From Paraburkholderia sp. PGU19 (GTDB lineage: Bacteria > Pseudomonadota > Gammaproteobacteria > Burkholderiales > Burkholderiaceae), in the NCBI RefSeq assembly GCF_013426915.1, contig NZ_AP023181.1, forward strand, positions 1,302,001 through 1,366,000: DNA of 64,000 nucleotides. The letters are read 5' to 3'. The stretch's first letter is position 1; every line of letters begins with the position of its first letter. A program made the position numbers and the translations under genes. This document shows positions 1-64,000 of the stretch, piece by piece. Below the pieces are notes generated by a model that worked only from the letters and a program-made list of their open reading frames with translations, was not told the DNA's origin and made no database searches.

Positions 1-1
1 G

Positions 2-208
2 TTCGGCGAGCATTCTCCGGAGGAGCTTTTCGAAGCTCTCTTTACAACCAAGCCCAATGGAATGGGCATGGGCCTCAAGGTGTGCCGTTCCATTGTAGAG
101 GCGCATGGGGGAGTACTCCAAGCGAACCGGAATGATGACGACACTGTATTCCAATTTACGTTGCCGTTTATAGACAGCACATCGGGGGCAGATGGGATCC
201 GGTCTTAA
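2..208 (+). CDS. Histidine kinase, C-terminal fragment (cut by window edge)
   Basis: The frame starting at base 2 is open to the TAA at 206-208 and encodes the end of a histidine kinase ATPase domain. An F-box-like segment (LFEALFTTKPNG) is followed by the G2 box GMGMGLKVCRSIVEAHGG and a last beta strand (VFQFTLPF). The family autophosphorylates a His and passes the phosphate to a response regulator. The regulator gene begins about 50 bases downstream on the same strand, so the two probably form an operon and a cognate pair. The sequence closely resembles the tail of the decayed kinase at 39166-40075 and the tail of the large hybrid kinase at 12089-17248. Input domains lie outside the window. 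Confidence 0.9.
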   Translation, partial: FGEHSPEELFEALFTTKPNGMGMGLKVCRSIVEAHGGVLQANRNDDDTVFQFTLPFIDSTSGADGIRS

Positions 209-260
209 CGTTAGTCCCATGGACACGTAAGTGTTGCATTCAATATCGGAGCAATATGCT

Positions 261-896
261 ATGGATTCGTTTTCTTTGATCTATGTTGTCGATGACGATA
301 TCTCCGTCAGAGAATCTATTGCGGATCTGTTGGCGACGGTAGGTCTTGAGGTGAGGCTCTTCACTTCAGCCTCTGAAATGCTCGATGCGTTCGTGACGCC
401 ATCGGATAAGTCCACCGTGTCACCAAGCTGCATCATTTTAGACATCCGAATGCCTGGTGTAGGAGGTCTCGAGGCACAGGAGCGCCTCGCCAAGCTTCAG
501 GTCTACATACCGATCGTCTTTATGACAGCACACGGTGATATCGCGATGACCGTGAAGGCCATGAAATCGGGTGCGCATAATTTTCTGAGCAAACCTTTTC
601 GTGATCAAGACTTGCTAGACGCAGTGCGGTCTGCAATGATGCATGACCGCACGCGTCGTGAAACTGAGCGGGGTAGGCGCGAATTACGTGAACGATACGA
701 GTCCTTGACCGCCCATGAGCGCAAGCTCCTCTCCATGGTTACGGGCGGCCTGATGAACAAGCAGATTGCGGCAAAGATGAACCTCAGTGAGATCACCATA
801 AAGGTACATCGCGGGCAACTAATGCGTAAGATGAAAGCGAACACACTTGTTGAACTCGTCAAGATGGAAACGCGTCTGCCGAAGTCAGATCAGTAA
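261..896 (+). CDS. FixJ/NarL-family response regulator
   Basis: A two-domain response regulator of about 211 residues. The N-terminal receiver has the acidic cluster VVDDD, the phospho-acceptor in IILDIRMPG, the conserved Thr in VFMTAHGD and the Lys in FLSKPF. The C-terminal LuxR-type helix-turn-helix is LTAHERKLLSMV..GLMNKQIAAKMNLSEITIKVHR. I chose ATG 261, with GGAG ten bases upstream, over an upstream in-frame GTG at 231 that lacks a good ribosome-binding site. It follows the histidine kinase tail and precedes a CMD gene by 110 bases. It is a close paralogue of the regulator at 10948, with the same FRDQD(L/I)LDAV linker, so the two may recognise similar sites. Confidence 0.93.
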   Translation: MDSFSLIYVVDDDISVRESIADLLATVGLEVRLFTSASEMLDAFVTPSDKSTVSPSCIILDIRMPGVGGLEAQERLAKLQVYIPIVFMTAHGDIAMTVKAMKSGAHNFLSKPFRDQDLLDAVRSAMMHDRTRRETERGRRELRERYESLTAHERKLLSMVTGGLMNKQIAAKMNLSEITIKVHRGQLMRKMKANTLVELVKMETRLPKSDQ

Positions 897-1006
897 GCTC
901 ATCCACCAGGTACTAGTACGAAGTCGTTTTTGTGCCGACCATCTTACCTTGATAATACAATTAACTATATTTTACGGTCCCCGTTGGTTTCAACCTGGAG
1001 AGAGTA

Positions 1007-1555
1007 ATGACGCGTATCGCGGTTCCGACGTGCAGCGAAACACCAGCAGCCTCAAAGCCGATGCTCGATGCCGTTAGCAGGCAGCTCGGCTTTACGCCAA
1101 ACCTGTTCAGTATCATGTCCCTCAGCCCAAACGCTTTAACTGGCTGGGCGGGTCTCCAGGGTGCACTCGCGAAAACACTAGATTCGAAGACAAGGGACGG
1201 GATTGCATTGGTAGTTTCGCAAGTGAACTCATGCCTTTACTGCCTTTCTGCCTACACTTATTGGGCGATAAATGTCGCCAGGATCAGGCACGAAGAGATC
1301 TTACTCAACCGGCTCGGAAGTTCCAGTGATTCGAAGAGGGATGCCGCCCTAACCTTCGCAAAAAAAGTTGTTGAGACTCGCGGAAAAGTGACCGAAACCG
1401 ACCTTGCCATCGTACGAGAAGCCGGTTTCACCGACGCCAACCTCATAGAGATTATCGCGCTCAGCGCACAATGCCTACTGACCAATTTCATCAACAACGT
1501 CTTCGATACACCTATCGACTTCCCCGTTGTGTTCCTGGAGCCGGCATCCGAATAG
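1007..1555 (+). CDS. CMD/AhpD-like protein with altered catalytic motif
   Basis: A 182-residue member of the carboxymuconolactone decarboxylase family (AhpD-like alkylhydroperoxidase fold). The AhpD active site is C-x-x-C-x-x-x-H, in which the Cys pair does thiol chemistry and the His assists. Here the motif reads CLYCLSAY: both Cys are present but the His position is Tyr (codon TAC). The rest is well conserved with its paralogues in this window, for example FAKKVVETRGKVTETDL and LLTNFINNVFDTPIDFP. GGAGAG lies just upstream of ATG 1007. It stands alone after the response regulator at 261-896, which may control it. The substrate is unknown; peroxidatic activity may be weakened. Confidence 0.85.
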   Translation: MTRIAVPTCSETPAASKPMLDAVSRQLGFTPNLFSIMSLSPNALTGWAGLQGALAKTLDSKTRDGIALVVSQVNSCLYCLSAYTYWAINVARIRHEEILLNRLGSSSDSKRDAALTFAKKVVETRGKVTETDLAIVREAGFTDANLIEIIALSAQCLLTNFINNVFDTPIDFPVVFLEPASE

Positions 1556-1804
1556 GTCGCCCTGTACACGGCGCACCGTATCAGCCGCAATTAGGGGAGC
1601 ACCTCGGCCGACGAATTCTCATTTTCTTACTTTGAAGTCGCTTTCACATTGATTTTGAATTTTCACTAGTGCGGCTCTTTCCGGCGGGCTATACCGAAGT
1701 ATCGCACGGCCAGACCGGGAGATGGTTGACGAAGACAAGGTATTCTTATTGAATCACAGCATCGCATAGATGCTACTGTAACCAGAACGAGTTTGAGGAG
1801 TGTA

Positions 1805-2470
1805 ATGTACGATCCGGCAGAGATGATGGAGATATTTGCTATCTGCGTCGCAATAGCGGGCATTGCATATCTTCGCCAGCTATTTACGTCGATAGGATCG
1901 ACCGCGCTGCAGAAGCCGGTACTGGAATATTCAATCTACGGTGATCTCACTCTTCCTACGAACTTTTGTGAATGGATCCCTCTGCGGTTGAACGATGAAC
2001 CAGTCCGCGACTCCGCTGACCTTCGCATAGTGAAGAACTATCCGGACGCGTACGTCGAGCCGGCGGCTTATAGAATTTTCCTCTCTACTAACACTCTTCC
2101 CGATGGCACCATAGCTTTCAAGAGGAGCGAAGGAAGTCCTCCAATCATGAGTTCGGGGCTCGCAGATCGAAGCTGCAGACTCTGCTCCGTCACATCCGAC
2201 ATAGAATTCGCTAATGTCGCGGTGAAGGACAATCATCAGTTTGGCGGAAATTTCGGATGGGGTTTTTTTCAACTCAATCAGGCTTCAGCCTGTCCATCTG
2301 TCGCGCAAACTTTAAGCGTCGGCATTCGGAACGACTCAGAACATTCCACTTAGAAAGGCATCCGTCAACCTGCCTTTGTTGCATCAACATCAGATTTCTA
2401 ATACTGTTTGAGAAATCATTCATCGCATCCAACGCAACCGCTTTTTATCCCGTAAGAACTATCGCCATGT
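1805..2470 (+). pseudogene. Decayed cytochrome P460 gene
   Basis: ATG 1805 follows GAGGAG and opens a frame with a hydrophobic N-terminus (IFAICVAIAGIAYL) and then the P460-type segment YPDAYVEPAAYRIFLSTNT plus LPDGT. P460 proteins are periplasmic c-haem enzymes with a C-terminal C-x-x-C-H haem site. The frame keeps NVAVKDNHQFGG and GWGFF, then goes wrong and stops at 2353. Fragments of the expected C-terminus persist in other frames: a Cys-rich TCLCC with a QH remnant around 2372-2400, and a terminal AFYPV near 2440-2455. I infer several frameshifts and loss of a usable haem motif. A divergent short P460 homologue is possible but less likely. Confidence 0.6.
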
Positions 2471-2563
2471 TTTATACAGTTGTTCGAACGGCAACTTATT
2501 TCTAACGACTACGGACTCTTTAGCGTGCGTCGCATCCCCCATGCAGAGCTTGCTCGCTCTATG

Positions 2564-3094
2564 TCACATCTTCAAAAAGTCAGGTTTTATCTCGAACACG
2601 TTGGCTAATAGATTTGTCAGGAATACCTCCGCGCATAGCGCGATGATCTCAACGATCTGCGCGTCGGAGTATCCCGATGCGCGCACATTGCTCAGCTCGG
2701 CAGTCTCGACCCTCCCACGTGAAATGGAAACACTACGGGCAAACTTTACCGCCGCCTCAGCCTCTGGGTCCAAGGATCGTCCTGCTCGGTTTAGCGTCAT
2801 CTCTTCTGGTATGAGTTTTAGGAAATAATGTCCGAGATAGGTGTGAGCAGAAATGCAATACTGGCAGCCATTTACTTCAGACACCGCTAGTGCGATCCGT
2901 TCGCGCGTGCGCGCATCCAATGTTCGCGACAGCGCCGCCTGCATCTCGATTAATCCTGTCAGAGAATGGGGACTTATGGACAGGATTCGGTAGAGATCTG
3001 GAACGAATCCAAAGCGCCTGCTGACGAGATGAAATAGCGGCTGAAGGCTGGACGCTGCGGTTTCGTCATGACCGGGAATATCAATTCGCGACAT
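2564..3094 (-). CDS. CMD/AhpD-like protein
   Basis: A 176-residue CMD-family protein with an intact CQYCISAH motif. The N-terminal half follows the paralogue pattern (FGFVPDLYRILSISPHSLTG) and the C-terminal half has ALCAEVFLTNLLANVFEIKPDF. The start at 3094 has GGAGG at good spacing. It is convergent with the decayed P460 gene and faces a 1-kb stretch without genes. The family includes the AhpD disulfide reductase partner of AhpC and gamma-carboxymuconolactone decarboxylase; these 175-190-residue paralogues are of unknown substrate. Confidence 0.88.
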   Translation of the reverse strand: MSRIDIPGHDETAASSLQPLFHLVSRRFGFVPDLYRILSISPHSLTGLIEMQAALSRTLDARTRERIALAVSEVNGCQYCISAHTYLGHYFLKLIPEEMTLNRAGRSLDPEAEAAVKFARSVSISRGRVETAELSNVRASGYSDAQIVEIIALCAEVFLTNLLANVFEIKPDFLKM

Positions 3095-3290
3095 ATTGTT
3101 CCTCCGTTGGCCCGACTAAGTCGTAAGGGGCAATCGATCCTAGTCTTGCTACGTCATCGTGACAACCCAGTGATAGTGAAAATTGCAATCTCAAAAACTG
3201 AGAGAGCCTGGGGGCACCGGCATCGCGACAGTCCGCAAACTACCTTCTTAAGCGCGTCCACGGATATGCAAGGGCGATACCTGCCGTCAC

Positions 3291-3363
3291 TGACCCGAAA
3301 GGATTTTCGCGCAAGCTTCGTCCTTCAGGGCGGAGTTAGCGAAACCTTGATGTGCGCCAGTTG
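3291..3363 (+). repeat. Dispersed 73-bp repeat, copy 1
   Basis: By eye about 80% identical to 62998-63072 in the same orientation. The core reads TTTCGCGCAAGC, then GGCGGAGTTA and CGAAACCTT. The second copy precedes a TnpB-like remnant, so this could be the left end of an insertion element. Confidence 0.6.
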
Positions 3364-3643
3364 AAAACCGGACGGTACGACGACACCACCGACACGTTCA
3401 GGAAAAAGCCGGTCAGCCAGCGGGAAGCACGTGTTCGGTGATGGAGAGGATGCGTGCAGCGCGACCTCTCCACTGCGCTTCTGGCCGAGAAACTCCGAAG
3501 GGAATACACACCGGCCACCAGTGCTTGAAAAAGCCTAGGCTGCGCTTGAATCTTACCTGCAGCGGGCGGGCTGGTGTGCCATCAAACCGCAAACGGCAAA
3601 CGTTGGCAGCCGAAGGCCAGACTTCACGGGCTGTCAGAGCGGT

Positions 3644-3657
3644 AAGCCTGAAGGCTT
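3644..3657 (+). other. Short perfect hairpin in a possible structured RNA
   Basis: AAGCC-TGAA-GGCTT is a five-pair stem with a tetraloop. The surrounding 3600-3740 sequence is rich in short complementary stretches and has no coding signal. It might belong to the non-coding right end of a TnpB-type element (where omega RNA is encoded), but this is inference. Confidence 0.3.
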
Positions 3658-4134
3658 GTTGAGGTCCAACGGCCGACCGTGCTGCTGCCGGTCTGAGCAA
3701 CTCGCTTCTTCAAGAACCATTGCGTTGAGCGGCGTTGCCCCCAACATGAACCCTCCCCCTTCACAGGGAGTAGATTTCACATATACCCGTCACGCGTTGA
3801 CGACACAAACAAGCCACGTGAAACTGGATTGTCAGCTATGGCCTGGCCATTTGCCCCTGAGGGCGATGTACGATGAGATGGACCGAGTTTCCCACATGCG
3901 TCCGGCAGAATCCGTCGGCTAGAGAATAGTTGCATCAGCTGCTGCCGACATTTTGGATGTAATGGCGCCGCAGGCTTCTCTCCGCCTATCCAACGACGAA
4001 CCGACTCCGCCACGTGGCTTGTGCGCTAATGTCCACAAACTTCACGTCGACCGACAGCAGCCAATCAGATCACGACAACACATGGAGGCTGGTCGGCGGC
4101 TAGACAAGCGAGGCTGCCAATCCTGGGCATACGG

Positions 4135-4734
4135 TTACCCGGCTCGCTGTTGCTGTGCAGTAGATGAAACCACGGCGTTTAGGAGTGCGTTAACCACAGC
4201 AACCACGTTGGGGTGGTTCAAATACATATCGCGCATCACCGCGATTCCACGCGTAGTTGCGATAAGAAACTTCGCAGCGTCGCCAGGCGACATGGTCAGT
4301 GGCATATCGTCTCCCCTCGCGCTTAGACCTTCACGTAGCAGGTCCTCAAGGGCGCGAAAGAAGTCTGCTAGCGAGCCGCGCAACCGCCCCGATGAATCTC
4401 CCAACTCAGTGGTCAAGCGGGTAGCGATAACAGTGGCGCACCGCGCCGAGTGATCGAGAGGGACAACCAATTCAAAAAACGACTGCAGGGCAGCGCGCCT
4501 ATCATGCTTTTGAAGCGCATGTTCGACTTTTTGGTAGAAGTTGCCGGCCAGATCGTTGAACGCCTTGACGAAGAGGTCCTCCTTGCCCCCATAGGCGTGG
4601 TAAAGCGTGCGACATTGCACTCCCGCTGCTTCAGCTAACTCGCCCATCGTAGCTTCCTTGTATCCACGACGCACCAGCACTTCCAGCGCAGCATTAAGAA
4701 CCCTTTGCTCATTAAATTGTCTTTTTCCCGCCAT
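4135..4734 (-). CDS. TetR/AcrR-family regulator
   Basis: A 199-residue TetR-type repressor. The N-terminal helix-turn-helix is typical: ALEVLVRRGYKEATMGELAE, AAGVQCRTLYHAYGGKEDLF. The C-terminal ligand domain has the usual alpha-helical pattern (RCATVIATRLTTELGDSS, FLIATTRGIAVMRDMY). The start at 4734 is preceded by AGGAAG. It is separated by long gene-free stretches from both neighbours, so its target is not obvious; the CMD gene at 5175 is the nearest candidate. The ligand is unknown. Confidence 0.9.
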   Translation of the reverse strand: MAGKRQFNEQRVLNAALEVLVRRGYKEATMGELAEAAGVQCRTLYHAYGGKEDLFVKAFNDLAGNFYQKVEHALQKHDRRAALQSFFELVVPLDHSARCATVIATRLTTELGDSSGRLRGSLADFFRALEDLLREGLSARGDDMPLTMSPGDAAKFLIATTRGIAVMRDMYLNHPNVVAVVNALLNAVVSSTAQQQRAG

Positions 4735-5174
4735 TTCACTTCCTGTACTACAAACTTCAATTGTTCATATCCGCAAGTCTTATCACCGGCCGCTTCTTCG
4801 GTGGCCATTGCCTGAACTACAGCTCGAGGTTTCGTTTTCCTCTTCCTCCGCTAACCCGGAACCATTGGCCCCGGAGCTCTAGCATCCGGTCTTTCGCTTC
4901 AAGTCAAGATTCGGCCGTTCGTTTTTGAAATGACAAATATTCACGGCGTCACGGTGGTCAAACATCCCGCACCGTGTCGAATGCAACCCAATCTCCCTTT
5001 GACTTGCGCCCTTCGCCTACGCGGTTTTTTCGAAAAGTTTTCATGGGACTCGGCTCACGACGTCATCAAAAGAACAACAGTTGATTCTTGCTTCATGAAA
5101 TTACGGCAGACGTCCTGGAAATATGAAGCAGACGTATGGAGGTGTCTATGCGTCATATCCTGCTTGCCGCATAT
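4735..5174. other. Gene-free stretch
   Basis: About 440 bases upstream of the tetR-type gene. I see no recognisable coding remnant, repeat or terminator. The first 100 bases probably hold the regulator's promoter. Confidence 0.4.
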
Positions 5175-5669
5175 TCATACCGCTCCCGCATCTACTTCTA
5201 CCTCCGGAAAATCAACGTTCGTGTCGAGCACGTTGTTAATTAGGTTTGTGAAAGTGTAATAGGCGCTGGCAGCGACGATCTCGATAATTTGACCGTCGTC
5301 GAATCCAGCATCCCTGATAATTTGCAACTCCTTCGCTGCAACCTTTCCCCGAGTTTCGACCACTTTCTGAACAAACATCACGAGTGCCTTCGACTTCGCG
5401 TCCAGAGAATCCCCCCGCCGGTTGAGCAACATTTCGTCGGGGCTAAGTCCGCCGAAGTTCATGCCTAGATAAGTATGAAGCGACAGGCAATATTTGCACT
5501 CGTTGACCTGCGACACCACTAATGCGATACGAGCGAGCGTTCGCGCATCGAACGCTTTCCCTATCGCACTCTTAAGTTGGGTCATGCCTGCAAGGGCATC
5601 AGGGCTGATAGCGGCCGCCCGGAACAGCGCAGGGACGAACCGCAACTGCCTCGCGACCGCATTCAGCAT
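5175..5669 (-). CDS. CMD/AhpD-like protein with frameshifted 5' end
   Basis: CMD-family protein with an intact CKYCLSLH motif and the usual C-terminus (LINNVLDTNVDFPEVEV). The open frame from ATG 5669 lacks the roughly 20-residue N-terminus of its paralogues. That N-terminus is encoded directly upstream in the same frame (reading RVTIPDRDDAPTESQE) but has no in-frame start. An ATG with a good AGGAG site lies at 5722, one base out of frame. Translation from 5722 would give a 19-codon peptide whose TGA overlaps ATG 5669 (ATGCTGA), so coupled re-initiation could still express the truncated protein. Divergent from a LysR gene that probably controls it. Confidence 0.75.
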   Translation of the reverse strand: MLNAVARQLRFVPALFRAAAISPDALAGMTQLKSAIGKAFDARTLARIALVVSQVNECKYCLSLHTYLGMNFGGLSPDEMLLNRRGDSLDAKSKALVMFVQKVVETRGKVAAKELQIIRDAGFDDGQIIEIVAASAYYTFTNLINNVLDTNVDFPEVEVDAGAV

Positions 5670-5834
5670 CTCCTGCGACTCCGTTGGTGCATCATCGCGA
5701 TCAGGGATCGTGACTCTGGCATGTCTTTCTCCTGTTGGCCACTCGTTACGAACTGAAAGGGATACTAATAGCCAGCGCGTTCGTTGATAATCCTGTATTT
5801 TCGATATGTTTGGTCTCAGCAGATGAGAGGATAA

Positions 5835-6797
5835 ATGGATCGCTTTGAGGCAATGTCATTCTTCGTTACCGCCGTCGATTTGGGAAGCTTCTCTGCAGTA
5901 GCCCGCAAGCTCGGCACTCCCTTACCGACTATCAGCCGCAAGGTAGCAGAGCTCGAACAGCATCTGAATGCGCGATTGCTTGTTCGTTCCACCCGCAAGC
6001 TGACCTTAACGGAGGCTGGCCAATCATATTTGAGCGCGTGCCGGACGATCCTCGACCAAGTTGGCGACGCGGAACGAAACGCGTCGGGCGAATATTCAAC
6101 TCCCCGGGGCGACATGGTCGTCACCGCACCAATAGTGTTCGGCCGTCTTCACCTTTTGCCTGTCGTTAATGATTTCCTAGCGGCGTTCCCAGAAATCCAC
6201 ATTAAGCTCATCCTGTCGGATCTAAACCTGCACCTGATTGACAACCGAATCGACATTGCACTGCGCATCGGCCATCTACCTGATAGCTCACTCGTTGCGA
6301 CACCGATCGGTACGACATGCCGAGTCTATTGCGGAAGTCCTGCCTACTTCGCCGGCGCAGGCAAGCCTAGAAAGCCGGAGGATTTGGCAGATCATGCCTG
6401 TGTGAGCTTCGAAGCACTAGCATCAAGGGAAACGTGGACTTTCGCCTCCCATCGCGGTCAACGACCAGACCGGCACATAGACATTCGGCCCCGCCTCTCT
6501 GTAAATACTGCCGAAGCCGCGATCGATGCGGCCATCGCAGGGGTCGGTGTAACACATGTTCTTTGCTATCAGGTTGCGCGTGCTGTCGAACTCGGTTCTC
6601 TCACACTCGTCCTCAGGGACTTCGAACCCGAACCGATGCCCGTCAGCGTGGTGCACGCTGGGCAAAAGATGCAGCCAATCAAGATCCGCAGGTTCATCGA
6701 ATTCTGTGTCCCGAGACTGCGTGACGCATTGGCCGGGGATAAGGATCGACTGATGATCGATACGGCAACTCGCACCATCGGGACGAAACCCTCATAA
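5835..6797 (+). CDS. LysR-family transcriptional regulator
   Basis: A 320-residue LysR regulator. The N-terminal winged helix is MDRFEAMSFFVTAVDLGSF, SAVARKLGTPLPTISRKVAE; the substrate-binding domain follows (GDMVVTAPIVFGRLHLLPVV, IDIALRIGHLPDSSLVAT). ATG 5835 has GAGAGG upstream. It diverges from the CMD gene at 5175-5669, the standard LysR arrangement, so that gene is the likely target. The subgroup resembles CrgA/DsdC-like repressors and activators that respond to small aromatic or electrophilic molecules; the actual effector cannot be read from the sequence. Confidence 0.93.
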   Translation: MDRFEAMSFFVTAVDLGSFSAVARKLGTPLPTISRKVAELEQHLNARLLVRSTRKLTLTEAGQSYLSACRTILDQVGDAERNASGEYSTPRGDMVVTAPIVFGRLHLLPVVNDFLAAFPEIHIKLILSDLNLHLIDNRIDIALRIGHLPDSSLVATPIGTTCRVYCGSPAYFAGAGKPRKPEDLADHACVSFEALASRETWTFASHRGQRPDRHIDIRPRLSVNTAEAAIDAAIAGVGVTHVLCYQVARAVELGSLTLVLRDFEPEPMPVSVVHAGQKMQPIKIRRFIEFCVPRLRDALAGDKDRLMIDTATRTIGTKPS

Positions 6798-7024
6798 AGT
6801 AGAGAGAAGTGGCATTTTAAAACACGTCAACTAAAACTTGCAAACTGCCGAAATCTGCATCAACTTCGTCTAAATACATGCTCCAAAGGATCAAGAGCGC
6901 CAACCGCCCGCGATCTTATTCTCTCAATTTTTGAGACACAACATATCGGCTCAGCCGGGTTATCTACTACGGTCCAGAAAGATAGGATTCTCCATCCATA
7001 GTGGCATGTTCGAACGGAGAAAAA

Positions 7025-7573
7025 ATGACCCCTATCCCTATCCCACCCCGCGATCAAACCCCGGCCGATTCGCTTGTCACTCTCGATGGCTTCAAGAAGC
7101 TCTTTGGATTTGTTCCCAACGTTTTTGCTGTGATAGCGCAAAGTCCGCACGCATTAGCAGCGTTCAAAGGTCTCCAGATTCCACTCGAGAAAACGCTCAA
7201 CGCTGGAATGCGCGACCGTATTGCACTGGCGGTTTCCGAAGTGAATGGTTGTGAGTATTCCGTGCGCGCGCATTCGTATATCGGCGTGCGACTCAGCAAA
7301 CTAGATGCCGCAGAACTTGAGATGAGTCGTTACGGTGGGTCAAATGATCCAAGAACCGAAGCGGCCGTATCGTTCGCGAAGAGGGTCACAGAGACACGAG
7401 GCAAGATAAAGGAGACCGACCTTAAAGTGATCCGCGATGCAGGATGGACAGACGCACAAATCATCGAGATCGTCTGCCGCACCGCGCAAATCCTGTATGT
7501 CAATTTCGTAAATAACGTCTTCCATACCGAGATCGACTTCCCGTTGCCGGAGGCAATTGCCGACGAAGCGTGA
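7025..7573 (+). CDS. CMD/AhpD-like protein with second Cys replaced by Ser
   Basis: CMD-family protein of 182 residues starting at ATG 7025 behind GGAG (7016-7019); an in-frame GTG at 7001 is less well placed. The catalytic motif reads CEYSVRAH: the first Cys and the His are kept but the second Cys, needed for the AhpD disulfide, is Ser (codon TCC). The remainder matches its paralogues (FAKRVTETRGKIKETDL, FVNNVFHTEIDFP). A single-Cys member could bind but not cycle a disulfide, or could have shifted in function. It follows the lysR gene by about 230 bases on the same strand. Confidence 0.86.
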   Translation: MTPIPIPPRDQTPADSLVTLDGFKKLFGFVPNVFAVIAQSPHALAAFKGLQIPLEKTLNAGMRDRIALAVSEVNGCEYSVRAHSYIGVRLSKLDAAELEMSRYGGSNDPRTEAAVSFAKRVTETRGKIKETDLKVIRDAGWTDAQIIEIVCRTAQILYVNFVNNVFHTEIDFPLPEAIADEA

Positions 7574-8006
7574 AGCAACACCGCCTGGTTAAGCATTACG
7601 GCAGCATGTAGCGCGCTAGTTAAGGCGCGATGTCCTCGAAACCCTGAATATCCGCCCCTTCGGAGAGTAAAATTGATTCGCCTGAATGGACTGTCGCGCA
7701 AGCGCCACCGACCAGAATAGAGGGTGATTGCGCGAAGTCCCTGAGGGCGACCGTCCTGATCCGGACGTGTGCTTTGGTATCCTTTGGCGTAGAACTTTTA
7801 TACCGATGCATGTTTGTTTCCAGTACAAGCGCCGAGTAGCATCTTTACATTGGCGCCGCATTCACTCGTCACAGACCCTCCACTGTTGACAGGAATCGCA
7901 ATCAGCAACCTGTGCGATTGATGGGCCGACACGGCGGATAGGGGCGTGTACTCCGCCGCTATCTCTCGGCATCCGCCGCCACAACCCGGAGCCCCGGAGA
8001 CTAAAC
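7574..8006. other. Gene-free stretch
   Basis: About 430 bases between the CMD gene and the DUF3331 gene. I see no supported gene, repeat or terminator. Confidence 0.4.
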
Positions 8007-8429
8007 ATGGAAGCATCGGCTGCAACGGTTAAAGACGCACCATGGAAAAGCATTGTTCGATCGCTTGCCCGATCCGGTTCGCTGACTCTCGAAACAATTC
8101 TACCTACCCGCCCAACGTCGCAGACAGGTACTTCAACATCCGACGACATGAATGTGCGCCACGCAAAAGTCAGCGTCCTCGAGCGGGCGTCGCCGTCCAC
8201 CGTGTTAATTTCATGGCGCGATCCGACACGATGCAGTTACCACTTCCAACTGTGGCGTCGCTTCGACGCCCTGAAATCAGGCATCTGCGCCCTCAGCGGC
8301 ATTGTCATCAACGCCGGCGACAGCATATATAAGCCTATCTCGAAGCCGCAACCGCTTAATGCGTCCGCGATGATCCTCGCCACTGAAGTCGAAAGCCGTC
8401 TCGGTCATGAGTCGCTTGAACATTGTTGA
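8007..8429 (+). CDS. DUF3331 family protein
   Basis: A 140-residue protein with the features I associate with DUF3331, a small family common in Burkholderia and Paraburkholderia: VSVLERASPSTVLISWRDP near residue 55, then CALSGIVINAGDSIYKP and a terminal PLNASAMILA. The function is unknown. CGGAG lies about ten bases upstream of ATG 8007. No signal peptide or membrane segment is seen. One copy of the GTTAC-N3-GTAAC palindrome follows 84 bases after the stop codon. Confidence 0.72.
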   Translation: MEASAATVKDAPWKSIVRSLARSGSLTLETILPTRPTSQTGTSTSDDMNVRHAKVSVLERASPSTVLISWRDPTRCSYHFQLWRRFDALKSGICALSGIVINAGDSIYKPISKPQPLNASAMILATEVESRLGHESLEHC

Positions 8430-8512
8430 GAAGCAGCGACATACGGAGATAGTATTTACGCAACTCTTGACAGAGGGTGTGACGTCACCGCTTAACACGC
8501 TCTGTCGCCATT

Positions 8513-8525
8513 GTTACTCAGTAAC
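8513..8525. promoter_or_regulatory. GTTAC-N3-GTAAC palindrome, site 1
   Basis: GTTACTCAGTAAC. It lies between the DUF3331 gene and the TetR-type gene, 67 bases upstream of the latter's start, a plausible operator position. One of six perfect copies in the window. Confidence 0.6.
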
Positions 8526-8591
8526 GAATCCTTGACCGAAACTCCCCAAGGCAATACAAAGCTCGATTATCTCCGAGAGTAGATCATCCTG

Positions 8592-9179
8592 ATGATTCCG
8601 AATGCGTCGCTTAAGGATCCTGACTTTATGGAAGCCGCCTTGATCTGTTTCTCGACTTACGATTTCGAAAAGATCACTATCGGTCAAATTTCCAGCTTCA
8701 CAGTTGTGCCACCGACGATGCTTGTCGCAGAGTATGGAGGCAAAACACAGCTGTTTGCTGCTGTGCTCAGCTGGTATATCGACAACCATTTTGACTCGAT
8801 GCTGCGACACCTGCGAAAAGCTTCTTGTCCGATCACTGCAATTCTGTGCTTCTTTCGTGTTGTCAGCGGACCATCGGTCACCTTCGGAGGAAACAGCGCA
8901 AGGCTGCTCTTCACGACCGCGATAAGTCTTGCCGCACGTGGCTCGGCTTTCGAGGACATCGTTTCAGATGCCATGCAAAAACTTGAGTTTTTTTTTAACG
9001 AATGCGTGACTGAGGGTCAAGAGACGAGCGACAGTATGACGCGAGAACCCGCGGACCAGGTCGCTAAGCTATTAATCGGATCCATAGCCGCTCTGCCCGC
9101 TCTCGCTCGCGGCGGACATGCAACGGTGGACCAACTCGTCAAGTCGGTAGAGCTCTTACTGACAAGAAGACCCGCATAA
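8592..9179 (+). CDS. TetR-like regulator with divergent DNA-binding helix
   Basis: A 195-residue protein with TetR architecture. The N-terminal region keeps the spacing of a TetR helix-turn-helix (TIGQISSFTVVPPTMLVAEY, then GGKTQLFAAVLSWY), but the recognition helix is unusual for the family. The C-terminal domain has a typical ligand-domain pattern (RLLFTTAISLAARGSAFEDI, VAKLLIGSIAALPALARGG). No strong ribosome-binding site precedes ATG 8592. Site 1 of the GTTAC palindrome is directly upstream, so autoregulation through that site is possible. Confidence 0.72.
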   Translation: MIPNASLKDPDFMEAALICFSTYDFEKITIGQISSFTVVPPTMLVAEYGGKTQLFAAVLSWYIDNHFDSMLRHLRKASCPITAILCFFRVVSGPSVTFGGNSARLLFTTAISLAARGSAFEDIVSDAMQKLEFFFNECVTEGQETSDSMTREPADQVAKLLIGSIAALPALARGGHATVDQLVKSVELLLTRRPA

Positions 9180-10063
9180 CCGTCGCTATCCGAGGAGATG
9201 TTTGTCCTCACTCAGCACCGCGTCATCAACCGCAGAGCCGGGCACGCGGCCCGGAATTTTCATTGCGGGCTAGTCGAGCGTTTCAACTGGCCCCCGTCCC
9301 ACCAGCCGGAACTTCATGCCGAACAGGCCCGGCACACATCCTCGATCACTTGGCCGGCACGGTCGCATCGGATTTTTTTGTTGCGTCACCGGCAACCGTC
9401 GTTTTTCGGACTTTCAAAGGAGAGCCGGCTGGCGATACAGCACTCTGAAGAGATCTGCGTTCGGTTAGTCCAGAGTATTGGTCTTTTTGTCTTATCGATC
9501 TAAAGTACCGGACGTCGGTTGTAGTGCATAAGCTGCAATGAAATAACAATCGTGTATATGATCTTCCCTCCACAACTTCAGGGAAAACGTACAATTGCGG
9601 CTAAAATAGCTGTTCGGGCTCCCCGCGCGAGACGGCGATCGAAGTGGCCACCGCGCGCTCGGCATGCATACTGTCGCGTAGTCCGAGGGCTGGCTCGGGT
9701 TTTGTCGTTAGCTTGCACCATGTCACGACAGAGCCGGACGACTAACCGCTCACGTCTTTTCGCGCAGAGCGGCGAAGTGACAATCCGTCGTGGCGAACGA
9801 CAGCGCATCGGTCAACACAGCAACGACATGCCGCATAAACGGACATGGCTGCCCTTAACGGACGATGATGCCGCCACGGACGGCAGGATAGATGGCCAGG
9901 AATTTGTCGGCGAGAGGTTCGCGACGTTCAAGGTGCCAAGCCGAACATGCGCCGATCAAACCGCCGGAGAAATGCAGGTCGCGTTGCTTGCGCTGTCCGA
10001 CAGCGCAAGCATGGCCCCGGCTCTAGTACCACGGTATCGCTCGGCCACCGCAAGGCACGGTCA
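9180..10063. other. Gene-free stretch with a long palindrome near its end
   Basis: About 880 bases. The largest open frame (plus strand from 9552) is Arg/Ser-rich and overlaps the real tetR gene on the other strand, so I treat it as a shadow. The one clear structure is the 25-bp palindrome at 9986-10010. Confidence 0.45.
9986..10010. repeat. Perfect 25-bp palindrome
   Basis: GCTTGCGCTGTC, one central C, then GACAGCGCAAGC: twelve-base arms without mismatch. It lies 54 bases past the stop codon of the minus-strand tetR gene. There is no T-run on either side, so it is not a standard intrinsic terminator. It could be a protein-binding site or a transcription pause hairpin. Confidence 0.6.
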
Positions 10064-10639
10064 TCACCTCAGCACGAGAATGGCTGACCGGGCAATCCCC
10101 TCAAGCAGAGCACGATTGGGCCGCACTCGAGCAAGCACCCGGATTCCGAGTAAGGCGCCTAGTAAGAGACGCGCTAGGTCGGTCGCGGGTAGCCCCGTCG
10201 ATACTTCACCTTGTTCCTGGCCTCTCGCTATTGCTCGCCTGAAAAAATCCTCGATCTCAACAAAAACGTCTGACACGACTCCCTTTAGCTCCACATCATC
10301 ATCGCCGAGCTCAAGGGCAGAATTTACCAGAAGACAACCTTTTCGATTTTTATCTTTTATCGAATAGTTGACAATCTCCTTGAAGAATGCCTCGATCGCA
10401 CGCACTGTGGACTGATGTTCGCGAATGACGCGGCCCTCGATGCCCGTCGCAATGTAGCGCGCAAGAGCCATCTTGAAAAGTGCACGTTTATCGCCAAACG
10501 CATTGTAAAGACTGGCACCTGTGATCCCCATTGCCGCAGCCAATTCCCGAACTGAAGTAGACTGGTATCCGTGGAGCCAGAAATGATCCACTGCCGCGTC
10601 TAGCGCGGCTGCCTCATCGAACTCTCTGGGGCGCGCCAT
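10064..10639 (-). CDS. TetR-family regulator (possible redox sensor type)
   Basis: A 191-residue TetR regulator with helix-turn-helix TSVRELAAAMGITGASLYNA, then FGDKRALFKMAL. Its C-terminal domain carries KGCLLVNSALELG. A Cys at this place is typical of the NemR/AcuR-like branch, where NemR uses a reactive Cys to sense electrophiles and chlorine species. I infer possible thiol sensing; it is not shown. The start is preceded by GAGAGG. A 10-bp-arm inverted repeat at 10667-10694 just upstream of the start is a good operator candidate for autoregulation. Divergent from the response regulator at 10948. Confidence 0.9.
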   Translation of the reverse strand: MARPREFDEAAALDAAVDHFWLHGYQSTSVRELAAAMGITGASLYNAFGDKRALFKMALARYIATGIEGRVIREHQSTVRAIEAFFKEIVNYSIKDKNRKGCLLVNSALELGDDDVELKGVVSDVFVEIEDFFRRAIARGQEQGEVSTGLPATDLARLLLGALLGIRVLARVRPNRALLEGIARSAILVLR

Positions 10640-10666
10640 TCAAACTATCCTCTCGTATTTTCTGAG

Positions 10667-10694
10667 TGGGGCGATAGCTCGCCATATCGCCCCA
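10667..10694. promoter_or_regulatory. Inverted repeat, candidate TetR operator
   Basis: TGGGGCGATA, an 8-base spacer, then TATCGCCCCA: perfect ten-base arms, 28 bases upstream of the tetR start codon in the divergent intergenic region. Position and size fit a TetR-family operator. Confidence 0.6.
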
Positions 10695-10947
10695 TTATAA
10701 GTGCGGGTGTCGTCAGCTGGTCACGGAGGTGTGCCGACCAGCCAAATTGGCTCACTGGCAAATAGCGACAATAGTCCGCCACAACCTCTGGCGCGCCATG
10801 CGTTCAGCATTCATCCGGTAAGATTAGCCTCGACCGTAGGTGGCATGGGACTCGTCATCGTGTAATACTTCGTTACCAAATTGGATAGTGTATCCCCGGC
10901 GTCGGACAACGGTTCACGTACGGTCTACTGTATTTGAAAAGGGAGGA

Positions 10948-11643
10948 ATGATGTTCGTCCATTCTCATCCACCCCAACGACGCCCAGCCGGCAAAACGGA
11001 GCCCGTACATGAGTCGATCGTATACATCGTCGACGATGACGAGCCGACAAGGCGTTCCTTGAGCGCTCTTTTCCGTTCCGTGGGCCTGCGAGCGGAGACG
11101 TTCGGATCCGCACGTGAATATCTGTCATTTTTGAAGCCGGAGATACCGAGTTGTCTCATTCTCGACATCAGGTTGCCACACGAGAGCGGGCTGGAGCTTC
11201 AACAACAGCTTTTGAAGATGGGATTAGCTACTTCCATCGTTTTCATCAGCGGGCATGGCGATATTCCCATGACGGTACAAGCCATGAAGGCGGGCGCGCT
11301 GGATTTCCTGGCAAAGCCGTTTCGAGACCAGGACATTCTAGACGCCGTCGCCTTGGCCTTGCGCCACGACGCTGAACGCCTGTTGAATGAGCGCTCGATG
11401 GCCGATTTACGCTATCGGTACGATTCAATGAACGCCAAAGAGCGGGCTGTTATGGGCTATGTGGTCGCCGGCCTCATGAACAAACAAATCGCCGCGGAAA
11501 TGAATCTCAGTGAAATTACGATAAAGACGCACCGCGCTCACGCTATGAAAAAGATGGCGAGCCGCACGCTGGCCGAGTTCGTTCGCATCGGGGAAATTCT
11601 GGGTATCGAACCCGACCGACAGTTTCTTTCGAAACGCGACTGA
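10948..11643 (+). CDS. FixJ/NarL-family response regulator
   Basis: About 231 residues from ATG 10948, which sits behind GGGAGG (10941-10946). Receiver: IVDDDE, phospho-acceptor in LILDIRLPHES, switch residues in VFISGHGD and FLAKPFRDQD. Output: LuxR-type helix-turn-helix MNAKERAVMGYVVAGLMNKQ, IAAEMNLSEITIKTHRAHAM. It is convergent with the large hybrid kinase at 12089-17248, which has a matching transmitter domain and is a likely partner. Strongly similar to the regulator at 261-896, suggesting duplication of a kinase-regulator pair. The family activates target promoters on phosphorylation. Confidence 0.94.
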   Translation: MMFVHSHPPQRRPAGKTEPVHESIVYIVDDDEPTRRSLSALFRSVGLRAETFGSAREYLSFLKPEIPSCLILDIRLPHESGLELQQQLLKMGLATSIVFISGHGDIPMTVQAMKAGALDFLAKPFRDQDILDAVALALRHDAERLLNERSMADLRYRYDSMNAKERAVMGYVVAGLMNKQIAAEMNLSEITIKTHRAHAMKKMASRTLAEFVRIGEILGIEPDRQFLSKRD

Positions 11644-12088
11644 TCGGTCCCAACCCGTTTTTCGCGTAGGTAGCTATGCTGCTATTCGCCGTGGCGATAG
11701 TACAAATTCCCGAGGTATCGAATCAATCCGTGAACGGCTTGTCTGATTATGTCCTCGACGCTGCTCACCGTGCCGGGGATTGACGTTCCGCAATGCGCGG
11801 ACTCGATCGCCGATGATCACCGGCTCGTCCCGTTCTTCTCGCGTGCCTCGCCAAGGCTTCTGGCGCTGATATTACGGCATGCGCGTCGGCACGGAGTTTC
11901 CTTTCGTCCGAGCTGCGGCTATCGATGCGGATCGACACCAGTTGCTCTTGAAGCCGCGAGGTTGCTCGATCCGCGTAATATTCATCGCGCTTTCGGGTGC
12001 GACGCAGCGCGGTAAGTGGCAAGCTCGAATGGTGTAAGTTACGATGTCGCGAACCCGCTTGGGGCATACGGGTTCGAGAAGCGTTGAA
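11644..12088. other. Gene-free convergent intergenic stretch
   Basis: 445 bases between two convergent genes. I see no T-tailed hairpin and no supported gene. It contains a 17-base string (11959-11975) that recurs at 18427-18443. Confidence 0.4.
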
Positions 12089-15000
12089 TCAGATTCCAGA
12101 TTCAGACTTGGTAAAAGTACGCCCTCCCGGTTCCGGAAGCCTTACTTCGAACCGCGTTCCGTAAGGGCTCGATGGTTCGACACTAAGTCGCCCCGCGTGC
12201 GCCAGCACAATCGACCGGCATATGGGCAGACCCATGCCCATGCCGTGCGACTTTGTTGTGACAAATGGCGCAAAGATGTAGTCAGCCGCACCCTCCTCTA
12301 TGCCAACACCAGTGTCCTCGATCACGAGTTTTACGTGCCCGTCGACGGACGAACCCGCGATACACAGGCGACGTTCACGGTCAGCAATATCGTGCATTGC
12401 CTCAATAGCGTTGATGACAAGATTGAGAATCACCTGCTGTATCTGAACTCTATCACCCCATACCACACACGCACCCGAAATTGCACTCATATCGAGGCAG
12501 ATGGCGTGCTTCTCAAGCTGGCTCCGTGTAACCAACAACACTTCATCGACTGCGTCGTCCAGGTCGAACGCTGCAAAAGACGGAGCAGATCGTTTGACCA
12601 GCGACCGCAGGCTTTGCACCACGTCATGTGCGCGAGTACTGTCGAATTGAATCCTCTTTAACGCCTCCTCGACTTCGACGAAATCTGGTTCGTCACGCTT
12701 CAGGAATCTCAATGCCGCGCCAGAGCTGCTAGCTATCGAAACTAGCGGTTGACTGACTTCATGTGTAATAGACGCAACCAGCTGCCCCATAGTAGTCAGG
12801 CTCGCTACCCGCGCGAGCTCCTCCCTTGACTCCCGGAGCGCCTGTTCCGCAGCTTCTCGCATCGAATCACTCTGAATCGTATCCGCATAGAGGCGCGCAT
12901 TTTCGAGCGAGATTGCTGCTTGCGAAGCCAATACTTCGAGCAGTGTCGTTCTTTCCTCAGTGAATGCGCCTGATATGAGATTGTTCTCGACATACAGGAT
13001 GCCGACGAGTTCCGATTGTTTCAGCAAGGGCATGCATAACACCGACCGTAGCCCTCGTTGAGTAACTTCCCGGTCCTGAGCGAACTCACCAAAACGCGAA
13101 GCGTCATCAAGCAGGATTCTCCGTCGAGTCCTCGCGACTGTCATGAATATTCCCCGTGCGAAGTCAACTTCCTGAAGCGGGCGCGATTCGATGACATATA
13201 TCGGGCCGTCAAGAGCTGCTCGGGCCTCAGCTTCTATCCTGACGTCGCCCATCCGATTGAGGGCAACCGCGCACCTTTGCGCTCCGGCGTGCTCTAGCAC
13301 GTTTCCGATAAGCACCTCGAGAAGCCGAGGAAGGACAATTTCACTGGAAAGAGCCTGAGATGCAGTTATCACCGCTCTTGTATCCAGGTGCATCTTCCCC
13401 ATATCGGGCGTGGGTTTAGCCCTATCGAGACCAATAATCCGCGTCACCCGAGCCCCGATCTCTTGCGCCTTCGCTTCCGCACCCCAGTTGAGGTATGCGT
13501 ATCGAGCATCCCGCAGCAATGTTTCCGCAACGACCGATAGATTTTGGGCGGAGTAGAAATTCGCTGCCGCTTCAAGCGCGATCGCCTCGTTATGAACGAA
13601 ATCTTGCTTGCGGGCAAGTTCGATCGCCTCTTCATACAGCAATTGCGCTTCGCCGATCCGGCCCTGCACCCTCGCCAGCTCAGCTGATACTAGTGCCGCC
13701 CGATCAGCGAAATTATCAGGACAGGACCTTGCCAGCAGTTGGATGTAATTGTGATGGTCTTGGAGTGCGCAAAGATGCGCGTCTCGCCCCCCCGCTTCCG
13801 TTGCCCTGAAGAAGGCGGCTGCTCGACACAGAGCGCCGTAATACGGAAGATCTGCGGCCTCAATATGTCCCAAGGAAGCGCCGGACAATTCCTTTGCTTT
13901 CCGTTCGGCTTCCAGCGCGCTCTCCCAATCACGGAAAAGGACGCAGATTCGGAGCCGATGTACCCAGAATGCGAACGCGCCCGTGCTCGTGCAGGCGACT
14001 CCATGAAGGAGACTCTCACTCCAGTCCGACTCTAGCCCCCGGGACTCGAACGCATGACCGTATGTGCCGCGCAACGTTGAAACGACCATCAGCTGCGCAA
14101 GTAGCGCATCCACGACGACCTTGAAACCCGCGCTGCGAGCATAATCAACCGCTTCCTCAGTCGCGCGCATAACCTCTTCAAGGGGTGCACCTACGAAGAG
14201 AAGGTTAGAAATCAGATTTCTATGAGAATACACAGCAAACGTGAAGTCGCAACTATCACGTGCAACCTTGACCGCATCTTTTAGGTAGCGTTGAGCAGAC
14301 CGGACAGGGCTTGTCCATGGAACTACCAGCGCGCCAAAGCACACGCGCACGCGCGCCGCCAGTCTGTCAATGCCATCGTTCGGACTCAGCTGGAGTGCTT
14401 TCTCGCCAAGATACAAGCCGCGCTTCGCATCGCCGAAACGGAAAGCAAGAATGGCCGCCGCATGGACAAATGCATAGCTAGCGGCGCTGCAGTACCCTCT
14501 GTCTACGGCCATCAGCGCCGTGGTCAATACAAGACTGTGAACCAGATTCTCATTGTTGCCGAAAATTTCCGGAGTAATAAGGTATCCCAACAGATCTATC
14601 GTTGAGGCCCACAATGGATTAGCCGTCGCCCTCTGCTGTGTGTCCGATTCCAATCCGGCGTTATCAATGTATTGAATCAGCTTCGCACTATCCCTCGCGA
14701 CGTCCTCATCACTTGGCTCCCGCGGAACGGCGATGCCGAGCTGCGCGAGGTAAGATAGTCCGCTATCGAGCGCGACGCCATGTTTGCCTTGCATCGTGTA
14801 CAGAGCAGTGCGAAGTCTCGCCACGCTAGACTTCAGTACAAGGTCGATGTCAGATGACCACAAACGCTCCAATCTTGCCTCGGCGTCAGCCAACTCTGCC
14901 GTTGCGAATTCGCACTCTGCTCTGTGAAACTCAATCACACCCGCAATCGTCGAGTCTTTGACGTTCCGCAGGAGGAATGCAGCAGCCTGAAGATACATGA

Positions 15001-17248
15001 TCGCCGCGCGATAATCCGCTGATTTCTTAGCATGGATCGCTGCGTCAAGATTCAAGCGCGCGTAACGCAGCCTTTCGTCACCGTCATCGATGAGTTCGGC
15101 ACCAAGGTTTATCTGATTCGCAGCGGCAAAAAGCAACTCTCGCTGTTTGGGCAATCTCTCCGCAAGCCGTTTCCCCACATTAACGTGCATTTCCTTGTGC
15201 CGCTGCTCCCGAACGAGGGAGTTGTAAGTGACTGCGCGAATCCGGTCATGCAAAAATGAATATTCTGACGCATTCCATCGGACCAACCCGGTCCGCTTGG
15301 CATGAACAAATAAGCTATGCACGGTGTGCTCTTCAATCTGCGCCGCGACAGCTAGTATCTCCGCCGGGCTACTATCTCCGAGGCATGCCATGCATTGCAA
15401 CAGGTTTAGTGTCGCGAGCGGCAATGTTTCTAGTTTATCGAGGAGCGACTCAGCCACATTGGAGGTGTATTTGCTGGTGCGAGCCTTAGACAAATCCCAC
15501 CGCCACGAATAATTTGTCCAGTCAAACCATACGATTTTCTCATCCAGCAACATAGACATGAACCGTATGACGAAGAACGGATTTGAACCTGTCTTTGCTT
15601 GAATCACAGTGGATAGTGATAGCGATGCAGCCGGCGAGCAGCCCAACACGTCGCTGACGAGGCGGTTCACATCGACGAACCGCAGCGGGCCCAGTGTTAT
15701 TTCTACTGTCGGAACAGCGGAGTAGGCGAATAGCGTCCGTACATGTCGCGGCTCGACCGATCCTTCGTCACGCGAAGCGAAAACCAATAACAGGTTGGAT
15801 AGCTCTCTTGACTGCAATAGGCGCTCGATGACACTTAGTGTGCCGCTATCGGCCCACTGCAGATCGTCGAGGAAAAGCACCGTTCGGCGCTGGTCGGCTG
15901 ATAGGCACCCGATGAATTTGAATACCGTATCGAAGATCCGGTCTCGACCATCAGCCGCGTTGCTTGGCCCGCACGGAGAATCGCCAACGACCAAATAAAG
16001 GTCTGGCAACAACGTATATAACAGCCCGATCGAGGACCCGAGCATGTTCCGAAGTTTCCGAGTCCATGCGGTGAATTCCTCGACACCATCTCTCATGGTG
16101 TTATGAAGCAAACCTTGCAATGCCATTGCTAAGGGGCCGTAAGGTGTCGTTTGTCCCAGCTGCTCGCATTTGCCCGCCCCAAACAGGTGAGTTTTTCTGT
16201 CGAGCGATCGCTCGAAATCTCGCACTAGCGCAGTTTTACCGGTCCCTGAGCCACCAAATAGGGCTACGCACCTCGTTCGACCGTCATTCACCACATCTTC
16301 GAATGCATCGCACAGAGCGTCCAGTTCGCCGACACGCCCGTATATGCGGTCGGACGCGTTGAGCCTTCTAGCTGCGTTTGCATGATCAACCGGAAACCAC
16401 TCGATGCGCGAATGCTCCCTCCACGCCGCATGGCATTTCAACAGGTCTCCGAGTAGACCTTCGGCAGATGAATATCGATCGCTCGGGTCCTTGGCAATCA
16501 ACGTCGCGATGACTTGCGAGAGTACCTGTGGGTAGTCGCTCCTGACTGCGCTCGCTGGCAATGGTAGCATCGCCAGGTGCGAGTGAACTGCACCCGGAAA
16601 ATCCTCCGCGGGAACCGGCGGAGAACCTGTAGCTAGTTCATATAAGAGACAGCCCAGAGAGTACAGATCCGCGCGCGCGTCAACCGGCCGATTGATCGTG
16701 CCACATAGTTCGGGGGCAAGGTAATGCAGCGACGTGCTCGACACGGGAGCAACTGAATGATGATCTGCCCCCACACGAATCGAATTTCCGAGGCCTGTCA
16801 GCCATGCTCTCTTCGCTCGCCAGTTGAAGAGAATATTTTCGGGTGCCAGATCCCGGTGTATAACGCCTTGCGCGTGCATCGCCGAGACAGCACGTGTTAG
16901 AGCGACGGCGAGCGTCAGGAATTGATCAATTGCAAGTGGTGCGCCACAACTTTCTCGGAGAATGTACCCACCTGGATCTGAGAGTGTCAGCTGAATCTGG
17001 TCCAGACAATGCGTGAGTTTCAAGGGCTGGAGTGCCCATGATGTCATCACGGCCTCCTTCAGTTCGTGCTCCGAGCGCAGCAGCCAAGGTTTCCCCGACC
17101 CTGATTCCAGAGACGTAGCCGCAAGCAGGACCGATCCCCTTTCGTCGCTCCACTTACGGTACAGTTCAATCTGCCCTGCTCGAAGCAGAGTCATATCGAA
17201 GATAGCAGATTCGTTCATGTTGGCTTGGCAGATATCAATCGCGGTCAC
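12089..17248 (-). CDS. Trifunctional Ser/Thr kinase-like, AAA ATPase, GAF, histidine kinase
   Basis: A 1719-residue hybrid sensor. Residues 1-290 are a Ser/Thr-kinase-like domain with HRDLAPEN at 131-138 and an LAPE motif near 178, but the DFG loop reads TGLG, so the metal-binding Asp is missing. A P-loop ATPase follows, with GGSGTGKT at 322-329 and Walker B FLDDLQWAD. A long helical repeat region leads to a GAF domain (near ALSSEIVLPRLLEVLIGN) and a transmitter: H-box ASITHEVSQPL, N-box LNLVINAIEAM, G1 EDTGVGI, G2 HGMGMGLPICRS. It is cytoplasmic, with no membrane segment. The GTG at 17248 gives the longest frame; ATG 17218 is an alternative. The response regulator at 10948 is the probable partner. 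Confidence 0.93.
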   Translation of the reverse strand: MTAIDICQANMNESAIFDMTLLRAGQIELYRKWSDERGSVLLAATSLESGSGKPWLLRSEHELKEAVMTSWALQPLKLTHCLDQIQLTLSDPGGYILRESCGAPLAIDQFLTLAVALTRAVSAMHAQGVIHRDLAPENILFNWRAKRAWLTGLGNSIRVGADHHSVAPVSSTSLHYLAPELCGTINRPVDARADLYSLGCLLYELATGSPPVPAEDFPGAVHSHLAMLPLPASAVRSDYPQVLSQVIATLIAKDPSDRYSSAEGLLGDLLKCHAAWREHSRIEWFPVDHANAARRLNASDRIYGRVGELDALCDAFEDVVNDGRTRCVALFGGSGTGKTALVRDFERSLDRKTHLFGAGKCEQLGQTTPYGPLAMALQGLLHNTMRDGVEEFTAWTRKLRNMLGSSIGLLYTLLPDLYLVVGDSPCGPSNAADGRDRIFDTVFKFIGCLSADQRRTVLFLDDLQWADSGTLSVIERLLQSRELSNLLLVFASRDEGSVEPRHVRTLFAYSAVPTVEITLGPLRFVDVNRLVSDVLGCSPAASLSLSTVIQAKTGSNPFFVIRFMSMLLDEKIVWFDWTNYSWRWDLSKARTSKYTSNVAESLLDKLETLPLATLNLLQCMACLGDSSPAEILAVAAQIEEHTVHSLFVHAKRTGLVRWNASEYSFLHDRIRAVTYNSLVREQRHKEMHVNVGKRLAERLPKQRELLFAAANQINLGAELIDDGDERLRYARLNLDAAIHAKKSADYRAAIMYLQAAAFLLRNVKDSTIAGVIEFHRAECEFATAELADAEARLERLWSSDIDLVLKSSVARLRTALYTMQGKHGVALDSGLSYLAQLGIAVPREPSDEDVARDSAKLIQYIDNAGLESDTQQRATANPLWASTIDLLGYLITPEIFGNNENLVHSLVLTTALMAVDRGYCSAASYAFVHAAAILAFRFGDAKRGLYLGEKALQLSPNDGIDRLAARVRVCFGALVVPWTSPVRSAQRYLKDAVKVARDSCDFTFAVYSHRNLISNLLFVGAPLEEVMRATEEAVDYARSAGFKVVVDALLAQLMVVSTLRGTYGHAFESRGLESDWSESLLHGVACTSTGAFAFWVHRLRICVLFRDWESALEAERKAKELSGASLGHIEAADLPYYGALCRAAAFFRATEAGGRDAHLCALQDHHNYIQLLARSCPDNFADRAALVSAELARVQGRIGEAQLLYEEAIELARKQDFVHNEAIALEAAANFYSAQNLSVVAETLLRDARYAYLNWGAEAKAQEIGARVTRIIGLDRAKPTPDMGKMHLDTRAVITASQALSSEIVLPRLLEVLIGNVLEHAGAQRCAVALNRMGDVRIEAEARAALDGPIYVIESRPLQEVDFARGIFMTVARTRRRILLDDASRFGEFAQDREVTQRGLRSVLCMPLLKQSELVGILYVENNLISGAFTEERTTLLEVLASQAAISLENARLYADTIQSDSMREAAEQALRESREELARVASLTTMGQLVASITHEVSQPLVSIASSSGAALRFLKRDEPDFVEVEEALKRIQFDSTRAHDVVQSLRSLVKRSAPSFAAFDLDDAVDEVLLVTRSQLEKHAICLDMSAISGACVVWGDRVQIQQVILNLVINAIEAMHDIADRERRLCIAGSSVDGHVKLVIEDTGVGIEEGAADYIFAPFVTTKSHGMGMGLPICRSIVLAHAGRLSVEPSSPYGTRFEVRLPEPGGRTFTKSESGI

Positions 17249-17791
17249 TTCTTCCGCGTCTGTCCTCTAGACGCACCGGGCCATTTTAGTCGATGCGTTC
17301 TAAAATGGTGCAGGCTTTTTTACCGTCAGTCCTACCCCGCGTAGACTGGTTTCGGACAATTGGCGTGATCATCCCGCGCGGACACACGCTATTACATTAT
17401 TCTTACGCACCAGAAAAGCTCGCTCGCCTTGTCAGTGGACCGACATTGCCTTTTTGCCTCACCGGCGCCGCCATAACGGTGTCGTTGTAACGGTCCCGGC
17501 GTCTTTCACGTCATCGCACCTCCATTTCGAAAAATCCTTCCGCTTCGGGAAAGGAAACCGCCCCGGTCGCCCCTCAATTGCTCGCTGCGCGATCTCTCAA
17601 GCACACATCCAGTAGGCGTTTTATATACGGACGTATGTTTGCCGGTTGGTGCACAGGGTCATATGATTTGATTGACGAGACGGAACCGGTAGGGGCGGGG
17701 TTCGATCTGGTTATCTTTTCCTAAAAGTGGTCCGCTCTCCGAAGCGCAGCTACTTGTCAGACGCCCGTTTCGTTGCATCAGGGAGATGAAC
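17249..17791. other. Gene-free divergent intergenic stretch
   Basis: About 540 bases between the hybrid kinase (minus) and a small CMD gene (plus). It must hold both promoters. I see no clear operator or coding remnant. Confidence 0.4.
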
Positions 17792-18100
17792 ATGTTCGAA
17801 ATGTCAAATCTGAATCGTCTTCAAGTGCTCGAAGACCACGCGCCTGCAGGAATAGCGGCGTTTTGGGCCTTCGACAAAGCTGCTTTTGAGGAAGGCGCCT
17901 TGTCCGTTCAAACCAAACAATTGATAGCAGTTGCCGTCGCCCTAACTACGCAGTGCCCGTATTGCATTGAGCTTCATATGACTGCCGCGCGGGACGCCGG
18001 TGCAACTAGCGCCCAATTGGCCGAGACAGCCGTCGTGGCAGCTGCAATTCGTGCGGGCGGCGCGATCACTCACGCAACACATCTGATGCAAGAATACTAG
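17792..18100 (+). CDS. Small CMD/AhpD-like protein
   Basis: A 102-residue single-domain CMD protein with an intact CPYCIELH motif at about residues 54-61, followed by the usual helix pair (ATSAQLAETAVVAAAIRAGG, AITHATHLM). This is the size of YurZ-type or minimal AhpD-like proteins, unlike the 180-residue paralogues elsewhere in the window. An ATG at 17786 abuts GGGAG, so ATG 17792 with seven-base spacing is the better start. It is divergent from the hybrid kinase gene. Confidence 0.9.
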   Translation: MFEMSNLNRLQVLEDHAPAGIAAFWAFDKAAFEEGALSVQTKQLIAVAVALTTQCPYCIELHMTAARDAGATSAQLAETAVVAAAIRAGGAITHATHLMQEY

Positions 18101-18535
18101 CGTTTTCATCTACACACGCCGTGTGCACCTGTAAGCCGCGTGCTTTAACAGTGTTGGGCAACTGCGGCGTTGTCTTAACGTTCACGGGAATTGTCAGCCA
18201 TATTGGATTTTCGTCGCCAGGACGAAACGCCTACCTGCGACATTATCGGAAATCTCGCACACAAGAGTCCATGCGGACATCAAACGATACTCACGTATGT
18301 TTGTTAATGGCTTAACTGGCAGATATGATTTTCCTATCTGCTGCTCCGCGAGCATTCCGGCGTTTGACCGCCGCGGGATTTATTCGACATTAGGATAAAG
18401 GTCATTGCAAGCTCGTACAGCCAGAAAGGTTGCTCGATCCGCGCCCGCGCTTCTAACGGTAGATTGTCACAATGTTGCCAAGGCGTTGGCTCGTTCAACT
18501 TAATCTCTCAAATCAAATCCATTGGAGCGAAAGAT
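18101..18535. other. Gene-free stretch upstream of DUF417 gene
   Basis: About 435 bases. No supported gene. It carries the second copy (18427-18443) of a 17-base string also at 11959-11975, about 90 bases upstream of the DUF417 start. Confidence 0.4.
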
Positions 18536-19042
18536 ATGCTTAAGAACGTACACGTCGCCGAAAAGTATGATGCGTCCGTCTGGCCACTCGGGTTCCTTCG
18601 TTGGGCCCTCGTAGTCATATTCCTCTGGTTCGGTTGCATGAAGTTCACCAGTTATGAAGCGCACGGAATCTCTTCGTTTATAGTACATAGTCCCATTATC
18701 GGTTGGCTCAACACCCTATTCGGTGTACAAGGTGCAAGCGACGTCATCGGAGTTCTCGAACTGTCGACGGCCGGCGCCCTTATCTTGGGCGCATTCATTC
18801 CGCTATTTTCTGCTCTCGGCGCGGCGATGTCGTGCGCGACATATGTCATAACCTTGACGTTTATGTTTAGCACTCCAGGCGTAACAGCGGCGCCCCTGGG
18901 CGGCTTCCCATGGCTATCAGGCGATATCGGGCAGTTCCTGCTTAAGGACCTCGTTCTTCTCGCCGCCTCCGCTTGCCTGCTGATCAAGTCAATCCAGATT
19001 GTTCCGGCGCGCCCCCCAGAGGCGGCAGCAATGTCTCGATAG
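18536..19042 (+). CDS. DUF417 (RclC/YkgB-like) inner membrane protein
   Basis: About 168 residues from ATG 18536, with GGAG nine bases upstream. It matches the DUF417 family, whose E. coli member RclC belongs to the reactive-chlorine resistance operon. The signature FLRWALVVIFLWFGCMKFTS, YEAHGISSFIVHSPIIGWLN is clear, followed by a helix (VIGVLELSTAGALILGAFI), a third hydrophobic stretch (AAMSCATYVITLTFMFSTPG) and GQFLLKDLVLLAASACLL: four predicted membrane segments. The function is unproven; the family is linked to hypochlorous acid and oxidant stress, which suits the CMD and reductase neighbours. A paralogue lies at 35616. Confidence 0.9.
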   Translation: MLKNVHVAEKYDASVWPLGFLRWALVVIFLWFGCMKFTSYEAHGISSFIVHSPIIGWLNTLFGVQGASDVIGVLELSTAGALILGAFIPLFSALGAAMSCATYVITLTFMFSTPGVTAAPLGGFPWLSGDIGQFLLKDLVLLAASACLLIKSIQIVPARPPEAAAMSR

Positions 19043-19414
19043 CTTCGTAGACTATTCGCGTACCCTATGCGCACGTTATCCCGGACGCCTCAACGCGAGA
19101 TGGAATCGCTATACACGATAACGTATTGGCGTCGTCGTGCGGCTTGACCACCAACAGGTCCAAGCGAGATGCCACAGGAAGACCGCAGCCGTTATCCTCA
19201 TATGCAAGTAGAACTATCGCACTCGCTACGCCTACCCTCATGCGCAGCCGTTGTGTTTGATTTCTCGCAAGTCTTGCGTTTGATTGCCAGAGTGGTATCG
19301 ATCGGAGGTCACGTGGAATTTTGTCCTGCAGCCCTCCCTCTCCGATTCAGGTCGGGTTCGCAACGCGTAAGTCGCGACCGGTTCCGAAGGCAACACGTCC
19401 CGAGTCGCCGATAT
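19043..19414. other. Gene-free stretch
   Basis: About 370 bases after the DUF417 gene. No gene, repeat or terminator seen. Confidence 0.35.
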
Positions 19415-19816
19415 TTAATTTGAAGGCGCGCAGACACCGCGCACGTTCCGCTCGAGTCGTCGTTCTTCGCGGGCGAGCTTCGCCTTGAGCCGCGCCAGCC
19501 GGACGCCGTTCTGATGCGCTGCACGGCGCAGCTTCGCCTCTCGCGGCGGCTTCAGGCGCTGACGGTCCGCATCAGTTTCGTCCGGCTGCGTGCGTCGCCT
19601 TGCGAGCTGGGTTTCAAGGCGGAGAAAGCCTTTGACTAGGCCGTTGCGCTCGGCTTTGAGCAGCTCCTGTGTGCCGTTGATCGGACCCTGCAGTTGAACG
19701 GCGATCGCGTTGAACATACGCGGAGAGCCACGCTCACGATCGAACGCTTTCCCGTGGGATTCTGCCTTGCCGCCGCCGGCAGCGATGCGCATACAGGTCG
19801 CGTCAGATCGAGCCAT
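19415..19816 (-). CDS. Arg/Lys-rich helical protein of unknown function, copy A
   Basis: A 133-residue open frame with a conserved-looking core: MRIAAGGGKAESHGKAFDRE, SPRMFNAIAVQLQGPINGTQ, then a long charged helix (NGVRLARLKAKLAREERRLE), probably a coiled coil. A degraded homologue at 37367-37834 shares MFNA, ARRRTQ/TRRRAQ, LDEIDADR and RRTAHQN-type segments, which supports both having once been real genes. It lies nine bases beyond the broken IS607-type transposase gene on the same strand. I do not recognise the family. Confidence 0.45.
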   Translation of the reverse strand: MARSDATCMRIAAGGGKAESHGKAFDRERGSPRMFNAIAVQLQGPINGTQELLKAERNGLVKGFLRLETQLARRRTQPDETDADRQRLKPPREAKLRRAAHQNGVRLARLKAKLAREERRLERNVRGVCAPSN

Positions 19817-19825
19817 ACAATTCCC

Positions 19826-20318
19826 TCATCCGGTCGAGCGGCCGTGCGTCAGCCTCGGGCTGAGGCGATCGGGTCTAGTGGTCGACTGCATCAGGCCTAG
19901 CAGCGCACGCAGGGTCTTTCGGCCGCGCGAAACATACAGGCGCGTTGAAGAGACCGTCAGGATCTCGACGAGGTGTTCCGTGAGCTGCTGGTCGCGGCTC
20001 ACGTCCCGGATCGCTTCCAGCACGACGACGTCGACGTGAAAGAACTCGTACATGCGCAACAGCAATTCGCTTCCGAAGCGCTGCACCCGGTTTTTCGCGA
20101 CGAGCGCCAAGCGGGCAACGCGTCGACGAAGAATGTCACCCACCAATCTCTGCAGGCCTTTCTTGCGATAGTTCGGGGCACTGCAAGGGTCGGTGCCGGC
20201 CTCGATATTGCCGGTGCCCAGCGTCCAAGCAATACCATTCGAGCCTCACGGCCTGCGTCATGACCTGCACGGCTTGGGTATGCGAGCAAACGCGCGCATA
20301 GTAACCAGTCTTACTCAC
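19826..20318 (-). pseudogene. tnpA: IS607-type serine recombinase (TnpA), frameshifted
   Basis: Two open frames together encode an IS607-family TnpA. The first (20318 to about 20210) begins MSKTGYYARVCSHTQA and EWYCLDAGH, the N-terminal catalytic region in which the usual ARVSS Ser has become Cys-Ser (ARVCS). The second frame reads YRKKGLQRLVGDILRRRVAR, then NRVQRFGSELLLRMYEFFHV and LTEHLVEILTVSSTRLYVSR, the typical C-terminal half. A one-base shift near 20205-20225 separates them. IS607 TnpA moves an element that normally also carries tnpB; no tnpB follows here. Confidence 0.72.
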
Positions 20319-20504
20319 AGCAACAGGCTTTGCGCCTAGCCCTGTCCGTACCGCAACAAACTGGTACAGTCCTTGTCCACCGATTCCAGTAGAACCTCTT
20401 CTTTGCGCGTCTTGATCCTCCTAGTGACACAGTCACCCACGCTTCCCGGATGGTGCTTGCCTTTCGAACTGTACAGCGGGAGCTCGGGTCACCGGCGGCC
20501 CTGT

Positions 20505-22320
20505 TCAATGCTCACGCCTCTGGGCGAGCATCAAGTGAATTTCTGATACAACCGCCGCGCCTTCGCCAACTGCAGCAGAGACACGCTTGATAGACGACGA
20601 GCGAACGTCGCCTATAGCAAAAATGCCAGGGACATTGGTTTCGAATGTTAGGCAGCTAGATGACTTGGACGACTCCGCAGCTTTTGTCAAAACAAAGCCC
20701 CTGTCATCAACTTCCACTTCACAGTCGCGGAGCCACTGGGTGTTCGGGTCGGCCCCAGTGAACAGAAAAAGATGCCTTGTCTCGATTAACGCATACCGCC
20801 CCTTCGCGTTAACGGTTAGACCGCAAAGTCCGTCTTCATCGCTGGATGCCGATTCAACTGTTGTGCCGGTGTATATCGTCACGTTGCTTAGCGCCGTTAC
20901 ACGATCGACAAGATATCGGGACATGCTTTCTCCAAGTCCCTCCCGCCTCACGAGTACGTGAACATGGCTCGCATAATTTGAGAGGTACACGATTGCCTGC
21001 CCAGCCGAGTTTCCTCCTCCGATAAGTACAACTTCTGCGCCCTGACAGAGCTTTGCCTCAACTGAAGACGCCCAATAATAGACGCCTTTCGCCGTGGACA
21101 AGTCAAGACCATCGATGACAGGACGACGATACGATGCACCACTGGCGATGACCACCGAGCGCGCACTGACCCGACGGCCACCGGTGAGATGAACCACGAA
21201 GGGGGAGACCATGCACTCCAGCTTTGTGATTTCAGACGGGATCGACATTTCCGCACCGAACCGCGCCGTGTGAGTCGAATACGATGACAGACAGGCCTTC
21301 CGACGCCGCATATACCGCAGCGGCCAGTCCGGCCGGGCCCGCCCCTACGATCGCGACATCGTATATATTCGTTGAATTCAATTCTGGCAGGAGACCAAGC
21401 CTGTGAGCCAGCGACGCTTCGTCAGGTCGACGTAATATAGTCCCATCGGCCAGCACCACTATAGGCGTCGCCTCTCGCCAATCCGGAAGCTTTGAGATTA
21501 CGGTGACGGTTTCCGCATCGCTCTCGGTATCCACTAACCGATAGGGATGATTTACTCGCCGGAAGAATCCCTCGAGCGCCAAGGTCTTGATGTCTGTCGC
21601 CTGCCCGATGAGTACAGGGCCGCTGCCTTCCTGAACGAGTTCCGCGCGGCGCAGTATGAGCGCGCGCATAATGATCTCACCCAGCTGTGCCTCCTCTACA
21701 AGAAGCGCCCGCACCTGTGTGGGCGAGATCAAGATCGCATACACATCCTTGACGGCATATCCGTCTACTAGATACGGTTTTCCCGTCAGCTGCGCCGTCT
21801 CCCCAAGGAACTGCCCCTCGCCCAGTTCAGCCAAAAATTGTGATTGCCCGAGCCCGTCTCGGCGCGTAAGCAAGACGTTGCCACGCAAGATAACTCTTAT
21901 GCCCTGTCCCGGCTCGCCCGCGCGGAACATTGTCTCGCCAGCTCTCCATGACTCCCGCGTGCCGAATCTCCGTGTACGCTCGACGTCGGCCTTGCTGAGT
22001 CGGGGAAACATCTGGGGTCGCCGTTGCTCGATCGCGATCCGCGTGGCGTGCTGGTCTCCCCGCGGCGCGAGACTCCGATTCAGATAAGACCCGTAGTTAA
22101 CAGACGGGCCCGCGCGCGCATTCCCCGATGTCACCGTATTGGAACTCGTGCGTACATTCGAGATGTAACGACCGTAATTCGCGGAAATACCGCCCGATGC
22201 CGACGTCTCGGACGGGACATGGGAGAACTCGTCCTGCGTAATGTTCGGCGACTGACCATCGGTACTGTTTGCCACAGTGTTAGATTCCGGCGCGAACGTT
22301 GATTCCTCGTCTGAATTCAT
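20505..22320 (-). pseudogene. cNMP-binding thioredoxin-reductase-like gene with internal deletion
   Basis: The upstream frame (22320-21232) encodes a 90-residue Ser/Asn-rich tail with two NYGxY motifs, a cyclic-nucleotide-binding domain (GETMFRAGEPGQGIRVILRG, ELGEGQFLGETAQLTGKPYL), a thioredoxin-like linker and the start of an FAD domain (DVAIVGAGPAGLAAAVYAAS). It breaks right after VIVFDSH. The downstream frame resumes with RFGAEMSIP and continues through the NAD(P) site (VVLIGGGNSAGQA) to the final FAD motif (NVPGIFAIGDVRSSSIKRVS). Compared with the family, about 30-35 residues (the GGQAG...IENY region) are missing at the junction near 21257-21275, and the frame is shifted. The product would be non-functional. 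Confidence 0.8.
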
Positions 22321-22860
22321 AGAGCATCAGGTTGATCGGAGCTTTCGCCCCAAAGATCACGCCACAGCGGTAGCTACTGCGCGAAGTTATCGCTGGGAAC
22401 ACATTCAGAACAATCCGCCGCTGTGACTCATCACGCGGAGCAACCCAACTGACGCGGTAGCGGCGATTTCCAGGTGCAGACCGTGGCATCCCGCAAAACG
22501 CCGCCAACCGGCCAGCGCGATCTAGATCTCTGTAGTCTCGTGCACGAAGACATTTTCAACAAGGCTCACAAGGTATCGGGTTCATATGCTCAGGTATGAA
22601 GCAGCAATACGTTTGCTCTATGTACACTTATCGGATACGCCACCACATCCAGCGGCGTCGACAGACTCGGGATCTCGACCAGTCAGCTTTCGAGATAACG
22701 CATCTTCCGAGCAACCGTCAGTATCCGATCGACCAAAAGTACGCCTCCTCGGCCATTTAGCGGCGATCCCACTTAATGGCTGGATGTTTAGCCAACACTT
22801 CGCGGCTATATACCAGACCGCTACTCGCCGTGCGATTTGGTCTTTATGGGATATCAGAAC
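22321..22860. other. Gene-free divergent intergenic stretch
   Basis: About 540 bases between the reductase pseudogene and the ACT-domain gene. No supported gene or motif. Confidence 0.35.
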
Positions 22861-23301
22861 ATGCACGAGGGAACCACGAATTTAAGGACACTCATCGCCT
22901 CGATGTCCCCGGTCCTCAATCGGGAACGCGTCGCGTGCGTAAATCTTGCTTTAGGCGAAAAAGCCCCAGACGGCATTCCCGGCAGCGCGATCATCGGGAC
23001 ATTCCGGGAGCAAGAAGGACTAACCGTTTTTGTAGAGCTCGGAGTGGCAGAACGATTCAATTTAAAGATATCTTTTCGCGCCGCATGGATCACGTTGCTG
23101 CTTCGCTCTGATCTATCTTCGGCAGGCCTCACGGCAGCATTTTCAGGAGCGCTCGGCGCAGTCGGGATCAGCTGCAATGTAGTCGCCGCGACCTATCACG
23201 ATCACATATTTGTGCCGCTGGAAGCAGCCGACGACGCGATGGGGGTCCTTGAGCAACTTCAGCGCGACGCCGCTAGCCAAAACGGGATGACACTTCAATG
23301 A
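22861..23301 (+). CDS. ACT-domain protein (ACT_7 / DUF2241 type)
   Basis: About 146 residues. The N-terminal half starts TTNLRTLIASMSPVLNRERV and the C-terminal half has SDLSSAGLTAAFSGALGAVG, ISCNVVAATYHDHIFVPLEA, characteristic of small two-domain ACT proteins. ACT domains bind amino acids or similar small ligands; these stand-alone members have no known reaction. ATG 22861 fits the family's N-terminus best, though no strong ribosome-binding site is seen. It stands alone, followed by the first nitroreductase gene 260 bases away. Confidence 0.8.
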   Translation: MHEGTTNLRTLIASMSPVLNRERVACVNLALGEKAPDGIPGSAIIGTFREQEGLTVFVELGVAERFNLKISFRAAWITLLLRSDLSSAGLTAAFSGALGAVGISCNVVAATYHDHIFVPLEAADDAMGVLEQLQRDAASQNGMTLQ

Positions 23302-23560
23302 AACCGCAGCACGTCGCATATTGCAATCACTTCAGTTCTTACACGGGATTCGAGTGCGATCGACCCTGATAAATAGCAAGAAGTCGGCGAATTCTGCATA
23401 TGCGCCGATGCATGCCCGTCGATGTGCCGCGGGCCGATTACAAGAGACTGACCCGTGCAGCAACCGGCAGGAGGAGATAACCGCCTAACAACTGGAAGGA
23501 ACCCAGGTGCTCATAGCGTGAAGCACGCTTGTCCCCCAAACCTTTACTAACGGAATCACC

Positions 23561-24178
23561 ATGACCAATGCCGTCATCGAATGCATCCTGAGCCGCAGCG
23601 CCGCCAAGTATTACGACCCCGCCGCGACCTTGAGTGACGACCAGATCCGCGAACTGGTGCGAATCGGCACCTCCGCGCCGACGTCCTTTCACTTGCAGAA
23701 CTGGCGCTTCATCGCCGTTCGCACGCCTGAAGCCAAGGCTCGGCTCAGCCCAATCGCCTGGAATCAGCCTGCGATCACCGATGCGGCTGTTACCTTCATC
23801 ATCTGCGGCCAGTTGGCCGATTCCAGCGTAATACCGGATCGTCTGGCGCCGCTGGTGGAAGCGGGTGTCATGCCGGAGGCGATGGTGTCGGAATGGGAAA
23901 TCCCCGCACGCGGTCTGTACAAGGAACACCCGCAACGCCAGCGAGACGAGGCGGTACGCACTGGCACCTTTGGCGCTGCGGCGATGATCTACGCGGCTCG
24001 CTCGATTGGCCTGGGTTCGACGCCCATGATCGGTTTCGATGCCGAAGCTGTGCACCGGGAGTTCGGACTGACCGACGACGAGGTGCCGGTCATGCTGTTG
24101 ACCGTAGGCGCAGAGCGTCCCGGAAACTGGGCACAGAAACTGCGACGCGCCGTCGCCGATGTGTTGCATCTCGTGTGA
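23561..24178 (+). CDS. Nitroreductase family protein, copy 1
   Basis: A 205-residue FMN-dependent nitroreductase-fold oxidoreductase. The N-terminal RSAAKYYDPAATLSDDQIRE, LVRIGTSAPTSFHLQNWRFI is the FMN-phosphate-binding and dimer region; AAAMIYAARSIGLGSTPMIG, FDAEAVHREFGL is the usual C-terminal half. The family reduces nitro compounds, quinones or other acceptors with NAD(P)H. A CMD gene follows 36 bases downstream, suggesting an operon. Bases 23564-24140 are almost identical to 30807-31383, one difference seen by eye, whereas the following CMD genes have clearly diverged. Confidence 0.92.
   Translation: MTNAVIECILSRSAAKYYDPAATLSDDQIRELVRIGTSAPTSFHLQNWRFIAVRTPEAKARLSPIAWNQPAITDAAVTFIICGQLADSSVIPDRLAPLVEAGVMPEAMVSEWEIPARGLYKEHPQRQRDEAVRTGTFGAAAMIYAARSIGLGSTPMIGFDAEAVHREFGLTDDEVPVMLLTVGAERPGNWAQKLRRAVADVLHLV
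23564..24140 (+). repeat. 577-bp direct repeat within nitroreductase gene, copy 1
   Basis: Near-identical to 30807-31383 (offset 7243). Identity starts abruptly at codon 2 and ends abruptly 12 codons before the stop, which fits recent gene conversion or recombination rather than simple whole-operon duplication. Confidence 0.85.
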
Positions 24179-24214
24179 GTTCAAACCATGAATTGAGGAT
24201 TATTAAGGAAAGCT

Positions 24215-24763
24215 ATGATGGCAAGAACCTCTCCTTTAAATCCGGAACCGGTGCCGGTCGATTCGAAACCTACTCTCGACGCGTTCACAAAGAACATCGG
24301 GTTCACTCCGACGATGATGACGACCTTCGCGCAGAGCCCCATCGCGTTCAACGGGTGGGCGACCCTGCGTGGTTCCTTGTGCAAGGCCCTCGACGTGAAG
24401 ACGCGTGACAGCATCGGCCTGGCCGTCTCCGAGGTGAATGCCTGCAACTACTGCCTGACGGTTCACAGTTTCACGGCCCAGCACATGGCGAAGCTGCCGC
24501 CCGATGAAATCATCTTCGCTCGGAAGGGCCATGCGACCGCCCCCCAGCGTGACGCGGCTGTCCAGTTCGCGCGCAAAGTCATCGAGACACGCGGTCAGGT
24601 CACTGACGCCGATCTGATAGCCATCCGTGATGCCGGGTACACGGATGCCAACGTCATGGAGATCGTCGCGCTGGTCGCCATGTATTCCCTGACGAACTTC
24701 TTCAACAACGTGTTCGACCCCGAGAAAGACTTCCCCGCCGTTACACCGGCAGGCTCGATCTGA
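24215..24763 (+). CDS. CMD/AhpD-like protein
   Basis: A 182-residue CMD protein with an intact CNYCLTVH motif. Conserved blocks: DSKPTLDAFTKNIGFTPTMM, FARKVIETRGQVTDADL, LTNFFNNVFDPEKDFPAV. It follows nitroreductase copy 1 with a short gap and is the counterpart of the gene at 31608, to which it is roughly 85% identical by eye. Pairing of a nitroreductase with a CMD protein twice in the window suggests a common two-step role in handling an electrophile or peroxide, which is inference. Confidence 0.92.
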   Translation: MMARTSPLNPEPVPVDSKPTLDAFTKNIGFTPTMMTTFAQSPIAFNGWATLRGSLCKALDVKTRDSIGLAVSEVNACNYCLTVHSFTAQHMAKLPPDEIIFARKGHATAPQRDAAVQFARKVIETRGQVTDADLIAIRDAGYTDANVMEIVALVAMYSLTNFFNNVFDPEKDFPAVTPAGSI

Positions 24764-24995
24764 ACCCTCGGAACTCGCAACGGTGATTCAGAGGATTCCC
24801 CGTATGTGTCACATGATGCGAGCGCAACACCAAAACGTCGATCTGGCGGACGAGCTGTCATCAGCGCCTGCCATTACCGAATATGGCAAGGCTGGCGTCT
24901 GCGCGAGACCCGAATTGACGTGTCTACGTCCGGCGTGGGTGGAGCTTCTAACTCGGCAGGTGTCGCAACTCCGCTAGGAAATAACTGAGGGCATT

Positions 24996-25246
24996 ATGAG
25001 CAGCACATCACAAAAAGTTGTCGTTATACCGGTGCCTCCCAAGGTATAGGCCGCGAAGTCGTCAAGATGTTTCGGAGGCTCGACTATCGCATTGTCGCGA
25101 CTGCGCGTTCAATCAAGCCGTCGGACGATGCGAATATAATGACTATCGCCGGTGATATTGGCGACGCGGCAACCGCGCAACGCGTGGTTTCCGGAGTCAC
25201 GGGAGAAATCCTGCACGTTGACGGCGGTCTGAGCGCCGGTCATTAG
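24996..25246 (+). pseudogene. Short-chain dehydrogenase remnant with core deleted
   Basis: ATG 24996 follows GAGGG. After MSSTSQKVVVI a one-base shift leads into TGASQGIGREVVKMFRRLDY, the NAD(P)-binding glycine motif of short-chain dehydrogenases, then RIVATARSI...GDIGDAATAQRVVS. The next residues are already the family's extreme C-terminus (GVTGEILHVDGGLSAGH). The central 150 or so residues with the catalytic Ser, Tyr and Lys are gone. Confidence 0.75.
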
Positions 25247-25470
25247 CCGGTCAACGCGCGTAGCAAGCCGGTGCCCTTTCTTACTCCGGAATCTAGTTAC
25301 TAATTCCGGTAGTTCGTTGATTCGGCCTTGAAACTGGCGCTTCGTTTCTCACTCTCTGTATTGGCATCTGTTCACTCGCTATTCCGGCCGTCACGCTCCC
25401 ACAACTAGGCGATGGCGCCTATGCCCCAAGTGGATCATCGCGAAAGTAAGGTTTCTGGCAAGCGGCGAGC

Positions 25471-26883
25471 CTACGAGAACTTCCGGATCAGCTGGTGCAA
25501 ACGATCACACGCATTCGGAAGTTGCCGTTCAATCGTAGTCGCTACGCCGAGGAGCAGTCCCGATCGCTGTGTGGCCTCAGAGCAATACCAACGCGATAAA
25601 GGTCCCGGCGCAAGCCCGTAGGCATATGCTTCCCGGACGATCTTCTTATCGTCCACGCCATCGGCGAGCCTGAGCACCACTGCAAGCCCGGATGGATAGA
25701 CCTCGAACCCCTTGGCTTCCAGAGTGGCCATAAGCGCATTGCTCCGGCTTGCATAAATTCGCTTCATTCGGCGCAGATGCCGCATATAGTGCCCATCTCG
25801 CATGAATTCGGCGGTCGCCGATTGCACCGCCGGACCGGGAGCGGTGGCGAGACAGGCCGCGACTTCTTCGAACCGAGGCACGAGGGAAGCTGGCGCAACG
25901 ACGAACCCGAGCCGCAGCGTCGGGCTGATCGTCTTACTGAAAGACCCGATATGAATCACTCGGCCAGCTCGATCCAGCGATGAGAGTGCCGGCGCCGCGC
26001 GCCGTCTCAGCTGAAGTTCACCCAGATAATCGTCTTCAATGATCCAAGCATCAGCGCGTCTCGCCCATTCCAACAGTCGAACGCGTCGGGCAAGCGATAA
26101 TGTCGGGCCTAAAGGCGCCTGTTGCCCCGGCGTTACCAAAGCAATCGCAGCGTCCGGTGCGTGCACCTCGCCGTAACCGACATCGAGCCCTTCTTCGTCT
26201 ACCGGAACGGGAACCGTCTCGAGCCGCGAAAGCCCCAACGCCATGCGGCTAGGGAGAAATCCCGGGTTCTCGACCCAAGCCTTTCGACCTTCCGGTTGTA
26301 TCACTCGAAGTGCAACGGCCAGCGCCCCTGTAAATCCTCCCGAGATGAAGATTTGCGAGGGCAAGCATTCGATGCCCCGCGACAAGGCCAAATGGGCCGC
26401 GATCTCTCGTCGCAGTTCATGTTCGCCGCGCGGATCCGGATAGGACGCGAGCGCTTCGACCTCGTCACGTGCCGCACGAGCTCTCAGCCTAGCGAACAAG
26501 ATACGAGGGAAACAATCCGACGCTGGTACCCCATTTTGAAAGATGGCAGATCCAGGCAGGAAGTGTTGGTATAAGGCGGACCGTTGATTTGTCTCGATAG
26601 AACGTGCGGGCTCCGTAGAAGGACGCGCCACGCCGGTATGGTCAGAGACTCGGGTTCCGCCTGCGCGAGAGGAAACGACCAACTGCGCATCGGTTAGCCG
26701 CTCATACGCTATCCGAACCGTGCCGCGTGCTACTCCCAGCTGCGTAGCCAGGTCCACCCACGACGGCAGCCTGGCACCAGGAACGAGTATTCCATTATCG
26801 ATCGCACCAATGATGCCCAGTCGAATCTGCTCTGACAAGGAAGTCTTTGACGCACGGTCAAGCGTCAGATTCAGAATAGTCAT
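25471..26883 (-). CDS. MocR-type regulator (GntR helix-turn-helix plus aminotransferase fold)
   Basis: 470 residues. The N-terminal GntR winged helix (SLSEQIRLGIIGAIDNGILV, PSWVDLATQLGVARGTVRIA) is joined to an aminotransferase class I-like domain with the PLP lysine in SFSKTISPTLRLG. MocR regulators use PLP, or its adduct with an amine, as effector. It is divergent from the cupin-CMD pair at 26971-27851, which is its probable target; the 87-base gap contains a tandem ATGGTCC-ATGGTAC sequence of the direct-repeat kind that MocR proteins bind. Confidence 0.93.
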   Translation of the reverse strand: MTILNLTLDRASKTSLSEQIRLGIIGAIDNGILVPGARLPSWVDLATQLGVARGTVRIAYERLTDAQLVVSSRAGGTRVSDHTGVARPSTEPARSIETNQRSALYQHFLPGSAIFQNGVPASDCFPRILFARLRARAARDEVEALASYPDPRGEHELRREIAAHLALSRGIECLPSQIFISGGFTGALAVALRVIQPEGRKAWVENPGFLPSRMALGLSRLETVPVPVDEEGLDVGYGEVHAPDAAIALVTPGQQAPLGPTLSLARRVRLLEWARRADAWIIEDDYLGELQLRRRAAPALSSLDRAGRVIHIGSFSKTISPTLRLGFVVAPASLVPRFEEVAACLATAPGPAVQSATAEFMRDGHYMRHLRRMKRIYASRSNALMATLEAKGFEVYPSGLAVVLRLADGVDDKKIVREAYAYGLAPGPLSRWYCSEATQRSGLLLGVATTIERQLPNACDRLHQLIRKFS

Positions 26884-26970
26884 GGTCCATGGTACATTAA
26901 AAATTTACGTTCTTGGTTCTTTTCTATGGACTTTCAGCAGTTCATGCTTCTGGCGTTCAAGGAGCTGATC

Positions 26971-27386
26971 ATGAAAGTTCATAGCATTCTTCCATCTCTT
27001 GTCGCCGCGATGAGTTTAGCCTTTACCGGCGCCGCTGCGGCTCACGACGTCAGCGAAACGGTCAAGCCTAATTTCTCAAGGGCGATACCGAATATTCCGG
27101 GCAAGTCCCTCACGGCCGTGGAAGTCGTCTACCCCCCGGCGGCGCCTCACGTCCTCACACACATGCCAAATCGGCATTCATTTACGCATACGTCGTCTCA
27201 GGCAGTGTGGTCAGCAAGGTGAACGACGAGCCCGAGCACGTTTACAAGGCGGGTGAGAGCTTCGTCGAGGGGCCGGGTTCACTACACGCAGTGAGCCGCA
27301 ATGCGAGCAAGACAAAGCCAGCGAAGTTACTTGCGGTCTTCGTTGTCGATTCGGATGATAAGCAACTGACGACCAACGTCAAGTAG
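26971..27386 (+). pseudogene. Secreted cupin-domain protein, frameshifted
   Basis: ATG 26971 follows AGGAG. The frame begins with a clear signal peptide (SILPSLVAAMSLAFTGAAAA, H) and a conserved lead-in (IPGKSLTAVEVVYPP). Near 27140-27152 it shifts: the original frame ends at 27222, while another frame continues with the metal-binding cupin motif (HTHAKSAFIYAYVVSGSVVS), KAGESFVEGPGSLHAVSRNA and a natural end at 27386. The complete protein would be a 138-residue periplasmic single-domain cupin. The CMD gene follows after nine bases, so the pair formed an operon divergent from the MocR gene. Confidence 0.8.
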
Positions 27387-27395
27387 GAGAGTGAG

Positions 27396-27851
27396 ATGCG
27401 ACTGGACTACATCAAAACATCGCCCGGCGGTGTGAAGGCGTTTGGCGGCGTTTATGGCTATATTTTGGAGTCGGGGCTCGAAGACGTTCTCGTCGACCTC
27501 GTCTACCTGCGTGTGAGCCAGATCAATGGCTGCGCCTACTGCCTGGACATACATACCCGCGACCTGATCAAGCAGAACGTTACGCCAGCGAAGCTGGCCC
27601 TCGTGCAAGCCTGGCGTGAAGCGGAACCCATGTTCACTGTCCGTGAACGAGCTGCGCTGGCATGGGCGGAGTCAGTGACCCTCGTAGCCGATACCCATGT
27701 GCCGGACGATGATTTCACTGCCGTCGCCGCAGTGTTCAGCGAGAGAGAGCTCGCTGATCTCACAATGGCCATTAGCTTGATGAACGCCTATAACCGCCTG
27801 GCCATCAGCTTTCGTCGCACGCCTGATTCCGTATTGTCAACGAAAGGCTGA
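27396..27851 (+). CDS. CMD/AhpD-like peroxidase-related protein
   Basis: 151 residues of the AhpD-like group often paired with cupin genes. Catalytic motif CAYCLDIH is intact near residue 48; the C-terminal half is RERAALAWAESVTLVADTHV, LADLTMAISLMNAYNRLAIS. This is a different subgroup from the 180-residue CMD paralogues in the window. It lies nine bases behind the broken cupin gene and is probably under control of the divergent MocR regulator. Confidence 0.92.
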   Translation: MRLDYIKTSPGGVKAFGGVYGYILESGLEDVLVDLVYLRVSQINGCAYCLDIHTRDLIKQNVTPAKLALVQAWREAEPMFTVRERAALAWAESVTLVADTHVPDDDFTAVAAVFSERELADLTMAISLMNAYNRLAISFRRTPDSVLSTKG

Positions 27852-28560
27852 CGCCGTCGCTATCGGATTTCGAGAGGAAAGACCGAGAAACGCTTCTAAT
27901 CGACGGCGTTTCTCCATTACGCTCCAAGACCCTATCACCATCACACGGTTTTTACATTTTCAGAGAAGATCAAGGACGATAAAGAGGCACCGGTAGCGCC
28001 CGTTCATCGAGCAAAGTATCTGAACGGGTCATCGACACAGAGGAGCAAAAAGCCGTTTTGTCCGGAGCGCGAAGCTCATCCGGCCGACAGTGTCGCCTGG
28101 ACGATACAGACGTATATATCGAACAGGGGCTACCCTACAGCGCGGTCAGACCGGACAACGGATGCAGAGAGTATGAGCATCGATCATCTACACCGTAAGC
28201 AAATCTATACGCGCGTATCTCAAACAGAGACTTAGATTTCGTTGCGCTGGTGAAGTATTCAAAGTTTAATCGAACCTAAGAAGGAACAGCAGGTTCGTCA
28301 GGAAGTTGTTTTGCATGATCGTCGACCAGGAGATTGCGGAAAAAGCAACGAGGCTGAGTTGACCTGCCGTTTATCGAGATTCGTCTTTACGGAAATGAAG
28401 ACGCCTGGTCGATGGAGGAGTCAACATGTGCCGATTGCACCGACTAACGCACTCCGGGAATGCGTTCTCGATCCGCAGCAGGCCGTCAACGGGATTCGAC
28501 GGACGGCGATCTCGACAGTGGGTCGCGAAACGATCATTGGCAAAAACCGGGAAACCATCC
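27852..28560. other. Stretch without a recognised gene
   Basis: About 700 bases. A frame from about 27905 to 28236 is open for some 110 codons but has no start codon and no motif I recognise; it may be a remnant or chance. Confidence 0.35.
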
Positions 28561-28821
28561 ATGGCACTTTCAAATTCAGAAAGACAGAGACAGTATCGGG
28601 AGAGGCGGCTTGGCGTTGGAGGAAAACATGAGCGCATCAGTTGTCTCGTATCTATTGCTTCCAAGCGAAGTCTAGAACGTTTGGCATTTCATTTCGATCG
28701 TACGATTACCGGCACGATTGAGATGCTGATTAACGAGAGAACAAATCAGGTGCTTAGTCAGCTTGACGAAGATGGACAGCAGCGCTTCTTTTCACAAGGA
28801 TTTGTGCCAGAGGATGCATAG
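28561..28821 (+). CDS. Small Arg-rich protein, possibly ribbon-helix-helix-like
   Basis: An 86-residue frame from ATG 28561: SNSERQRQYRERRLGVGGKH, ERISCLVSIASKRSLERLAF, HFDRTITGTIEMLINERTNQ. The basic N-terminus followed by a beta-helix-helix-like section (ERISCLVS..SLERLAFHFDRTITGTIEMLI) suggests a small DNA-binding protein of the kind found on plasmids and prophages. I do not recognise a named family. No strong ribosome-binding site is visible, so expression is uncertain. Confidence 0.5.
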   Translation: MALSNSERQRQYRERRLGVGGKHERISCLVSIASKRSLERLAFHFDRTITGTIEMLINERTNQVLSQLDEDGQQRFFSQGFVPEDA

Positions 28822-29298
28822 CGAAGCAATCGAGCGCGGGATGCACCGGATTCCGTGAACCCACAACGTCTGCCGATAACAGCAAAGCAAGTGTCCCCTC
28901 CGCGAGGCAGCGAGGGAATGCCGGGTAAAGAAATTCATTGCGCGCTTTCCATTGCCGCCGGCAGGACGACCGATGAAGGCGGCGATCGCGCGCGAATCTC
29001 GCAGTCAAATAAAGGCGACAGTCTGATCCGATTGACCCGCCCAAGACGCTGTCTCCCGGACGAAGAGACGCCTATTGCAGTGCTGGAGAAGCCCGGTGCG
29101 TCGTAGCATCTGGTCGTAAATTGCGGTGCCAACATTTTGAAGGCGCCCTCACCTATCTGGGACTGCAATTTGCCAGTTCAAGGCGCGACGCCAAGCCTGT
29201 GAGGCGTTCGCTGCCGGCGTCAGATGAAGAACGAGATTGTCGCTGGGTACCGAAGCCCGCTGACAGCAAGTTAAAGCGTTCCAAATTCCCGAGGTCCT
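28822..29298. other. Gene-free stretch upstream of AraC gene copy 1
   Basis: About 475 bases. No supported gene. Only the last 15 or so bases before the araC-type start match the sequence in front of copy 2. Confidence 0.35.
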
Positions 29299-30232
29299 AT
29301 GTCCCAAGTCGACTGGCTGAGCCATCTCCTGCAAATGATCACCGTTTCTGGGCAGTTGGAGATCCGCTGCACTTACGGTGCGCCATGGCGGGTGACCTGG
29401 GCCAAGTCCGCGGCGCACGAAATTCCTTTCCACGTCGTACTCAAGGGTCGGGCCATTATTGAGGATCCGGAGGCGGGAACGACCAGGGAACTAATGGGCG
29501 GAGATATCGTGCTGTTGACGCGCGGCTCGGCGCACGTGCTTCACGACGGCAGCGGGCATGCTCCGGGTCCTACCTACAATCGTCAGGGTTCCGCGGGATG
29601 GACGCTGAGCGAGAATGATGGCGAGGGCGAGCATCTGGACATGTTATGTGGCCGGTTTTTCATCGCACCGCCTCATGATCGCCTGATCTGCGATTACCTT
29701 CCCACGAATCTGGTGGTACAGGCTGCGGCCAGACAGGGCGAACAGGCGCACGTATCCGCATCGAACCATCTAGCCAATCTCGTGGCGCTGATGCGCGAAG
29801 AATCCGCCGGTGACAAACCGGGCGGGTTCGCCATCCTCAACGCCCTGTCATCAGCGCTGTTCACAATGGCGCTGCGCGCGGCGAGCGAATCCGAGCAAGC
29901 ACCAGCAGGCTTGCTCGCGCTTGCTGGTCATCCCCGATTGGCTCCCGCCATTTCAGCCATGTTCACCGATCCGGCACGGCCGTGGAACCTGCCTGATCTG
30001 GCCGGCCTGTGCGGTATGTCACGCGCAACCTTCGTGCGGCACTTTCAGGACAAGATGGGACGCTCGGCCAACGAACTGCTGACCGATATCCGGATGAGCA
30101 GGGCCGCCAATGATCTGAAGAAGCCGGCGATGAGCACCGAGGCCGTGGCAGACGCAGTAGGGTATCGATCCGTGGCAGCATTCCGGCGCGCCTTCACCGA
30201 CAAGATGGGGATGACGCCGGGGCAATGGCGCA
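29285..30232 (+). repeat. 948-bp direct repeat containing AraC gene, copy 1
   Basis: Matches 33742-34689 at an offset of 4457 with scattered substitutions. The two copies bracket the CMD fragment, nitroreductase copy 2, CMD, GST and GNAT genes, so homologous recombination between them could delete that block. Confidence 0.85.
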
Positions 30233-30255
30233 ATCAGGCGCGCGCCGGGGGGTAA
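29299..30255 (+). CDS. AraC-family regulator with N-terminal cupin, copy 1
   Basis: 318 residues. The N-terminal cupin_6-type domain (QLEIRCTYGAPWRVTWAKSA, HVVLKGRAIIEDPEAGTTRE, GDIVLLTRGSAHVLHD) is followed by two AraC helix-turn-helix units (WNLPDLAGLCGMSRATFVRH, MSTEAVADAVGYRSVAAFRR, AFTDKMGMTPGQWR). Such regulators typically control adjacent oxidoreductase or CMD genes. The CMD fragment at 30546 and nitroreductase copy 2 lie downstream. About 95% identical to the gene at 33756. Confidence 0.93.
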   Translation: MSQVDWLSHLLQMITVSGQLEIRCTYGAPWRVTWAKSAAHEIPFHVVLKGRAIIEDPEAGTTRELMGGDIVLLTRGSAHVLHDGSGHAPGPTYNRQGSAGWTLSENDGEGEHLDMLCGRFFIAPPHDRLICDYLPTNLVVQAAARQGEQAHVSASNHLANLVALMREESAGDKPGGFAILNALSSALFTMALRAASESEQAPAGLLALAGHPRLAPAISAMFTDPARPWNLPDLAGLCGMSRATFVRHFQDKMGRSANELLTDIRMSRAANDLKKPAMSTEAVADAVGYRSVAAFRRAFTDKMGMTPGQWRNQARAGG

Positions 30256-30440
30256 TGCGCTTCGCTTGCGTGTCGACGAGAAGGCCTTTCCGAGCGCGCA
30301 GTGCGAAAGGATCGGCCGCGCCAACACTGCTAGGCGTCGCATCGGGGCCGCACATCGGCGTTCGAGTAGCCGAATCTCGATCTGGTGAGACGACTGATGG
30401 CTTGCCGTACCGATCGACCATCGGGGAATGGATTGCCCCG

Positions 30441-30530
30441 TAGTTTGATCCTTTATGGCATTTAATTGAGCAAATGTAGTCTCGAAATCGGTATCAGGCA
30501 GGCTTAAAGTGGAGGCTCCTAACCACTGCA
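30441..30530 (+). promoter_or_regulatory. Shared promoter-region element, copy 1
   Basis: About 90 bases directly upstream of the CMD fragment at 30546, roughly 78% identical by eye to 35498-35588, which precedes the DUF417 gene at 35616. Conserved strings include AGTTTGATCCTTT, GTCTC and AAATCGGTATC. Likely the same regulator, perhaps one of the AraC proteins, binds both. Confidence 0.55.
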
Positions 30531-30545
30531 TGAAAGCGTCGCTCC

Positions 30546-30734
30546 ATGACTCGTTTCGCTATTCCAGCCATCGAGGCCACCACCGCAGATATCTACGCAC
30601 GGGTCAAGAACGTTGCTAGCGCCCGTGTCCCGAACAGCTTCGGTGCGTCTGGTTATCTCGGCCCGGGCTCACCGGCCGGACTGCCTAACGCCGAAAGCGT
30701 TTCAGAACTTTGCATGACCACATGCTTTGGATAG
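30546..30734 (+). pseudogene. N-terminal fragment of a CMD-family gene
   Basis: A 62-codon frame whose first 48 or so residues match the N-terminus of another CMD subgroup (FAIPAIEATTADIYARVKNV, ARVPNSFGASGYLGPGSPAG, LPNAESV). It then runs into unrelated sequence and stops. The catalytic Cys region is absent. It sits just upstream of nitroreductase copy 2 and retains its own promoter-like region, so it looks like a gene truncated when the nitroreductase segment was inserted or recombined. Confidence 0.65.
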
Positions 30735-30785
30735 AGCGTAAGCACTCTTGTACCCCAACCTATCCCTTAACCAAGAGGAATAAGT

Positions 30786-31421
30786 ATGACCAGCGGAACC
30801 ATCAAGACCAATGCCGTCATCGAATGCATCCTGAGCCGCAGCGCCGCCAAGTATTACGACCCCGCCGCGACCTTGAGTGACGACCAGATCCGCGAACTGG
30901 TGCGAATCGGCACCTCCGCGCCGACGTCCTTTCACTTGCAGAACTGGCGCTTCATCGCCGTTCGCACGCCTGAAGCCAAGGCTCGGCTCAGCCCAATCGC
31001 CTGGAATCAGCCTGCGATCACCGATGCGGCTGTTACCTTCATCATCTGCGGCCAGTTGGCCGATTCCAGCGTAATACCGGATCGTCTGGCGCCGCTGGTG
31101 GAAGCGGGTGTCATGCCGGAGGCGATGGTGTCGGAATGGGAAATCCCCGCACGCGGTCTGTACAAGGAACACCCGCAACGCCAGCGAGACGAGGCGGTAC
31201 GCACCGGCACCTTTGGCGCTGCGGCGATGATCTACGCGGCTCGCTCGATTGGCCTGGGTTCGACGCCCATGATCGGTTTCGATGCCGAAGCTGTGCACCG
31301 GGAGTTCGGACTGACCGACGACGAGGTGCCGGTCATGCTGTTGACCGTAGGCGCAGAGCGTCCCGGAAACTGGGCACAGAAACCGCGACGCGCCGTGGCG
31401 GAAGTATTGGATTTGGTATGA
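30786..31421 (+). CDS. Nitroreductase family protein, copy 2
   Basis: 211 residues, identical in sequence to copy 1 over nearly its whole length but with a six-residue N-terminal extension (MTSGTIK in place of M) and a different last few residues (AEVLDLV). AGAGGAA precedes ATG 30786. FMN-dependent oxidoreductase of the nitroreductase fold. Followed after 186 bases by a CMD gene, as in copy 1 but with a longer gap. Confidence 0.92.
   Translation: MTSGTIKTNAVIECILSRSAAKYYDPAATLSDDQIRELVRIGTSAPTSFHLQNWRFIAVRTPEAKARLSPIAWNQPAITDAAVTFIICGQLADSSVIPDRLAPLVEAGVMPEAMVSEWEIPARGLYKEHPQRQRDEAVRTGTFGAAAMIYAARSIGLGSTPMIGFDAEAVHREFGLTDDEVPVMLLTVGAERPGNWAQKPRRAVAEVLDLV
30807..31383 (+). repeat. 577-bp direct repeat within nitroreductase gene, copy 2
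   Basis: Counterpart of 23564-24140. Flanking sequence is unrelated on the left and diverged on the right. Confidence 0.85.
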
Positions 31422-31607
31422 GTATTTCGCCACGACATTGAACGCGCCGACCGATTAAATGGCCACCAGGTGAGAGGCAAGTACAAGCCTCTGCACATTG
31501 AAGGCCCAACCAGCTTCGACCCTGACCGGGCCACGAAGTAAGCCGACGGACAGTTCCCCCAAGGGCTTCCATCAAATAATCAAATTAGTTATATAAGGAC
31601 TACTAAG

Positions 31608-32153
31608 ATGCCGAGAACTATTGCTCTCACGCCGGAACAGGTACCGGCCGATTCGAAACCGACTCTCGATGCTTTCACGAAGAGCATCGGATTCACCCCG
31701 ACCATGATGGCCTCGTTCGCGCAAAGCCCAATCGCGTTCAATTCGTGGGCCACCCTGCTCGGGTCCATGAGCAAGGCGCTCGACGTGAAGACGCGTGACA
31801 GCATCGGTCTGGCCGTCTCCGAGGTGAATGGTTGTAACTACTGCCTGTCAGTCCACAGCTTCACGGCCAAGCATATGGCGGAGCTACCGGCTGATGAGAT
31901 CACTCTCGCCCGGAAGGGACACGCCAGCGACCCGAAACGCGACGCCGCCGTCCAGTTCGCGCGCAAGGTCATCGAGAAGCGCGGCCAGGTCACTGACGCC
32001 GATCTGAAAGCTGTTCGCGATGCCGGCTACACCGATGCGAACGTTATGGAGATTATCGCGCTGGTCGCCATGTATTCCCTGACGAACTTTCTTAATAACG
32101 TGTTCGATCCGGAGAAGGACTTTCCCGCCGTTACGCCGGCTGGGTCGATCTGA
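31608..32153 (+). CDS. CMD/AhpD-like protein
   Basis: 181 residues with an intact CNYCLSVH motif; the closest relative in the window is the gene at 24215. Conserved DSKPTLDAFTKSIGFTPTMM and LTNFLNNVFDPEKDFPAVTP. It follows nitroreductase copy 2. The pair's divergence from the 24215 gene contrasts with the near-identity of the two nitroreductases. Confidence 0.92.
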   Translation: MPRTIALTPEQVPADSKPTLDAFTKSIGFTPTMMASFAQSPIAFNSWATLLGSMSKALDVKTRDSIGLAVSEVNGCNYCLSVHSFTAKHMAELPADEITLARKGHASDPKRDAAVQFARKVIEKRGQVTDADLKAVRDAGYTDANVMEIIALVAMYSLTNFLNNVFDPEKDFPAVTPAGSI

Positions 32154-32301
32154 ACTCTATCCGGTCGCGTGGGCCATCTCACGGACCCTTTTGAGGTTCC
32201 GTTTGAAGGAACTGTAAGGCCAAAGCCCGGATGCCCTCAGGATGGAACCTTGGGGATGTGTCCGGGTTTCCCATATAGACCGCGGGTCTAGGAGGATGGA
32301 A

Positions 32302-32997
32302 GTGACGCTCAATCATTCAATTTTCGCCCGCTGGCCGGCGAAATACCCCGACAGGCTCCAGCTCTTTTCCCTGCCGACGCCGAACGGGGTGAAGGTCGGG
32401 ATCATGCTGGAGGAGACGGGCCTCGCGTATGAACCACACCGAATCGACATCATCGAAAACGAGAACCAGGATTCGGCCTTCCTGGCGCTCAATCCTAATG
32501 GCAAGATTCCGGCGATCTACGACCCCAACGGGCCGAGTGGCCGACCGCTGGCATTGTTCGAATCAGGGGCAATTCTCGTCTACCTCGCTGACAAGACGGA
32601 GCAATTCCTCTCCACCGATCCCCATACGCGCTACGAAACCATCCAGTGGCTGATGTGGCAAATGGGTGGCGTCGGGCCGATGTTCGGCCAGGTCGGCTTC
32701 TTCAACAAGTTCGCCGGCAAGGCCTACGAGGACAAGCGTCCTCGCGACCGTTACGTAACCGAGTCAGCGCGTCTGCTCAGTGTCCTTGACGAACGGTTGG
32801 TGTCACGCGAATGGGTAATGGACGACGGCTACAGCATCGCCGACATCTCACTTCTGGGGTGGGTGCGAAACCTGATCGGCTTCTATGAGGCACGCGAGCT
32901 CGTCGGCTTCGACCGGTTCACGAATGTGCGGCGCTGGCTCGATCATGGTCTCACGCGGCCAGGAGTACAGCGAGGGCTGCAAGTGACGGCGGCCTAG
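32302..32997 (+). CDS. Nu-class glutathione S-transferase (YfcG/YghU-like)
   Basis: About 232 residues. The N-terminal thioredoxin fold begins LQLFSLPTPNGVKVGIMLEE, the TPNG(x)K signature of the Nu class, whose members YfcG and YghU reduce disulfides and organic peroxides with two bound glutathiones. Then NPNGKIPAIYDPN and LALFESGAILVYLADKT form the glutathione-binding site, and the helical C-domain has WLMWQMGGVGPMFGQVGFFN and SIADISLLGWV. ATG 32296 directly abuts GGAGG, so GTG 32302 is better spaced; the difference is two residues. It fits the surrounding oxidant and electrophile theme. Confidence 0.9.
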   Translation: MTLNHSIFARWPAKYPDRLQLFSLPTPNGVKVGIMLEETGLAYEPHRIDIIENENQDSAFLALNPNGKIPAIYDPNGPSGRPLALFESGAILVYLADKTEQFLSTDPHTRYETIQWLMWQMGGVGPMFGQVGFFNKFAGKAYEDKRPRDRYVTESARLLSVLDERLVSREWVMDDGYSIADISLLGWVRNLIGFYEARELVGFDRFTNVRRWLDHGLTRPGVQRGLQVTAA

Positions 32998-33164
32998 CGG
33001 AAGTCTGGATCGAGAGAAGGCGCCTGCTGGGTGCCAGGGGCAGCGTAAGAGCTATAGCGGGGAATGAAATTCACCAACATTCGCGACCAAAAACGGCGAA
33101 ACACTATCCAGTCCAATTGATCACCATGGGTGACCGTTAGCGTCTCTTGTTTCAGGAACATTCT

Positions 33165-33614
33165 ATGCAATCAGTCGAGATCAGAGCTGTCGAGAGTGCC
33201 GACTTTGAAATCTGGCTTCCGCTGTGGAGAGGTTATCAGCGTTTTTATGAAGTGGATATCCCCGAGTCCGTGACGCTCAAGACCTGGGCGCGCTTCTTGG
33301 ATCCAGCCGAACCAATGTATGCGGCGCTTGCCATCATAGGCGAACAAGCGTCCGGGTTAGTGCATTTGATCTACCATCGATCGACCTGGACGACCGGCAA
33401 TTATTGTTATCTCCAGGACCTGTTCGTCGCGGACAATGCGCGTGGCAGCGGCATCGGCCGGGCGCTAATCGAGCATGTTTTCACCGATGCACGACGTAAG
33501 GGAGCGGCCCGCGTGCACTGGTTGACACACGAATCCAACGATAACGCTATGCAGCTTTACGATCGCATTGTTGATCGCTCGGGTTTCGTCCAATATCGAA
33601 AACTTGTTACCTGA
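33165..33614 (+). CDS. GNAT-family N-acetyltransferase
   Basis: 149 residues from ATG 33165. Acetyl-CoA-binding motif A is visible as YLQDLFVADNARGSGIGRAL, with motif B in ARVHWLTHESNDNAMQLYDR. The family transfers acetyl groups from acetyl-CoA to amines; the substrate cannot be told. It lies in the segment bounded by the two AraC direct repeats. Confidence 0.9.
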   Translation: MQSVEIRAVESADFEIWLPLWRGYQRFYEVDIPESVTLKTWARFLDPAEPMYAALAIIGEQASGLVHLIYHRSTWTTGNYCYLQDLFVADNARGSGIGRALIEHVFTDARRKGAARVHWLTHESNDNAMQLYDRIVDRSGFVQYRKLVT

Positions 33615-33741
33615 CAGATGGCGCAGGTCCGTCTCGAGGACGCGCTCGCCGCACTCCGCCACGGGTCCGATCAATTCAGTGACCGGCCGGCCTGGTGCGT
33701 ACAAGGGAGCGGATTCACCGTGAGACGCTAGATCGTCTCAA

Positions 33742-34689
33742 GTTCCGGAGGTCCTATGTCGCAAGTTGACTGGCTGAGCCATCTCGTGCAAATGATCACC
33801 GTTTCTGGGCAGTTGGAGATCCGCTGCACTTACGGTGCGCCATGGCGGGTGACCTGGACCAAGTCTGCGGCACACGAAATTCCTTACCACGTCGTACTCA
33901 AGGGTCGGGCCATTATTGAGGATCCCGAGGCGGGAACGACCAGGGAACTGGTGTGCGGAGATATCGTGCTGTTGACGCGCGGCTCGGCGCACGTGCTTCA
34001 CGACGGCAGCGGGCATGCTTCGGGTCCCACCTACAATCGCCGGGCTTCCGCGGGATGGACGCTCAGCGAGAATGATGGCGAGGGCGAGCATCTGGACATG
34101 TTATGTGGCCGGTTTTTCATCGCACCGCCTCATGATCGCCTGATCCGCGATTACCTTCCCACGAATCTGGTAGTACAGGCTGCGGCCAGACAGGGCGAAC
34201 AGGCGTACGTATCCGCATCGAACCATCTAGCCAATCTCGTGGCGCTGATGCGCGAAGAATCTGCCGGTGACAAACCGGGCGGGTTCGCCATCCTCGACGC
34301 CCTGTCATCAGCACTGTTCACAATGGTGCTGCGCGCGGCGAGCGAATCCGAGCAAGCACCAGCAGGCTTGCTCGCGCTTGCTGGTCATCCCCGATTCGCT
34401 CTCGCCATTTCAGCCATGTTCACCGATCCGGCACGGCCGTGGAACCTGCCTGATCTGGCCGACCTGTGCGGTATGTCACGCGCAACCTTCATGCGGCATT
34501 CTCAAAACAAGCTGGGCCGCTCCGCTATTGAACTGCTGACCGATATCCGGATGAGCCGGGCCGCAAATGATTTGAAGAAGCCGGCGATGACCACCGAGGC
34601 CGTGGCAGACGCAGTAGGGTATCGATCCGTGGCAGCATTCCGGCGCGCCTTCACCGACAACATGGGGATGACACCGGGGCAATGGCGGC
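33742..34689 (+). repeat. 948-bp direct repeat containing AraC gene, copy 2
   Basis: Counterpart of 29285-30232; see that entry for the arrangement. Confidence 0.85.
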
Positions 34690-34712
34690 GCCTGGCGACC
34701 GAAGGCGAGTAA
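33756..34712 (+). CDS. AraC-family regulator with N-terminal cupin, copy 2
   Basis: 318 residues, about 95% identical to the gene at 29299, including the cupin_6-type domain and two AraC helix-turn-helix units. Differences cluster in the first DNA-binding unit (FMRHSQNKLGRSAIEL against FVRHFQDKMGRSANEL) and at the C-terminus (QWRRLATEGE), so DNA specificity may have begun to drift. The start ATG 33756 follows GGAGG. Confidence 0.93.
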   Translation: MSQVDWLSHLVQMITVSGQLEIRCTYGAPWRVTWTKSAAHEIPYHVVLKGRAIIEDPEAGTTRELVCGDIVLLTRGSAHVLHDGSGHASGPTYNRRASAGWTLSENDGEGEHLDMLCGRFFIAPPHDRLIRDYLPTNLVVQAAARQGEQAYVSASNHLANLVALMREESAGDKPGGFAILDALSSALFTMVLRAASESEQAPAGLLALAGHPRFALAISAMFTDPARPWNLPDLADLCGMSRATFMRHSQNKLGRSAIELLTDIRMSRAANDLKKPAMTTEAVADAVGYRSVAAFRRAFTDNMGMTPGQWRRLATEGE

Positions 34713-35615
34713 CGCGCTTCGTTTTGAACGATGCATCGGACAACGGAGACCGCGGTGGGTTGCCGCGCCATGATTAGGGAACTCACTCGTGCCGGGCTTT
34801 ATGACTGATGTGCGCGCCAAACTGCATTGCCAATAGCGTCCATGGCAGACCTGCGTCGTATCGCATGACACTGTCGTCCGATACGACGCGACGGAACAGA
34901 AGTGGTCCCTTTTTAACAGACGAAGTCAGCCATTTTGCAGAAACCATCGAGGCGGCTGCTATGCGCCAAAGTCGCTCGCCTTATGCGCGAGCGGGCGCCT
35001 CTGGATGTCGTTGAGATACGCGCACGGGTCGCGCCTGTAGAGTTGCGCCAACGAATCACGCTCATGATCTGCCGCGCCATCCCGTCCGGCTCGCAGCGTG
35101 CATCGCGACCAGCCCGTCGACCCGGAAGATTGCACATAGACGAATCTGGTTTCGATCTTAGTGTTTTGCGCATGGGAACGCTCTCGTTATCGAGATAGCG
35201 CGAAAGCGCTTACTCGCGCATGATGTGTGTTTCCTCGCTTCCCGGATACCGGAGCCTTTGAACAAGAGCTTGTGGCGCACAATCACCCATTGCGCAATGG
35301 TGACACAAAGCGGCGCGTCCCGTGGCCGGCAACGCCCAGTAGTCGATGCCGCGCAGATTCCGAATTACGGCACGCGACGGTAGCGTGCTAATCGGGATTA
35401 AACACATACCGCTGAACCACCGTGATCACATATTCGTCGAGAGATGCTCTGCCTCGCCTGACACGGTACGCAGATTTATGCCGATGGTCCTCTTCTCTAG
35501 TTTGATCCTTTCTAGCATTTTGTTGAGGAAATTTGGTCTCAAAATCGGTATCGGGTAGGCCTACAGTAAAGGCTCTGAATCACCTGCCACGTACAACCTG
35601 AATAGGGTACCGAAA
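34713..35615. other. Stretch with a possible transposase remnant and a promoter element
   Basis: About 900 bases with no intact gene. On the minus strand near 34960-35100 one frame reads DHERDSLAQLYRRDPCAYLN, DIQRRPLAHKASDF, which resembles the C-terminal end of IS66-type transposases (a DPxxYLxDxxxR pattern). The match is short and tentative. The final 120 bases hold the shared promoter element. Confidence 0.35.
35498..35588 (+). promoter_or_regulatory. Shared promoter-region element, copy 2
   Basis: Immediately upstream of the DUF417 gene at 35616. Matches 30441-30530, as described there. Not present upstream of the other DUF417 gene at 18536. Confidence 0.55.
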
Positions 35616-36122
35616 ATGATCACCCGCACAAATCAGTTTCGTCCACAAATCGCCGAAAAGAGCGTCGGTTTACACTCTCATTTAGCCTTGCTCAGATGGG
35701 CGCTGGTGGTCATCTTTCTTTGGTTCGGTGGTATGAAATTCACCACTTACGAAGCCCACGGCATCGCACCGTTCATCATCAACAGCCCCGTCATGAGCTG
35801 GTTAAACATCCTATTTAGTGTACAAGGTGCAAGCTACGTGATACGTGTACTTGAGCTGTCGACCGCAGGCGCCCTAATCCTGGGAGCCTTCCGGCCTATT
35901 TTCTCCATATTAGGCGCAGCGATGTCAGCCGCGACCTATTTGATCACACTCATCTTCTTCTTGAGCACGCCTGGAGTCGCAGAAGCAACAGCGGGAGGAT
36001 TTCCGGCCATTTCAGCCATGCCCGGCCAGTTTCTTCTTAAAGATCTTGTTCTGATAGCTGCATCCCTTTCTCTTCTACTAGCGTCTGTCCGGGGTTCGAA
36101 ATCCGACGCACAGTGGTCGTGA
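35616..36122 (+). CDS. DUF417 (RclC/YkgB-like) inner membrane protein
   Basis: 168 residues, paralogue of the protein at 18536 (LLRWALVVIFLWFGGMKFTT, YEAHGIAPFIINSPVMSWLN; VLELSTAGALILGAF; GQFLLKDLVLIAAS). Four membrane segments predicted. AGGG lies nine bases before ATG 35616. Family link to reactive-chlorine resistance through E. coli RclC; in E. coli the operon is governed by the AraC-type RclR, and AraC-type genes also occur nearby here at 33756 and 38048. Confidence 0.9.
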   Translation: MITRTNQFRPQIAEKSVGLHSHLALLRWALVVIFLWFGGMKFTTYEAHGIAPFIINSPVMSWLNILFSVQGASYVIRVLELSTAGALILGAFRPIFSILGAAMSAATYLITLIFFLSTPGVAEATAGGFPAISAMPGQFLLKDLVLIAASLSLLLASVRGSKSDAQWS

Positions 36123-36745
36123 AGTGATAGACGTCTCCCCAAACCTCTGCCAACGGTTGCCACGCCAGTCGCGGCAACGACGACGGGGCTCCGAACTGTT
36201 CCGTCTTTTCATGACATCCACATCCCGACATTCAGGCGCATCCGTCAGAAACTGCTGGTCCGAGTCGAACCTCTCATCGCCTCCGCTGAAGGACGCATGA
36301 GCGGTATCGAACATGTACTGGAGCTACATCGGGAACCGAATACAGACCACGTCGAACACGGATTGCGTCATCCGTGTCCTGAGCGGAATCAAGACGAACG
36401 AGTGTCGAGGGCCGCCCGATATCCGCCACCTCGACTCCATTTTCTCAGCCCGCTAGCAATGTGTCGCATACCTGTCACTCCTTGCCTGAATCGTTTTCGA
36501 GCCAGATCTCCCGCGTGTTCCAAGATGAAAAATCTCTTGCCTGACTATGCCAGGAAATCCACTTAACGGTGAATTTTCTATACGCATGTATAGTCGCGCC
36601 AACTTTCCAGGACGACGCGTACCCGGGTACACTTGCCCTCCCATAGTCAGCTACAAACAGCTACGTTTCGTCGATATGCGCGTCGGAATCCTTGGCATCC
36701 TGTTCGGTTCCACGTAAGGCCAATCTATAACCAGATCGAGAACAA
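36123..36745. other. Gene-free stretch
   Basis: About 620 bases. No supported gene, repeat or terminator. Confidence 0.4.
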
Positions 36746-37357
36746 GTGAAGATTTTAAAAAGACTTCTCCGGCATCCAACTGTTCGACCCTTCTCTGGCG
36801 TAACGTCTCGTTCACTTATATGCACCGCATCCTTAATAGCAGTCTCGATGGCTGCACCTGACGTTGCCTCTGCTCATCAGATCGGAGTACAGATCGCCGG
36901 CGGCATCGCGAATAGTCACGACGTGCATGAGAACAAGGTAGATCTCGGCGTTGTTTGGGATCCACAATTGTCGTGGTGGGAAATAGGCGGTTGGCACTTC
37001 ACTGCCGTATTCGAAGGGCATGTTGCTTACTGGCATTCGGGCAAGGCTGATGTGCATGACAACATTCTTGAATATGGCGTAACGCCGGTCTTCCGTTTCA
37101 TCAAGAGTAGCGGAGCGGTTCGCCCTTTCGTCGAGGCGGGAGTTGGCGTTCGATTCCTTTCACATCCCTCAATTTCGAGCCACTACACAATGTCCAGCGC
37201 TTTTCAATTCGCCGACATGGTAGGAGTAGGAGCCAGCTTTGGTGCCCGCCAACAGTATGAAGCCGGGTTTCGCTTCCAGCATCTATCGAACGCCAGCATC
37301 AAGGAACCGAATCCTGGCATTGACTTCGAGCAGCTATACATTCAATACAATTTCTGA
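36746..37357 (+). CDS. PagL-type acyloxyacyl hydrolase (lipid A deacylase)
   Basis: 203 residues from a GTG start. A signal peptide (SLICTASLIAVSMAAPDVAS, A) precedes an eight-stranded outer-membrane barrel pattern. The catalytic region FRFQHLSNASIKEPNPGIDF carries the PagL His-Ser pair (HLSN) and the NPG turn, and the protein ends in an aromatic residue (IQYNF) as outer-membrane proteins do. PagL removes the 3-O acyl chain of lipid A and so alters envelope permeability. No operon partner is evident. Confidence 0.87.
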   Translation: MKILKRLLRHPTVRPFSGVTSRSLICTASLIAVSMAAPDVASAHQIGVQIAGGIANSHDVHENKVDLGVVWDPQLSWWEIGGWHFTAVFEGHVAYWHSGKADVHDNILEYGVTPVFRFIKSSGAVRPFVEAGVGVRFLSHPSISSHYTMSSAFQFADMVGVGASFGARQQYEAGFRFQHLSNASIKEPNPGIDFEQLYIQYNF

Positions 37358-37366
37358 CAGCTCAAA

Positions 37367-37834
37367 TCACAGGAGCACCACCTCAAATATATGTGTGAGC
37401 GCGAGAATCGGGGGCATGATGCGCGCCTCACATGGGAACGTAGATAACCGCCTTGGTACTTGTCGAACGGGGGAGGACGTTAACTTGAGCCGTGCTGGCC
37501 GCATGCAATTTTGATGCGCTGTGCGTCGCGGCTTCCCCGCGCGTTGTGCCTTAACGTGCAGACGGTCAGCGTCAATTTCGTCCAATTGCGCGCGCCGCCT
37601 CGTGGGTAGCCGTTCGACCAGGAGCACGCATTTGATCAGGTCTTTGCGAACCACCTTGAGAATCACACGTGTGCGGTCAATCAGACCCTGCGCCTCAACA
37701 ACCACCGCATTGAACATACGCACGGAGAGGCGGCGTTCACGGCGGAAGGCTGTCTTGTGAGACTTCGCCTTGCCGCAGTTGGCAGCGATACGCTGCATAC
37801 AGCTTGCCGCCAGAGTTGAGGTAAAATGAAACAC
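37367..37834 (-). pseudogene. Degraded Arg/Lys-rich protein, copy B
   Basis: Homologous to the frame at 19415-19816: both contain a MFNA(I/V) segment, an RTQ/RAQLDEIDADR-like stretch and RRTAHQN. The first 60 codons align well; the remainder runs into unrelated sequence and lacks the charged coiled-coil end. I do not recognise the family. Probably a truncated second copy. Confidence 0.4.
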
Positions 37835-38047
37835 CTATTTCGTGATCCAACTTGGGTCCGGGCAAAAGCTGGAGTGCTCCAAGGAGGGTCGATTCAAGAC
37901 TGCATCGCACGATGCGCACGGCGCCTACGTAGCCACCAAGGTCTGTACCACCCGACCGTACCGGGCTGTGGCGGCGTTTGAACTCGAGTGGTCACCGAAG
38001 CGCTCGTGCGATAAGAGAACCTACGCACCCGAAGGATCAGATTAATC

Positions 38048-39004
38048 TTGGCGACACGAGCCACACCTTCTGTCTCTCAAAACGACCTGAACGGCCTAAT
38101 CACTCTCCTCGACGTCCAGGTGATCGGACTTTCGGAGTGCCTCGTTAGTCCCGGTTTCAAACTTGTCATCGACGGTCATAGTGCCCCCGGCCTTCATTAC
38201 ATTATCGCCGGTTCAGGTAAGATCCATGTAAGGGACGAACTGTCCATGGAGTTGAAGCCACACACGCTAATAATTGCTCCACCCAAGTGTCCCCTGGAAA
38301 TTGAAGTGCCCGTTCCCGATGACTCGAACGCGATGATTACGAGAGTCCTCGCTCGGACGGAGTACGCGCAAATGGTCGACTCCATATATCGATTCAATGC
38401 GGGCGAATCCGAGCCGAAGACAATAATGATTTGTGGTCACTTTCAAGCACTGTATGGCTCGTCACTCGATCTGTTCGGTACGCTTTCCAGCCCAATCATT
38501 GAGCATTTCGACCCCGACGACCATCTAGAGTCTCGATTGAAGGCGATGCTCGATGAATTGATGGCGCAAGAAATCGGCGCAGGTGCAATGGCGGCCGCGT
38601 TATTGAAACAGGTCATCGTAGCTTTGCTACGCCGCTCGCTCAAATCGAACGACCTCTGGGAAGCGCGTTTTTCCATACTCAGTGACCCCAAAGTTGCGCG
38701 AGCCTTCGCTGAAATGGTCGCGGACCCCGGTGCGAATCACACGATTAGAAGCCTCGCCGATACGGCGAACATGAGTCGGTCAACTTTCATGGCACGTTTT
38801 ACCAATGCCATCGGACGCGCTCCAATGCAACTTTTGCGCGATCTCCGGATGAAACAGGCAGCCTCACAGCTTGGCATGGGCAGTTACACCATCGATCAGG
38901 TTGCGCGCAACTGCGGTTATGCGAGCCGTGCGGGTTTTGCACGTGCATTCAAAGATATCTATGGGGCAGAACCCCGCGACTATAGAGAAGTGAAGCGCAC
39001 TTGA
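38048..39004 (+). CDS. AraC-family regulator with N-terminal cupin, third member
   Basis: 318 residues starting at TTG 38048, with AAGGAT upstream; no ATG is available in frame near the start. The N-terminal cupin-like domain (HYIIAGSGKIHVRDELSMEL, LIIAPPKCPLEIEVP) leads to two AraC helix-turn-helix units (TIRSLADTANMSRSTFMARF, YTIDQVARNCGYASRAGFAR). Same length and layout as the pair at 29299 and 33756 but clearly divergent. Possible regulator of the DUF417 or PagL genes upstream. Confidence 0.9.
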   Translation: MATRATPSVSQNDLNGLITLLDVQVIGLSECLVSPGFKLVIDGHSAPGLHYIIAGSGKIHVRDELSMELKPHTLIIAPPKCPLEIEVPVPDDSNAMITRVLARTEYAQMVDSIYRFNAGESEPKTIMICGHFQALYGSSLDLFGTLSSPIIEHFDPDDHLESRLKAMLDELMAQEIGAGAMAAALLKQVIVALLRRSLKSNDLWEARFSILSDPKVARAFAEMVADPGANHTIRSLADTANMSRSTFMARFTNAIGRAPMQLLRDLRMKQAASQLGMGSYTIDQVARNCGYASRAGFARAFKDIYGAEPRDYREVKRT

Positions 39005-39165
39005 TGTTTCCACTCGCGAGTGCAAGGTACACTGCCATCACGAAGTTTGAGGAAATACGTTCTCTGCGCTCACTGCTGTATCGCTTATTCAGCAACTATC
39101 GGTGCATGGATGTAATCAGAAACATCCGGAATTGCGATCATCGCTCACGGTACATGCATTATGTA

Positions 39166-40075
39166 TCAGGAGAGATCGCCCGCTGCTTTTCGATCTCCGG
39201 AGGTGAGACAACGCAGTTCGAAACATAGGTTTGAGCCCTCAGCAGAGCACGACTCCTCCCACACGTGCCCTCCGTGAGCCTCGATGATTGATCGGCAAAC
39301 AGATAACCCCATCCCCATTTTGTCGGTCAGCGCTGTCGAAAGTGGCTAAAAAACATGCGTGAAGTGTGTTTTATCCAGTGAACTACCGTTATCTTTTACC
39401 GTAACTCGTATGAGATTTTCACTAACTCGCTCGGACGAAATCTGCAAGGCTCTTGTCGGACCGGACACAGATGTCATTGCGCTCATAGCACGAAACACCA
39501 AATTAAGCAGGACCTGCTGGACTCACGCCTTGTCAGCGCATACCGACATCCCGCGTAGTTGCAAGTTAGTCGAGAGTGCGACACCGTGCGACGCCAAGTT
39601 ATGCCTTGACAAGGCCAGAACCTCCCCGATCGCAGCATCAAGATCAATACTCGACATCGTGACGGGTGATGTCCGAGCAATCGCTTTTAGGCTGGCAGCG
39701 ATCTCACCAGCCTCGACCGCCGCTTCGATCAATCCATAGGCTGCGTCTCGTACCTCTTGTAAGTCCGGTTCCACCCGCTCAAGCCAACGACGCATCGCTC
39801 CTGCGTAGTTAGCGATTACACCCAATGGCTGATTGATCGCGTGTACCACGGATCCAGCCAACTCCCCAATTGCAGACGAGCGCGATGCGCTCTCCAGCGC
39901 TGCCTGAGTCGCATATAGCGACGTCCCTGCACGTACTTCTTTCGTAACGTCAGTAAGCGTCCCCAGAAAAGCACGTCTGCCCTTTCAGCTACTGACGGAT
40001 CGGCCGGCGACCTGAACAACGCACAAATTGGACTGACCATCCTGTGCCCGCGTTTCTGTGTGATCACAAATAAAT
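39166..40075 (-). pseudogene. PAS-histidine kinase pseudogene
   Basis: On the minus strand one can follow a kinase across several breaks. An end-of-PAS segment (AFLGTLTDVTKEVRAGTSLY) is followed by the H-box SAIGELAGSVVHAINQPLG and a long helix. Then comes an in-frame TGA where the family has Trp, then the N-box region VQQVLLNLVFRAMSAM and a degenerate G1 (VTVKDNGSS) ending in TAG. After another shift the G2 box MGMGLSVCRSIIEAHGGH appears. At least three disablements are present. It resembles the kinase tail at 2-208. Confidence 0.8.
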
Positions 40076-40115
40076 AGCTGAAAAAACGCCCGCCAATGGG
40101 AGGGCATTGGCGGGC
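40076..40115 (-). terminator. Intrinsic terminator on minus strand
   Basis: Read on the minus strand: GCCCGCCAATG, a six-base loop, CATTGGCGGGC, then GTTTTTT. The eleven-pair GC-rich stem with T-tract is a textbook rho-independent terminator. It would end transcription coming from the argS remnant direction, just before the kinase pseudogene. Confidence 0.85.
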
Positions 40116-40217
40116 ATTCCAGGGGCTCTATGGCATGAGCTTACTGTCAGGGATGAAGGGCCCAACAGTGGCCCTGAGAGTAATATCCGTTCCGGGTAAG
40201 GTCAAGCGGCATAGGTC

Positions 40218-40230
40218 GTTATAGCGTAAC
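40218..40230. promoter_or_regulatory. GTTAC-N3-GTAAC palindrome, near copy (site 7)
   Basis: GTTATAGCGTAAC, one mismatch to the perfect palindrome, flanked by the same outer CG pairs (CGTTAT...GTAACG). It lies between the terminator and the TnpB remnant. Confidence 0.4.
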
Positions 40231-40272
40231 GGGACCATAGTAGTCGTGCGTCGTTAATACACGTTGCCATGA

Positions 40273-40640
40273 ATGAAGAACACAAATCGGCTTTTCACAA
40301 TAAACGATTGCCCCAACCAGGTCTACGCTGCAACGCGGCACCATTCTGCGCGGACCATCCGCAACAACGTGCTGCACAAGTTTTGCGCGGCGCTAGTGAA
40401 GCAATGCGGCGCCAAATTTGTCGACAACGTGAACACTTCGGCGCTCGCAGGGAACCGACAGCAAAATCCGTGTTTGATGCGGACTGGAGCTCATCCCGGA
40501 CCGTGCTCCGTCACAAAGGCAATCACGCCAACGCGCCGTTCGCACAGGGCATCGCGGACTATTTGATCCGGACCTGCCTTTCCGTGCCATACGCGGGGGC
40601 ACAAGGCAAAGGGCGTGCGGCACGCCATGTCCCACATGCT
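40273..40640 (+). pseudogene. tnpB: TnpB fragment (IS200/IS605-type), frameshifted
   Basis: Two overlapping frames together match the middle of TnpB. The first reads VLHKFCAALVKQCGAKFVDN, VNTSALAG; after a shift near 40450 the other reads AKSVFDADWSSSRTVLRHKG and NHANAPFAQ, equivalent to the family's AKSVLDAGW...LRYK region. The RuvC-like N-terminal part and the zinc-finger end are missing. TnpB is an RNA-guided nuclease of insertion elements; this remnant cannot be active. Confidence 0.7.
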
Positions 40641-40668
40641 AGACGCGGCGCCTTGCTCCCGCCGTCCC

Positions 40669-41473
40669 TTACCTCGTCTCACGCACGTCGATTCCCAACA
40701 ATTCGAGCCCTTTGCATAGGGTGTCGGCTGCAAACCGGCACAAGGTTAGCCGAATGCTTTTTGACATCATCATTCGACGTAAGCACCGGACAGGCTTCAT
40801 AGAATCGCATTAGTGAACTTGTGAGTTCGTAAAGGTATGCGCGGCGAGCTGTCTCACGCAGCCGCATGCACCGCATCAGCAAACCTGACCAAGTGTAGCG
40901 CCAGTCACCGTTCCCATCTTTCAGACAGGCGAAATGGCGAAGCATTGTTCCATTCACCTGCGCGACGCAGGACACTTCGCGTCCTCGAATAGGCGTACTG
41001 GAGATACGGCCCCGTGTTGCCGTCAAGATACAGAATTATCACCCATTCGGATGAGTAACCGGCGCATCTGTTTTTGACCAAATCAAAATATTTCACCGCG
41101 CCGAACCCTACGGTTTTAGCAATAGCACGCCGTTCTCGTTCGTCCATTTCTGGGTTCTTATGAGCGACAACATCGCACGCTCGACGCGTCGCTTCCGAGA
41201 ACAGTTCCGATAGCTTGACGTTGCCGCCACTGCAGGTCTTTCGGGGTTTCCCGTTACCACCCAGCACTACCCCAAACCCCACATGCTCTGTACGCACCTC
41301 GGGTGCGACATAGCCGGCGTGATGCGCGACCGAAAAACGGTTCGCAAAGTGTGACTTCTGCCGTGCATCTACGACGTATATCACTCGGTGGGCCTTCAGA
41401 TCTTTAAGTCGATATCGAATAGCGGCCAAATCTGTCGTCGAGTACAGGCATCCAGACTGCGTTACCGAGTAAC
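40669..41473 (-). pseudogene. argS: 3' half of arginyl-tRNA synthetase gene
   Basis: Starting within a CLYSTTDLAAIRYRLKDL segment, the minus strand encodes the C-terminal half of ArgRS: RVIYVVDARQKSHFANRF, VGFGAVKYFDLVKNR, GPYLQYAYSR, then in other frames ELTSSLMRFYEACPVL and finally RLTLCRFAADTLCKGLELLG ending at TAA 40669. Several frameshifts and stops interrupt it and the catalytic HIGH-containing half is absent. A functional argS must exist elsewhere. The break at the upstream end coincides with a GTTAC-N3-GTAAC palindrome. Confidence 0.85.
41461..41473. promoter_or_regulatory. GTTAC-N3-GTAAC palindrome, site 2
   Basis: GTTACCGAGTAAC, flanked by GC on both sides to give an 18-base near palindrome. 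It sits exactly at the broken end of the argS remnant. Confidence 0.55.
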
Positions 41474-41731
41474 GCGAAGCTTAATCAATGCGACCTGAGA
41501 TACCGATCCGGCCGGACCGAGCGCATACCTGCGCCTCGGACTTGCCAGGACTGATTCGGTTTCAGGCAACTGACTCGTCCTCACCACTGTCGGCGACTCC
41601 TGTCATCCCAGGTAACTCGGCATTCGTTCAGCCGATTGCTACGCGAAATCCGCCGTCTCGGCGATCGAAACCTCGGCGCCTGCGACCTGGCTTACCATCA
41701 GTGCCTCAGACCGAATCAAGCTTCGACGGAA

Positions 41732-41993
41732 TCAAAACGACGGCCGCACCACTGATAACGAGTAGCGACCCAACTCCACTCCAGTTATCCGATGCGGCGG
41801 CACCACAGTCGGTTTTGAACCGGATTTCGCTGTCCGTGTCCGCTCGTCGGAGCCGGAGTATCCATACATCATCTTTTCCTGCGTTAGTTGGGCTCTAACG
41901 TCCTCATTGACCGTTAGGGGCGTCGATTGCGCGAACGATGGGGCAGTCGACAGGGCGATAGCGGATGCGACGAAAAGCCTGAGCCATTTTCAT
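41732..41993 (-). pseudogene. Small secreted protein (possibly DUF4148-like), frameshifted
   Basis: GGAGG precedes ATG 41993 at good spacing. The direct frame gives only a 29-residue peptide, but removing one A from the AAAA run at codons 2-3 yields a fine signal peptide (WLRLFVASAIALSTAPSFAQ) followed by LTVNEDVRAQLTQEKMMYGY and a natural stop at 41732. The LTxxxVRAxL pattern is reminiscent of DUF4148, a Burkholderia family of small periplasmic proteins, but the match is weak. The one-base insertion disables it. Confidence 0.55.
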
Positions 41994-42227
41994 GATTTTC
42001 CTCCGGGAAGTGTCCTTCGCGTGATGTCTTGGATGTCCGATGGAATCAGTGTAGAGCGATGCGTTCCTGAAGGTTGGTACCACCAAAACAATTCATTGTT
42101 GTCGGTTTGCGCACCCGTGAACCATCCGGATATCAGCCGAGGCACGATTACTTGGGTCCTCTGCCTACCGGGCTCAACGCGGTATTTGTGACACGGTTCG
42201 AACTTCTATCACGCGTCGTTACTATGT

Positions 42228-42240
42228 AACGGTGAATAGC
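42228..42240. promoter_or_regulatory. GTTAC-N3-GTAAC palindrome, site 3
   Basis: GTTACTATGTAAC with outer CG and GG. About 500 bases upstream of the response regulator start. Confidence 0.55.
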
Positions 42241-42728
42241 CATTCGAGTCACAATTACAGAAAATTATCCGCTGTTATTAACCACAACTAGCACTGCCTG
42301 ACGCGATACACCGTTGAGGCAACACACGAGACGAGTCATAAACGTGAAATCGCGGTTGCCAAACGAGACAAAACACCGCATTCTTAGAACCTTTGAATCT
42401 TCGCTTTATCCCTGCTTCCTCTAGTTTGATTAAGCCGCACATCCCGGCTCAATTACGCCACCCGTGACACACAACGGTGAGGATTTCTTCGAGCGTGCCT
42501 TCGTCTACCGGCCAGTACGCTCGCATCAATTGGAACTGGGTACGCCCCAAGCAATCGAATGCCTCCGATATAGCATTCGGATGGAATAGATAAATTACAT
42601 ATGCGTTTGGCGCAACCGCTCCAAGCCGAGATAGGGCGAGTGAATTCCTCGAAACGAACGCCGCAAGATAAGAAGAGCGACAAAGACCAATGACGGGGGA
42701 TATCGGCACTCTTGAAAAGAGGCCGCGA

Positions 42729-42743
42729 TGTACTCGGAGTACA
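42729..42743. promoter_or_regulatory. Perfect palindrome covering a ribosome-binding site
   Basis: TGTACTC-G-GAGTACA. The GGAG ribosome-binding site of the downstream gene is inside it and the start codon follows by one base. As RNA it would pair and mask the site; as DNA it could be an operator. Confidence 0.5.
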
Positions 42744-42744
42744 C

Positions 42745-43473
42745 ATGCGAATTGCTTTTTTCACTTTCAGGGACACGCTGTTCAACGAGGTCAGTCAAGG
42801 ATTTGAACAGAACGGAATTTCCTGCACGCGTTTCACCGACGAGCGTTCGATGTTCCGCTTTCTCCAACATAACGCGACGGCTCTCATTATCTTCGATGCG
42901 ACGCAAAGCCAGCTGCCGGCGCTCGCGGCGATCAGATGGCGCACGTGTCATTTCCGCGCTGATCTGCCAATGATGATGATCGGCCGTTCGTGGAATTGCC
43001 AGGCCGTAATTGAAGCACTGGATGCCGGGGTCGATGAAATCGCCCTCGACACGGCTGGCGTCGATGAGATTATGGCGCGGACGCGGCGCCTCATCGTGCG
43101 CCGTCACCGCTCGCAGGTCATAGAACGGCTGACGGTGGCCGGATACACGATCGACCGGACGGCCCGCACCGTGAGGTTCCGCGACCGCTGTGTCTCGTTG
43201 ACCGCGCGAGAACTGAGCCTCGCGTGGCTGCTATTCATGAGCCCGGGAAAGTTAATGAGCCGCGAGCAGCTTGCGGCCGCCGTCTGGGGCAAGGGCGCGG
43301 AGCTGGCGGGCAGGTCCCTCGAGCAGCACATTTACAAGCTTCGCTCAAAGCTTGCGCTCGACGATCGAAGTGGGCCCCGGCTGCAAACCGTCTATGGCCT
43401 TGGTTATCTCTTCATGGCGAAGTCGCATATCGTCAATGAATATTCTGACCCACTTGCTTCAATAGCCGCCTGA
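42745..43473 (+). CDS. OmpR-type response regulator with atypical receiver
   Basis: About 242 residues from ATG 42745. The C-terminal winged helix is of the OmpR/PhoB type (VSLTARELSLAWLLFMSPGK, MSREQLAAAVWGKGAELAGR, LEQHIYKLRSKLALDD). The N-terminal domain has receiver-like spacing (LIIFDATQSQLPALAAIRWR) but lacks the N-terminal acidic pair, so phosphorylation by a histidine kinase is doubtful. No partner kinase is adjacent. The 15-base palindrome over its ribosome-binding site hints at translational or autogenous control. Confidence 0.87.
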   Translation: MRIAFFTFRDTLFNEVSQGFEQNGISCTRFTDERSMFRFLQHNATALIIFDATQSQLPALAAIRWRTCHFRADLPMMMIGRSWNCQAVIEALDAGVDEIALDTAGVDEIMARTRRLIVRRHRSQVIERLTVAGYTIDRTARTVRFRDRCVSLTARELSLAWLLFMSPGKLMSREQLAAAVWGKGAELAGRSLEQHIYKLRSKLALDDRSGPRLQTVYGLGYLFMAKSHIVNEYSDPLASIAA

Positions 43474-43899
43474 TCGATACGGGCGGACCACACTCCCGAT
43501 CGGCACGGCTTCCCGATAGGCTCGAAGCCGAGCAAAAGTATGTCAAGACCTCCGCCCGCCGACGTCGGGTACGTCGACACGACGTCGTGCCGTCATCCGA
43601 TAGTGGGCCCCCACGATATCGGAGGGTGGCACGAATCCACCAGGCGCTTCGGCGGTTGGCCGCCGTTTCGTGGCCGATTCATGGTAAGGGTCCTCGGCGG
43701 GGCTGTGACTTAATGCGTCACGAACTCACGAGATCTCATGACGCACAGACGAACGGCCATGCCGGTGCACAAATCGACGGGCCAGCAAACGGTTCCTCCC
43801 AGCGGCAACGGATACGGTCGGTCACCGCAGCGAGAAAAGGCAAGCTATTGCGACAAAACCTTGGCGCCGATAGATGGCTGCCCTTCATCGGCCCGCAGT
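43474..43899. other. Gene-free stretch after response regulator
   Basis: About 430 bases convergent with the efflux operon. No T-tailed hairpin or supported gene was seen. Confidence 0.35.
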
Positions 43900-45422
43900 T
43901 CAACCTGCATGCGAGGTTACATGCACATAGCCCGCAGTAGCATCCGGCGCTAGTGGCTCGTCACCAGAGTGCTCTAACCAGCCCCCACCAAGAGCTCGAT
44001 ACAGGTCAACAATGCTCGTCCATCGCGCGAGTCGAGTAACTACCAACTGTTGCTCTGACGAATAAAGATCGTTCTGGGCGGTCAGCACCGACAGATAACT
44101 ATCGGCGCCGCTTCGATATCGTGCGTACGCTAGATCAAAGCGGCGCTGCTGCGCGTCCTGGTCGCGCCGAAGGGCCGCGATCTCGTGGTCGTATGTCCCG
44201 CGCGCAGCAAGGCCATCCGCGACCTCACGGAATGCTGACTGGATTGCTTTCTCGTAGTTCGCAATCTCTATCTGTTTGAGAACTTTTGCTCGATCCAGGT
44301 TCGCGATATTCGCCCCCCCTCGAAGATCGGCAAGGCCACCTGCGGAGCGAAGCTCCAAGCTGCCGATCCGGCCTTGAAAAGGTCCCCCAATGTCGGACTC
44401 GCCGTACCGAAAGCTCCGGTGAGAGAAATTCTGGGGAAGAACGCGGCCCGCGCCGCTCCAATGTTCGCGTTGGCTGCAATCAGTTGCTCTTCGGCCGCCA
44501 TGATGTCGGGGCGACGTGAAAGTAAATCTGACGGCAACCCCGCCGGAACATCTGCGAGCAGACTCTGTGCGTCGAGCGACAACCCGTGCGGCAGATCGTC
44601 CGGCAACGGTTCACCAATTAGAAGCACGAGCGCGTTCTCGGCTTGTGCCCTCACACGGGCTTGCGCTTCGAGATTTGCCCGCGCATGCTCTACGACGCCC
44701 TGCGCCTCTCTCAGGCTAAGTTCAGAGCCAACGCCAGTCTCGAACTGAAGCTTCGTCAAGTCATAGGAGGCTTGCGCTGTCGAAAGCGTATTCTTCGTGA
44801 CGGTCAGAATATCGTCGTACGCAAGCAACGTTAGGTACTCGTCTGCAACCTGTGCCACAAGCGCAATCTGAACCGATTTTCTCGCCTGTGCCGTTGCGAG
44901 ATATTGCGCGAGTGCTGCACCGCTCAAACTCCGAATACGTCCCCAGAAATCGATTTCCCAAGACGTGTTCAAGCCCACCGTGTAGTCCCTCGAAACGGTT
45001 TGTCCGGAAACTGACAGATCCTTGGGCGTCCGTTGTAGGTTTGCCCCCGCCGAAGCATCAATCGCAGGGAAGGCGGCGGCTCGAGTGATGCGGTACCGCT
45101 CGCGATCGGCGTCCACATTGAGAACCGCCACGCGTAAATCGCGACTATTACTGAGAGCGATTTCCACAAGCTTCTGCAGCCTTGGATCGACAAAGAATTC
45201 ACGCCATCCAATATCGGCCGCAGCGTGGTCGTTCGCACTGCGGTCCCCAGCGCCGCGAGCCGGTTGTATCGCATACACTCCGTCTGTTGGATACGTGTTT
45301 GAGATCGGCGAGGCAGGACGCTGATACTCAGGGATCATTGTGCAGCCTGCCGCCATAAGCGTTCCCGCTACGATGGTTAGAACAAAAGGTCTCATAGACA
45401 TTCTCGATGATTTCGTCGTCAC
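43900..45422 (-). pseudogene. Outer-membrane efflux lipoprotein (OprM type), frameshifted in G7 tract
   Basis: The first frame starts with a lipoprotein signal (TIVAGTLMAAGC, then TM) and proceeds through the two outer-membrane efflux repeats (SWEIDFWGRIRSLSGAALAQ; DLLSRRPDIMAAEEQLIAAN). It breaks at PIFEGG. The continuation (ANIANLDRAKVLKQIEIANY, YRSGADSYLSVLTAQNDLYS) is in another frame ending at 43900. The break lies in a run of seven G (seven C at 44313-44319 on plus); eight would restore the 507-residue protein. OprM-like proteins are the exit duct of tripartite pumps; this is the third gene of the RND operon. The run-length change may be true mutation, phase variation or sequencing error. 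Confidence 0.85.
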
Positions 45423-45435
45423 TAGGCGCAGGCGC

Positions 45436-48400
45436 TTACTGCTCGTGCTCCTCTACCGGGCTCATGGCCTCACCAACGCCACCACTCTTACGATCGAACA
45501 TCGTCCGCACCTTTACGTAGAACATTGGAATCAGGAAGACCGCCAGGAATGTCGCCGTCAGCATCCCACCTATCACTCCCGTCCCGATTGCATGCTGACT
45601 AGCGGACCCAGCGCCATTACTGACAGCAAGCGGAAATACCCCAAAGATGAACGCGAGGGACGTCATGATGATCGGGCGCAGTCGCAGGCGCGCCGCCTCA
45701 AGCGCTGCATCGACCGGCCCCATCCCCTGCCTATCCTGCAGTTCACGCGCGAATTCGACAATGAGGATCGCATTCTTTGCTGACAGCCCGACGGTTGTCA
45801 AAAGACCGACCTGAAAGAAGACATCATTCTCAAGGCCTCGGAGTGTCGTCGCGAGCAAAGCGCCGATCACTCCGACCGGCACGACCATAACCACGGAGAA
45901 CGGAATCGACCAGCTCTCGTATAGCGCCGCAAGACAAAGGAACACAACGAGAATCGACGTGCCGTAGATGATCGGAGCTTTCGAGCCAGATTGAACTTCC
46001 TGGAACGACAATCCAGTCCACGAATGACCGATACCTGCCGGCAATTTTTTCGCGAGCGCTTCCATTTCTGCCGTAGCCTGTCCGGTACTCTTTCCAGGCG
46101 CAGCTTGGCCCAAAATCTCGACAGACGACACACCGTTGTAGCGTTCAAGCTTTGGAGAGCCGTATGCCCACCGGCTGTCAGCAAAAGTGCTGAACGGCAC
46201 CATCGTCCCAGCGTCGTTACGTACATACCATCGGCTCAGGTCTTCTGGCATCCTTCTGAACGGCGCATCAGCCTGCACGTAGACCCGCTTGATCCGACCG
46301 TCCGCGTCGAGAAAATTGTTCACATATTGAGATGCCCACGCGATAGACAAGGATTGGTCGATCGCGGACGGCGACACACCAAGCGCTTGGGCTTTCTCCC
46401 GATCGATATTAACTTGATACGTGGACGTGTCGTTGAGGCCATTAGGGCGTACTAGCGAAAGTATCGGATCCTCGGAAGCCATCCGTAACAGTTCATTTCG
46501 CGCATCCATCAGGGCCTCGTGTCCAACACCAGCGTTATCCGTCAATTCAAAGTCGAATCCCGACGCCGTACCCAATTCACGGATCGCAGGAGGGTTAAAG
46601 GGAATGACTTTCGCATCCTTGTATTTCGCGTAGTGCGCAGCCACGCGTCGAATCAACATATGAACGCTTTGATCCGTGCGCCGACGCTGTTCGAAATCTT
46701 TCAGCTTCACGAACGCAAGTCCCGCGTTTTGAGCCCGGCCGGCAAAGCTGAACCCATTCATCGTAAATACGGAATCGACCACGTCCTTCTCGCTGGTCAG
46801 CAAGTAGTCGTTGATATCTGAAAGCGTGCTTCCAGTTATTTCCTTCGTCGAACCAGGCGGCGTTTGCACGATGACGAACATGTACCCCTGGTCCTCGTCT
46901 GGAAGGAACGACTTCGGCAACTGTATGAAAAGTAACGCAACACCAGCGATAACCGCCAGGTAGATCAGTATCCAGCGCCCCGAGCGTCGGATGACGTGAT
47001 GCACACCGCCTTGGTACTTGACGCGACTAAGATCGAACATCCGGTTGAACCAGCCGAAGAATCCTCCCTTTTCGGTCTCGTGATCGCGTGGAATCGGCTT
47101 TAAGATCGTCGCGCAAAGTGCCGGAGTCAAGATCAGCGCGACGAGTACCGACAAGACCATTGCCGAGACAATAGTCACAGAAAACTCTCTATAGATCGCG
47201 CCGACAGATCCACCCGAGAGCGCAACCGGAACAAACACAGCCGACAAGACCAGTGCGACACCAATCAGCGCGCCTGTGATCTGCCCCATTGCCTTGCGAG
47301 TTGCCTCCCGTGGTGAAAGCCCCTCTTCCATCATCACGCGTTCTACGTTCTCAACAACCACGATTGCATCGTCGACAAGCAGGCCGATCGCAAGCACAAG
47401 TCCAAACATCGACAGCACGTTGATCGAAAAACCGAGCACGTTCGCGATGCCAAGCGTACCGAGCAACACTACAGGTACGGCAATTGTCGGGATCAACGTT
47501 GCTCGCAGGTTCTGCATGAACAGATACATCACCAGGAATACCAGCACTATCCCTTCGAGCAGTGTCTTGACGACTTCCTCGATGGATTTATGCACAAACG
47601 GCGAACTGTCATACGGGTAATGGACCGCAAGTCCGTGCGGAAACGAGGTTGACAGTTCCTTCACCTTCGCTTGAATTGCGCTGACCGTCTGCAGTGCGTT
47701 GGCACCCGGCGCAAGCTGGATTCCGAAGCCGGCCGCAGGTTGCCCCTTGAACTTGGTATCGAAACTGTACGTCTCGGCGCCCAGCTCAACTCTAGCCACA
47801 TCTTTCAAACGTACCTGTGACCCGTCCTGATTGACTCTCAACAGAATGTCGCCGAACTGCTCCGGTGTTCGGAGAAGTGTGGCTGCGGTAATGGTCGCCT
47901 GCATTACCGTGTTTCCTACAGCTGGCGTGCCACCAATCTGTCCGGCCGCAATCTGTACGTTTTGATTCGAGATCGCATGCGTAACGTCTAATGGTGTAAG
48001 CGAATAGTTGGTCAGCTTTGAGGGATCGAGCCAGATCCGCATCGCGTACTGGGACCCCAGCAGACGCGTCTGACCGACACCGTTGATACGGCTAATAGGG
48101 TCAAGAACATGTGACGCGACGTAATCCGTCAAGTCGACATAAGACATGCTCCCATCATCTGATGTGAACGCAATCCATAACAGGTAGCTGCTAGTTGATT
48201 TCGTGACCTGCAAGCCCAGCTGCTGCACGGCCTGAGGCAGAAGCGGTGTCGCAAGGGATAACTTGTTCTGCACCTGGACCTGCGCGATGTCCGGATTTGT
48301 GCCCGGCGCGAACGTAATCGTAATCGTTGAGCCCCCGGAGTCATCGCTGTTCGACGACATGTACAGCAGGTGATCAAGACCGCTCATTTGCTGCTCGACG

Positions 48401-48591
48401 ACCTGGGTCACCGTACTTTCGACGGTTTTTGCGGAAGCACCGGGGTAATTTGCTGTGATCTGGATCGCAGGCGGAGCGATTTGCGGATACTGGGCAACCG
48501 GCAGCTCAACGATGGACGCTGCACCCGCAAGCATCAGGATAATCGCAATCACCCACGCGAAAATCGGGCGATCGATAAAGAACTTGGACAA
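45436..48591 (-). CDS. RND multidrug efflux permease (HAE1 type)
   Basis: 1051 residues, full length for AcrB/MexB relatives. It starts [20 protein letters not shown] and has the porter-domain segments ([32 protein letters not shown]) and the proton-relay helix with paired Asp ([18 protein letters not shown]). [13 protein letters not shown] and the second half ([35 protein letters not shown]) are complete. It takes drugs and hydrophobic compounds from the inner membrane and periplasm in exchange for protons. It lies 16 bases behind the adaptor gene and 13 bases ahead of the outer-membrane gene. No regulator gene is adjacent. Confidence 0.96.
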
Positions 48592-48607
48592 TTGACGCTA
48601 CTCCTAC

Positions 48608-49837
48608 TCAAACGCCAGAGGCTGCAGATTGTGAGGCGGGCGTGCCGGGTGACGGGCTGCGTCGGACGGCAAGTTCCGTTGAGGACCTGATTACCGCTGC
48701 CGCATTTGTCGCCGGAACTGCCTTTACCATCATGCCGGGACGCACCTTTCCTGTACCTTGAACGATCACTCGATCACCAGGCTGCAGACCACTGTCGACG
48801 AGCCAATCCGCGCCGTAAGTGCCGGCAGTGACGAGTGAGCGTATAACCACCTTGTTATCGGGGCCGACTACGAGTGCATTCACATGTCCCTTCTGGTCAT
48901 GCGTGACACCAACCTGCGGTACAAGAAACGCGTGTTCATCGATACCTGTCTCCACTCGTGCCTGGACGAACATGCCAGGCAGTAGCACGCGATCGGGATT
49001 CGGAAACACCGCCCGTAACCTCACTGAACCAGTAGATTGGTCTACGGTCACATCAGAAAACTGCAAAGTGCCTTTCTGTGGGTACTCACGACCGTCTTCA
49101 AGAATCAAGGTCACCTTGGCCGCATTCGGACCGTACGTTTTTAAACGCCCTTCCTGAATGGCTCGACGAAGCTTGAGTCCGTCGAGGCTAGCTTGCGCGA
49201 CATCGACGTACACGCGATCAATTTCCTGAATGGTGTCCATCAAAGTTGCCTGATTCGCCTGAACATAGGCGCCTGGCGTAACCTGCGAGACGCCGGTGCG
49301 ACCTGTCACTGGCGCGATTACGTTGGTATAGCCAAGATTGATTTGCGCTGTCTCAACTTCGGCCTTTCTCGCAGCGACGTCGGCGGCAGCCACCCGCTCG
49401 GCAGAGACGGCATTCTCGTAATCCTGTTCACTAATCGCACTTGCCGCGACGAGCACCTTATCCCGCTTTGCCAAAGCACTGGCTGTAATGAGACTTGCTT
49501 CGGCCTTGGCAAGAGCGGCCTTCGCGGCATCTACCTTGGCGACATATGGAGCAGGGTCGATCTTGTATAGGCGTTGACCTGCCCTTACCTCACCCCCCTC
49601 GACAAAGTCGCGGCTAAGTACAATCCCGTCCGCCCGAGCACGCACCTGTGCCACCAGATATGCGCTAGTCCGTCCCGGCAGTTCAGTGGAGACACGTACT
49701 GCCTGTGGATTTACCGTCACGAAGCCAATCTCAGGTATCTGAGGTTTTGGAACGGATTCCTTCCTTCCGCACGCTGATAATGCAATGACAGAAGACGCAA
49801 TCGCGGTTATTAGCTGAAGATGATTTCTAGTACGCAT
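48608..49837 (-). CDS. RND efflux periplasmic adaptor (membrane fusion protein)
   Basis: About 409 residues from ATG 49837; a longer frame begins at 49882. Lipoprotein signal HLQLITAIASSVIALSACGR with the lipobox Cys. AcrA/MexA-like layout: barrel-sandwich (LVAQVRARADGIVLSRDFVE, GGEVRAGQRLYKIDPAPY), alpha hairpin (AKAALAKAEASLITASALAK), second lipoyl half (INLGYTNVIAPVTGRTGVSQ) and beta-barrel (RVLLPGMFVQARVETGI). It links the RND pump to the outer-membrane duct. First gene of the operon; its promoter must lie in 49838-50361. Confidence 0.95.
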   Translation of the reverse strand: MRTRNHLQLITAIASSVIALSACGRKESVPKPQIPEIGFVTVNPQAVRVSTELPGRTSAYLVAQVRARADGIVLSRDFVEGGEVRAGQRLYKIDPAPYVAKVDAAKAALAKAEASLITASALAKRDKVLVAASAISEQDYENAVSAERVAAADVAARKAEVETAQINLGYTNVIAPVTGRTGVSQVTPGAYVQANQATLMDTIQEIDRVYVDVAQASLDGLKLRRAIQEGRLKTYGPNAAKVTLILEDGREYPQKGTLQFSDVTVDQSTGSVRLRAVFPNPDRVLLPGMFVQARVETGIDEHAFLVPQVGVTHDQKGHVNALVVGPDNKVVIRSLVTAGTYGADWLVDSGLQPGDRVIVQGTGKVRPGMMVKAVPATNAAAVIRSSTELAVRRSPSPGTPASQSAASGV

Positions 49838-49882
49838 ATGCAACTCGTCAGAACGAGCGTATCCTGGTTGGCGTCGCCACAT

Positions 49883-50361
49883 AAGAGCGGCTAAAGCCGC
49901 TCAAATCGGTCGTTGTAATAGGAGCAAAGTTGGTAATGGCGCGAACGGACAGACGAATCGCGCGATGTGATTCTCAGGAAAGCCTTTAGAAGCAGAGAAT
50001 GAAACGAATTTTTCTATGCACGACCCGAAGACCGCTGTTGAACAACGGATTCGGCGTCCGTTCGCGAACCAAGCTGCTATTGTGTTCGGTGAGTTGTTTT
50101 GAGACCGCCGGGAACGCGAATAATGCGTTGAAAAGATTCGGAAATACCGACCACACTCCTTACCGGAAAATTTGTTAAAAAACCTACCTAGGCGAACACT
50201 GATTCAAACTACCCATTTGAAACACCGGCCACCGGATGGACGCTTCATATTGACAAGTAGGTGGCTTGGGTGTGGTCTTCGGTATCACGTCACCTCAAGC
50301 ACTGTGCTATTCAGACGTCACACCCGCCGTGGAAACCATCCGCGGTAGAAATCGAACCTTC
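49883..50361. other. Gene-free stretch upstream of efflux operon
   Basis: About 480 bases. No copy of the GTTAC-N3-GTAAC site and no clear operator seen; presumably holds the efflux promoter. Confidence 0.4.
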
Positions 50362-51000
50362 CTAACGTCCAGTCCGTTCTGTGTTGCGCACCGACCGGAA
50401 CACCCGCGATGAAAATTCAAGAGATGCGGTCAGTTTCGCGCGCGCAATCGCAATGTCGCCCGCTGTCGGGTTTTGCCCAGCAAGATAAACGAACTCGGTA
50501 CTATGAATTCCGATAACAGAAAAAACATGGCGTAGATACGGCGTGAGAAAATCAGGCTGGCTCGCTCTTTCGCCAACGCATGGAGTGCTGGAGCGAACAA
50601 GAACTAGCGTCGGGCGATCTTTCAGCAACCCGATCTTCCCTCGAGTCCCTCGTTTGAACGTGCGTCCATCACGCACAACGTGATCAATCCACAACTTCAG
50701 TGCTGAAGGCACGGCGAAGTTATGCATAGGCGTGGAAATCAGCACGCAGGCACTCTGCTCCAGTTCAACAATCAACCGTTCGGAATCCAGGAAAGCATCC
50801 GACGTATGCGCCCATGACTCGACGAGACCCTGCGCGTATGCTGTTGAAAGGGCGCGCAACCCATCGGTCGCGACGTTGCGCGTCACGAGCCGGACCTCCG
50901 GGCGTCCAAACTGGAACTGTTCGATAGCGTCGCGCGCCAACTGGCCACCCAGGGAGCGCTCACGATGCGGGCTGCATTCCAACAGAAGAAACGTGCTCAT
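50362..51000 (-). CDS. FMN-dependent NADH-azoreductase-like flavoprotein
   Basis: 212 residues of the flavodoxin-like AzoR/NQO family. N-terminal LLLECSPHRERSLGGQLARD binds FMN phosphate; the central ISTPMHNFAVPSALKLWIDH, VVRDGRTFKRG matches the family's PMYNF...LK.W.D...R.G.TF signature. These enzymes reduce quinones and azo compounds with NAD(P)H. Its start overlaps the stop of the upstream GNAT gene by one base (TGATG), so the pair is translationally coupled. Probably controlled by the divergent MocR regulator. Confidence 0.88.
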   Translation of the reverse strand: MSTFLLLECSPHRERSLGGQLARDAIEQFQFGRPEVRLVTRNVATDGLRALSTAYAQGLVESWAHTSDAFLDSERLIVELEQSACVLISTPMHNFAVPSALKLWIDHVVRDGRTFKRGTRGKIGLLKDRPTLVLVRSSTPCVGERASQPDFLTPYLRHVFSVIGIHSTEFVYLAGQNPTAGDIAIARAKLTASLEFSSRVFRSVRNTERTGR

Positions 51001-51434
51001 CAGTCAACCGCCTCAACAAAATGCAATCCTGTTGCCACCAATCCTTGTCGGAAGTAAAAGCGCTGAGCAAATGCGTTCGACAGACCTGTATCGAGCACAA
51101 GCCCATCACAGCGCAGCCGTATAGCCTCTTCGCGTACCGCTTCAATCAGTTGTCGCCCAAGGCCTTGGCTGCGTACGCAGGCGCCTACCACCAGATCATC
51201 GATATAGACGAAGCGACCGTACAGCATGTTTTCCTGGAACCGATAACCCGCCAACGCGACAATCTGTTCTCCCTGCCATGCAGCGAGCAGACGGTAGCCC
51301 TGTTCTGACTGCCGTCGGTACTGTGCGACAAAAGCTTCCGGCCCGATTAGATTCGGGCGCAGCTCCAGCATGACGGCATAGCAGGCGATACAATCTTGAT
51401 CGTTGTCGATATGACGTAAGGAGGTTAATGTCAT
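51000..51434 (-). CDS. GNAT-family N-acetyltransferase
   Basis: 144 residues with the GNAT acetyl-CoA motif near residue 85 (VYIDDLVVGACVRSQGLGRQ, LIEAVREEA) and the C-terminal NAFAQRFYFRQGLVATGLHF. First gene of a two-gene operon with the azoreductase. The substrate is unknown. The intergenic region to the MocR gene is 90 bases and contains a half site of the GTTAC palindrome (GTTACCGAGTCGC at 51447-51459). Confidence 0.9.
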   Translation of the reverse strand: MTLTSLRHIDNDQDCIACYAVMLELRPNLIGPEAFVAQYRRQSEQGYRLLAAWQGEQIVALAGYRFQENMLYGRFVYIDDLVVGACVRSQGLGRQLIEAVREEAIRLRCDGLVLDTGLSNAFAQRFYFRQGLVATGLHFVEAVD

Positions 51435-51524
51435 GGCGATATCCGAGTTACCGAGTCGCCAGTTTAGAAGAACGGTGACCTACTCAATAGGCACAAGAAG
51501 TTTCCAACCGACTGGGACATCGCG

Positions 51525-52934
51525 ATGGACTTACCTGACTTCAAATCGCTGACAGACCAGGAGTCGCCGATTTATTTGCAGCTGTATTGGCGGTTTCGAA
51601 ATGCAATCGCCACCGGCAAGCTGGCTCCTGGCGACCGCGTGCCTTCGATTCGAAGTCTCGCGAGTGAGCTGAATCTCGCACGCGGTACTGTCGAGGCGGC
51701 ATATCAGATACTGAGCAGCGAAGGCTATCTGATAGGACGCGGACCTGCAGGCACAATCGTGTCTCCACAGCTGGATGGGCGCATCGGCGCTACGACACCA
51801 GTTGGGTCGAGCGTTCTTCGCCGACCAAATCAGGTCAAAGCATCGGGAACCAGGCCTTTACAGCTGGGATTGCCCGCACTGGACGCTTTTCCCCGGAAAA
51901 CCTGGGTTCGGCTTGCCGGGCGCAACTTGCGCTCGATGAACATCGGGGACATGGTCAACGCAGATTCCAACGGATATGAGCCGCTACGACGGGCGATTGC
52001 CGCATATCTGGCGGTTTCCCGCGGCATCGCGTGCACGCCCGATCAGGTCTTCGTAACTGCGGGATACCGCGGAGCACTGGAATTAATTCGGCGGACCTTG
52101 TTCCAGCACGGTGATACCGGGTGGTTCGAGGATCCTGGCTATTTACACGCTCGACGGTTCCTGGAAGATGCTGGCATGCAATTGGTTCCCCTGCCGGTAG
52201 ATGACGACGGCCTTAACGTGGAAGCCGGCCTGCGTCACGCCGTTGACGCCCGGTTCGCAGTGGTTACTCCGACACATCAGAGTCCCTCCGGCGTCGCCCT
52301 TTCATTGCCGAGAAGGTTGGCATTACTGGAATGGGCCCAAGCTCAGCGCGCCTGGATCGTGGAGGACGATTATGACAGCGAGTTCCGGTACGACGGCCGT
52401 CCCCTTCCGCCTCTCAAGAGCTTGGACCACGGAGGGCGCGTACTATACGCTGGCACGTTCAGCAAAGTGCTATATCCGGGATTGCGTCTCGCCTACCTGG
52501 TGGTTCCGGAACAAGAAATCGGCAAGTTCCGTAACTCGGTGGCTCAACTGGGCAGCAGTCCCGTCCTTTTTCAGGCCACGGTGGCGGATTTCATGGAACA
52601 GGGCCATTTTGCCCGGCACATTAAGAAGATGCGCTCACTTTATGCGGCGAGGCGCACTTATCTGGTTCAGGCTCTGGCTCAGGTGTTCGGTGAGCTGTTG
52701 CACGTGCCCGAGCGCGCGGGCGGCATCCATGTGCTCGGGTACTTAAAGCCAAAGTACAACGATAAGGCATTCGCGGCCGCGGCAAATGCCGACGGCTTGG
52801 CGGTCATGGCGTTGAGCGAATGGCATATACGCCGGCGATCGCCCATTGGCCTGCTGATGGGATTCGCAAATATCGCCACTCCCGAACAAGCGCTACAGCA
52901 AGTCCGACGGTTGAGAAAAGCCCTTGACGGTTGA
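51525..52934 (+). CDS. MocR-type regulator (GntR helix-turn-helix plus aminotransferase fold)
   Basis: 469 residues. GntR winged helix (IYLQLYWRFRNAIATGKLAP, GDRVPSIRSLASELNLARGT) followed by an aminotransferase-like domain with DDYDSEFRYDGRPLPPLKSL and the PLP lysine in GTFSKVLYPGLRLAY. Second MocR in the window, clearly distinct from the one at 25471. Divergent from the GNAT-azoreductase operon, the usual arrangement for control of neighbours. Confidence 0.93.
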   Translation: MDLPDFKSLTDQESPIYLQLYWRFRNAIATGKLAPGDRVPSIRSLASELNLARGTVEAAYQILSSEGYLIGRGPAGTIVSPQLDGRIGATTPVGSSVLRRPNQVKASGTRPLQLGLPALDAFPRKTWVRLAGRNLRSMNIGDMVNADSNGYEPLRRAIAAYLAVSRGIACTPDQVFVTAGYRGALELIRRTLFQHGDTGWFEDPGYLHARRFLEDAGMQLVPLPVDDDGLNVEAGLRHAVDARFAVVTPTHQSPSGVALSLPRRLALLEWAQAQRAWIVEDDYDSEFRYDGRPLPPLKSLDHGGRVLYAGTFSKVLYPGLRLAYLVVPEQEIGKFRNSVAQLGSSPVLFQATVADFMEQGHFARHIKKMRSLYAARRTYLVQALAQVFGELLHVPERAGGIHVLGYLKPKYNDKAFAAAANADGLAVMALSEWHIRRRSPIGLLMGFANIATPEQALQQVRRLRKALDG

Positions 52935-53693
52935 TTTGCACACGATCATGAGCCGTCTGCGCGACGTTGTAGTTTGCAGCTGGGCTCAATCGCAAGGCCA
53001 GCAGAGGGGACGACGGGAAATCTGCCGACTTCGTTTTTCCATGCAAGGACGAAGATCGGACGATCCGCCACGCGACGCATTCGACGGCAACGACACGCCT
53101 AGGTACTTGCTTCGCCAAACAATCGTGAGCGAAACTACGACGTCGACGCTCGTCCGCAGGAAGCGGTGTACAGCAAGCCTCGCATGCGGGCGTTTCCCTA
53201 GTTTCCACGCGAAAGGTACGCGGGTCGCTCCTCATCGATTTCGTTCGGTGCACCCGCCGGTGTTGCTCGAAGCGCCCTGAGCTGCGAATCGCCTTTTTCT
53301 CTGCCGTCCGGCCTTCGGCGCCGAAGCGCTCTCGCACCTTCGTCCGCTTCAGGGCGCTGGCCACCGATACCACTGCGTCGCCCTAGATCAGGCACACCTC
53401 TTTATGCGATAACAGCAACCGCTTCTATGGCGATCGGTTAGCACTGAGATCGATTGCGTACATCGAATTTGCGGACTTCCGAGTCGAAAAACAGGATTTG
53501 CGATTTGCCGGAGCGCCATAACATCCTCTTCATGTGCAGCACCTGTAACCACGGGTCGTGTATCTCAAAATACGCGTCTGCCATAGAAACGGAAACTTTT
53601 ATGGTTTTCGCTTCTGAATTGACGAGTTCGTCGGGGAACGTCCCGCATGCCTCGACGCAATTTTCAAAACTTCACCATACTATGGAGTCGTTC
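52935..53693. other. Gene-free stretch
   Basis: About 760 bases. A minus-strand open frame of 189 codons overlaps the end of the MocR gene and has no recognisable motif; I treat it as a shadow. Confidence 0.4.
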
Positions 53694-53957
53694 ATGGGTA
53701 ACAAGATTATCGCGTCGTTGGTTGTTGCAGTGTCAGTCTCCTTCGCCGCACCCGTCTTTGCCAGTGGCTACGGTCCGGCGCCGTTTTATCAACCAGCTGC
53801 GGGCGCGCCTACTTCGCAACGTGGTCAAAGCGCACAAACCATCGCGACAGAATTCGCAACCGCGGTCACCCGTAATTCGTATGGCAGCGACGAGACGATC
53901 AACACACAAGCCGGCTCAAAGACAAAGATTGCGCTGGGAATCCATAACCGCCTGTAA
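53694..53957 (+). CDS. Small secreted protein of unknown function
   Basis: 87 residues from ATG 53694, chosen because GGAG lies six bases upstream; an in-frame ATG at 53682 has no such site. A clear signal peptide (NKIIASLVVAVSVSFAAPVF, AS) is followed by a short, polar mature region (FYQPAAGAPTSQRGQSAQTI). No Cys and no known domain. Probably periplasmic; family not recognised. Confidence 0.65.
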   Translation: MGNKIIASLVVAVSVSFAAPVFASGYGPAPFYQPAAGAPTSQRGQSAQTIATEFATAVTRNSYGSDETINTQAGSKTKIALGIHNRL

Positions 53958-53984
53958 GCACTCGGTTGACCGTTGGGTTTGATT

Positions 53985-54008
53985 GATCCGCAGGAGCGCT
54001 TGCGGATC
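53985..54008 (+). terminator. Hairpin downstream of secreted protein gene
   Basis: GATCCGCA, 8-base loop, TGCGGATC. No T-run follows, so at best a weak or factor-dependent terminator. Confidence 0.35.
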
Positions 54009-54784
54009 GTCGGGTCACGGTGGGGTCGATAGATGACATCGTCCCCGCTGCGACAAATGGTAGTCATCTATTGGTCGAGCCAGGATCTTCGTCGCCGGCA
54101 CATCTGCTCCACCTTCAATCTGCGGTATTGTCCGACGCCTGACTGGCGTGAATCGGCACAGTATCGGCTACGCTTCTTGTCCTGTTCGATGTGGCACCTG
54201 CGACTGCATGACCTTATCGACCCTCTTCTTGGACCACTTCTCTGACCATTCAACTTGGCCTCGCCGGATAAAGAAGTGAGACAAGCAAGGGGCATCCGAT
54301 ATCAGAATAGAATGGCTGACGGTGGGACGCCGTCCCAATATCACGAGCTCGTGCCAATCCGCCAGATTCAGCATGACCCGGTGACCACATCTGCACGCGC
54401 GGTTCAAGCCGGCCATTTCAAAGCGTCGGCTGTTTAGCGCGTTGAGTTCGGCAATCCGAGGCAGATTCCTATATTCCCGATCATGAGCGTTCTCTGCGGG
54501 CAAGTACTGTGTGCAATTAGTTTGTCAAAAACGCTGCGCTCGCCGCCAACGATTCGAATAGATCCGTATAGGCCGCTTGTGTCCTTATTCAACCCCACGC
54601 CGTAGCTTGAAATGCGTCACCAAACAAAGCTCTGCTGGCTGGCCATTCGTCACACTGTCTCACGACCCTGCCTAATAAGGAACAGTATGGACCAGCGATC
54701 GGAAGTTCAATTATTCTGAGGCGCGTCACGCCAGCCGCCGCCGAGCACCTTCCGCCAGCGCATTGACGCCACTTACCTGAGTTC

Positions 54785-54797
54785 GTTACACAGTAAC
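54785..54797. promoter_or_regulatory. GTTAC-N3-GTAAC palindrome, site 4
   Basis: GTTACACAGTAAC with outer CG and GG. About 360 bases upstream of the LexA box. Confidence 0.55.
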
Positions 54798-55154
54798 GGA
54801 TTCTGTGGGTTCTCGTATCGGAGCGGCGTGAACTATGGTCACAGTCCCATCGGCGTTTCATACTGTACGCCTCGACGATCCAGGATGATGGGTACCAGAC
54901 CGCCGGGCCACGATCGAGCCACCGGGACGAACATCGCGCGCACAACCGGAGCCGACCGCTCTTCGTTTCGTCATCGCGCGACGCGAACACTGACAGCCGT
55001 GTACGCGTCGGTGTCAACTTTGGCGCCGCCGAGCGCCTGGCGGCACTCAGGGTCGAACGAGCGGGCGTGTACCGTGTCAGGCAGCCGACTTCGTGGCGAC
55101 GTACACGGCTCAACTGAGACAAGGAGTGCTAGCGAAACCGACATCCAGTCTATA

Positions 55155-55170
55155 CTGTGTTTTTATACAG
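55155..55170. promoter_or_regulatory. LexA (SOS) box
   Basis: CTGTGTTTTTATACAG, a perfect CTGT-N8-ACAG LexA site with AT-rich centre, 20 bases upstream of the imuA start. Predicts DNA-damage induction of the operon. Confidence 0.9.
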
Positions 55171-55190
55171 TACTTAACCTTGGAGCGGCC

Positions 55191-55898
55191 ATGAGCGCAG
55201 TCCTGCTGCCCGAAGCAATTCATCCGGACCTGTGGAAGGGAAATCAGCTCGCCCGCGGTACGGCGAGGGTGGTCGATTGCGGCAATGCCGACCTTGCGGC
55301 GGAATTGCCAGGAGGCGGCTGGCCGCGCGGCGCGCTCACTGATCTGCTGGTCCAACAGCATGGATGCGGGGAGTTGCGTCTACTTCGAATCGCGTTCGAA
55401 AAGCTCTCAGCAAAGCCGCTCGTATTGCTGCAGCCACCGCACACAGTCCAGCCGACGGCCCTCGCCTGGTGGGGCCTGAGTGCCGATAACCTGATGACCG
55501 TGAAGGCACCCAAGACCGCCGACGCATTGTGGGCAGCCGAGCAAATTTTAAGGGCCGGCACGTGCGGTGCGCTTCTCTTCTGGCAGGGTCACGTCCGGGC
55601 AGAGTCACTACGGCGTCTTCATCTCGCTGCGCAAGCGTCGGAGTCACTATTTTTCTTGATTCGACCGTTGGCAACGACGCGTGATGCATCGCCGGCGCCA
55701 TTGCGACTCGCGATTCGTTCCACGAAAGGTGGCGTAGCCGTTGAATTCGTCAAGCGTCGCGGCCCGGCGCGCGACGAGCCACTGTTCGTTCCCCTGACGC
55801 CCTCCCCGATTTTGAATGTGAAGCGCCATGCAACTGTGGATAGGAGTCCATCTCCCGCTGTTGTGCCTCGAAGTGTTCCGGCCGAAGTGGTCGTATGA
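55191..55898 (+). CDS. imuA: ImuA, RecA-like SOS mutagenesis protein
   Basis: 235 residues from ATG 55191, with GGAG at -9. Shows the ImuA/SulA-like signature LAAELPGGGWPRGALTDLLV near residue 40 and the RecA-fold segments ALWAAEQILRAGTCGALLFW and SLFFLIRPLA. ImuA works with ImuB and DnaE2 in damage-induced mutagenesis and interacts with the RecA/ImuB system. The LexA box is 20 bases upstream. Its 3' end overlaps imuB by 71 bases. Confidence 0.9.
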   Translation: MSAVLLPEAIHPDLWKGNQLARGTARVVDCGNADLAAELPGGGWPRGALTDLLVQQHGCGELRLLRIAFEKLSAKPLVLLQPPHTVQPTALAWWGLSADNLMTVKAPKTADALWAAEQILRAGTCGALLFWQGHVRAESLRRLHLAAQASESLFFLIRPLATTRDASPAPLRLAIRSTKGGVAVEFVKRRGPARDEPLFVPLTPSPILNVKRHATVDRSPSPAVVPRSVPAEVVV

Positions 55899-57294
55899 GG
55901 CACCTGATGGGCTTGCCGTGCTTGAGAAGGAACGCGTCATCGCGGCTGATTCGCTTGCGCGCCGCGCTGGCATACGTATCGGAATGCGGCGCGGCGGCGT
56001 TCTCACGCTCGCACCGCATACCGTCATGCACGATCGCAACGCCACGGGCGAGGTCGACGCTGTACGAGAGCTTGCCACTGGGCTTCTGAATCTTTCGCCA
56101 CAGGTAGTTATCGCCGAAGAAAGCACGGTGCTTGTGGACGTGTCAGCGAGCCTGCGCCTTTTCGGTGGAATCAGATCGCTCCGAAAAATGGCGCGCGGCG
56201 TGGCTGACGCCATCGGACTCTCTGCGACCGTGAGCGTGGCACCGACCGGGCAAGGGGCGTGGATGCTGGCGCGTCATCGAGGAGGTATTGCTCTGTCGCA
56301 CGCGTCGCTTACTCGTGCCCTCGGCGACCTTCCCGTTGGATTGCCGATACCAGCACGATGTCATATCGATTGGCTGACGGGCATCGGATGCGAGATGGTC
56401 GGCCAACTTATCCGCCTGCCTCGCGCAGGATTGAAAAAGCGCTGCGGGACAGCATTGCTGGACGTGCTCGATCGCGCATATGGAGATTCACCCGAAGTGT
56501 ATGAATGGTTCGAGACGCCAGCAACTTTCCATGCGCGCGTTGAACTCCCTGATCGCATCGAACACGCAGAGGCATGCCTTTTCGCAGCCCGCAGGCTCGT
56601 TGTGCAACTGACAGGCTGGTTGTCGCAGCGCCAACTGGCTGTGACCCGGATTGCCCTGCTGCTCGAGCATGAGCGCGGCCGTGATGCAATCGAGCCAACA
56701 ACGATCGACGTGTCGCTCGCAGAACCAACATGGCGCGAGGATCATCTTGTCCGATTGTTAAAGGAGCGGCTCGGACGCACGGATCTCCCGGCTGCCGTTA
56801 TAGCGCTGCAGCTTGTCGTACAAAAGGCTTCTGCTGCAGAACCAGCATCTGACTCGCTATTTCCGGAGTCGGGTGGCACGGCCGCTGATCACGCGCGTCT
56901 GATCGAACTTCTCGTTGCGCGTCTCGGCGCGGAAAACGTGCTTCGCGCGGCGCCCGTTGCCGATCATCGTCCGGAAGTGGCTGCGCGCTGGGTACCTGTT
57001 ACGGAGGGTGCGAAGTACGAGCCGCCAGCCGTTGATACGCCGCGCCCTACATGGCTACTGGATGCACCGATCAAGCTCCTGATGCGCGGCGAGCGGCCAT
57101 TCTATGGCAGCCCACTGCGCACAGTGTCGTCGGGAGAACGTGTGGAGGCAGGATGGTTTCGTGGCGAGGTCGTGACACGCGATTATTTCGTTGCAGAGGC
57201 CGACGACCACATCTGCTACTGGATCTATCGCGAGCGTATCGGCGCTATCGCGGAAGACGAACCGCGCTGGTATCTGCACGGGCTGTTCGGGTGA
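55828..57294 (+). CDS. imuB: ImuB, catalytically inactive Y-family polymerase homologue
   Basis: 488 residues. It begins WIGVHLPLLCLEVFRPKW, the usual ImuB N-terminus, and follows the Y-family polymerase fold (STVLVDVSASLRLFGGIRSL, SVAPTGQGAWMLARHRGGIA) with a Rad10-like helical region and little-finger domain. ImuB lacks polymerase acidic residues in characterised members and instead tethers DnaE2 to the sliding clamp. The start ATG 55828 lies inside imuA, so the two are translationally coupled. Confidence 0.92.
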   Translation: MQLWIGVHLPLLCLEVFRPKWSYEAPDGLAVLEKERVIAADSLARRAGIRIGMRRGGVLTLAPHTVMHDRNATGEVDAVRELATGLLNLSPQVVIAEESTVLVDVSASLRLFGGIRSLRKMARGVADAIGLSATVSVAPTGQGAWMLARHRGGIALSHASLTRALGDLPVGLPIPARCHIDWLTGIGCEMVGQLIRLPRAGLKKRCGTALLDVLDRAYGDSPEVYEWFETPATFHARVELPDRIEHAEACLFAARRLVVQLTGWLSQRQLAVTRIALLLEHERGRDAIEPTTIDVSLAEPTWREDHLVRLLKERLGRTDLPAAVIALQLVVQKASAAEPASDSLFPESGGTAADHARLIELLVARLGAENVLRAAPVADHRPEVAARWVPVTEGAKYEPPAVDTPRPTWLLDAPIKLLMRGERPFYGSPLRTVSSGERVEAGWFRGEVVTRDYFVAEADDHICYWIYRERIGAIAEDEPRWYLHGLFG

Positions 57295-57298
57295 AGCC

Positions 57299-60200
57299 AT
57301 GTCTTCAGTTTCCTTTGGCTTGCCCGGTTACGCCGAGCTTCAGTGCTTCTCGAACTTCACGTTTCTTCGCGGCGCGTCGCATGCTGAGGAGCTAACCGAA
57401 CGCGCCGGCCGACTGGGCTACGAGGCGATCGCCATCACGGACGAATGCTCGCTCGCGGGCATCGTCCGAGCGCATGTTGCGGCGAAAGAGTCGAACGTGA
57501 AGCTGCTGGTAGGGGCTCACTTTCGCGTGACGAATGCCGACGGCTCCCCGGCCCTCGCCTTTACCGCTATCGCTCAGAACCGCGACGGATACGGAAACCT
57601 CTCGGAACTGATCACGCTCGCGCGGACGCGCACCGCAAAGGGCAGCTATCTGGTCTACCCGCATGACCTGGACCACCCGGACGCGCCGTATGGCCATCTG
57701 CGGCGGTTGCCCGACTGCCTGATTATCCTCACACCCGAATTTCCAGCGAAGGAAGCGCGGCTCATGGCACAGGCCGAGTGGGCAGCAGAGACATTCGGCG
57801 ACGATCGCTGTTGGTTGGGGCTTACGCTGCACGCTCGCGCGCTGGACGATGTACATCGCAATGTTGTCTATGACGTGGCCGAGCGGCATGCGCTACCTGT
57901 TGTTGCGACCGGCCAGGTGCTGATGCACGTGCGCTCGCGCAAGCCCCTGCAGGACACTCTGACGGCCGTTCGTTTGAACAGGCCGGTGACTGAGTGTGGC
58001 TTCGAACTCATGCCGAACGCCGAACAGCATCTGCGATCACGCTTGCGGCTTGCCAATGTGTATCCATTGGACGCGCTTGCGGAAACATTGAATTTTGCAT
58101 CGCGCTGTTCGTTCAGGCTCGACGAGCTTCGGTATGAATATCCGGACGAACTCGTTCCCCCGGGATCACTCCGACCGCATACCTGCGTCGTGAGACATAC
58201 TTCGGCGCGCGGCGGCGCTATCCACGCGGCATCCCTCACGGAGTGCAGACGCAGATTGAACACGAACTGACGCTCATCGCCGATCTGAAATACGAGCCGT
58301 ATTTTCTGACCGTCTATGACATCGTGCGCTTCGCGCGCAATGAGGGAATCCTTTGTCAGGGACGAGGATCCGCGGCCAATTCTGCCGTTTGCTTTTGTTT
58401 GGGCGTCACAGAGGTTGACCCCGATCGGAGCAGCATGTTGTTCGAGCGCTTCATCAGTAAAGAGCGTGGGGAGCCCCCGGACATAGACGTCGATTTCGAA
58501 CACCAGAGACGGGAAGAGGTTATTCAGTATATCTACCGTAAATACACACGGACTCGCGCGGCGCTCGCGGCCGCAGTGACCACGTATCGGCCGCGCTCGG
58601 CGCTACGTGATTCGGGTAAGGCGCTAGGCATCGATCCCGTCATCGTCGATCGCGTTGCAAAGGAGCATCACTGGTTCGATTCGAGCGCTGATCTCACCCG
58701 TCGTTTCATAGACAGTGGGCTCGACCCAGAAGCTCCGATGATCCAGCAATGGGCGACGCTGGCAGCTCAGCTGATCGGTTTTCCGCGACATCTTTCGCAG
58801 CACACAGGCGGCTTCGTGATCGCGCGCGGCAAGCTTTCCCGACTTGTTCCCATCGAGAACGCGTCGATGCGAGACCGCAGTGTCATTCAATGGGACAAGG
58901 ACGACCTCGAGGCGCTCGGCCTGTTGAAGATTGACGTGCTCGCGCTGGGCATGTTGTCGGCGATCCGGCGCACACTCGAACTGGTGTCACAGCGCCGTCG
59001 GGAGCCGTTTGAGATGCAGGACATACCGCCCGAGGACGAAGCCACGTACGACATGATCTGCGCGGCAGACACGGTCGGCGTTTTCCAGATCGAATCGCGG
59101 GCGCAGATGAGCATGTTGCCGCGTCTGAAGCCGCGCGAGTTTTACGACCTTGTCATTGAAGTCGCTATTGTGCGACCGGGCCCCGTACAGGGCGGCATGG
59201 TTCACCCGTACCTACGTCGCCGGCAAGGCCTCGAACCTGTGACTTACCCAAGTCCCGACGTCGAGCAGGCGTTGAAGCGCACGCTCGGCGTGCCGATCTT
59301 TCAGGAGCAGGTGATGCAGGTCGCGATGCTGGCGGCCGGATTCAGCGCTGGCGAAGCCGATCAGCTGCGACGCGCGATGGCGGCGTGGAAACGCAAAGGC
59401 GGGCTTGAGCATTATCATGATCGCATCGTCCAAGGCATGCTCCATCGCGGCTACGATCGCGAGTTTGCCGAGTCGATCTTCGCGCAGATACAGGGCTTCG
59501 GTGAATATGGATTCCCGGAGAGCCACTCGGCCAGCTTTGCCCTTCTCGTCTACGCCAGCTCCTGGTTGAAAAAGCACGAACCGGCCGCTTTCCTCTGCGC
59601 GATGCTGAACAGCCAGCCGATGGGCTTCTATTCACCTTCACAGCTTGTGCAGGATGCAAAGCGGCATGGGGTTGGCGCGCTGCCGATCGACGTCATGGTC
59701 AGTGGCTGGGATTCGTCGCTCGAAGGCGACGGGAGCATGGCACCCGTCCGTCTTGGTATGTCCATCGCGCGCGGCATGCGTGAAGAAACGGCGCGTCGAA
59801 TTGAAGCCGCTCGCGCCGTCAGACCTTTCCGAGACATCGCGGATCTCGCAAACCGTGCCCAGCTCGATCGTCACGACCTGCAGGTACTTGCGGCCGCGAA
59901 CGCGTTGAAAGCGCTTGCGGGAGATCGGCGTCAGGCGCTGTGGACTGCCGTCGCCTCAGTGCCGGAAAAGGATCTTTTGCGGGCGACGGCGCGCGAGGAA
60001 GAGGCGCCGGCGCTCACCGCACCCACGGAAGGACAGGACCTGGTGGCTGACTATCGCTCAACGGGCCTGACGCTAGGCCGTCATCCGCTGGAGTTGCTGC
60101 GACCTAAGCTGCTGTCCATGCGATTAATGCCCGCTGAAGTGCTGATGCGATATCGTAACGGGCAACTCGCGCGCGCCTGCGGCATCGTCACGGTGCGTCA

Positions 60201-60444
60201 ACGTCCGGGCACGGCCAACGGCGTGACATTCATGACGCTGGAAGACGAATCCGGGTCGGTCAATGTCATCGTTTGGCAATCGGTGCTCGAGCGGCACCGG
60301 CGCGAAGCACTCGGGTCTTCGTTGCTAGCGGTATATGGCGTCTGGCAGAGCGAAGGCGGCGTAAAGCACCTCGTCGCGCAGCGACTCGTCGACGTTTCGC
60401 ATCTGCTCGGCGAACTGCCGACGACGAGCCGGAATTTTCACTGA
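57299..60444 (+). pseudogene. dnaE2: DnaE2 (ImuC) error-prone DNA polymerase, frameshifted
   Basis: Starts four bases after imuB at ATG 57299. The first frame has the PHP domain (YAELQCFSNFTFLRGASHAE, YEAIAITDECSLAGIVRAH) and runs to DELVPPGS, then departs from the family. From about 58168 a second frame reads TPTAYLRRETYFGARRRYPR and continues with the polymerase palm (QGRGSAANSAVCFCLGVTEV, EPPDIDVDFEHQRREEVIQY), helix-hairpin-helix and OB domains to 60444. One base is missing near 58167; restoring it gives a normal 1049-residue DnaE2. As sequenced, no full-length enzyme is made, so the SOS mutasome would lack its polymerase. Confidence 0.9.
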
Positions 60445-60464
60445 AACCACTGCGGAGAACTTCA

Positions 60465-60806
60465 ATGCCGAACAGCATCCTGTTTAACGCGGAGGCCGCC
60501 GTCCTGGAGGTCGTGCCGCGCGTCGTAGAGCGGCACAGGGCGAGAGGAGTCCTGACCTGGAATTTGCTTCACAAGTTGGAGGAAGAGGTGTTGGCAGAAG
60601 TCTCAACGAGTGGAAGATTCAGCGAGCGCCTGTTGGAAATGATCTGCGCGCCCGCGGCCCTCTCCTATCCTAACGACAATCGGCCCGCTTCCTTTGAGGA
60701 TCACGAATTCGTCCCGACGGTCTTTCACGCAATCGAGAAGGCATGGCGGCATGTGAACGGAGAGCGACTCTCGTTTGCCGTATACGGCGACGCGCGGCTA
60801 GCTTGA
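60465..60806 (+). CDS. Small protein of unknown function downstream of dnaE2
   Basis: 113 residues from ATG 60465 with GGAG eight bases upstream and only 20 bases from the dnaE2 stop, so probably co-transcribed. Charged helical N-terminus (VLEVVPRVVERHRARGVLTW, NLLHKLEEEVLAEV) and a compact C-terminal half. I do not recognise the family; its place in the operon suggests a link to the SOS response. Confidence 0.6.
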   Translation: MPNSILFNAEAAVLEVVPRVVERHRARGVLTWNLLHKLEEEVLAEVSTSGRFSERLLEMICAPAALSYPNDNRPASFEDHEFVPTVFHAIEKAWRHVNGERLSFAVYGDARLA

Positions 60807-60832
60807 AGAGCGAATCGATACGCTACGCAACA

Positions 60833-61765
60833 CTATCGCCCCAATTCTCCCTTGCACCAAGCACCGGGCGCGTGGACACCTGCCGAATGAGGGAACTCGT
60901 AAGCCGGATTATGTGGATTGAACGCATCGTCGGTCCAGGTACGGGGACTGATATGTTCAAAACTGATCTCCTCAATCAGAGTTCCGTCCATGTCAGTAGC
61001 TGTGACCCCGCGTAGCTGCGCACGATGCAAATCCAGCATCAAACTTACGCGCGGTGCGAAGTGCGCCGGAGGTCCGTATTGAGAATCCCATGTCAACGCC
61101 AGCACCTTTCGACCGCCAACCGTCGGCACATCGATATGAGTAGGCTTTGCGCTGACGCCTTCTGCTGCGAAGCTAGTCATATCATGCTCAAGTGTACGAA
61201 GAACAAAACCTATACCGAGGTCACGGATACTATGTCGTGACCGGATCTTTGTGAACGTGCCGTCGACAGCGAAGCTACCCGACAGGAACCGCCATGGGCC
61301 ACCAAAATGGCCCATGAAACGTTTTTCGTCACGAGTTTCATCGTAGATTATTTCCTGTCCCGCATGTGCACCGTCCGCCAACCATTTAGCGTAAATGCGT
61401 CGCGGACTATCCTGGCAACGTACTTCGATATGGTCAGCTTTCGAAGGCCAATACCCATTCACACGCTCGCAGCGACGCATTTGATATGCGTGAGCATTGG
61501 CCGGGCCGATTGCAATACGGATATACGCGACTAATGCCTGGGGAGTCATTTCGGAGATTAATTCGACAACTTCTGCCTCCGACATCGAGGCAAGTGCTCC
61601 GCCATCGATGCGGTCTCGGAGCGCACGCGCCTGCCCGGAAGCAGACAAACAAGCGAAATTCCTGATGTCCCCCGCAGCCGGTGTACTATGGTCGGGACCA
61701 CAGGTTTCAGATGTCGTATCGCTCATTTCAAAAGATTTCACCGGTACAGTCAGGACCGCTGACAT
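60833..61765 (-). CDS. DUF1571 family protein
   Basis: 310 residues. The C-terminal two thirds fit DUF1571 (YQMRRCERVNGYWPSKADHI, PRRIYAKWLADGAHAGQEII, GSFAVDGTFTKIRSRHSIRD, LGIGFVLRTL), probably an exported protein of unknown function. Upstream of ATG 61765 the same frame encodes WLSAIGIVC, which with the first residues (AMSAVLTVPVKSFE) forms a plausible signal peptide, but there is no ATG or GTG in front of it before a stop. Either a rare start is used or the original start has been lost. Convergent with the gene at 60465. Confidence 0.75.
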   Translation of the reverse strand: MSAVLTVPVKSFEMSDTTSETCGPDHSTPAAGDIRNFACLSASGQARALRDRIDGGALASMSEAEVVELISEMTPQALVAYIRIAIGPANAHAYQMRRCERVNGYWPSKADHIEVRCQDSPRRIYAKWLADGAHAGQEIIYDETRDEKRFMGHFGGPWRFLSGSFAVDGTFTKIRSRHSIRDLGIGFVLRTLEHDMTSFAAEGVSAKPTHIDVPTVGGRKVLALTWDSQYGPPAHFAPRVSLMLDLHRAQLRGVTATDMDGTLIEEISFEHISPRTWTDDAFNPHNPAYEFPHSAGVHAPGAWCKGELGR

Positions 61766-62079
61766 CGCGCAAACGATTCCTATAGCAGACAGCCATCTTG
61801 TTTAATTTGTCAACTTGAGGAATTGCTCGTCAATAGGTGCACGGCTTGACGCCGCTTTACTTTCTGCAGCGTTTTGTTGCCGTTTGCGGCTCCATCTCAT
61901 AAATCTGCGAAGACATTGCATAGTCGCCCCGGTCGGTGGCCATCAATGGCGGCAAAAACGACAATGTGCGACGGGTCGATCGACATCGTCATTATCTAAA
62001 GATAGCGGTACGGGAGTAGAACACTAACCACTCGATTCGTCGGAGTAGGGACAGTTATCGCAGTCACCGGCCTAATTTT

Positions 62080-62092
62080 GTTACTGCGTAAC
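62080..62092. promoter_or_regulatory. GTTAC-N3-GTAAC palindrome, site 5
   Basis: GTTACTGCGTAAC, extended by matching outer T and A (TGTTAC...GTAACA). Confidence 0.55.
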
Positions 62093-62270
62093 AGCACGAT
62101 GATTATGCTCGACTTTGTCGGCGTTGCTGAAGCGACACGCACCCGCCTGCGGCCGCCGGACATCACTCAGCCCAGACGGTGCTGAAAGTGTCAAGATGAC
62201 CGCACATGACTCGGACCAAATCGCGTCATATCGCTGTGATGAGACAGCGTCGCCGAATGCCGTCAAGGCC

Positions 62271-62283
62271 GTTACGCAGTAAC
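62271..62283. promoter_or_regulatory. GTTAC-N3-GTAAC palindrome, site 6
   Basis: GTTACGCAGTAAC flanked by CC and CG. It lies 173 bases upstream of the DUF3788 start; with site 5 it forms the only close pair in the window. Confidence 0.6.
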
Positions 62284-62455
62284 CGAAGATGATGAGTTGA
62301 ATTTGATATCAGTGCCGCTTATTTACGGCCTGCAGAGGATATGAAAGAGTCTTGAAAAGCAAAACCACTTGCCGGAAGCTCATGTAAGATCGCCAGCAAG
62401 AAAAGCACCTGCGCAACCTGAAGCATTCCGCCTATAAAGAGGAAGAGGAAAGCAC

Positions 62456-62911
62456 ATGAAACAGTCTCCCCAAATCGGCGACAGGATCACCGACAAATCG
62501 GCACCGCCCGATGAGCGAACCCTACGCAACTGGATGGGGTCCGACGCGTTCAGGCATTGGGTCAGCCTACAGACTTGGATCGAGGCATCCTACCCCGGTG
62601 TTTTCACGCCAGACTGGCTCTATGGCGGCAAGAAACGCGGTTGGTCACTGCGCTACAAGAAGACCAAGGCCTTCTGCACCTTGCTGCCTGAATACAAGAT
62701 GTTGTCCGTTCTTGTGGTCTTGGGGCGAACGGAGCGGGAAAAATTTGACGAGCGTCGTTATTCCTGGAGCCCGAAGTTGGTGAAGCTCTACGACGAAGCC
62801 CATCCATACCCCGATGGAAAATGGTTGACCGTGGCCATCTCATCCTTAGATGATCGACATGAGTTGATAGAGCTTGTGAGTATGAAGCGCCCTCCACCAA
62901 TGCGCAGTTGA
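62456..62911 (+). CDS. DUF3788 family protein
   Basis: 151 residues, start ATG 62456 behind GAGGAAAG. Matches the DUF3788 pattern: a central WLYGGKKRGWSLRYKKTKAF, then CTLLPEYKMLSVLVVLGRTE and PYPDGKWLTVAI. The family is a small soluble fold of unknown function, widespread and mobile among bacteria. Stands alone downstream of two palindrome sites. Confidence 0.8.
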   Translation: MKQSPQIGDRITDKSAPPDERTLRNWMGSDAFRHWVSLQTWIEASYPGVFTPDWLYGGKKRGWSLRYKKTKAFCTLLPEYKMLSVLVVLGRTEREKFDERRYSWSPKLVKLYDEAHPYPDGKWLTVAISSLDDRHELIELVSMKRPPPMRS

Positions 62912-63430
62912 ATATCGCCGAAGCTTAACTCGTGGCGCGGCGCGGCCCCATTTTCAGCCGCTCATGGTCGCGCGGGCGCCGTTTTCAATCGGTAGGTTGA
63001 CCCGAAGAGACTTTCGCGCAAGCTGCGTTCTTACGGCGGAGTTATCGAAACCTTTGTGAACGAGTGCCGTTGTAGGCCTCGCCACATCGCTGGCTTTCCC
63101 TCCTGCCTTACGGAATTTCCCAGTTCAAAGACTTTCCGATCCTCATAGTCACGTTGCACTCGAACCCGTCGCTTTCCGACGGTTCTGGACTCCCTTGTGC
63201 ATCGAAATAAAATGGTTGCTATACGCAGCATCCGAACCTTTGCCGCCTGCCTATCGGACTAGGCTCAAAGCAATCGATGCCGCACAAAGAGCGCCCGATT
63301 GTCATCGTTACGTCGGCATTGGACTCGTCGCCCGCCGACGTATCCGGACTTCGTTCGCGCCTGAAGTGCGGCAAGCGGATATTCAGCGTAATGCCGCAAA
63401 ATCGGCTCGTGATTGTTGAGGCGATCCAGG
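62912..63430. other. Stretch holding repeat copy 2
   Basis: About 520 bases between DUF3788 and the TnpB-like remnant. Apart from the repeat at 62998-63072 no feature is supported. Confidence 0.4.
62998..63072 (+). repeat. Dispersed repeat, copy 2
   Basis: Counterpart of 3291-3363, same orientation. It lies about 430 bases upstream of the TnpB-like remnant and may mark that element's left end. Confidence 0.6.
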
Positions 63431-63986
63431 CTAGATAGCGTCAAGCAGCATGGCCGGTCGGCCAAGATGATTGTCGCCGCGCACCAGGCCGACGGGCGGT
63501 GGGCCGCCCGCCCACAAACTGCCCAAAGGCACCGCACGCAACGACGCTTTCAAGGCAATACGAGAGGCACACCACTTCACGGAATTTGCTTTTCACACGC
63601 GCGGTCGCACACGAGAATGCAACCGACTTTGCCGACCGGATCAGTTCGCACGAAACCCAGACCATTGCCACGCGTGTCGTTAAGGCACTTGAACAGTACC
63701 TCTTCGGAAACGGAGCCGTCCACGGTTTAAAGAGGCTCAGCGCCCGCTGCACAGTCTCGAAGGAAAGAACAACAAGGGCATGCTGCGCTGGGATGCAAAA
63801 GCCGGCTCGCTCTAGGTCGAAAGCGGCTGGACTATCAAAGTCAAGATGCCCGATCTGCAAGGGGACGAGTGGCTTGCGACCGCCTTGCAGTTCAAAACCA
63901 AATACTGCCGGATAGTGTGGAAGATGCTCCACAGCAGGCTGAGGTGGTTCGTCCAGTTCGTTCAGGACGGCAAGACGCCGATCTAA
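63430..63986 (+). pseudogene. TnpB-like transposon nuclease, N-terminal part, decayed
   Basis: Pieces in different plus-strand frames line up in order with the N-terminal half of a TnpB-like family: LPKGTARNDAFKAIREAHHF and TEFAFH, then SSHETQTIATRVVKALEQYL and FGN, then NNKGMLRWDAKAGSL followed by a stop, and VESGWTIKVKMPDLQGDEWL, KTKYCRIVWKMLHSRLRWFV, QFVQDGKTPI ending in TAA 63984-63986. At least two frameshifts and an internal stop disable it. The RuvC catalytic half would follow beyond the window or is lost. Confidence 0.65.
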
Positions 63987-64000
63987 GCCGCGTGCTCCAC

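Follow-up and report, generated by a model that had tools for sequence, protein, structure and literature searches.

A MatP-like small RHH-type protein as candidate binder of a palindrome set spread over a low-GC island of Paraburkholderia sp. PGU19

The stretch of interest (the window) comprises 64,000 nucleotides of Paraburkholderia sp. PGU19 (contig NZ_AP023181.1, positions 1,302,001–1,366,000), through which copies of a 13-bp palindrome, GTTAC-N3-GTAAC, are scattered. Which protein recognizes these sites, and what might recognition achieve? All six perfect copies reported in an earlier note on this DNA were confirmed: they lie at 8513–8525, 41461–41473, 42218–42230 (the start of this third copy had been given as 42228), 54785–54797, 62080–62092 and 62271–62283. 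The judgement that the set is non-random also holds, with Markov models of order 1–3 predicting 0.015–0.023 copies (i.e., about 0.02) in the window. Two weaker sites stand as first described: a one-mismatch copy at 40218–40230, and a degenerate copy at 51447 with, by eye, two mismatches.

The suggestion to count the motif genome-wide and per replicon gave a divided answer. The total is ordinary, because the 11.2-Mb genome carries 15 exact copies and a reversed control pattern occurs 13 times; the distribution is what stands out, with 13 of the 15 copies packed into a 170-kb part of C3, a secondary chromosome of 2.38 Mb (binomial p = 2e-22). This low-GC region, at 1.21–1.38 Mb, holds about one site per 13 kb. 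Across C3:1209001–1380000, the 13 exact copies compare with 0.04–0.05 expected under the Markov models, and GTTAC tops all 1024 possible 5-3-5 half-sites (13 occurrences; next best 5, mean 0.25). In line with the earlier claim that the sites avoid intact genes, none of the 13 falls within an ORF conserved between species—such ORFs make up 62% of the region—and a few are overlapped by ORFs without conservation. Inspection by eye bears out a tendency toward outer C and G: C precedes ten of the 13 sites, G follows nine, and both are found at seven.

Several candidate explanations were rejected at this stage. The sites do not look like parts of a dispersed repeat, as the flanks of the window sites appear unrelated. 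In sampled stretches, the C3 GC skew switches near 0.4 Mb and 1.6 Mb, and the cluster is at neither position; a genome-wide ParB_N search returned six matches, one of them on C3 (at 1593910) and none inside the cluster. A ParB/parS reading was rejected on the latter ground, and an origin or terminus role because GC skew and ParB place both away from the cluster. The two functions originally suggested, an operator set or an organizing site, both remain live, but the second no longer as an origin or terminus element. A search of an open-access collection for six specific 13-mers of the palindrome found no mention of them.

Comparison with relatives (given G numbers here, the genome under study being G000) reveals that most palindrome sites recur in matching gene-to-gene intervals despite diverged flanks (identity around paired sites 0.40 ungapped, 0.66 gapped). 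G083 carries 15 sites, 10 of them within its island stretch, and nine of those 10 exact copies lie in intervals syntenic to G000 sites; the same is true of seven of the 12 sites in G020 and of 6/6 in G021 (binomial p for syntenic placement 1e-7 for G083, 3e-6 for G020). Conservation is patchier in G043, where a site is present in just two of seven intervals syntenic to G000 sites. Sites in three further relatives were discarded as evidence: those of G034 form a tandem array with one site per unit, while those of G026 and G075 prove nothing, because several lie inside high-GC3 ORFs in DNA that is 87–91% identical between the two genomes.

Within the window, conservation extends to the surroundings of several sites. 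The site at 8513 is followed, after 6 bp, by a promoter-like TTGACC-N17-TACAAA on the forward strand (8532–8560), and five relatives carry TTGAC[CT]-N17-TATAA[AC] 7 bp past its counterpart. The one-mismatch sites at A35026 in G020 and 140907 in G083 are likely orthologues of the 40218 site, given that TTGAC[CT]-N17-TAC[TG]CT lies 12 bp to the left of all three; this pairing is an interpretation, the interval comparison having assigned both to the neighboring site at 41461. Exact counterparts of the 42218 site occupy the syntenic intervals in G020, G021 and G083, whereas the 9.7-kb stretch that holds the 54785 site has no conserved gene. The last two sites lie 363 bp (62080; counterparts in G020 and G021) and 172 bp (62271; counterparts in G020, G021 and G083) upstream of a forward-strand DUF3788 gene (62456–62911). 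Over all 14 sites (13 exact plus one weaker), promoter-like scores beside the site exceed those at 3000 random noncoding positions (p = 0.001).

Our candidate binder is an unannotated 86-aa protein of ribbon-helix-helix (RHH) type, encoded on the forward strand at 28561–28821. Its longest ORF begins at 28426, and the ATG at 28561 is backed by the family alignment. The earlier note overlooked this gene. Cluster sites flank it on either side in G000, G020, G021, G043, G083 and G495—that is, in all six genomes in which gene and cluster share a contig. The G043 protein is 81% identical, and an exact site precedes its start by 115 bp; no own-start site (up to one mismatch) was found for the island-type gene in G000, G020, G021, G083 or G087. 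Four other relatives (G009, G026, G052, G075) have a related gene about 50–60% identical, yet no dense site cluster. The monomer model (pLDDT 81) has helices at residues 32–44 and 49–67 and no assigned strand, and its listed PDB fold matches (Foldseek) include KacA, MatP, AtaR, CopG, AmrZ and Arc, the best with E = 0.05. Searches by sequence returned little: no Pfam match to the 86-aa protein at E ≤ 1, no Pfam or NCBIfam model above cut-off in the family members scanned, two PDB matches to the family profile (both with E above 0.7), weak PHROGs matches only, and, for the G090 homologue, no match among the plasmids and phages searched.

The tie between this family and the palindrome extends well beyond the island. 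Five exact sites crowd into 2653 bp around the homologous gene on a Raoultella plasmid that came up solely through a weak protein match (36%, E = 0.007). An exact site occurs between -400 and +700 of the start codon in 9/17 family loci, and in 22 of 38 loci of a larger set, five of these 22 being profile rows that were themselves found via the site; without the nine profile rows, the count is 17/29. All eight order-level loci in the latter set have a site (one of the eight duplicates the gene listed as L229). Where a site lies inside the gene, its Val codon is GTA in 18 of 18 cases, versus 12 of 59 Val codons elsewhere in the same genes (p = 5e-10), and in nine loci (eight distinct genes) the stop codon forms part of a site. 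This codon usage suggests that the in-gene site reflects selection on the DNA word itself. Among 97 genus genomes, the 22 with a strong family match (E ≤ 1e-15) have a median of seven sites and the 75 without have a median of one (p = 1.4e-10, versus p = 0.09 with the reversed control pattern), in a comparison in which some sites fall within family genes and some genomes are related. Ten of the 75 still have three or more sites. Absence of the family from a genome is not firm, because the search scored a limited number of candidates per genome (up to 54 in one round, up to 13 in another). Taken with the position of the gene among the sites, these patterns make the 86-aa protein the most likely binder of the palindrome.

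MatP, the organizer of the Ter macrodomain, is itself an RHH protein. The earlier note had remarked on the likeness of the palindrome's layout to matS, and the likeness goes further: PMC8669397 gives GTTACNNNGTAAC as the matS cognate to Photorhabdus thracensis MatP, and the same word is the preferred matS of Photorhabdus MatP. The palindrome is identical to P. thracensis matS2, an identity of the word only. As the note expected, MatP itself was not detected, with PF06303 above cut-off in 0/97 genus genomes and the E. coli control detected. When the 86-aa protein was compared with 22 E. coli proteins by hhalign, MatP came first (score 25.0 alone, 29.2 as a four-sequence family), ahead of ycbZ (20.2) and the RHH controls relB (12.9), nikR (12.5) and metJ (9.2); 60 shuffles reached at most 15.4. 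MatP chains also take ranks 2, 4, 5, 6 and 8 among the PDB fold matches listed. A direct blastp alignment of the two proteins covers 55 aa at 25% (E = 0.35). The two systems share 13-bp 5-3-5 palindromes spread over a long region, and differ in that the island sites lie outside the terminus and many relatives carry a site at their own gene.

Other RHH systems offer partial parallels. The repressors and antitoxins (CopG, Arc, KacA, AtaR; also AmrZ) are among the fold matches listed, and, like them, relatives of the 86-aa protein have short palindromes at the gene's own start; here, however, the set is dispersed over 170 kb, with sites in codons and in a stop codon. The plasmid replication regulator RepB-RCR_reg (PF10723) matches six of 14 family members at E ≤ 1, spanning the RHH part in the three members examined in detail, but its best score, 20.7, is below the cut-off of 21, and the 86-aa protein itself goes unmatched at E ≤ 1. 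CdbA, a nucleoid-associated RHH protein of Myxococcus, is also among the fold matches listed, but first appears at rank 22, weakly.

Could a different protein bind the sites? The earlier note pointed to the TetR-like protein (195 aa; 8592–9179, forward strand), with the palindromes as its operators. A site does lie 66 bp before its start, and the syntenic interval has an exact site in G021, G043 and G087. However, among the 97 genus genomes the protein is matched in five (E ≤ 1e-20), one of these, in G083, being partial; G020 has none, nor is there a match at E ≤ 1e-8 in a 300-kb G020 stretch. Both G083 and G020 keep their clusters, and even the palindrome preceding the gene (perfect in G083, one mismatch in G020), so we reject the TetR-like protein as binder of the whole set, an attribution that is extremely improbable. 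The protein matches no Pfam family at E ≤ 0.001 and resembles RutR weakly, far below cut-off. It is improbable, too, that another conserved island regulator is responsible and the RHH link a bystander: LysR, AraC, MocR/GntR and LuxR-type response regulators are encoded in the window and conserved in synteny, but the family–site link persists far outside the island, even on the 2.65-kb Raoultella plasmid. Alternatively, the dispersed sites may be functionless footprints of decayed mobile RHH cassettes. The site at 1251709 is inside a family-gene remnant (58% over 38 aa) and that at 1251815 just outside it; in G020, site A159489 overlaps a shorter family resemblance (45% over 29 aa, E = 0.005); and, by eye, the G495 sites 634773 and 634891 lie respectively inside and next to a remnant-like ORF, and family genes adjoin transposase-like genes in G090 and G083. 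This reading is nevertheless very improbable: the other 11 G000 cluster sites show no family remnant at E < 0.05, and most syntenic intervals of G083, G020 and G021 retain an exact site whose flanks have diverged.

What binding would do is a closer question. We think it probable that a family of small RHH-type proteins recognizes the palindrome and that the 86-aa member is an island-wide regulator. The analysis itself establishes the sites, their clustering and conservation in place, the co-occurrence of family and site, and an RHH-like model; we infer that the sites are bound by the 86-aa protein, with transcriptional regulation as the outcome. The ancestral job of the family would be autoregulation via a site at its own gene, which is likely because many relatives carry such a site. 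In the Paraburkholderia island lineage, the protein would have turned island-wide regulator, acting via the 13 perfect copies and one or more imperfect ones, located upstream of or between genes. This regulatory role fits poorly with the finding that only five of the 14 sites have a conserved gene starting within the next 400 bp downstream, and that three share a convergent interval. The protein might instead bind the sites for a mainly architectural purpose, namely MatP-like folding, insulation or silencing of the low-GC island, with promoters incidental. Such a role, which we hold possible but unlikely, gains from the word shared with the P. thracensis matS, MatP's first place in hhalign and high fold ranks, the spacing of the sites, and the placing of several of them far from conserved starts or in a convergent interval. 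Against it, the protein has only 86 aa and aligns just to MatP residues 76–129, with an hhalign probability of 47–50% (23–24% with a single MatP sequence); the cluster is not at the terminus, relatives' own genes bear the site, and promoter-like sequence is enriched beside the sites. In its boldest form this would be a second, independent MatP-like system—a mini-MatP organizing or insulating a resident low-GC island via about 14 matS-type sites, and descended from mobile-element genes that carry their binding site within their codons and stop codon—which we likewise consider doubtful. On balance we favor a small regulator of RHH type, MatP-like and with a site set that spans the island.

The work thus proposes a candidate function and a putative binding site for a family whose scanned members lack Pfam and NCBIfam matches at cut-off, and, in a genus where MatP itself goes undetected, brings together a DNA word of MatP type and a candidate RHH-type partner. 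If the protein is an organizer, it would illustrate a route from selfish RHH gene to chromosome architecture; if it is a regulator, a whole resident island would be controlled by one small protein.

The window (C3:1302001–1366000) contains six exact copies of the palindrome GTTAC-N3-GTAAC and one copy with a single mismatch. Across the whole 11.2 Mb genome (five contigs) there are 15 exact sites, 13 of which fall within C3:1209208–1379411; the remaining two lie at C3:401022 and C1:1310794. The earlier note had proposed a genome-wide count as a check on the motif. By its total alone the motif would have failed that check, since its 15 copies do not stand out from the 13 of the reversed control pattern. 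The clustering, on the other hand, is pronounced (binomial p = 2e-22): the Markov expectation for the 171-kb C3 region is 0.04–0.05 sites, and GTTAC ranks top among 1024 half-sites there. The evidence for the site set is thus carried by clustering, not by the genome total.

The GC content of C3 at 1.22–1.40 Mb is 0.54–0.57 (0.60 in the stretch holding the first site), while other sampled C3 stretches range from 0.58 to 0.65. A ParB match lies at C3 1593910, 215–385 kb from the cluster, and in sampled stretches the skew switches near 1.6 and 0.4 Mb. Among the proteins encoded in the window are nitroreductases, carboxymuconolactone-decarboxylase-type proteins, an RND pump and a flavodoxin-fold reductase. 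It also encodes regulators of the LysR, AraC and GntR/aminotransferase types, together with a hybrid kinase. The last (12089–17248, minus strand; 1719 aa) combines Ser/Thr kinase, AAA_16, GAF and histidine-kinase ATPase domains, and matches the same stretch of Burkholderia sp. L27(2015) (G495) as a 1696-aa ORF at C3:1211528–1216618. A nitroreductase and carboxymuconolactone-decarboxylase-type gene pair is present twice (23561–24763 and 30786–32153); the former shows 79–86% DNA identity to plasmid-borne pairs of rhizobia, Methylobacterium, Cupriavidus and Paraburkholderia (among the 20 of 32 records listed).

The cluster region is collinear with regions of the related genomes G020, G083 and G021, and in part with G043. 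The gene-to-gene interval of each PGU19 site was sought in stretches of five relatives. In G083, 9 of 10 exact sites fall inside such intervals, which make up 13.5% of the stretch (p = 1e-7); in G020, seven of the 12 exact sites and three of the four with one mismatch do so within 6.4% (p = 3e-6), two of the 12 (A117573 and A130014) sharing identical surroundings; and in G021, all six do. Counting against conservation, G043 has a site for just two of the seven PGU19 sites with a syntenic interval there, and the interval corresponding to site 1209208 lacks a site in G020, G083 and G087. The DedA interval retains its site in G020 and G043, where most intergenic DNA aligns poorly, and also in G083 and G021.

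Tracking the motif across the genus led to groups of 2–4 sites on one small gene, whose neighbours we take, by eye, to be IS21-type transposase or recombinase-like genes. Its relative in the window, 28561–28821, encodes the proposed 86-aa binder (81–95% identity in G020, G021, G043 and G083). Sites recur at -67 to -25 from the family gene start, at +130 to +139 (over codons for R/C-Y-x-V-T) and at +240 to +273, on or close to the stop codon; the gene type closest to the window protein has its site at -109 to -127. Within the in-gene site the Val codon is GTA in 18 of 18 cases, versus 12 of the 59 Val codons in the rest of these genes (some rows were found via the site). Related family genes in four genomes (L203–L206: G026, G028, G075, G092) have a common one-mismatch site, GTTACCGCATAAC, at -115 to -122.

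Against PLSDB, the window protein gave a single weak match (36%, E = 0.007), on the 2653-bp Raoultella plasmid NZ_AP021996.1. Five exact sites surround the family gene there (three 32–33 bp apart before it, one within, one on the stop codon), an array that perhaps serves copy control of the mini-plasmid. Scans of genome contigs (15 loci) and viral contigs (two) yielded 17 family loci, nine with an exact site at -400 to +700 of the start codon. L218–L221 have none in that range (L221 has one at -2099), and the match is confined to the N-terminus in L230, L232 and L234. In a Geobacter MAG (L231), three one-mismatch copies of a variant word, GTTACCC[GA]CTAAC, flank the gene, perhaps reflecting a shifted specificity. 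An order-level search of 399 genomes found eight loci outside PGU19, one being the same gene as L229, all eight with an exact site. In the combined set 22 of 38 loci have an exact site. Five of these are profile rows to which the site had led; leaving out all nine profile rows gives 17 of 29. No site is present at the six weakest genus matches in this set (L211–L213, L215–L217).

Among 97 genus genomes, the 22 with a strong family match have a median of seven sites (at least three in 19), versus one in the 75 without (at least three in 10), a genome-level link that is inflated by self-sites and kinship. The gene-within-cluster comparison leaves out G087 and G494, whose contigs are too short. 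In G495 (family gene at 73% best-segment identity), five of eight sites lie in 74 kb spanning the gene, two of them in or beside a remnant-like ORF. A tandem array of nine sites spaced 7.0–7.3 kb occurs at G034:C1 ~1794230–1851593 (L253), of which one or more fall within a 1019-aa ORF, primase-like by eye.

The TetR-like gene at 8592..9179, put forward earlier as possibly encoding the binder, does not hold up in that role: G020 and G083 lack an intact copy yet keep a site cluster. A promoter-like sequence, TTGAC[CT]-N17-TA[TC]AA[AC], begins 6–7 bp after site 8513 in six genomes, including those two, and promoter-like scores are higher next to 14 sites than at 3000 random noncoding positions (p = 0.001, by a simple ad hoc score). 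Both observations favour regulation. Against it, only 5 of the 14 sites are upstream of a conserved gene start at a distance of 400 bp or less, and three share a convergent interval. On balance, we put a regulatory role ahead of an organising one, its main rival.

The window protein has no match at E ≤ 1 in Pfam or NCBIfam. Its AlphaFold model (pLDDT 81, pTM 0.52) has four helices in a ribbon-helix-helix-like order, and the top Foldseek rows are mostly proteins of this type. MatP chains rank 2, 4, 5, 6 and 8, every E-value being at least 0.05. By hhalign, MatP comes first among 22 E. coli proteins, above NikR, MetJ and RelB, with a probability of 23–24% for MatP as a single sequence and 47–50% for MatP as a family. 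Photorhabdus MatP prefers the same word as the site, according to a published account (PMC8669397). The hhalign rank, the Foldseek rows and this shared word therefore point to a MatP-like protein, one that resembles MatP in its site and probably in its fold.
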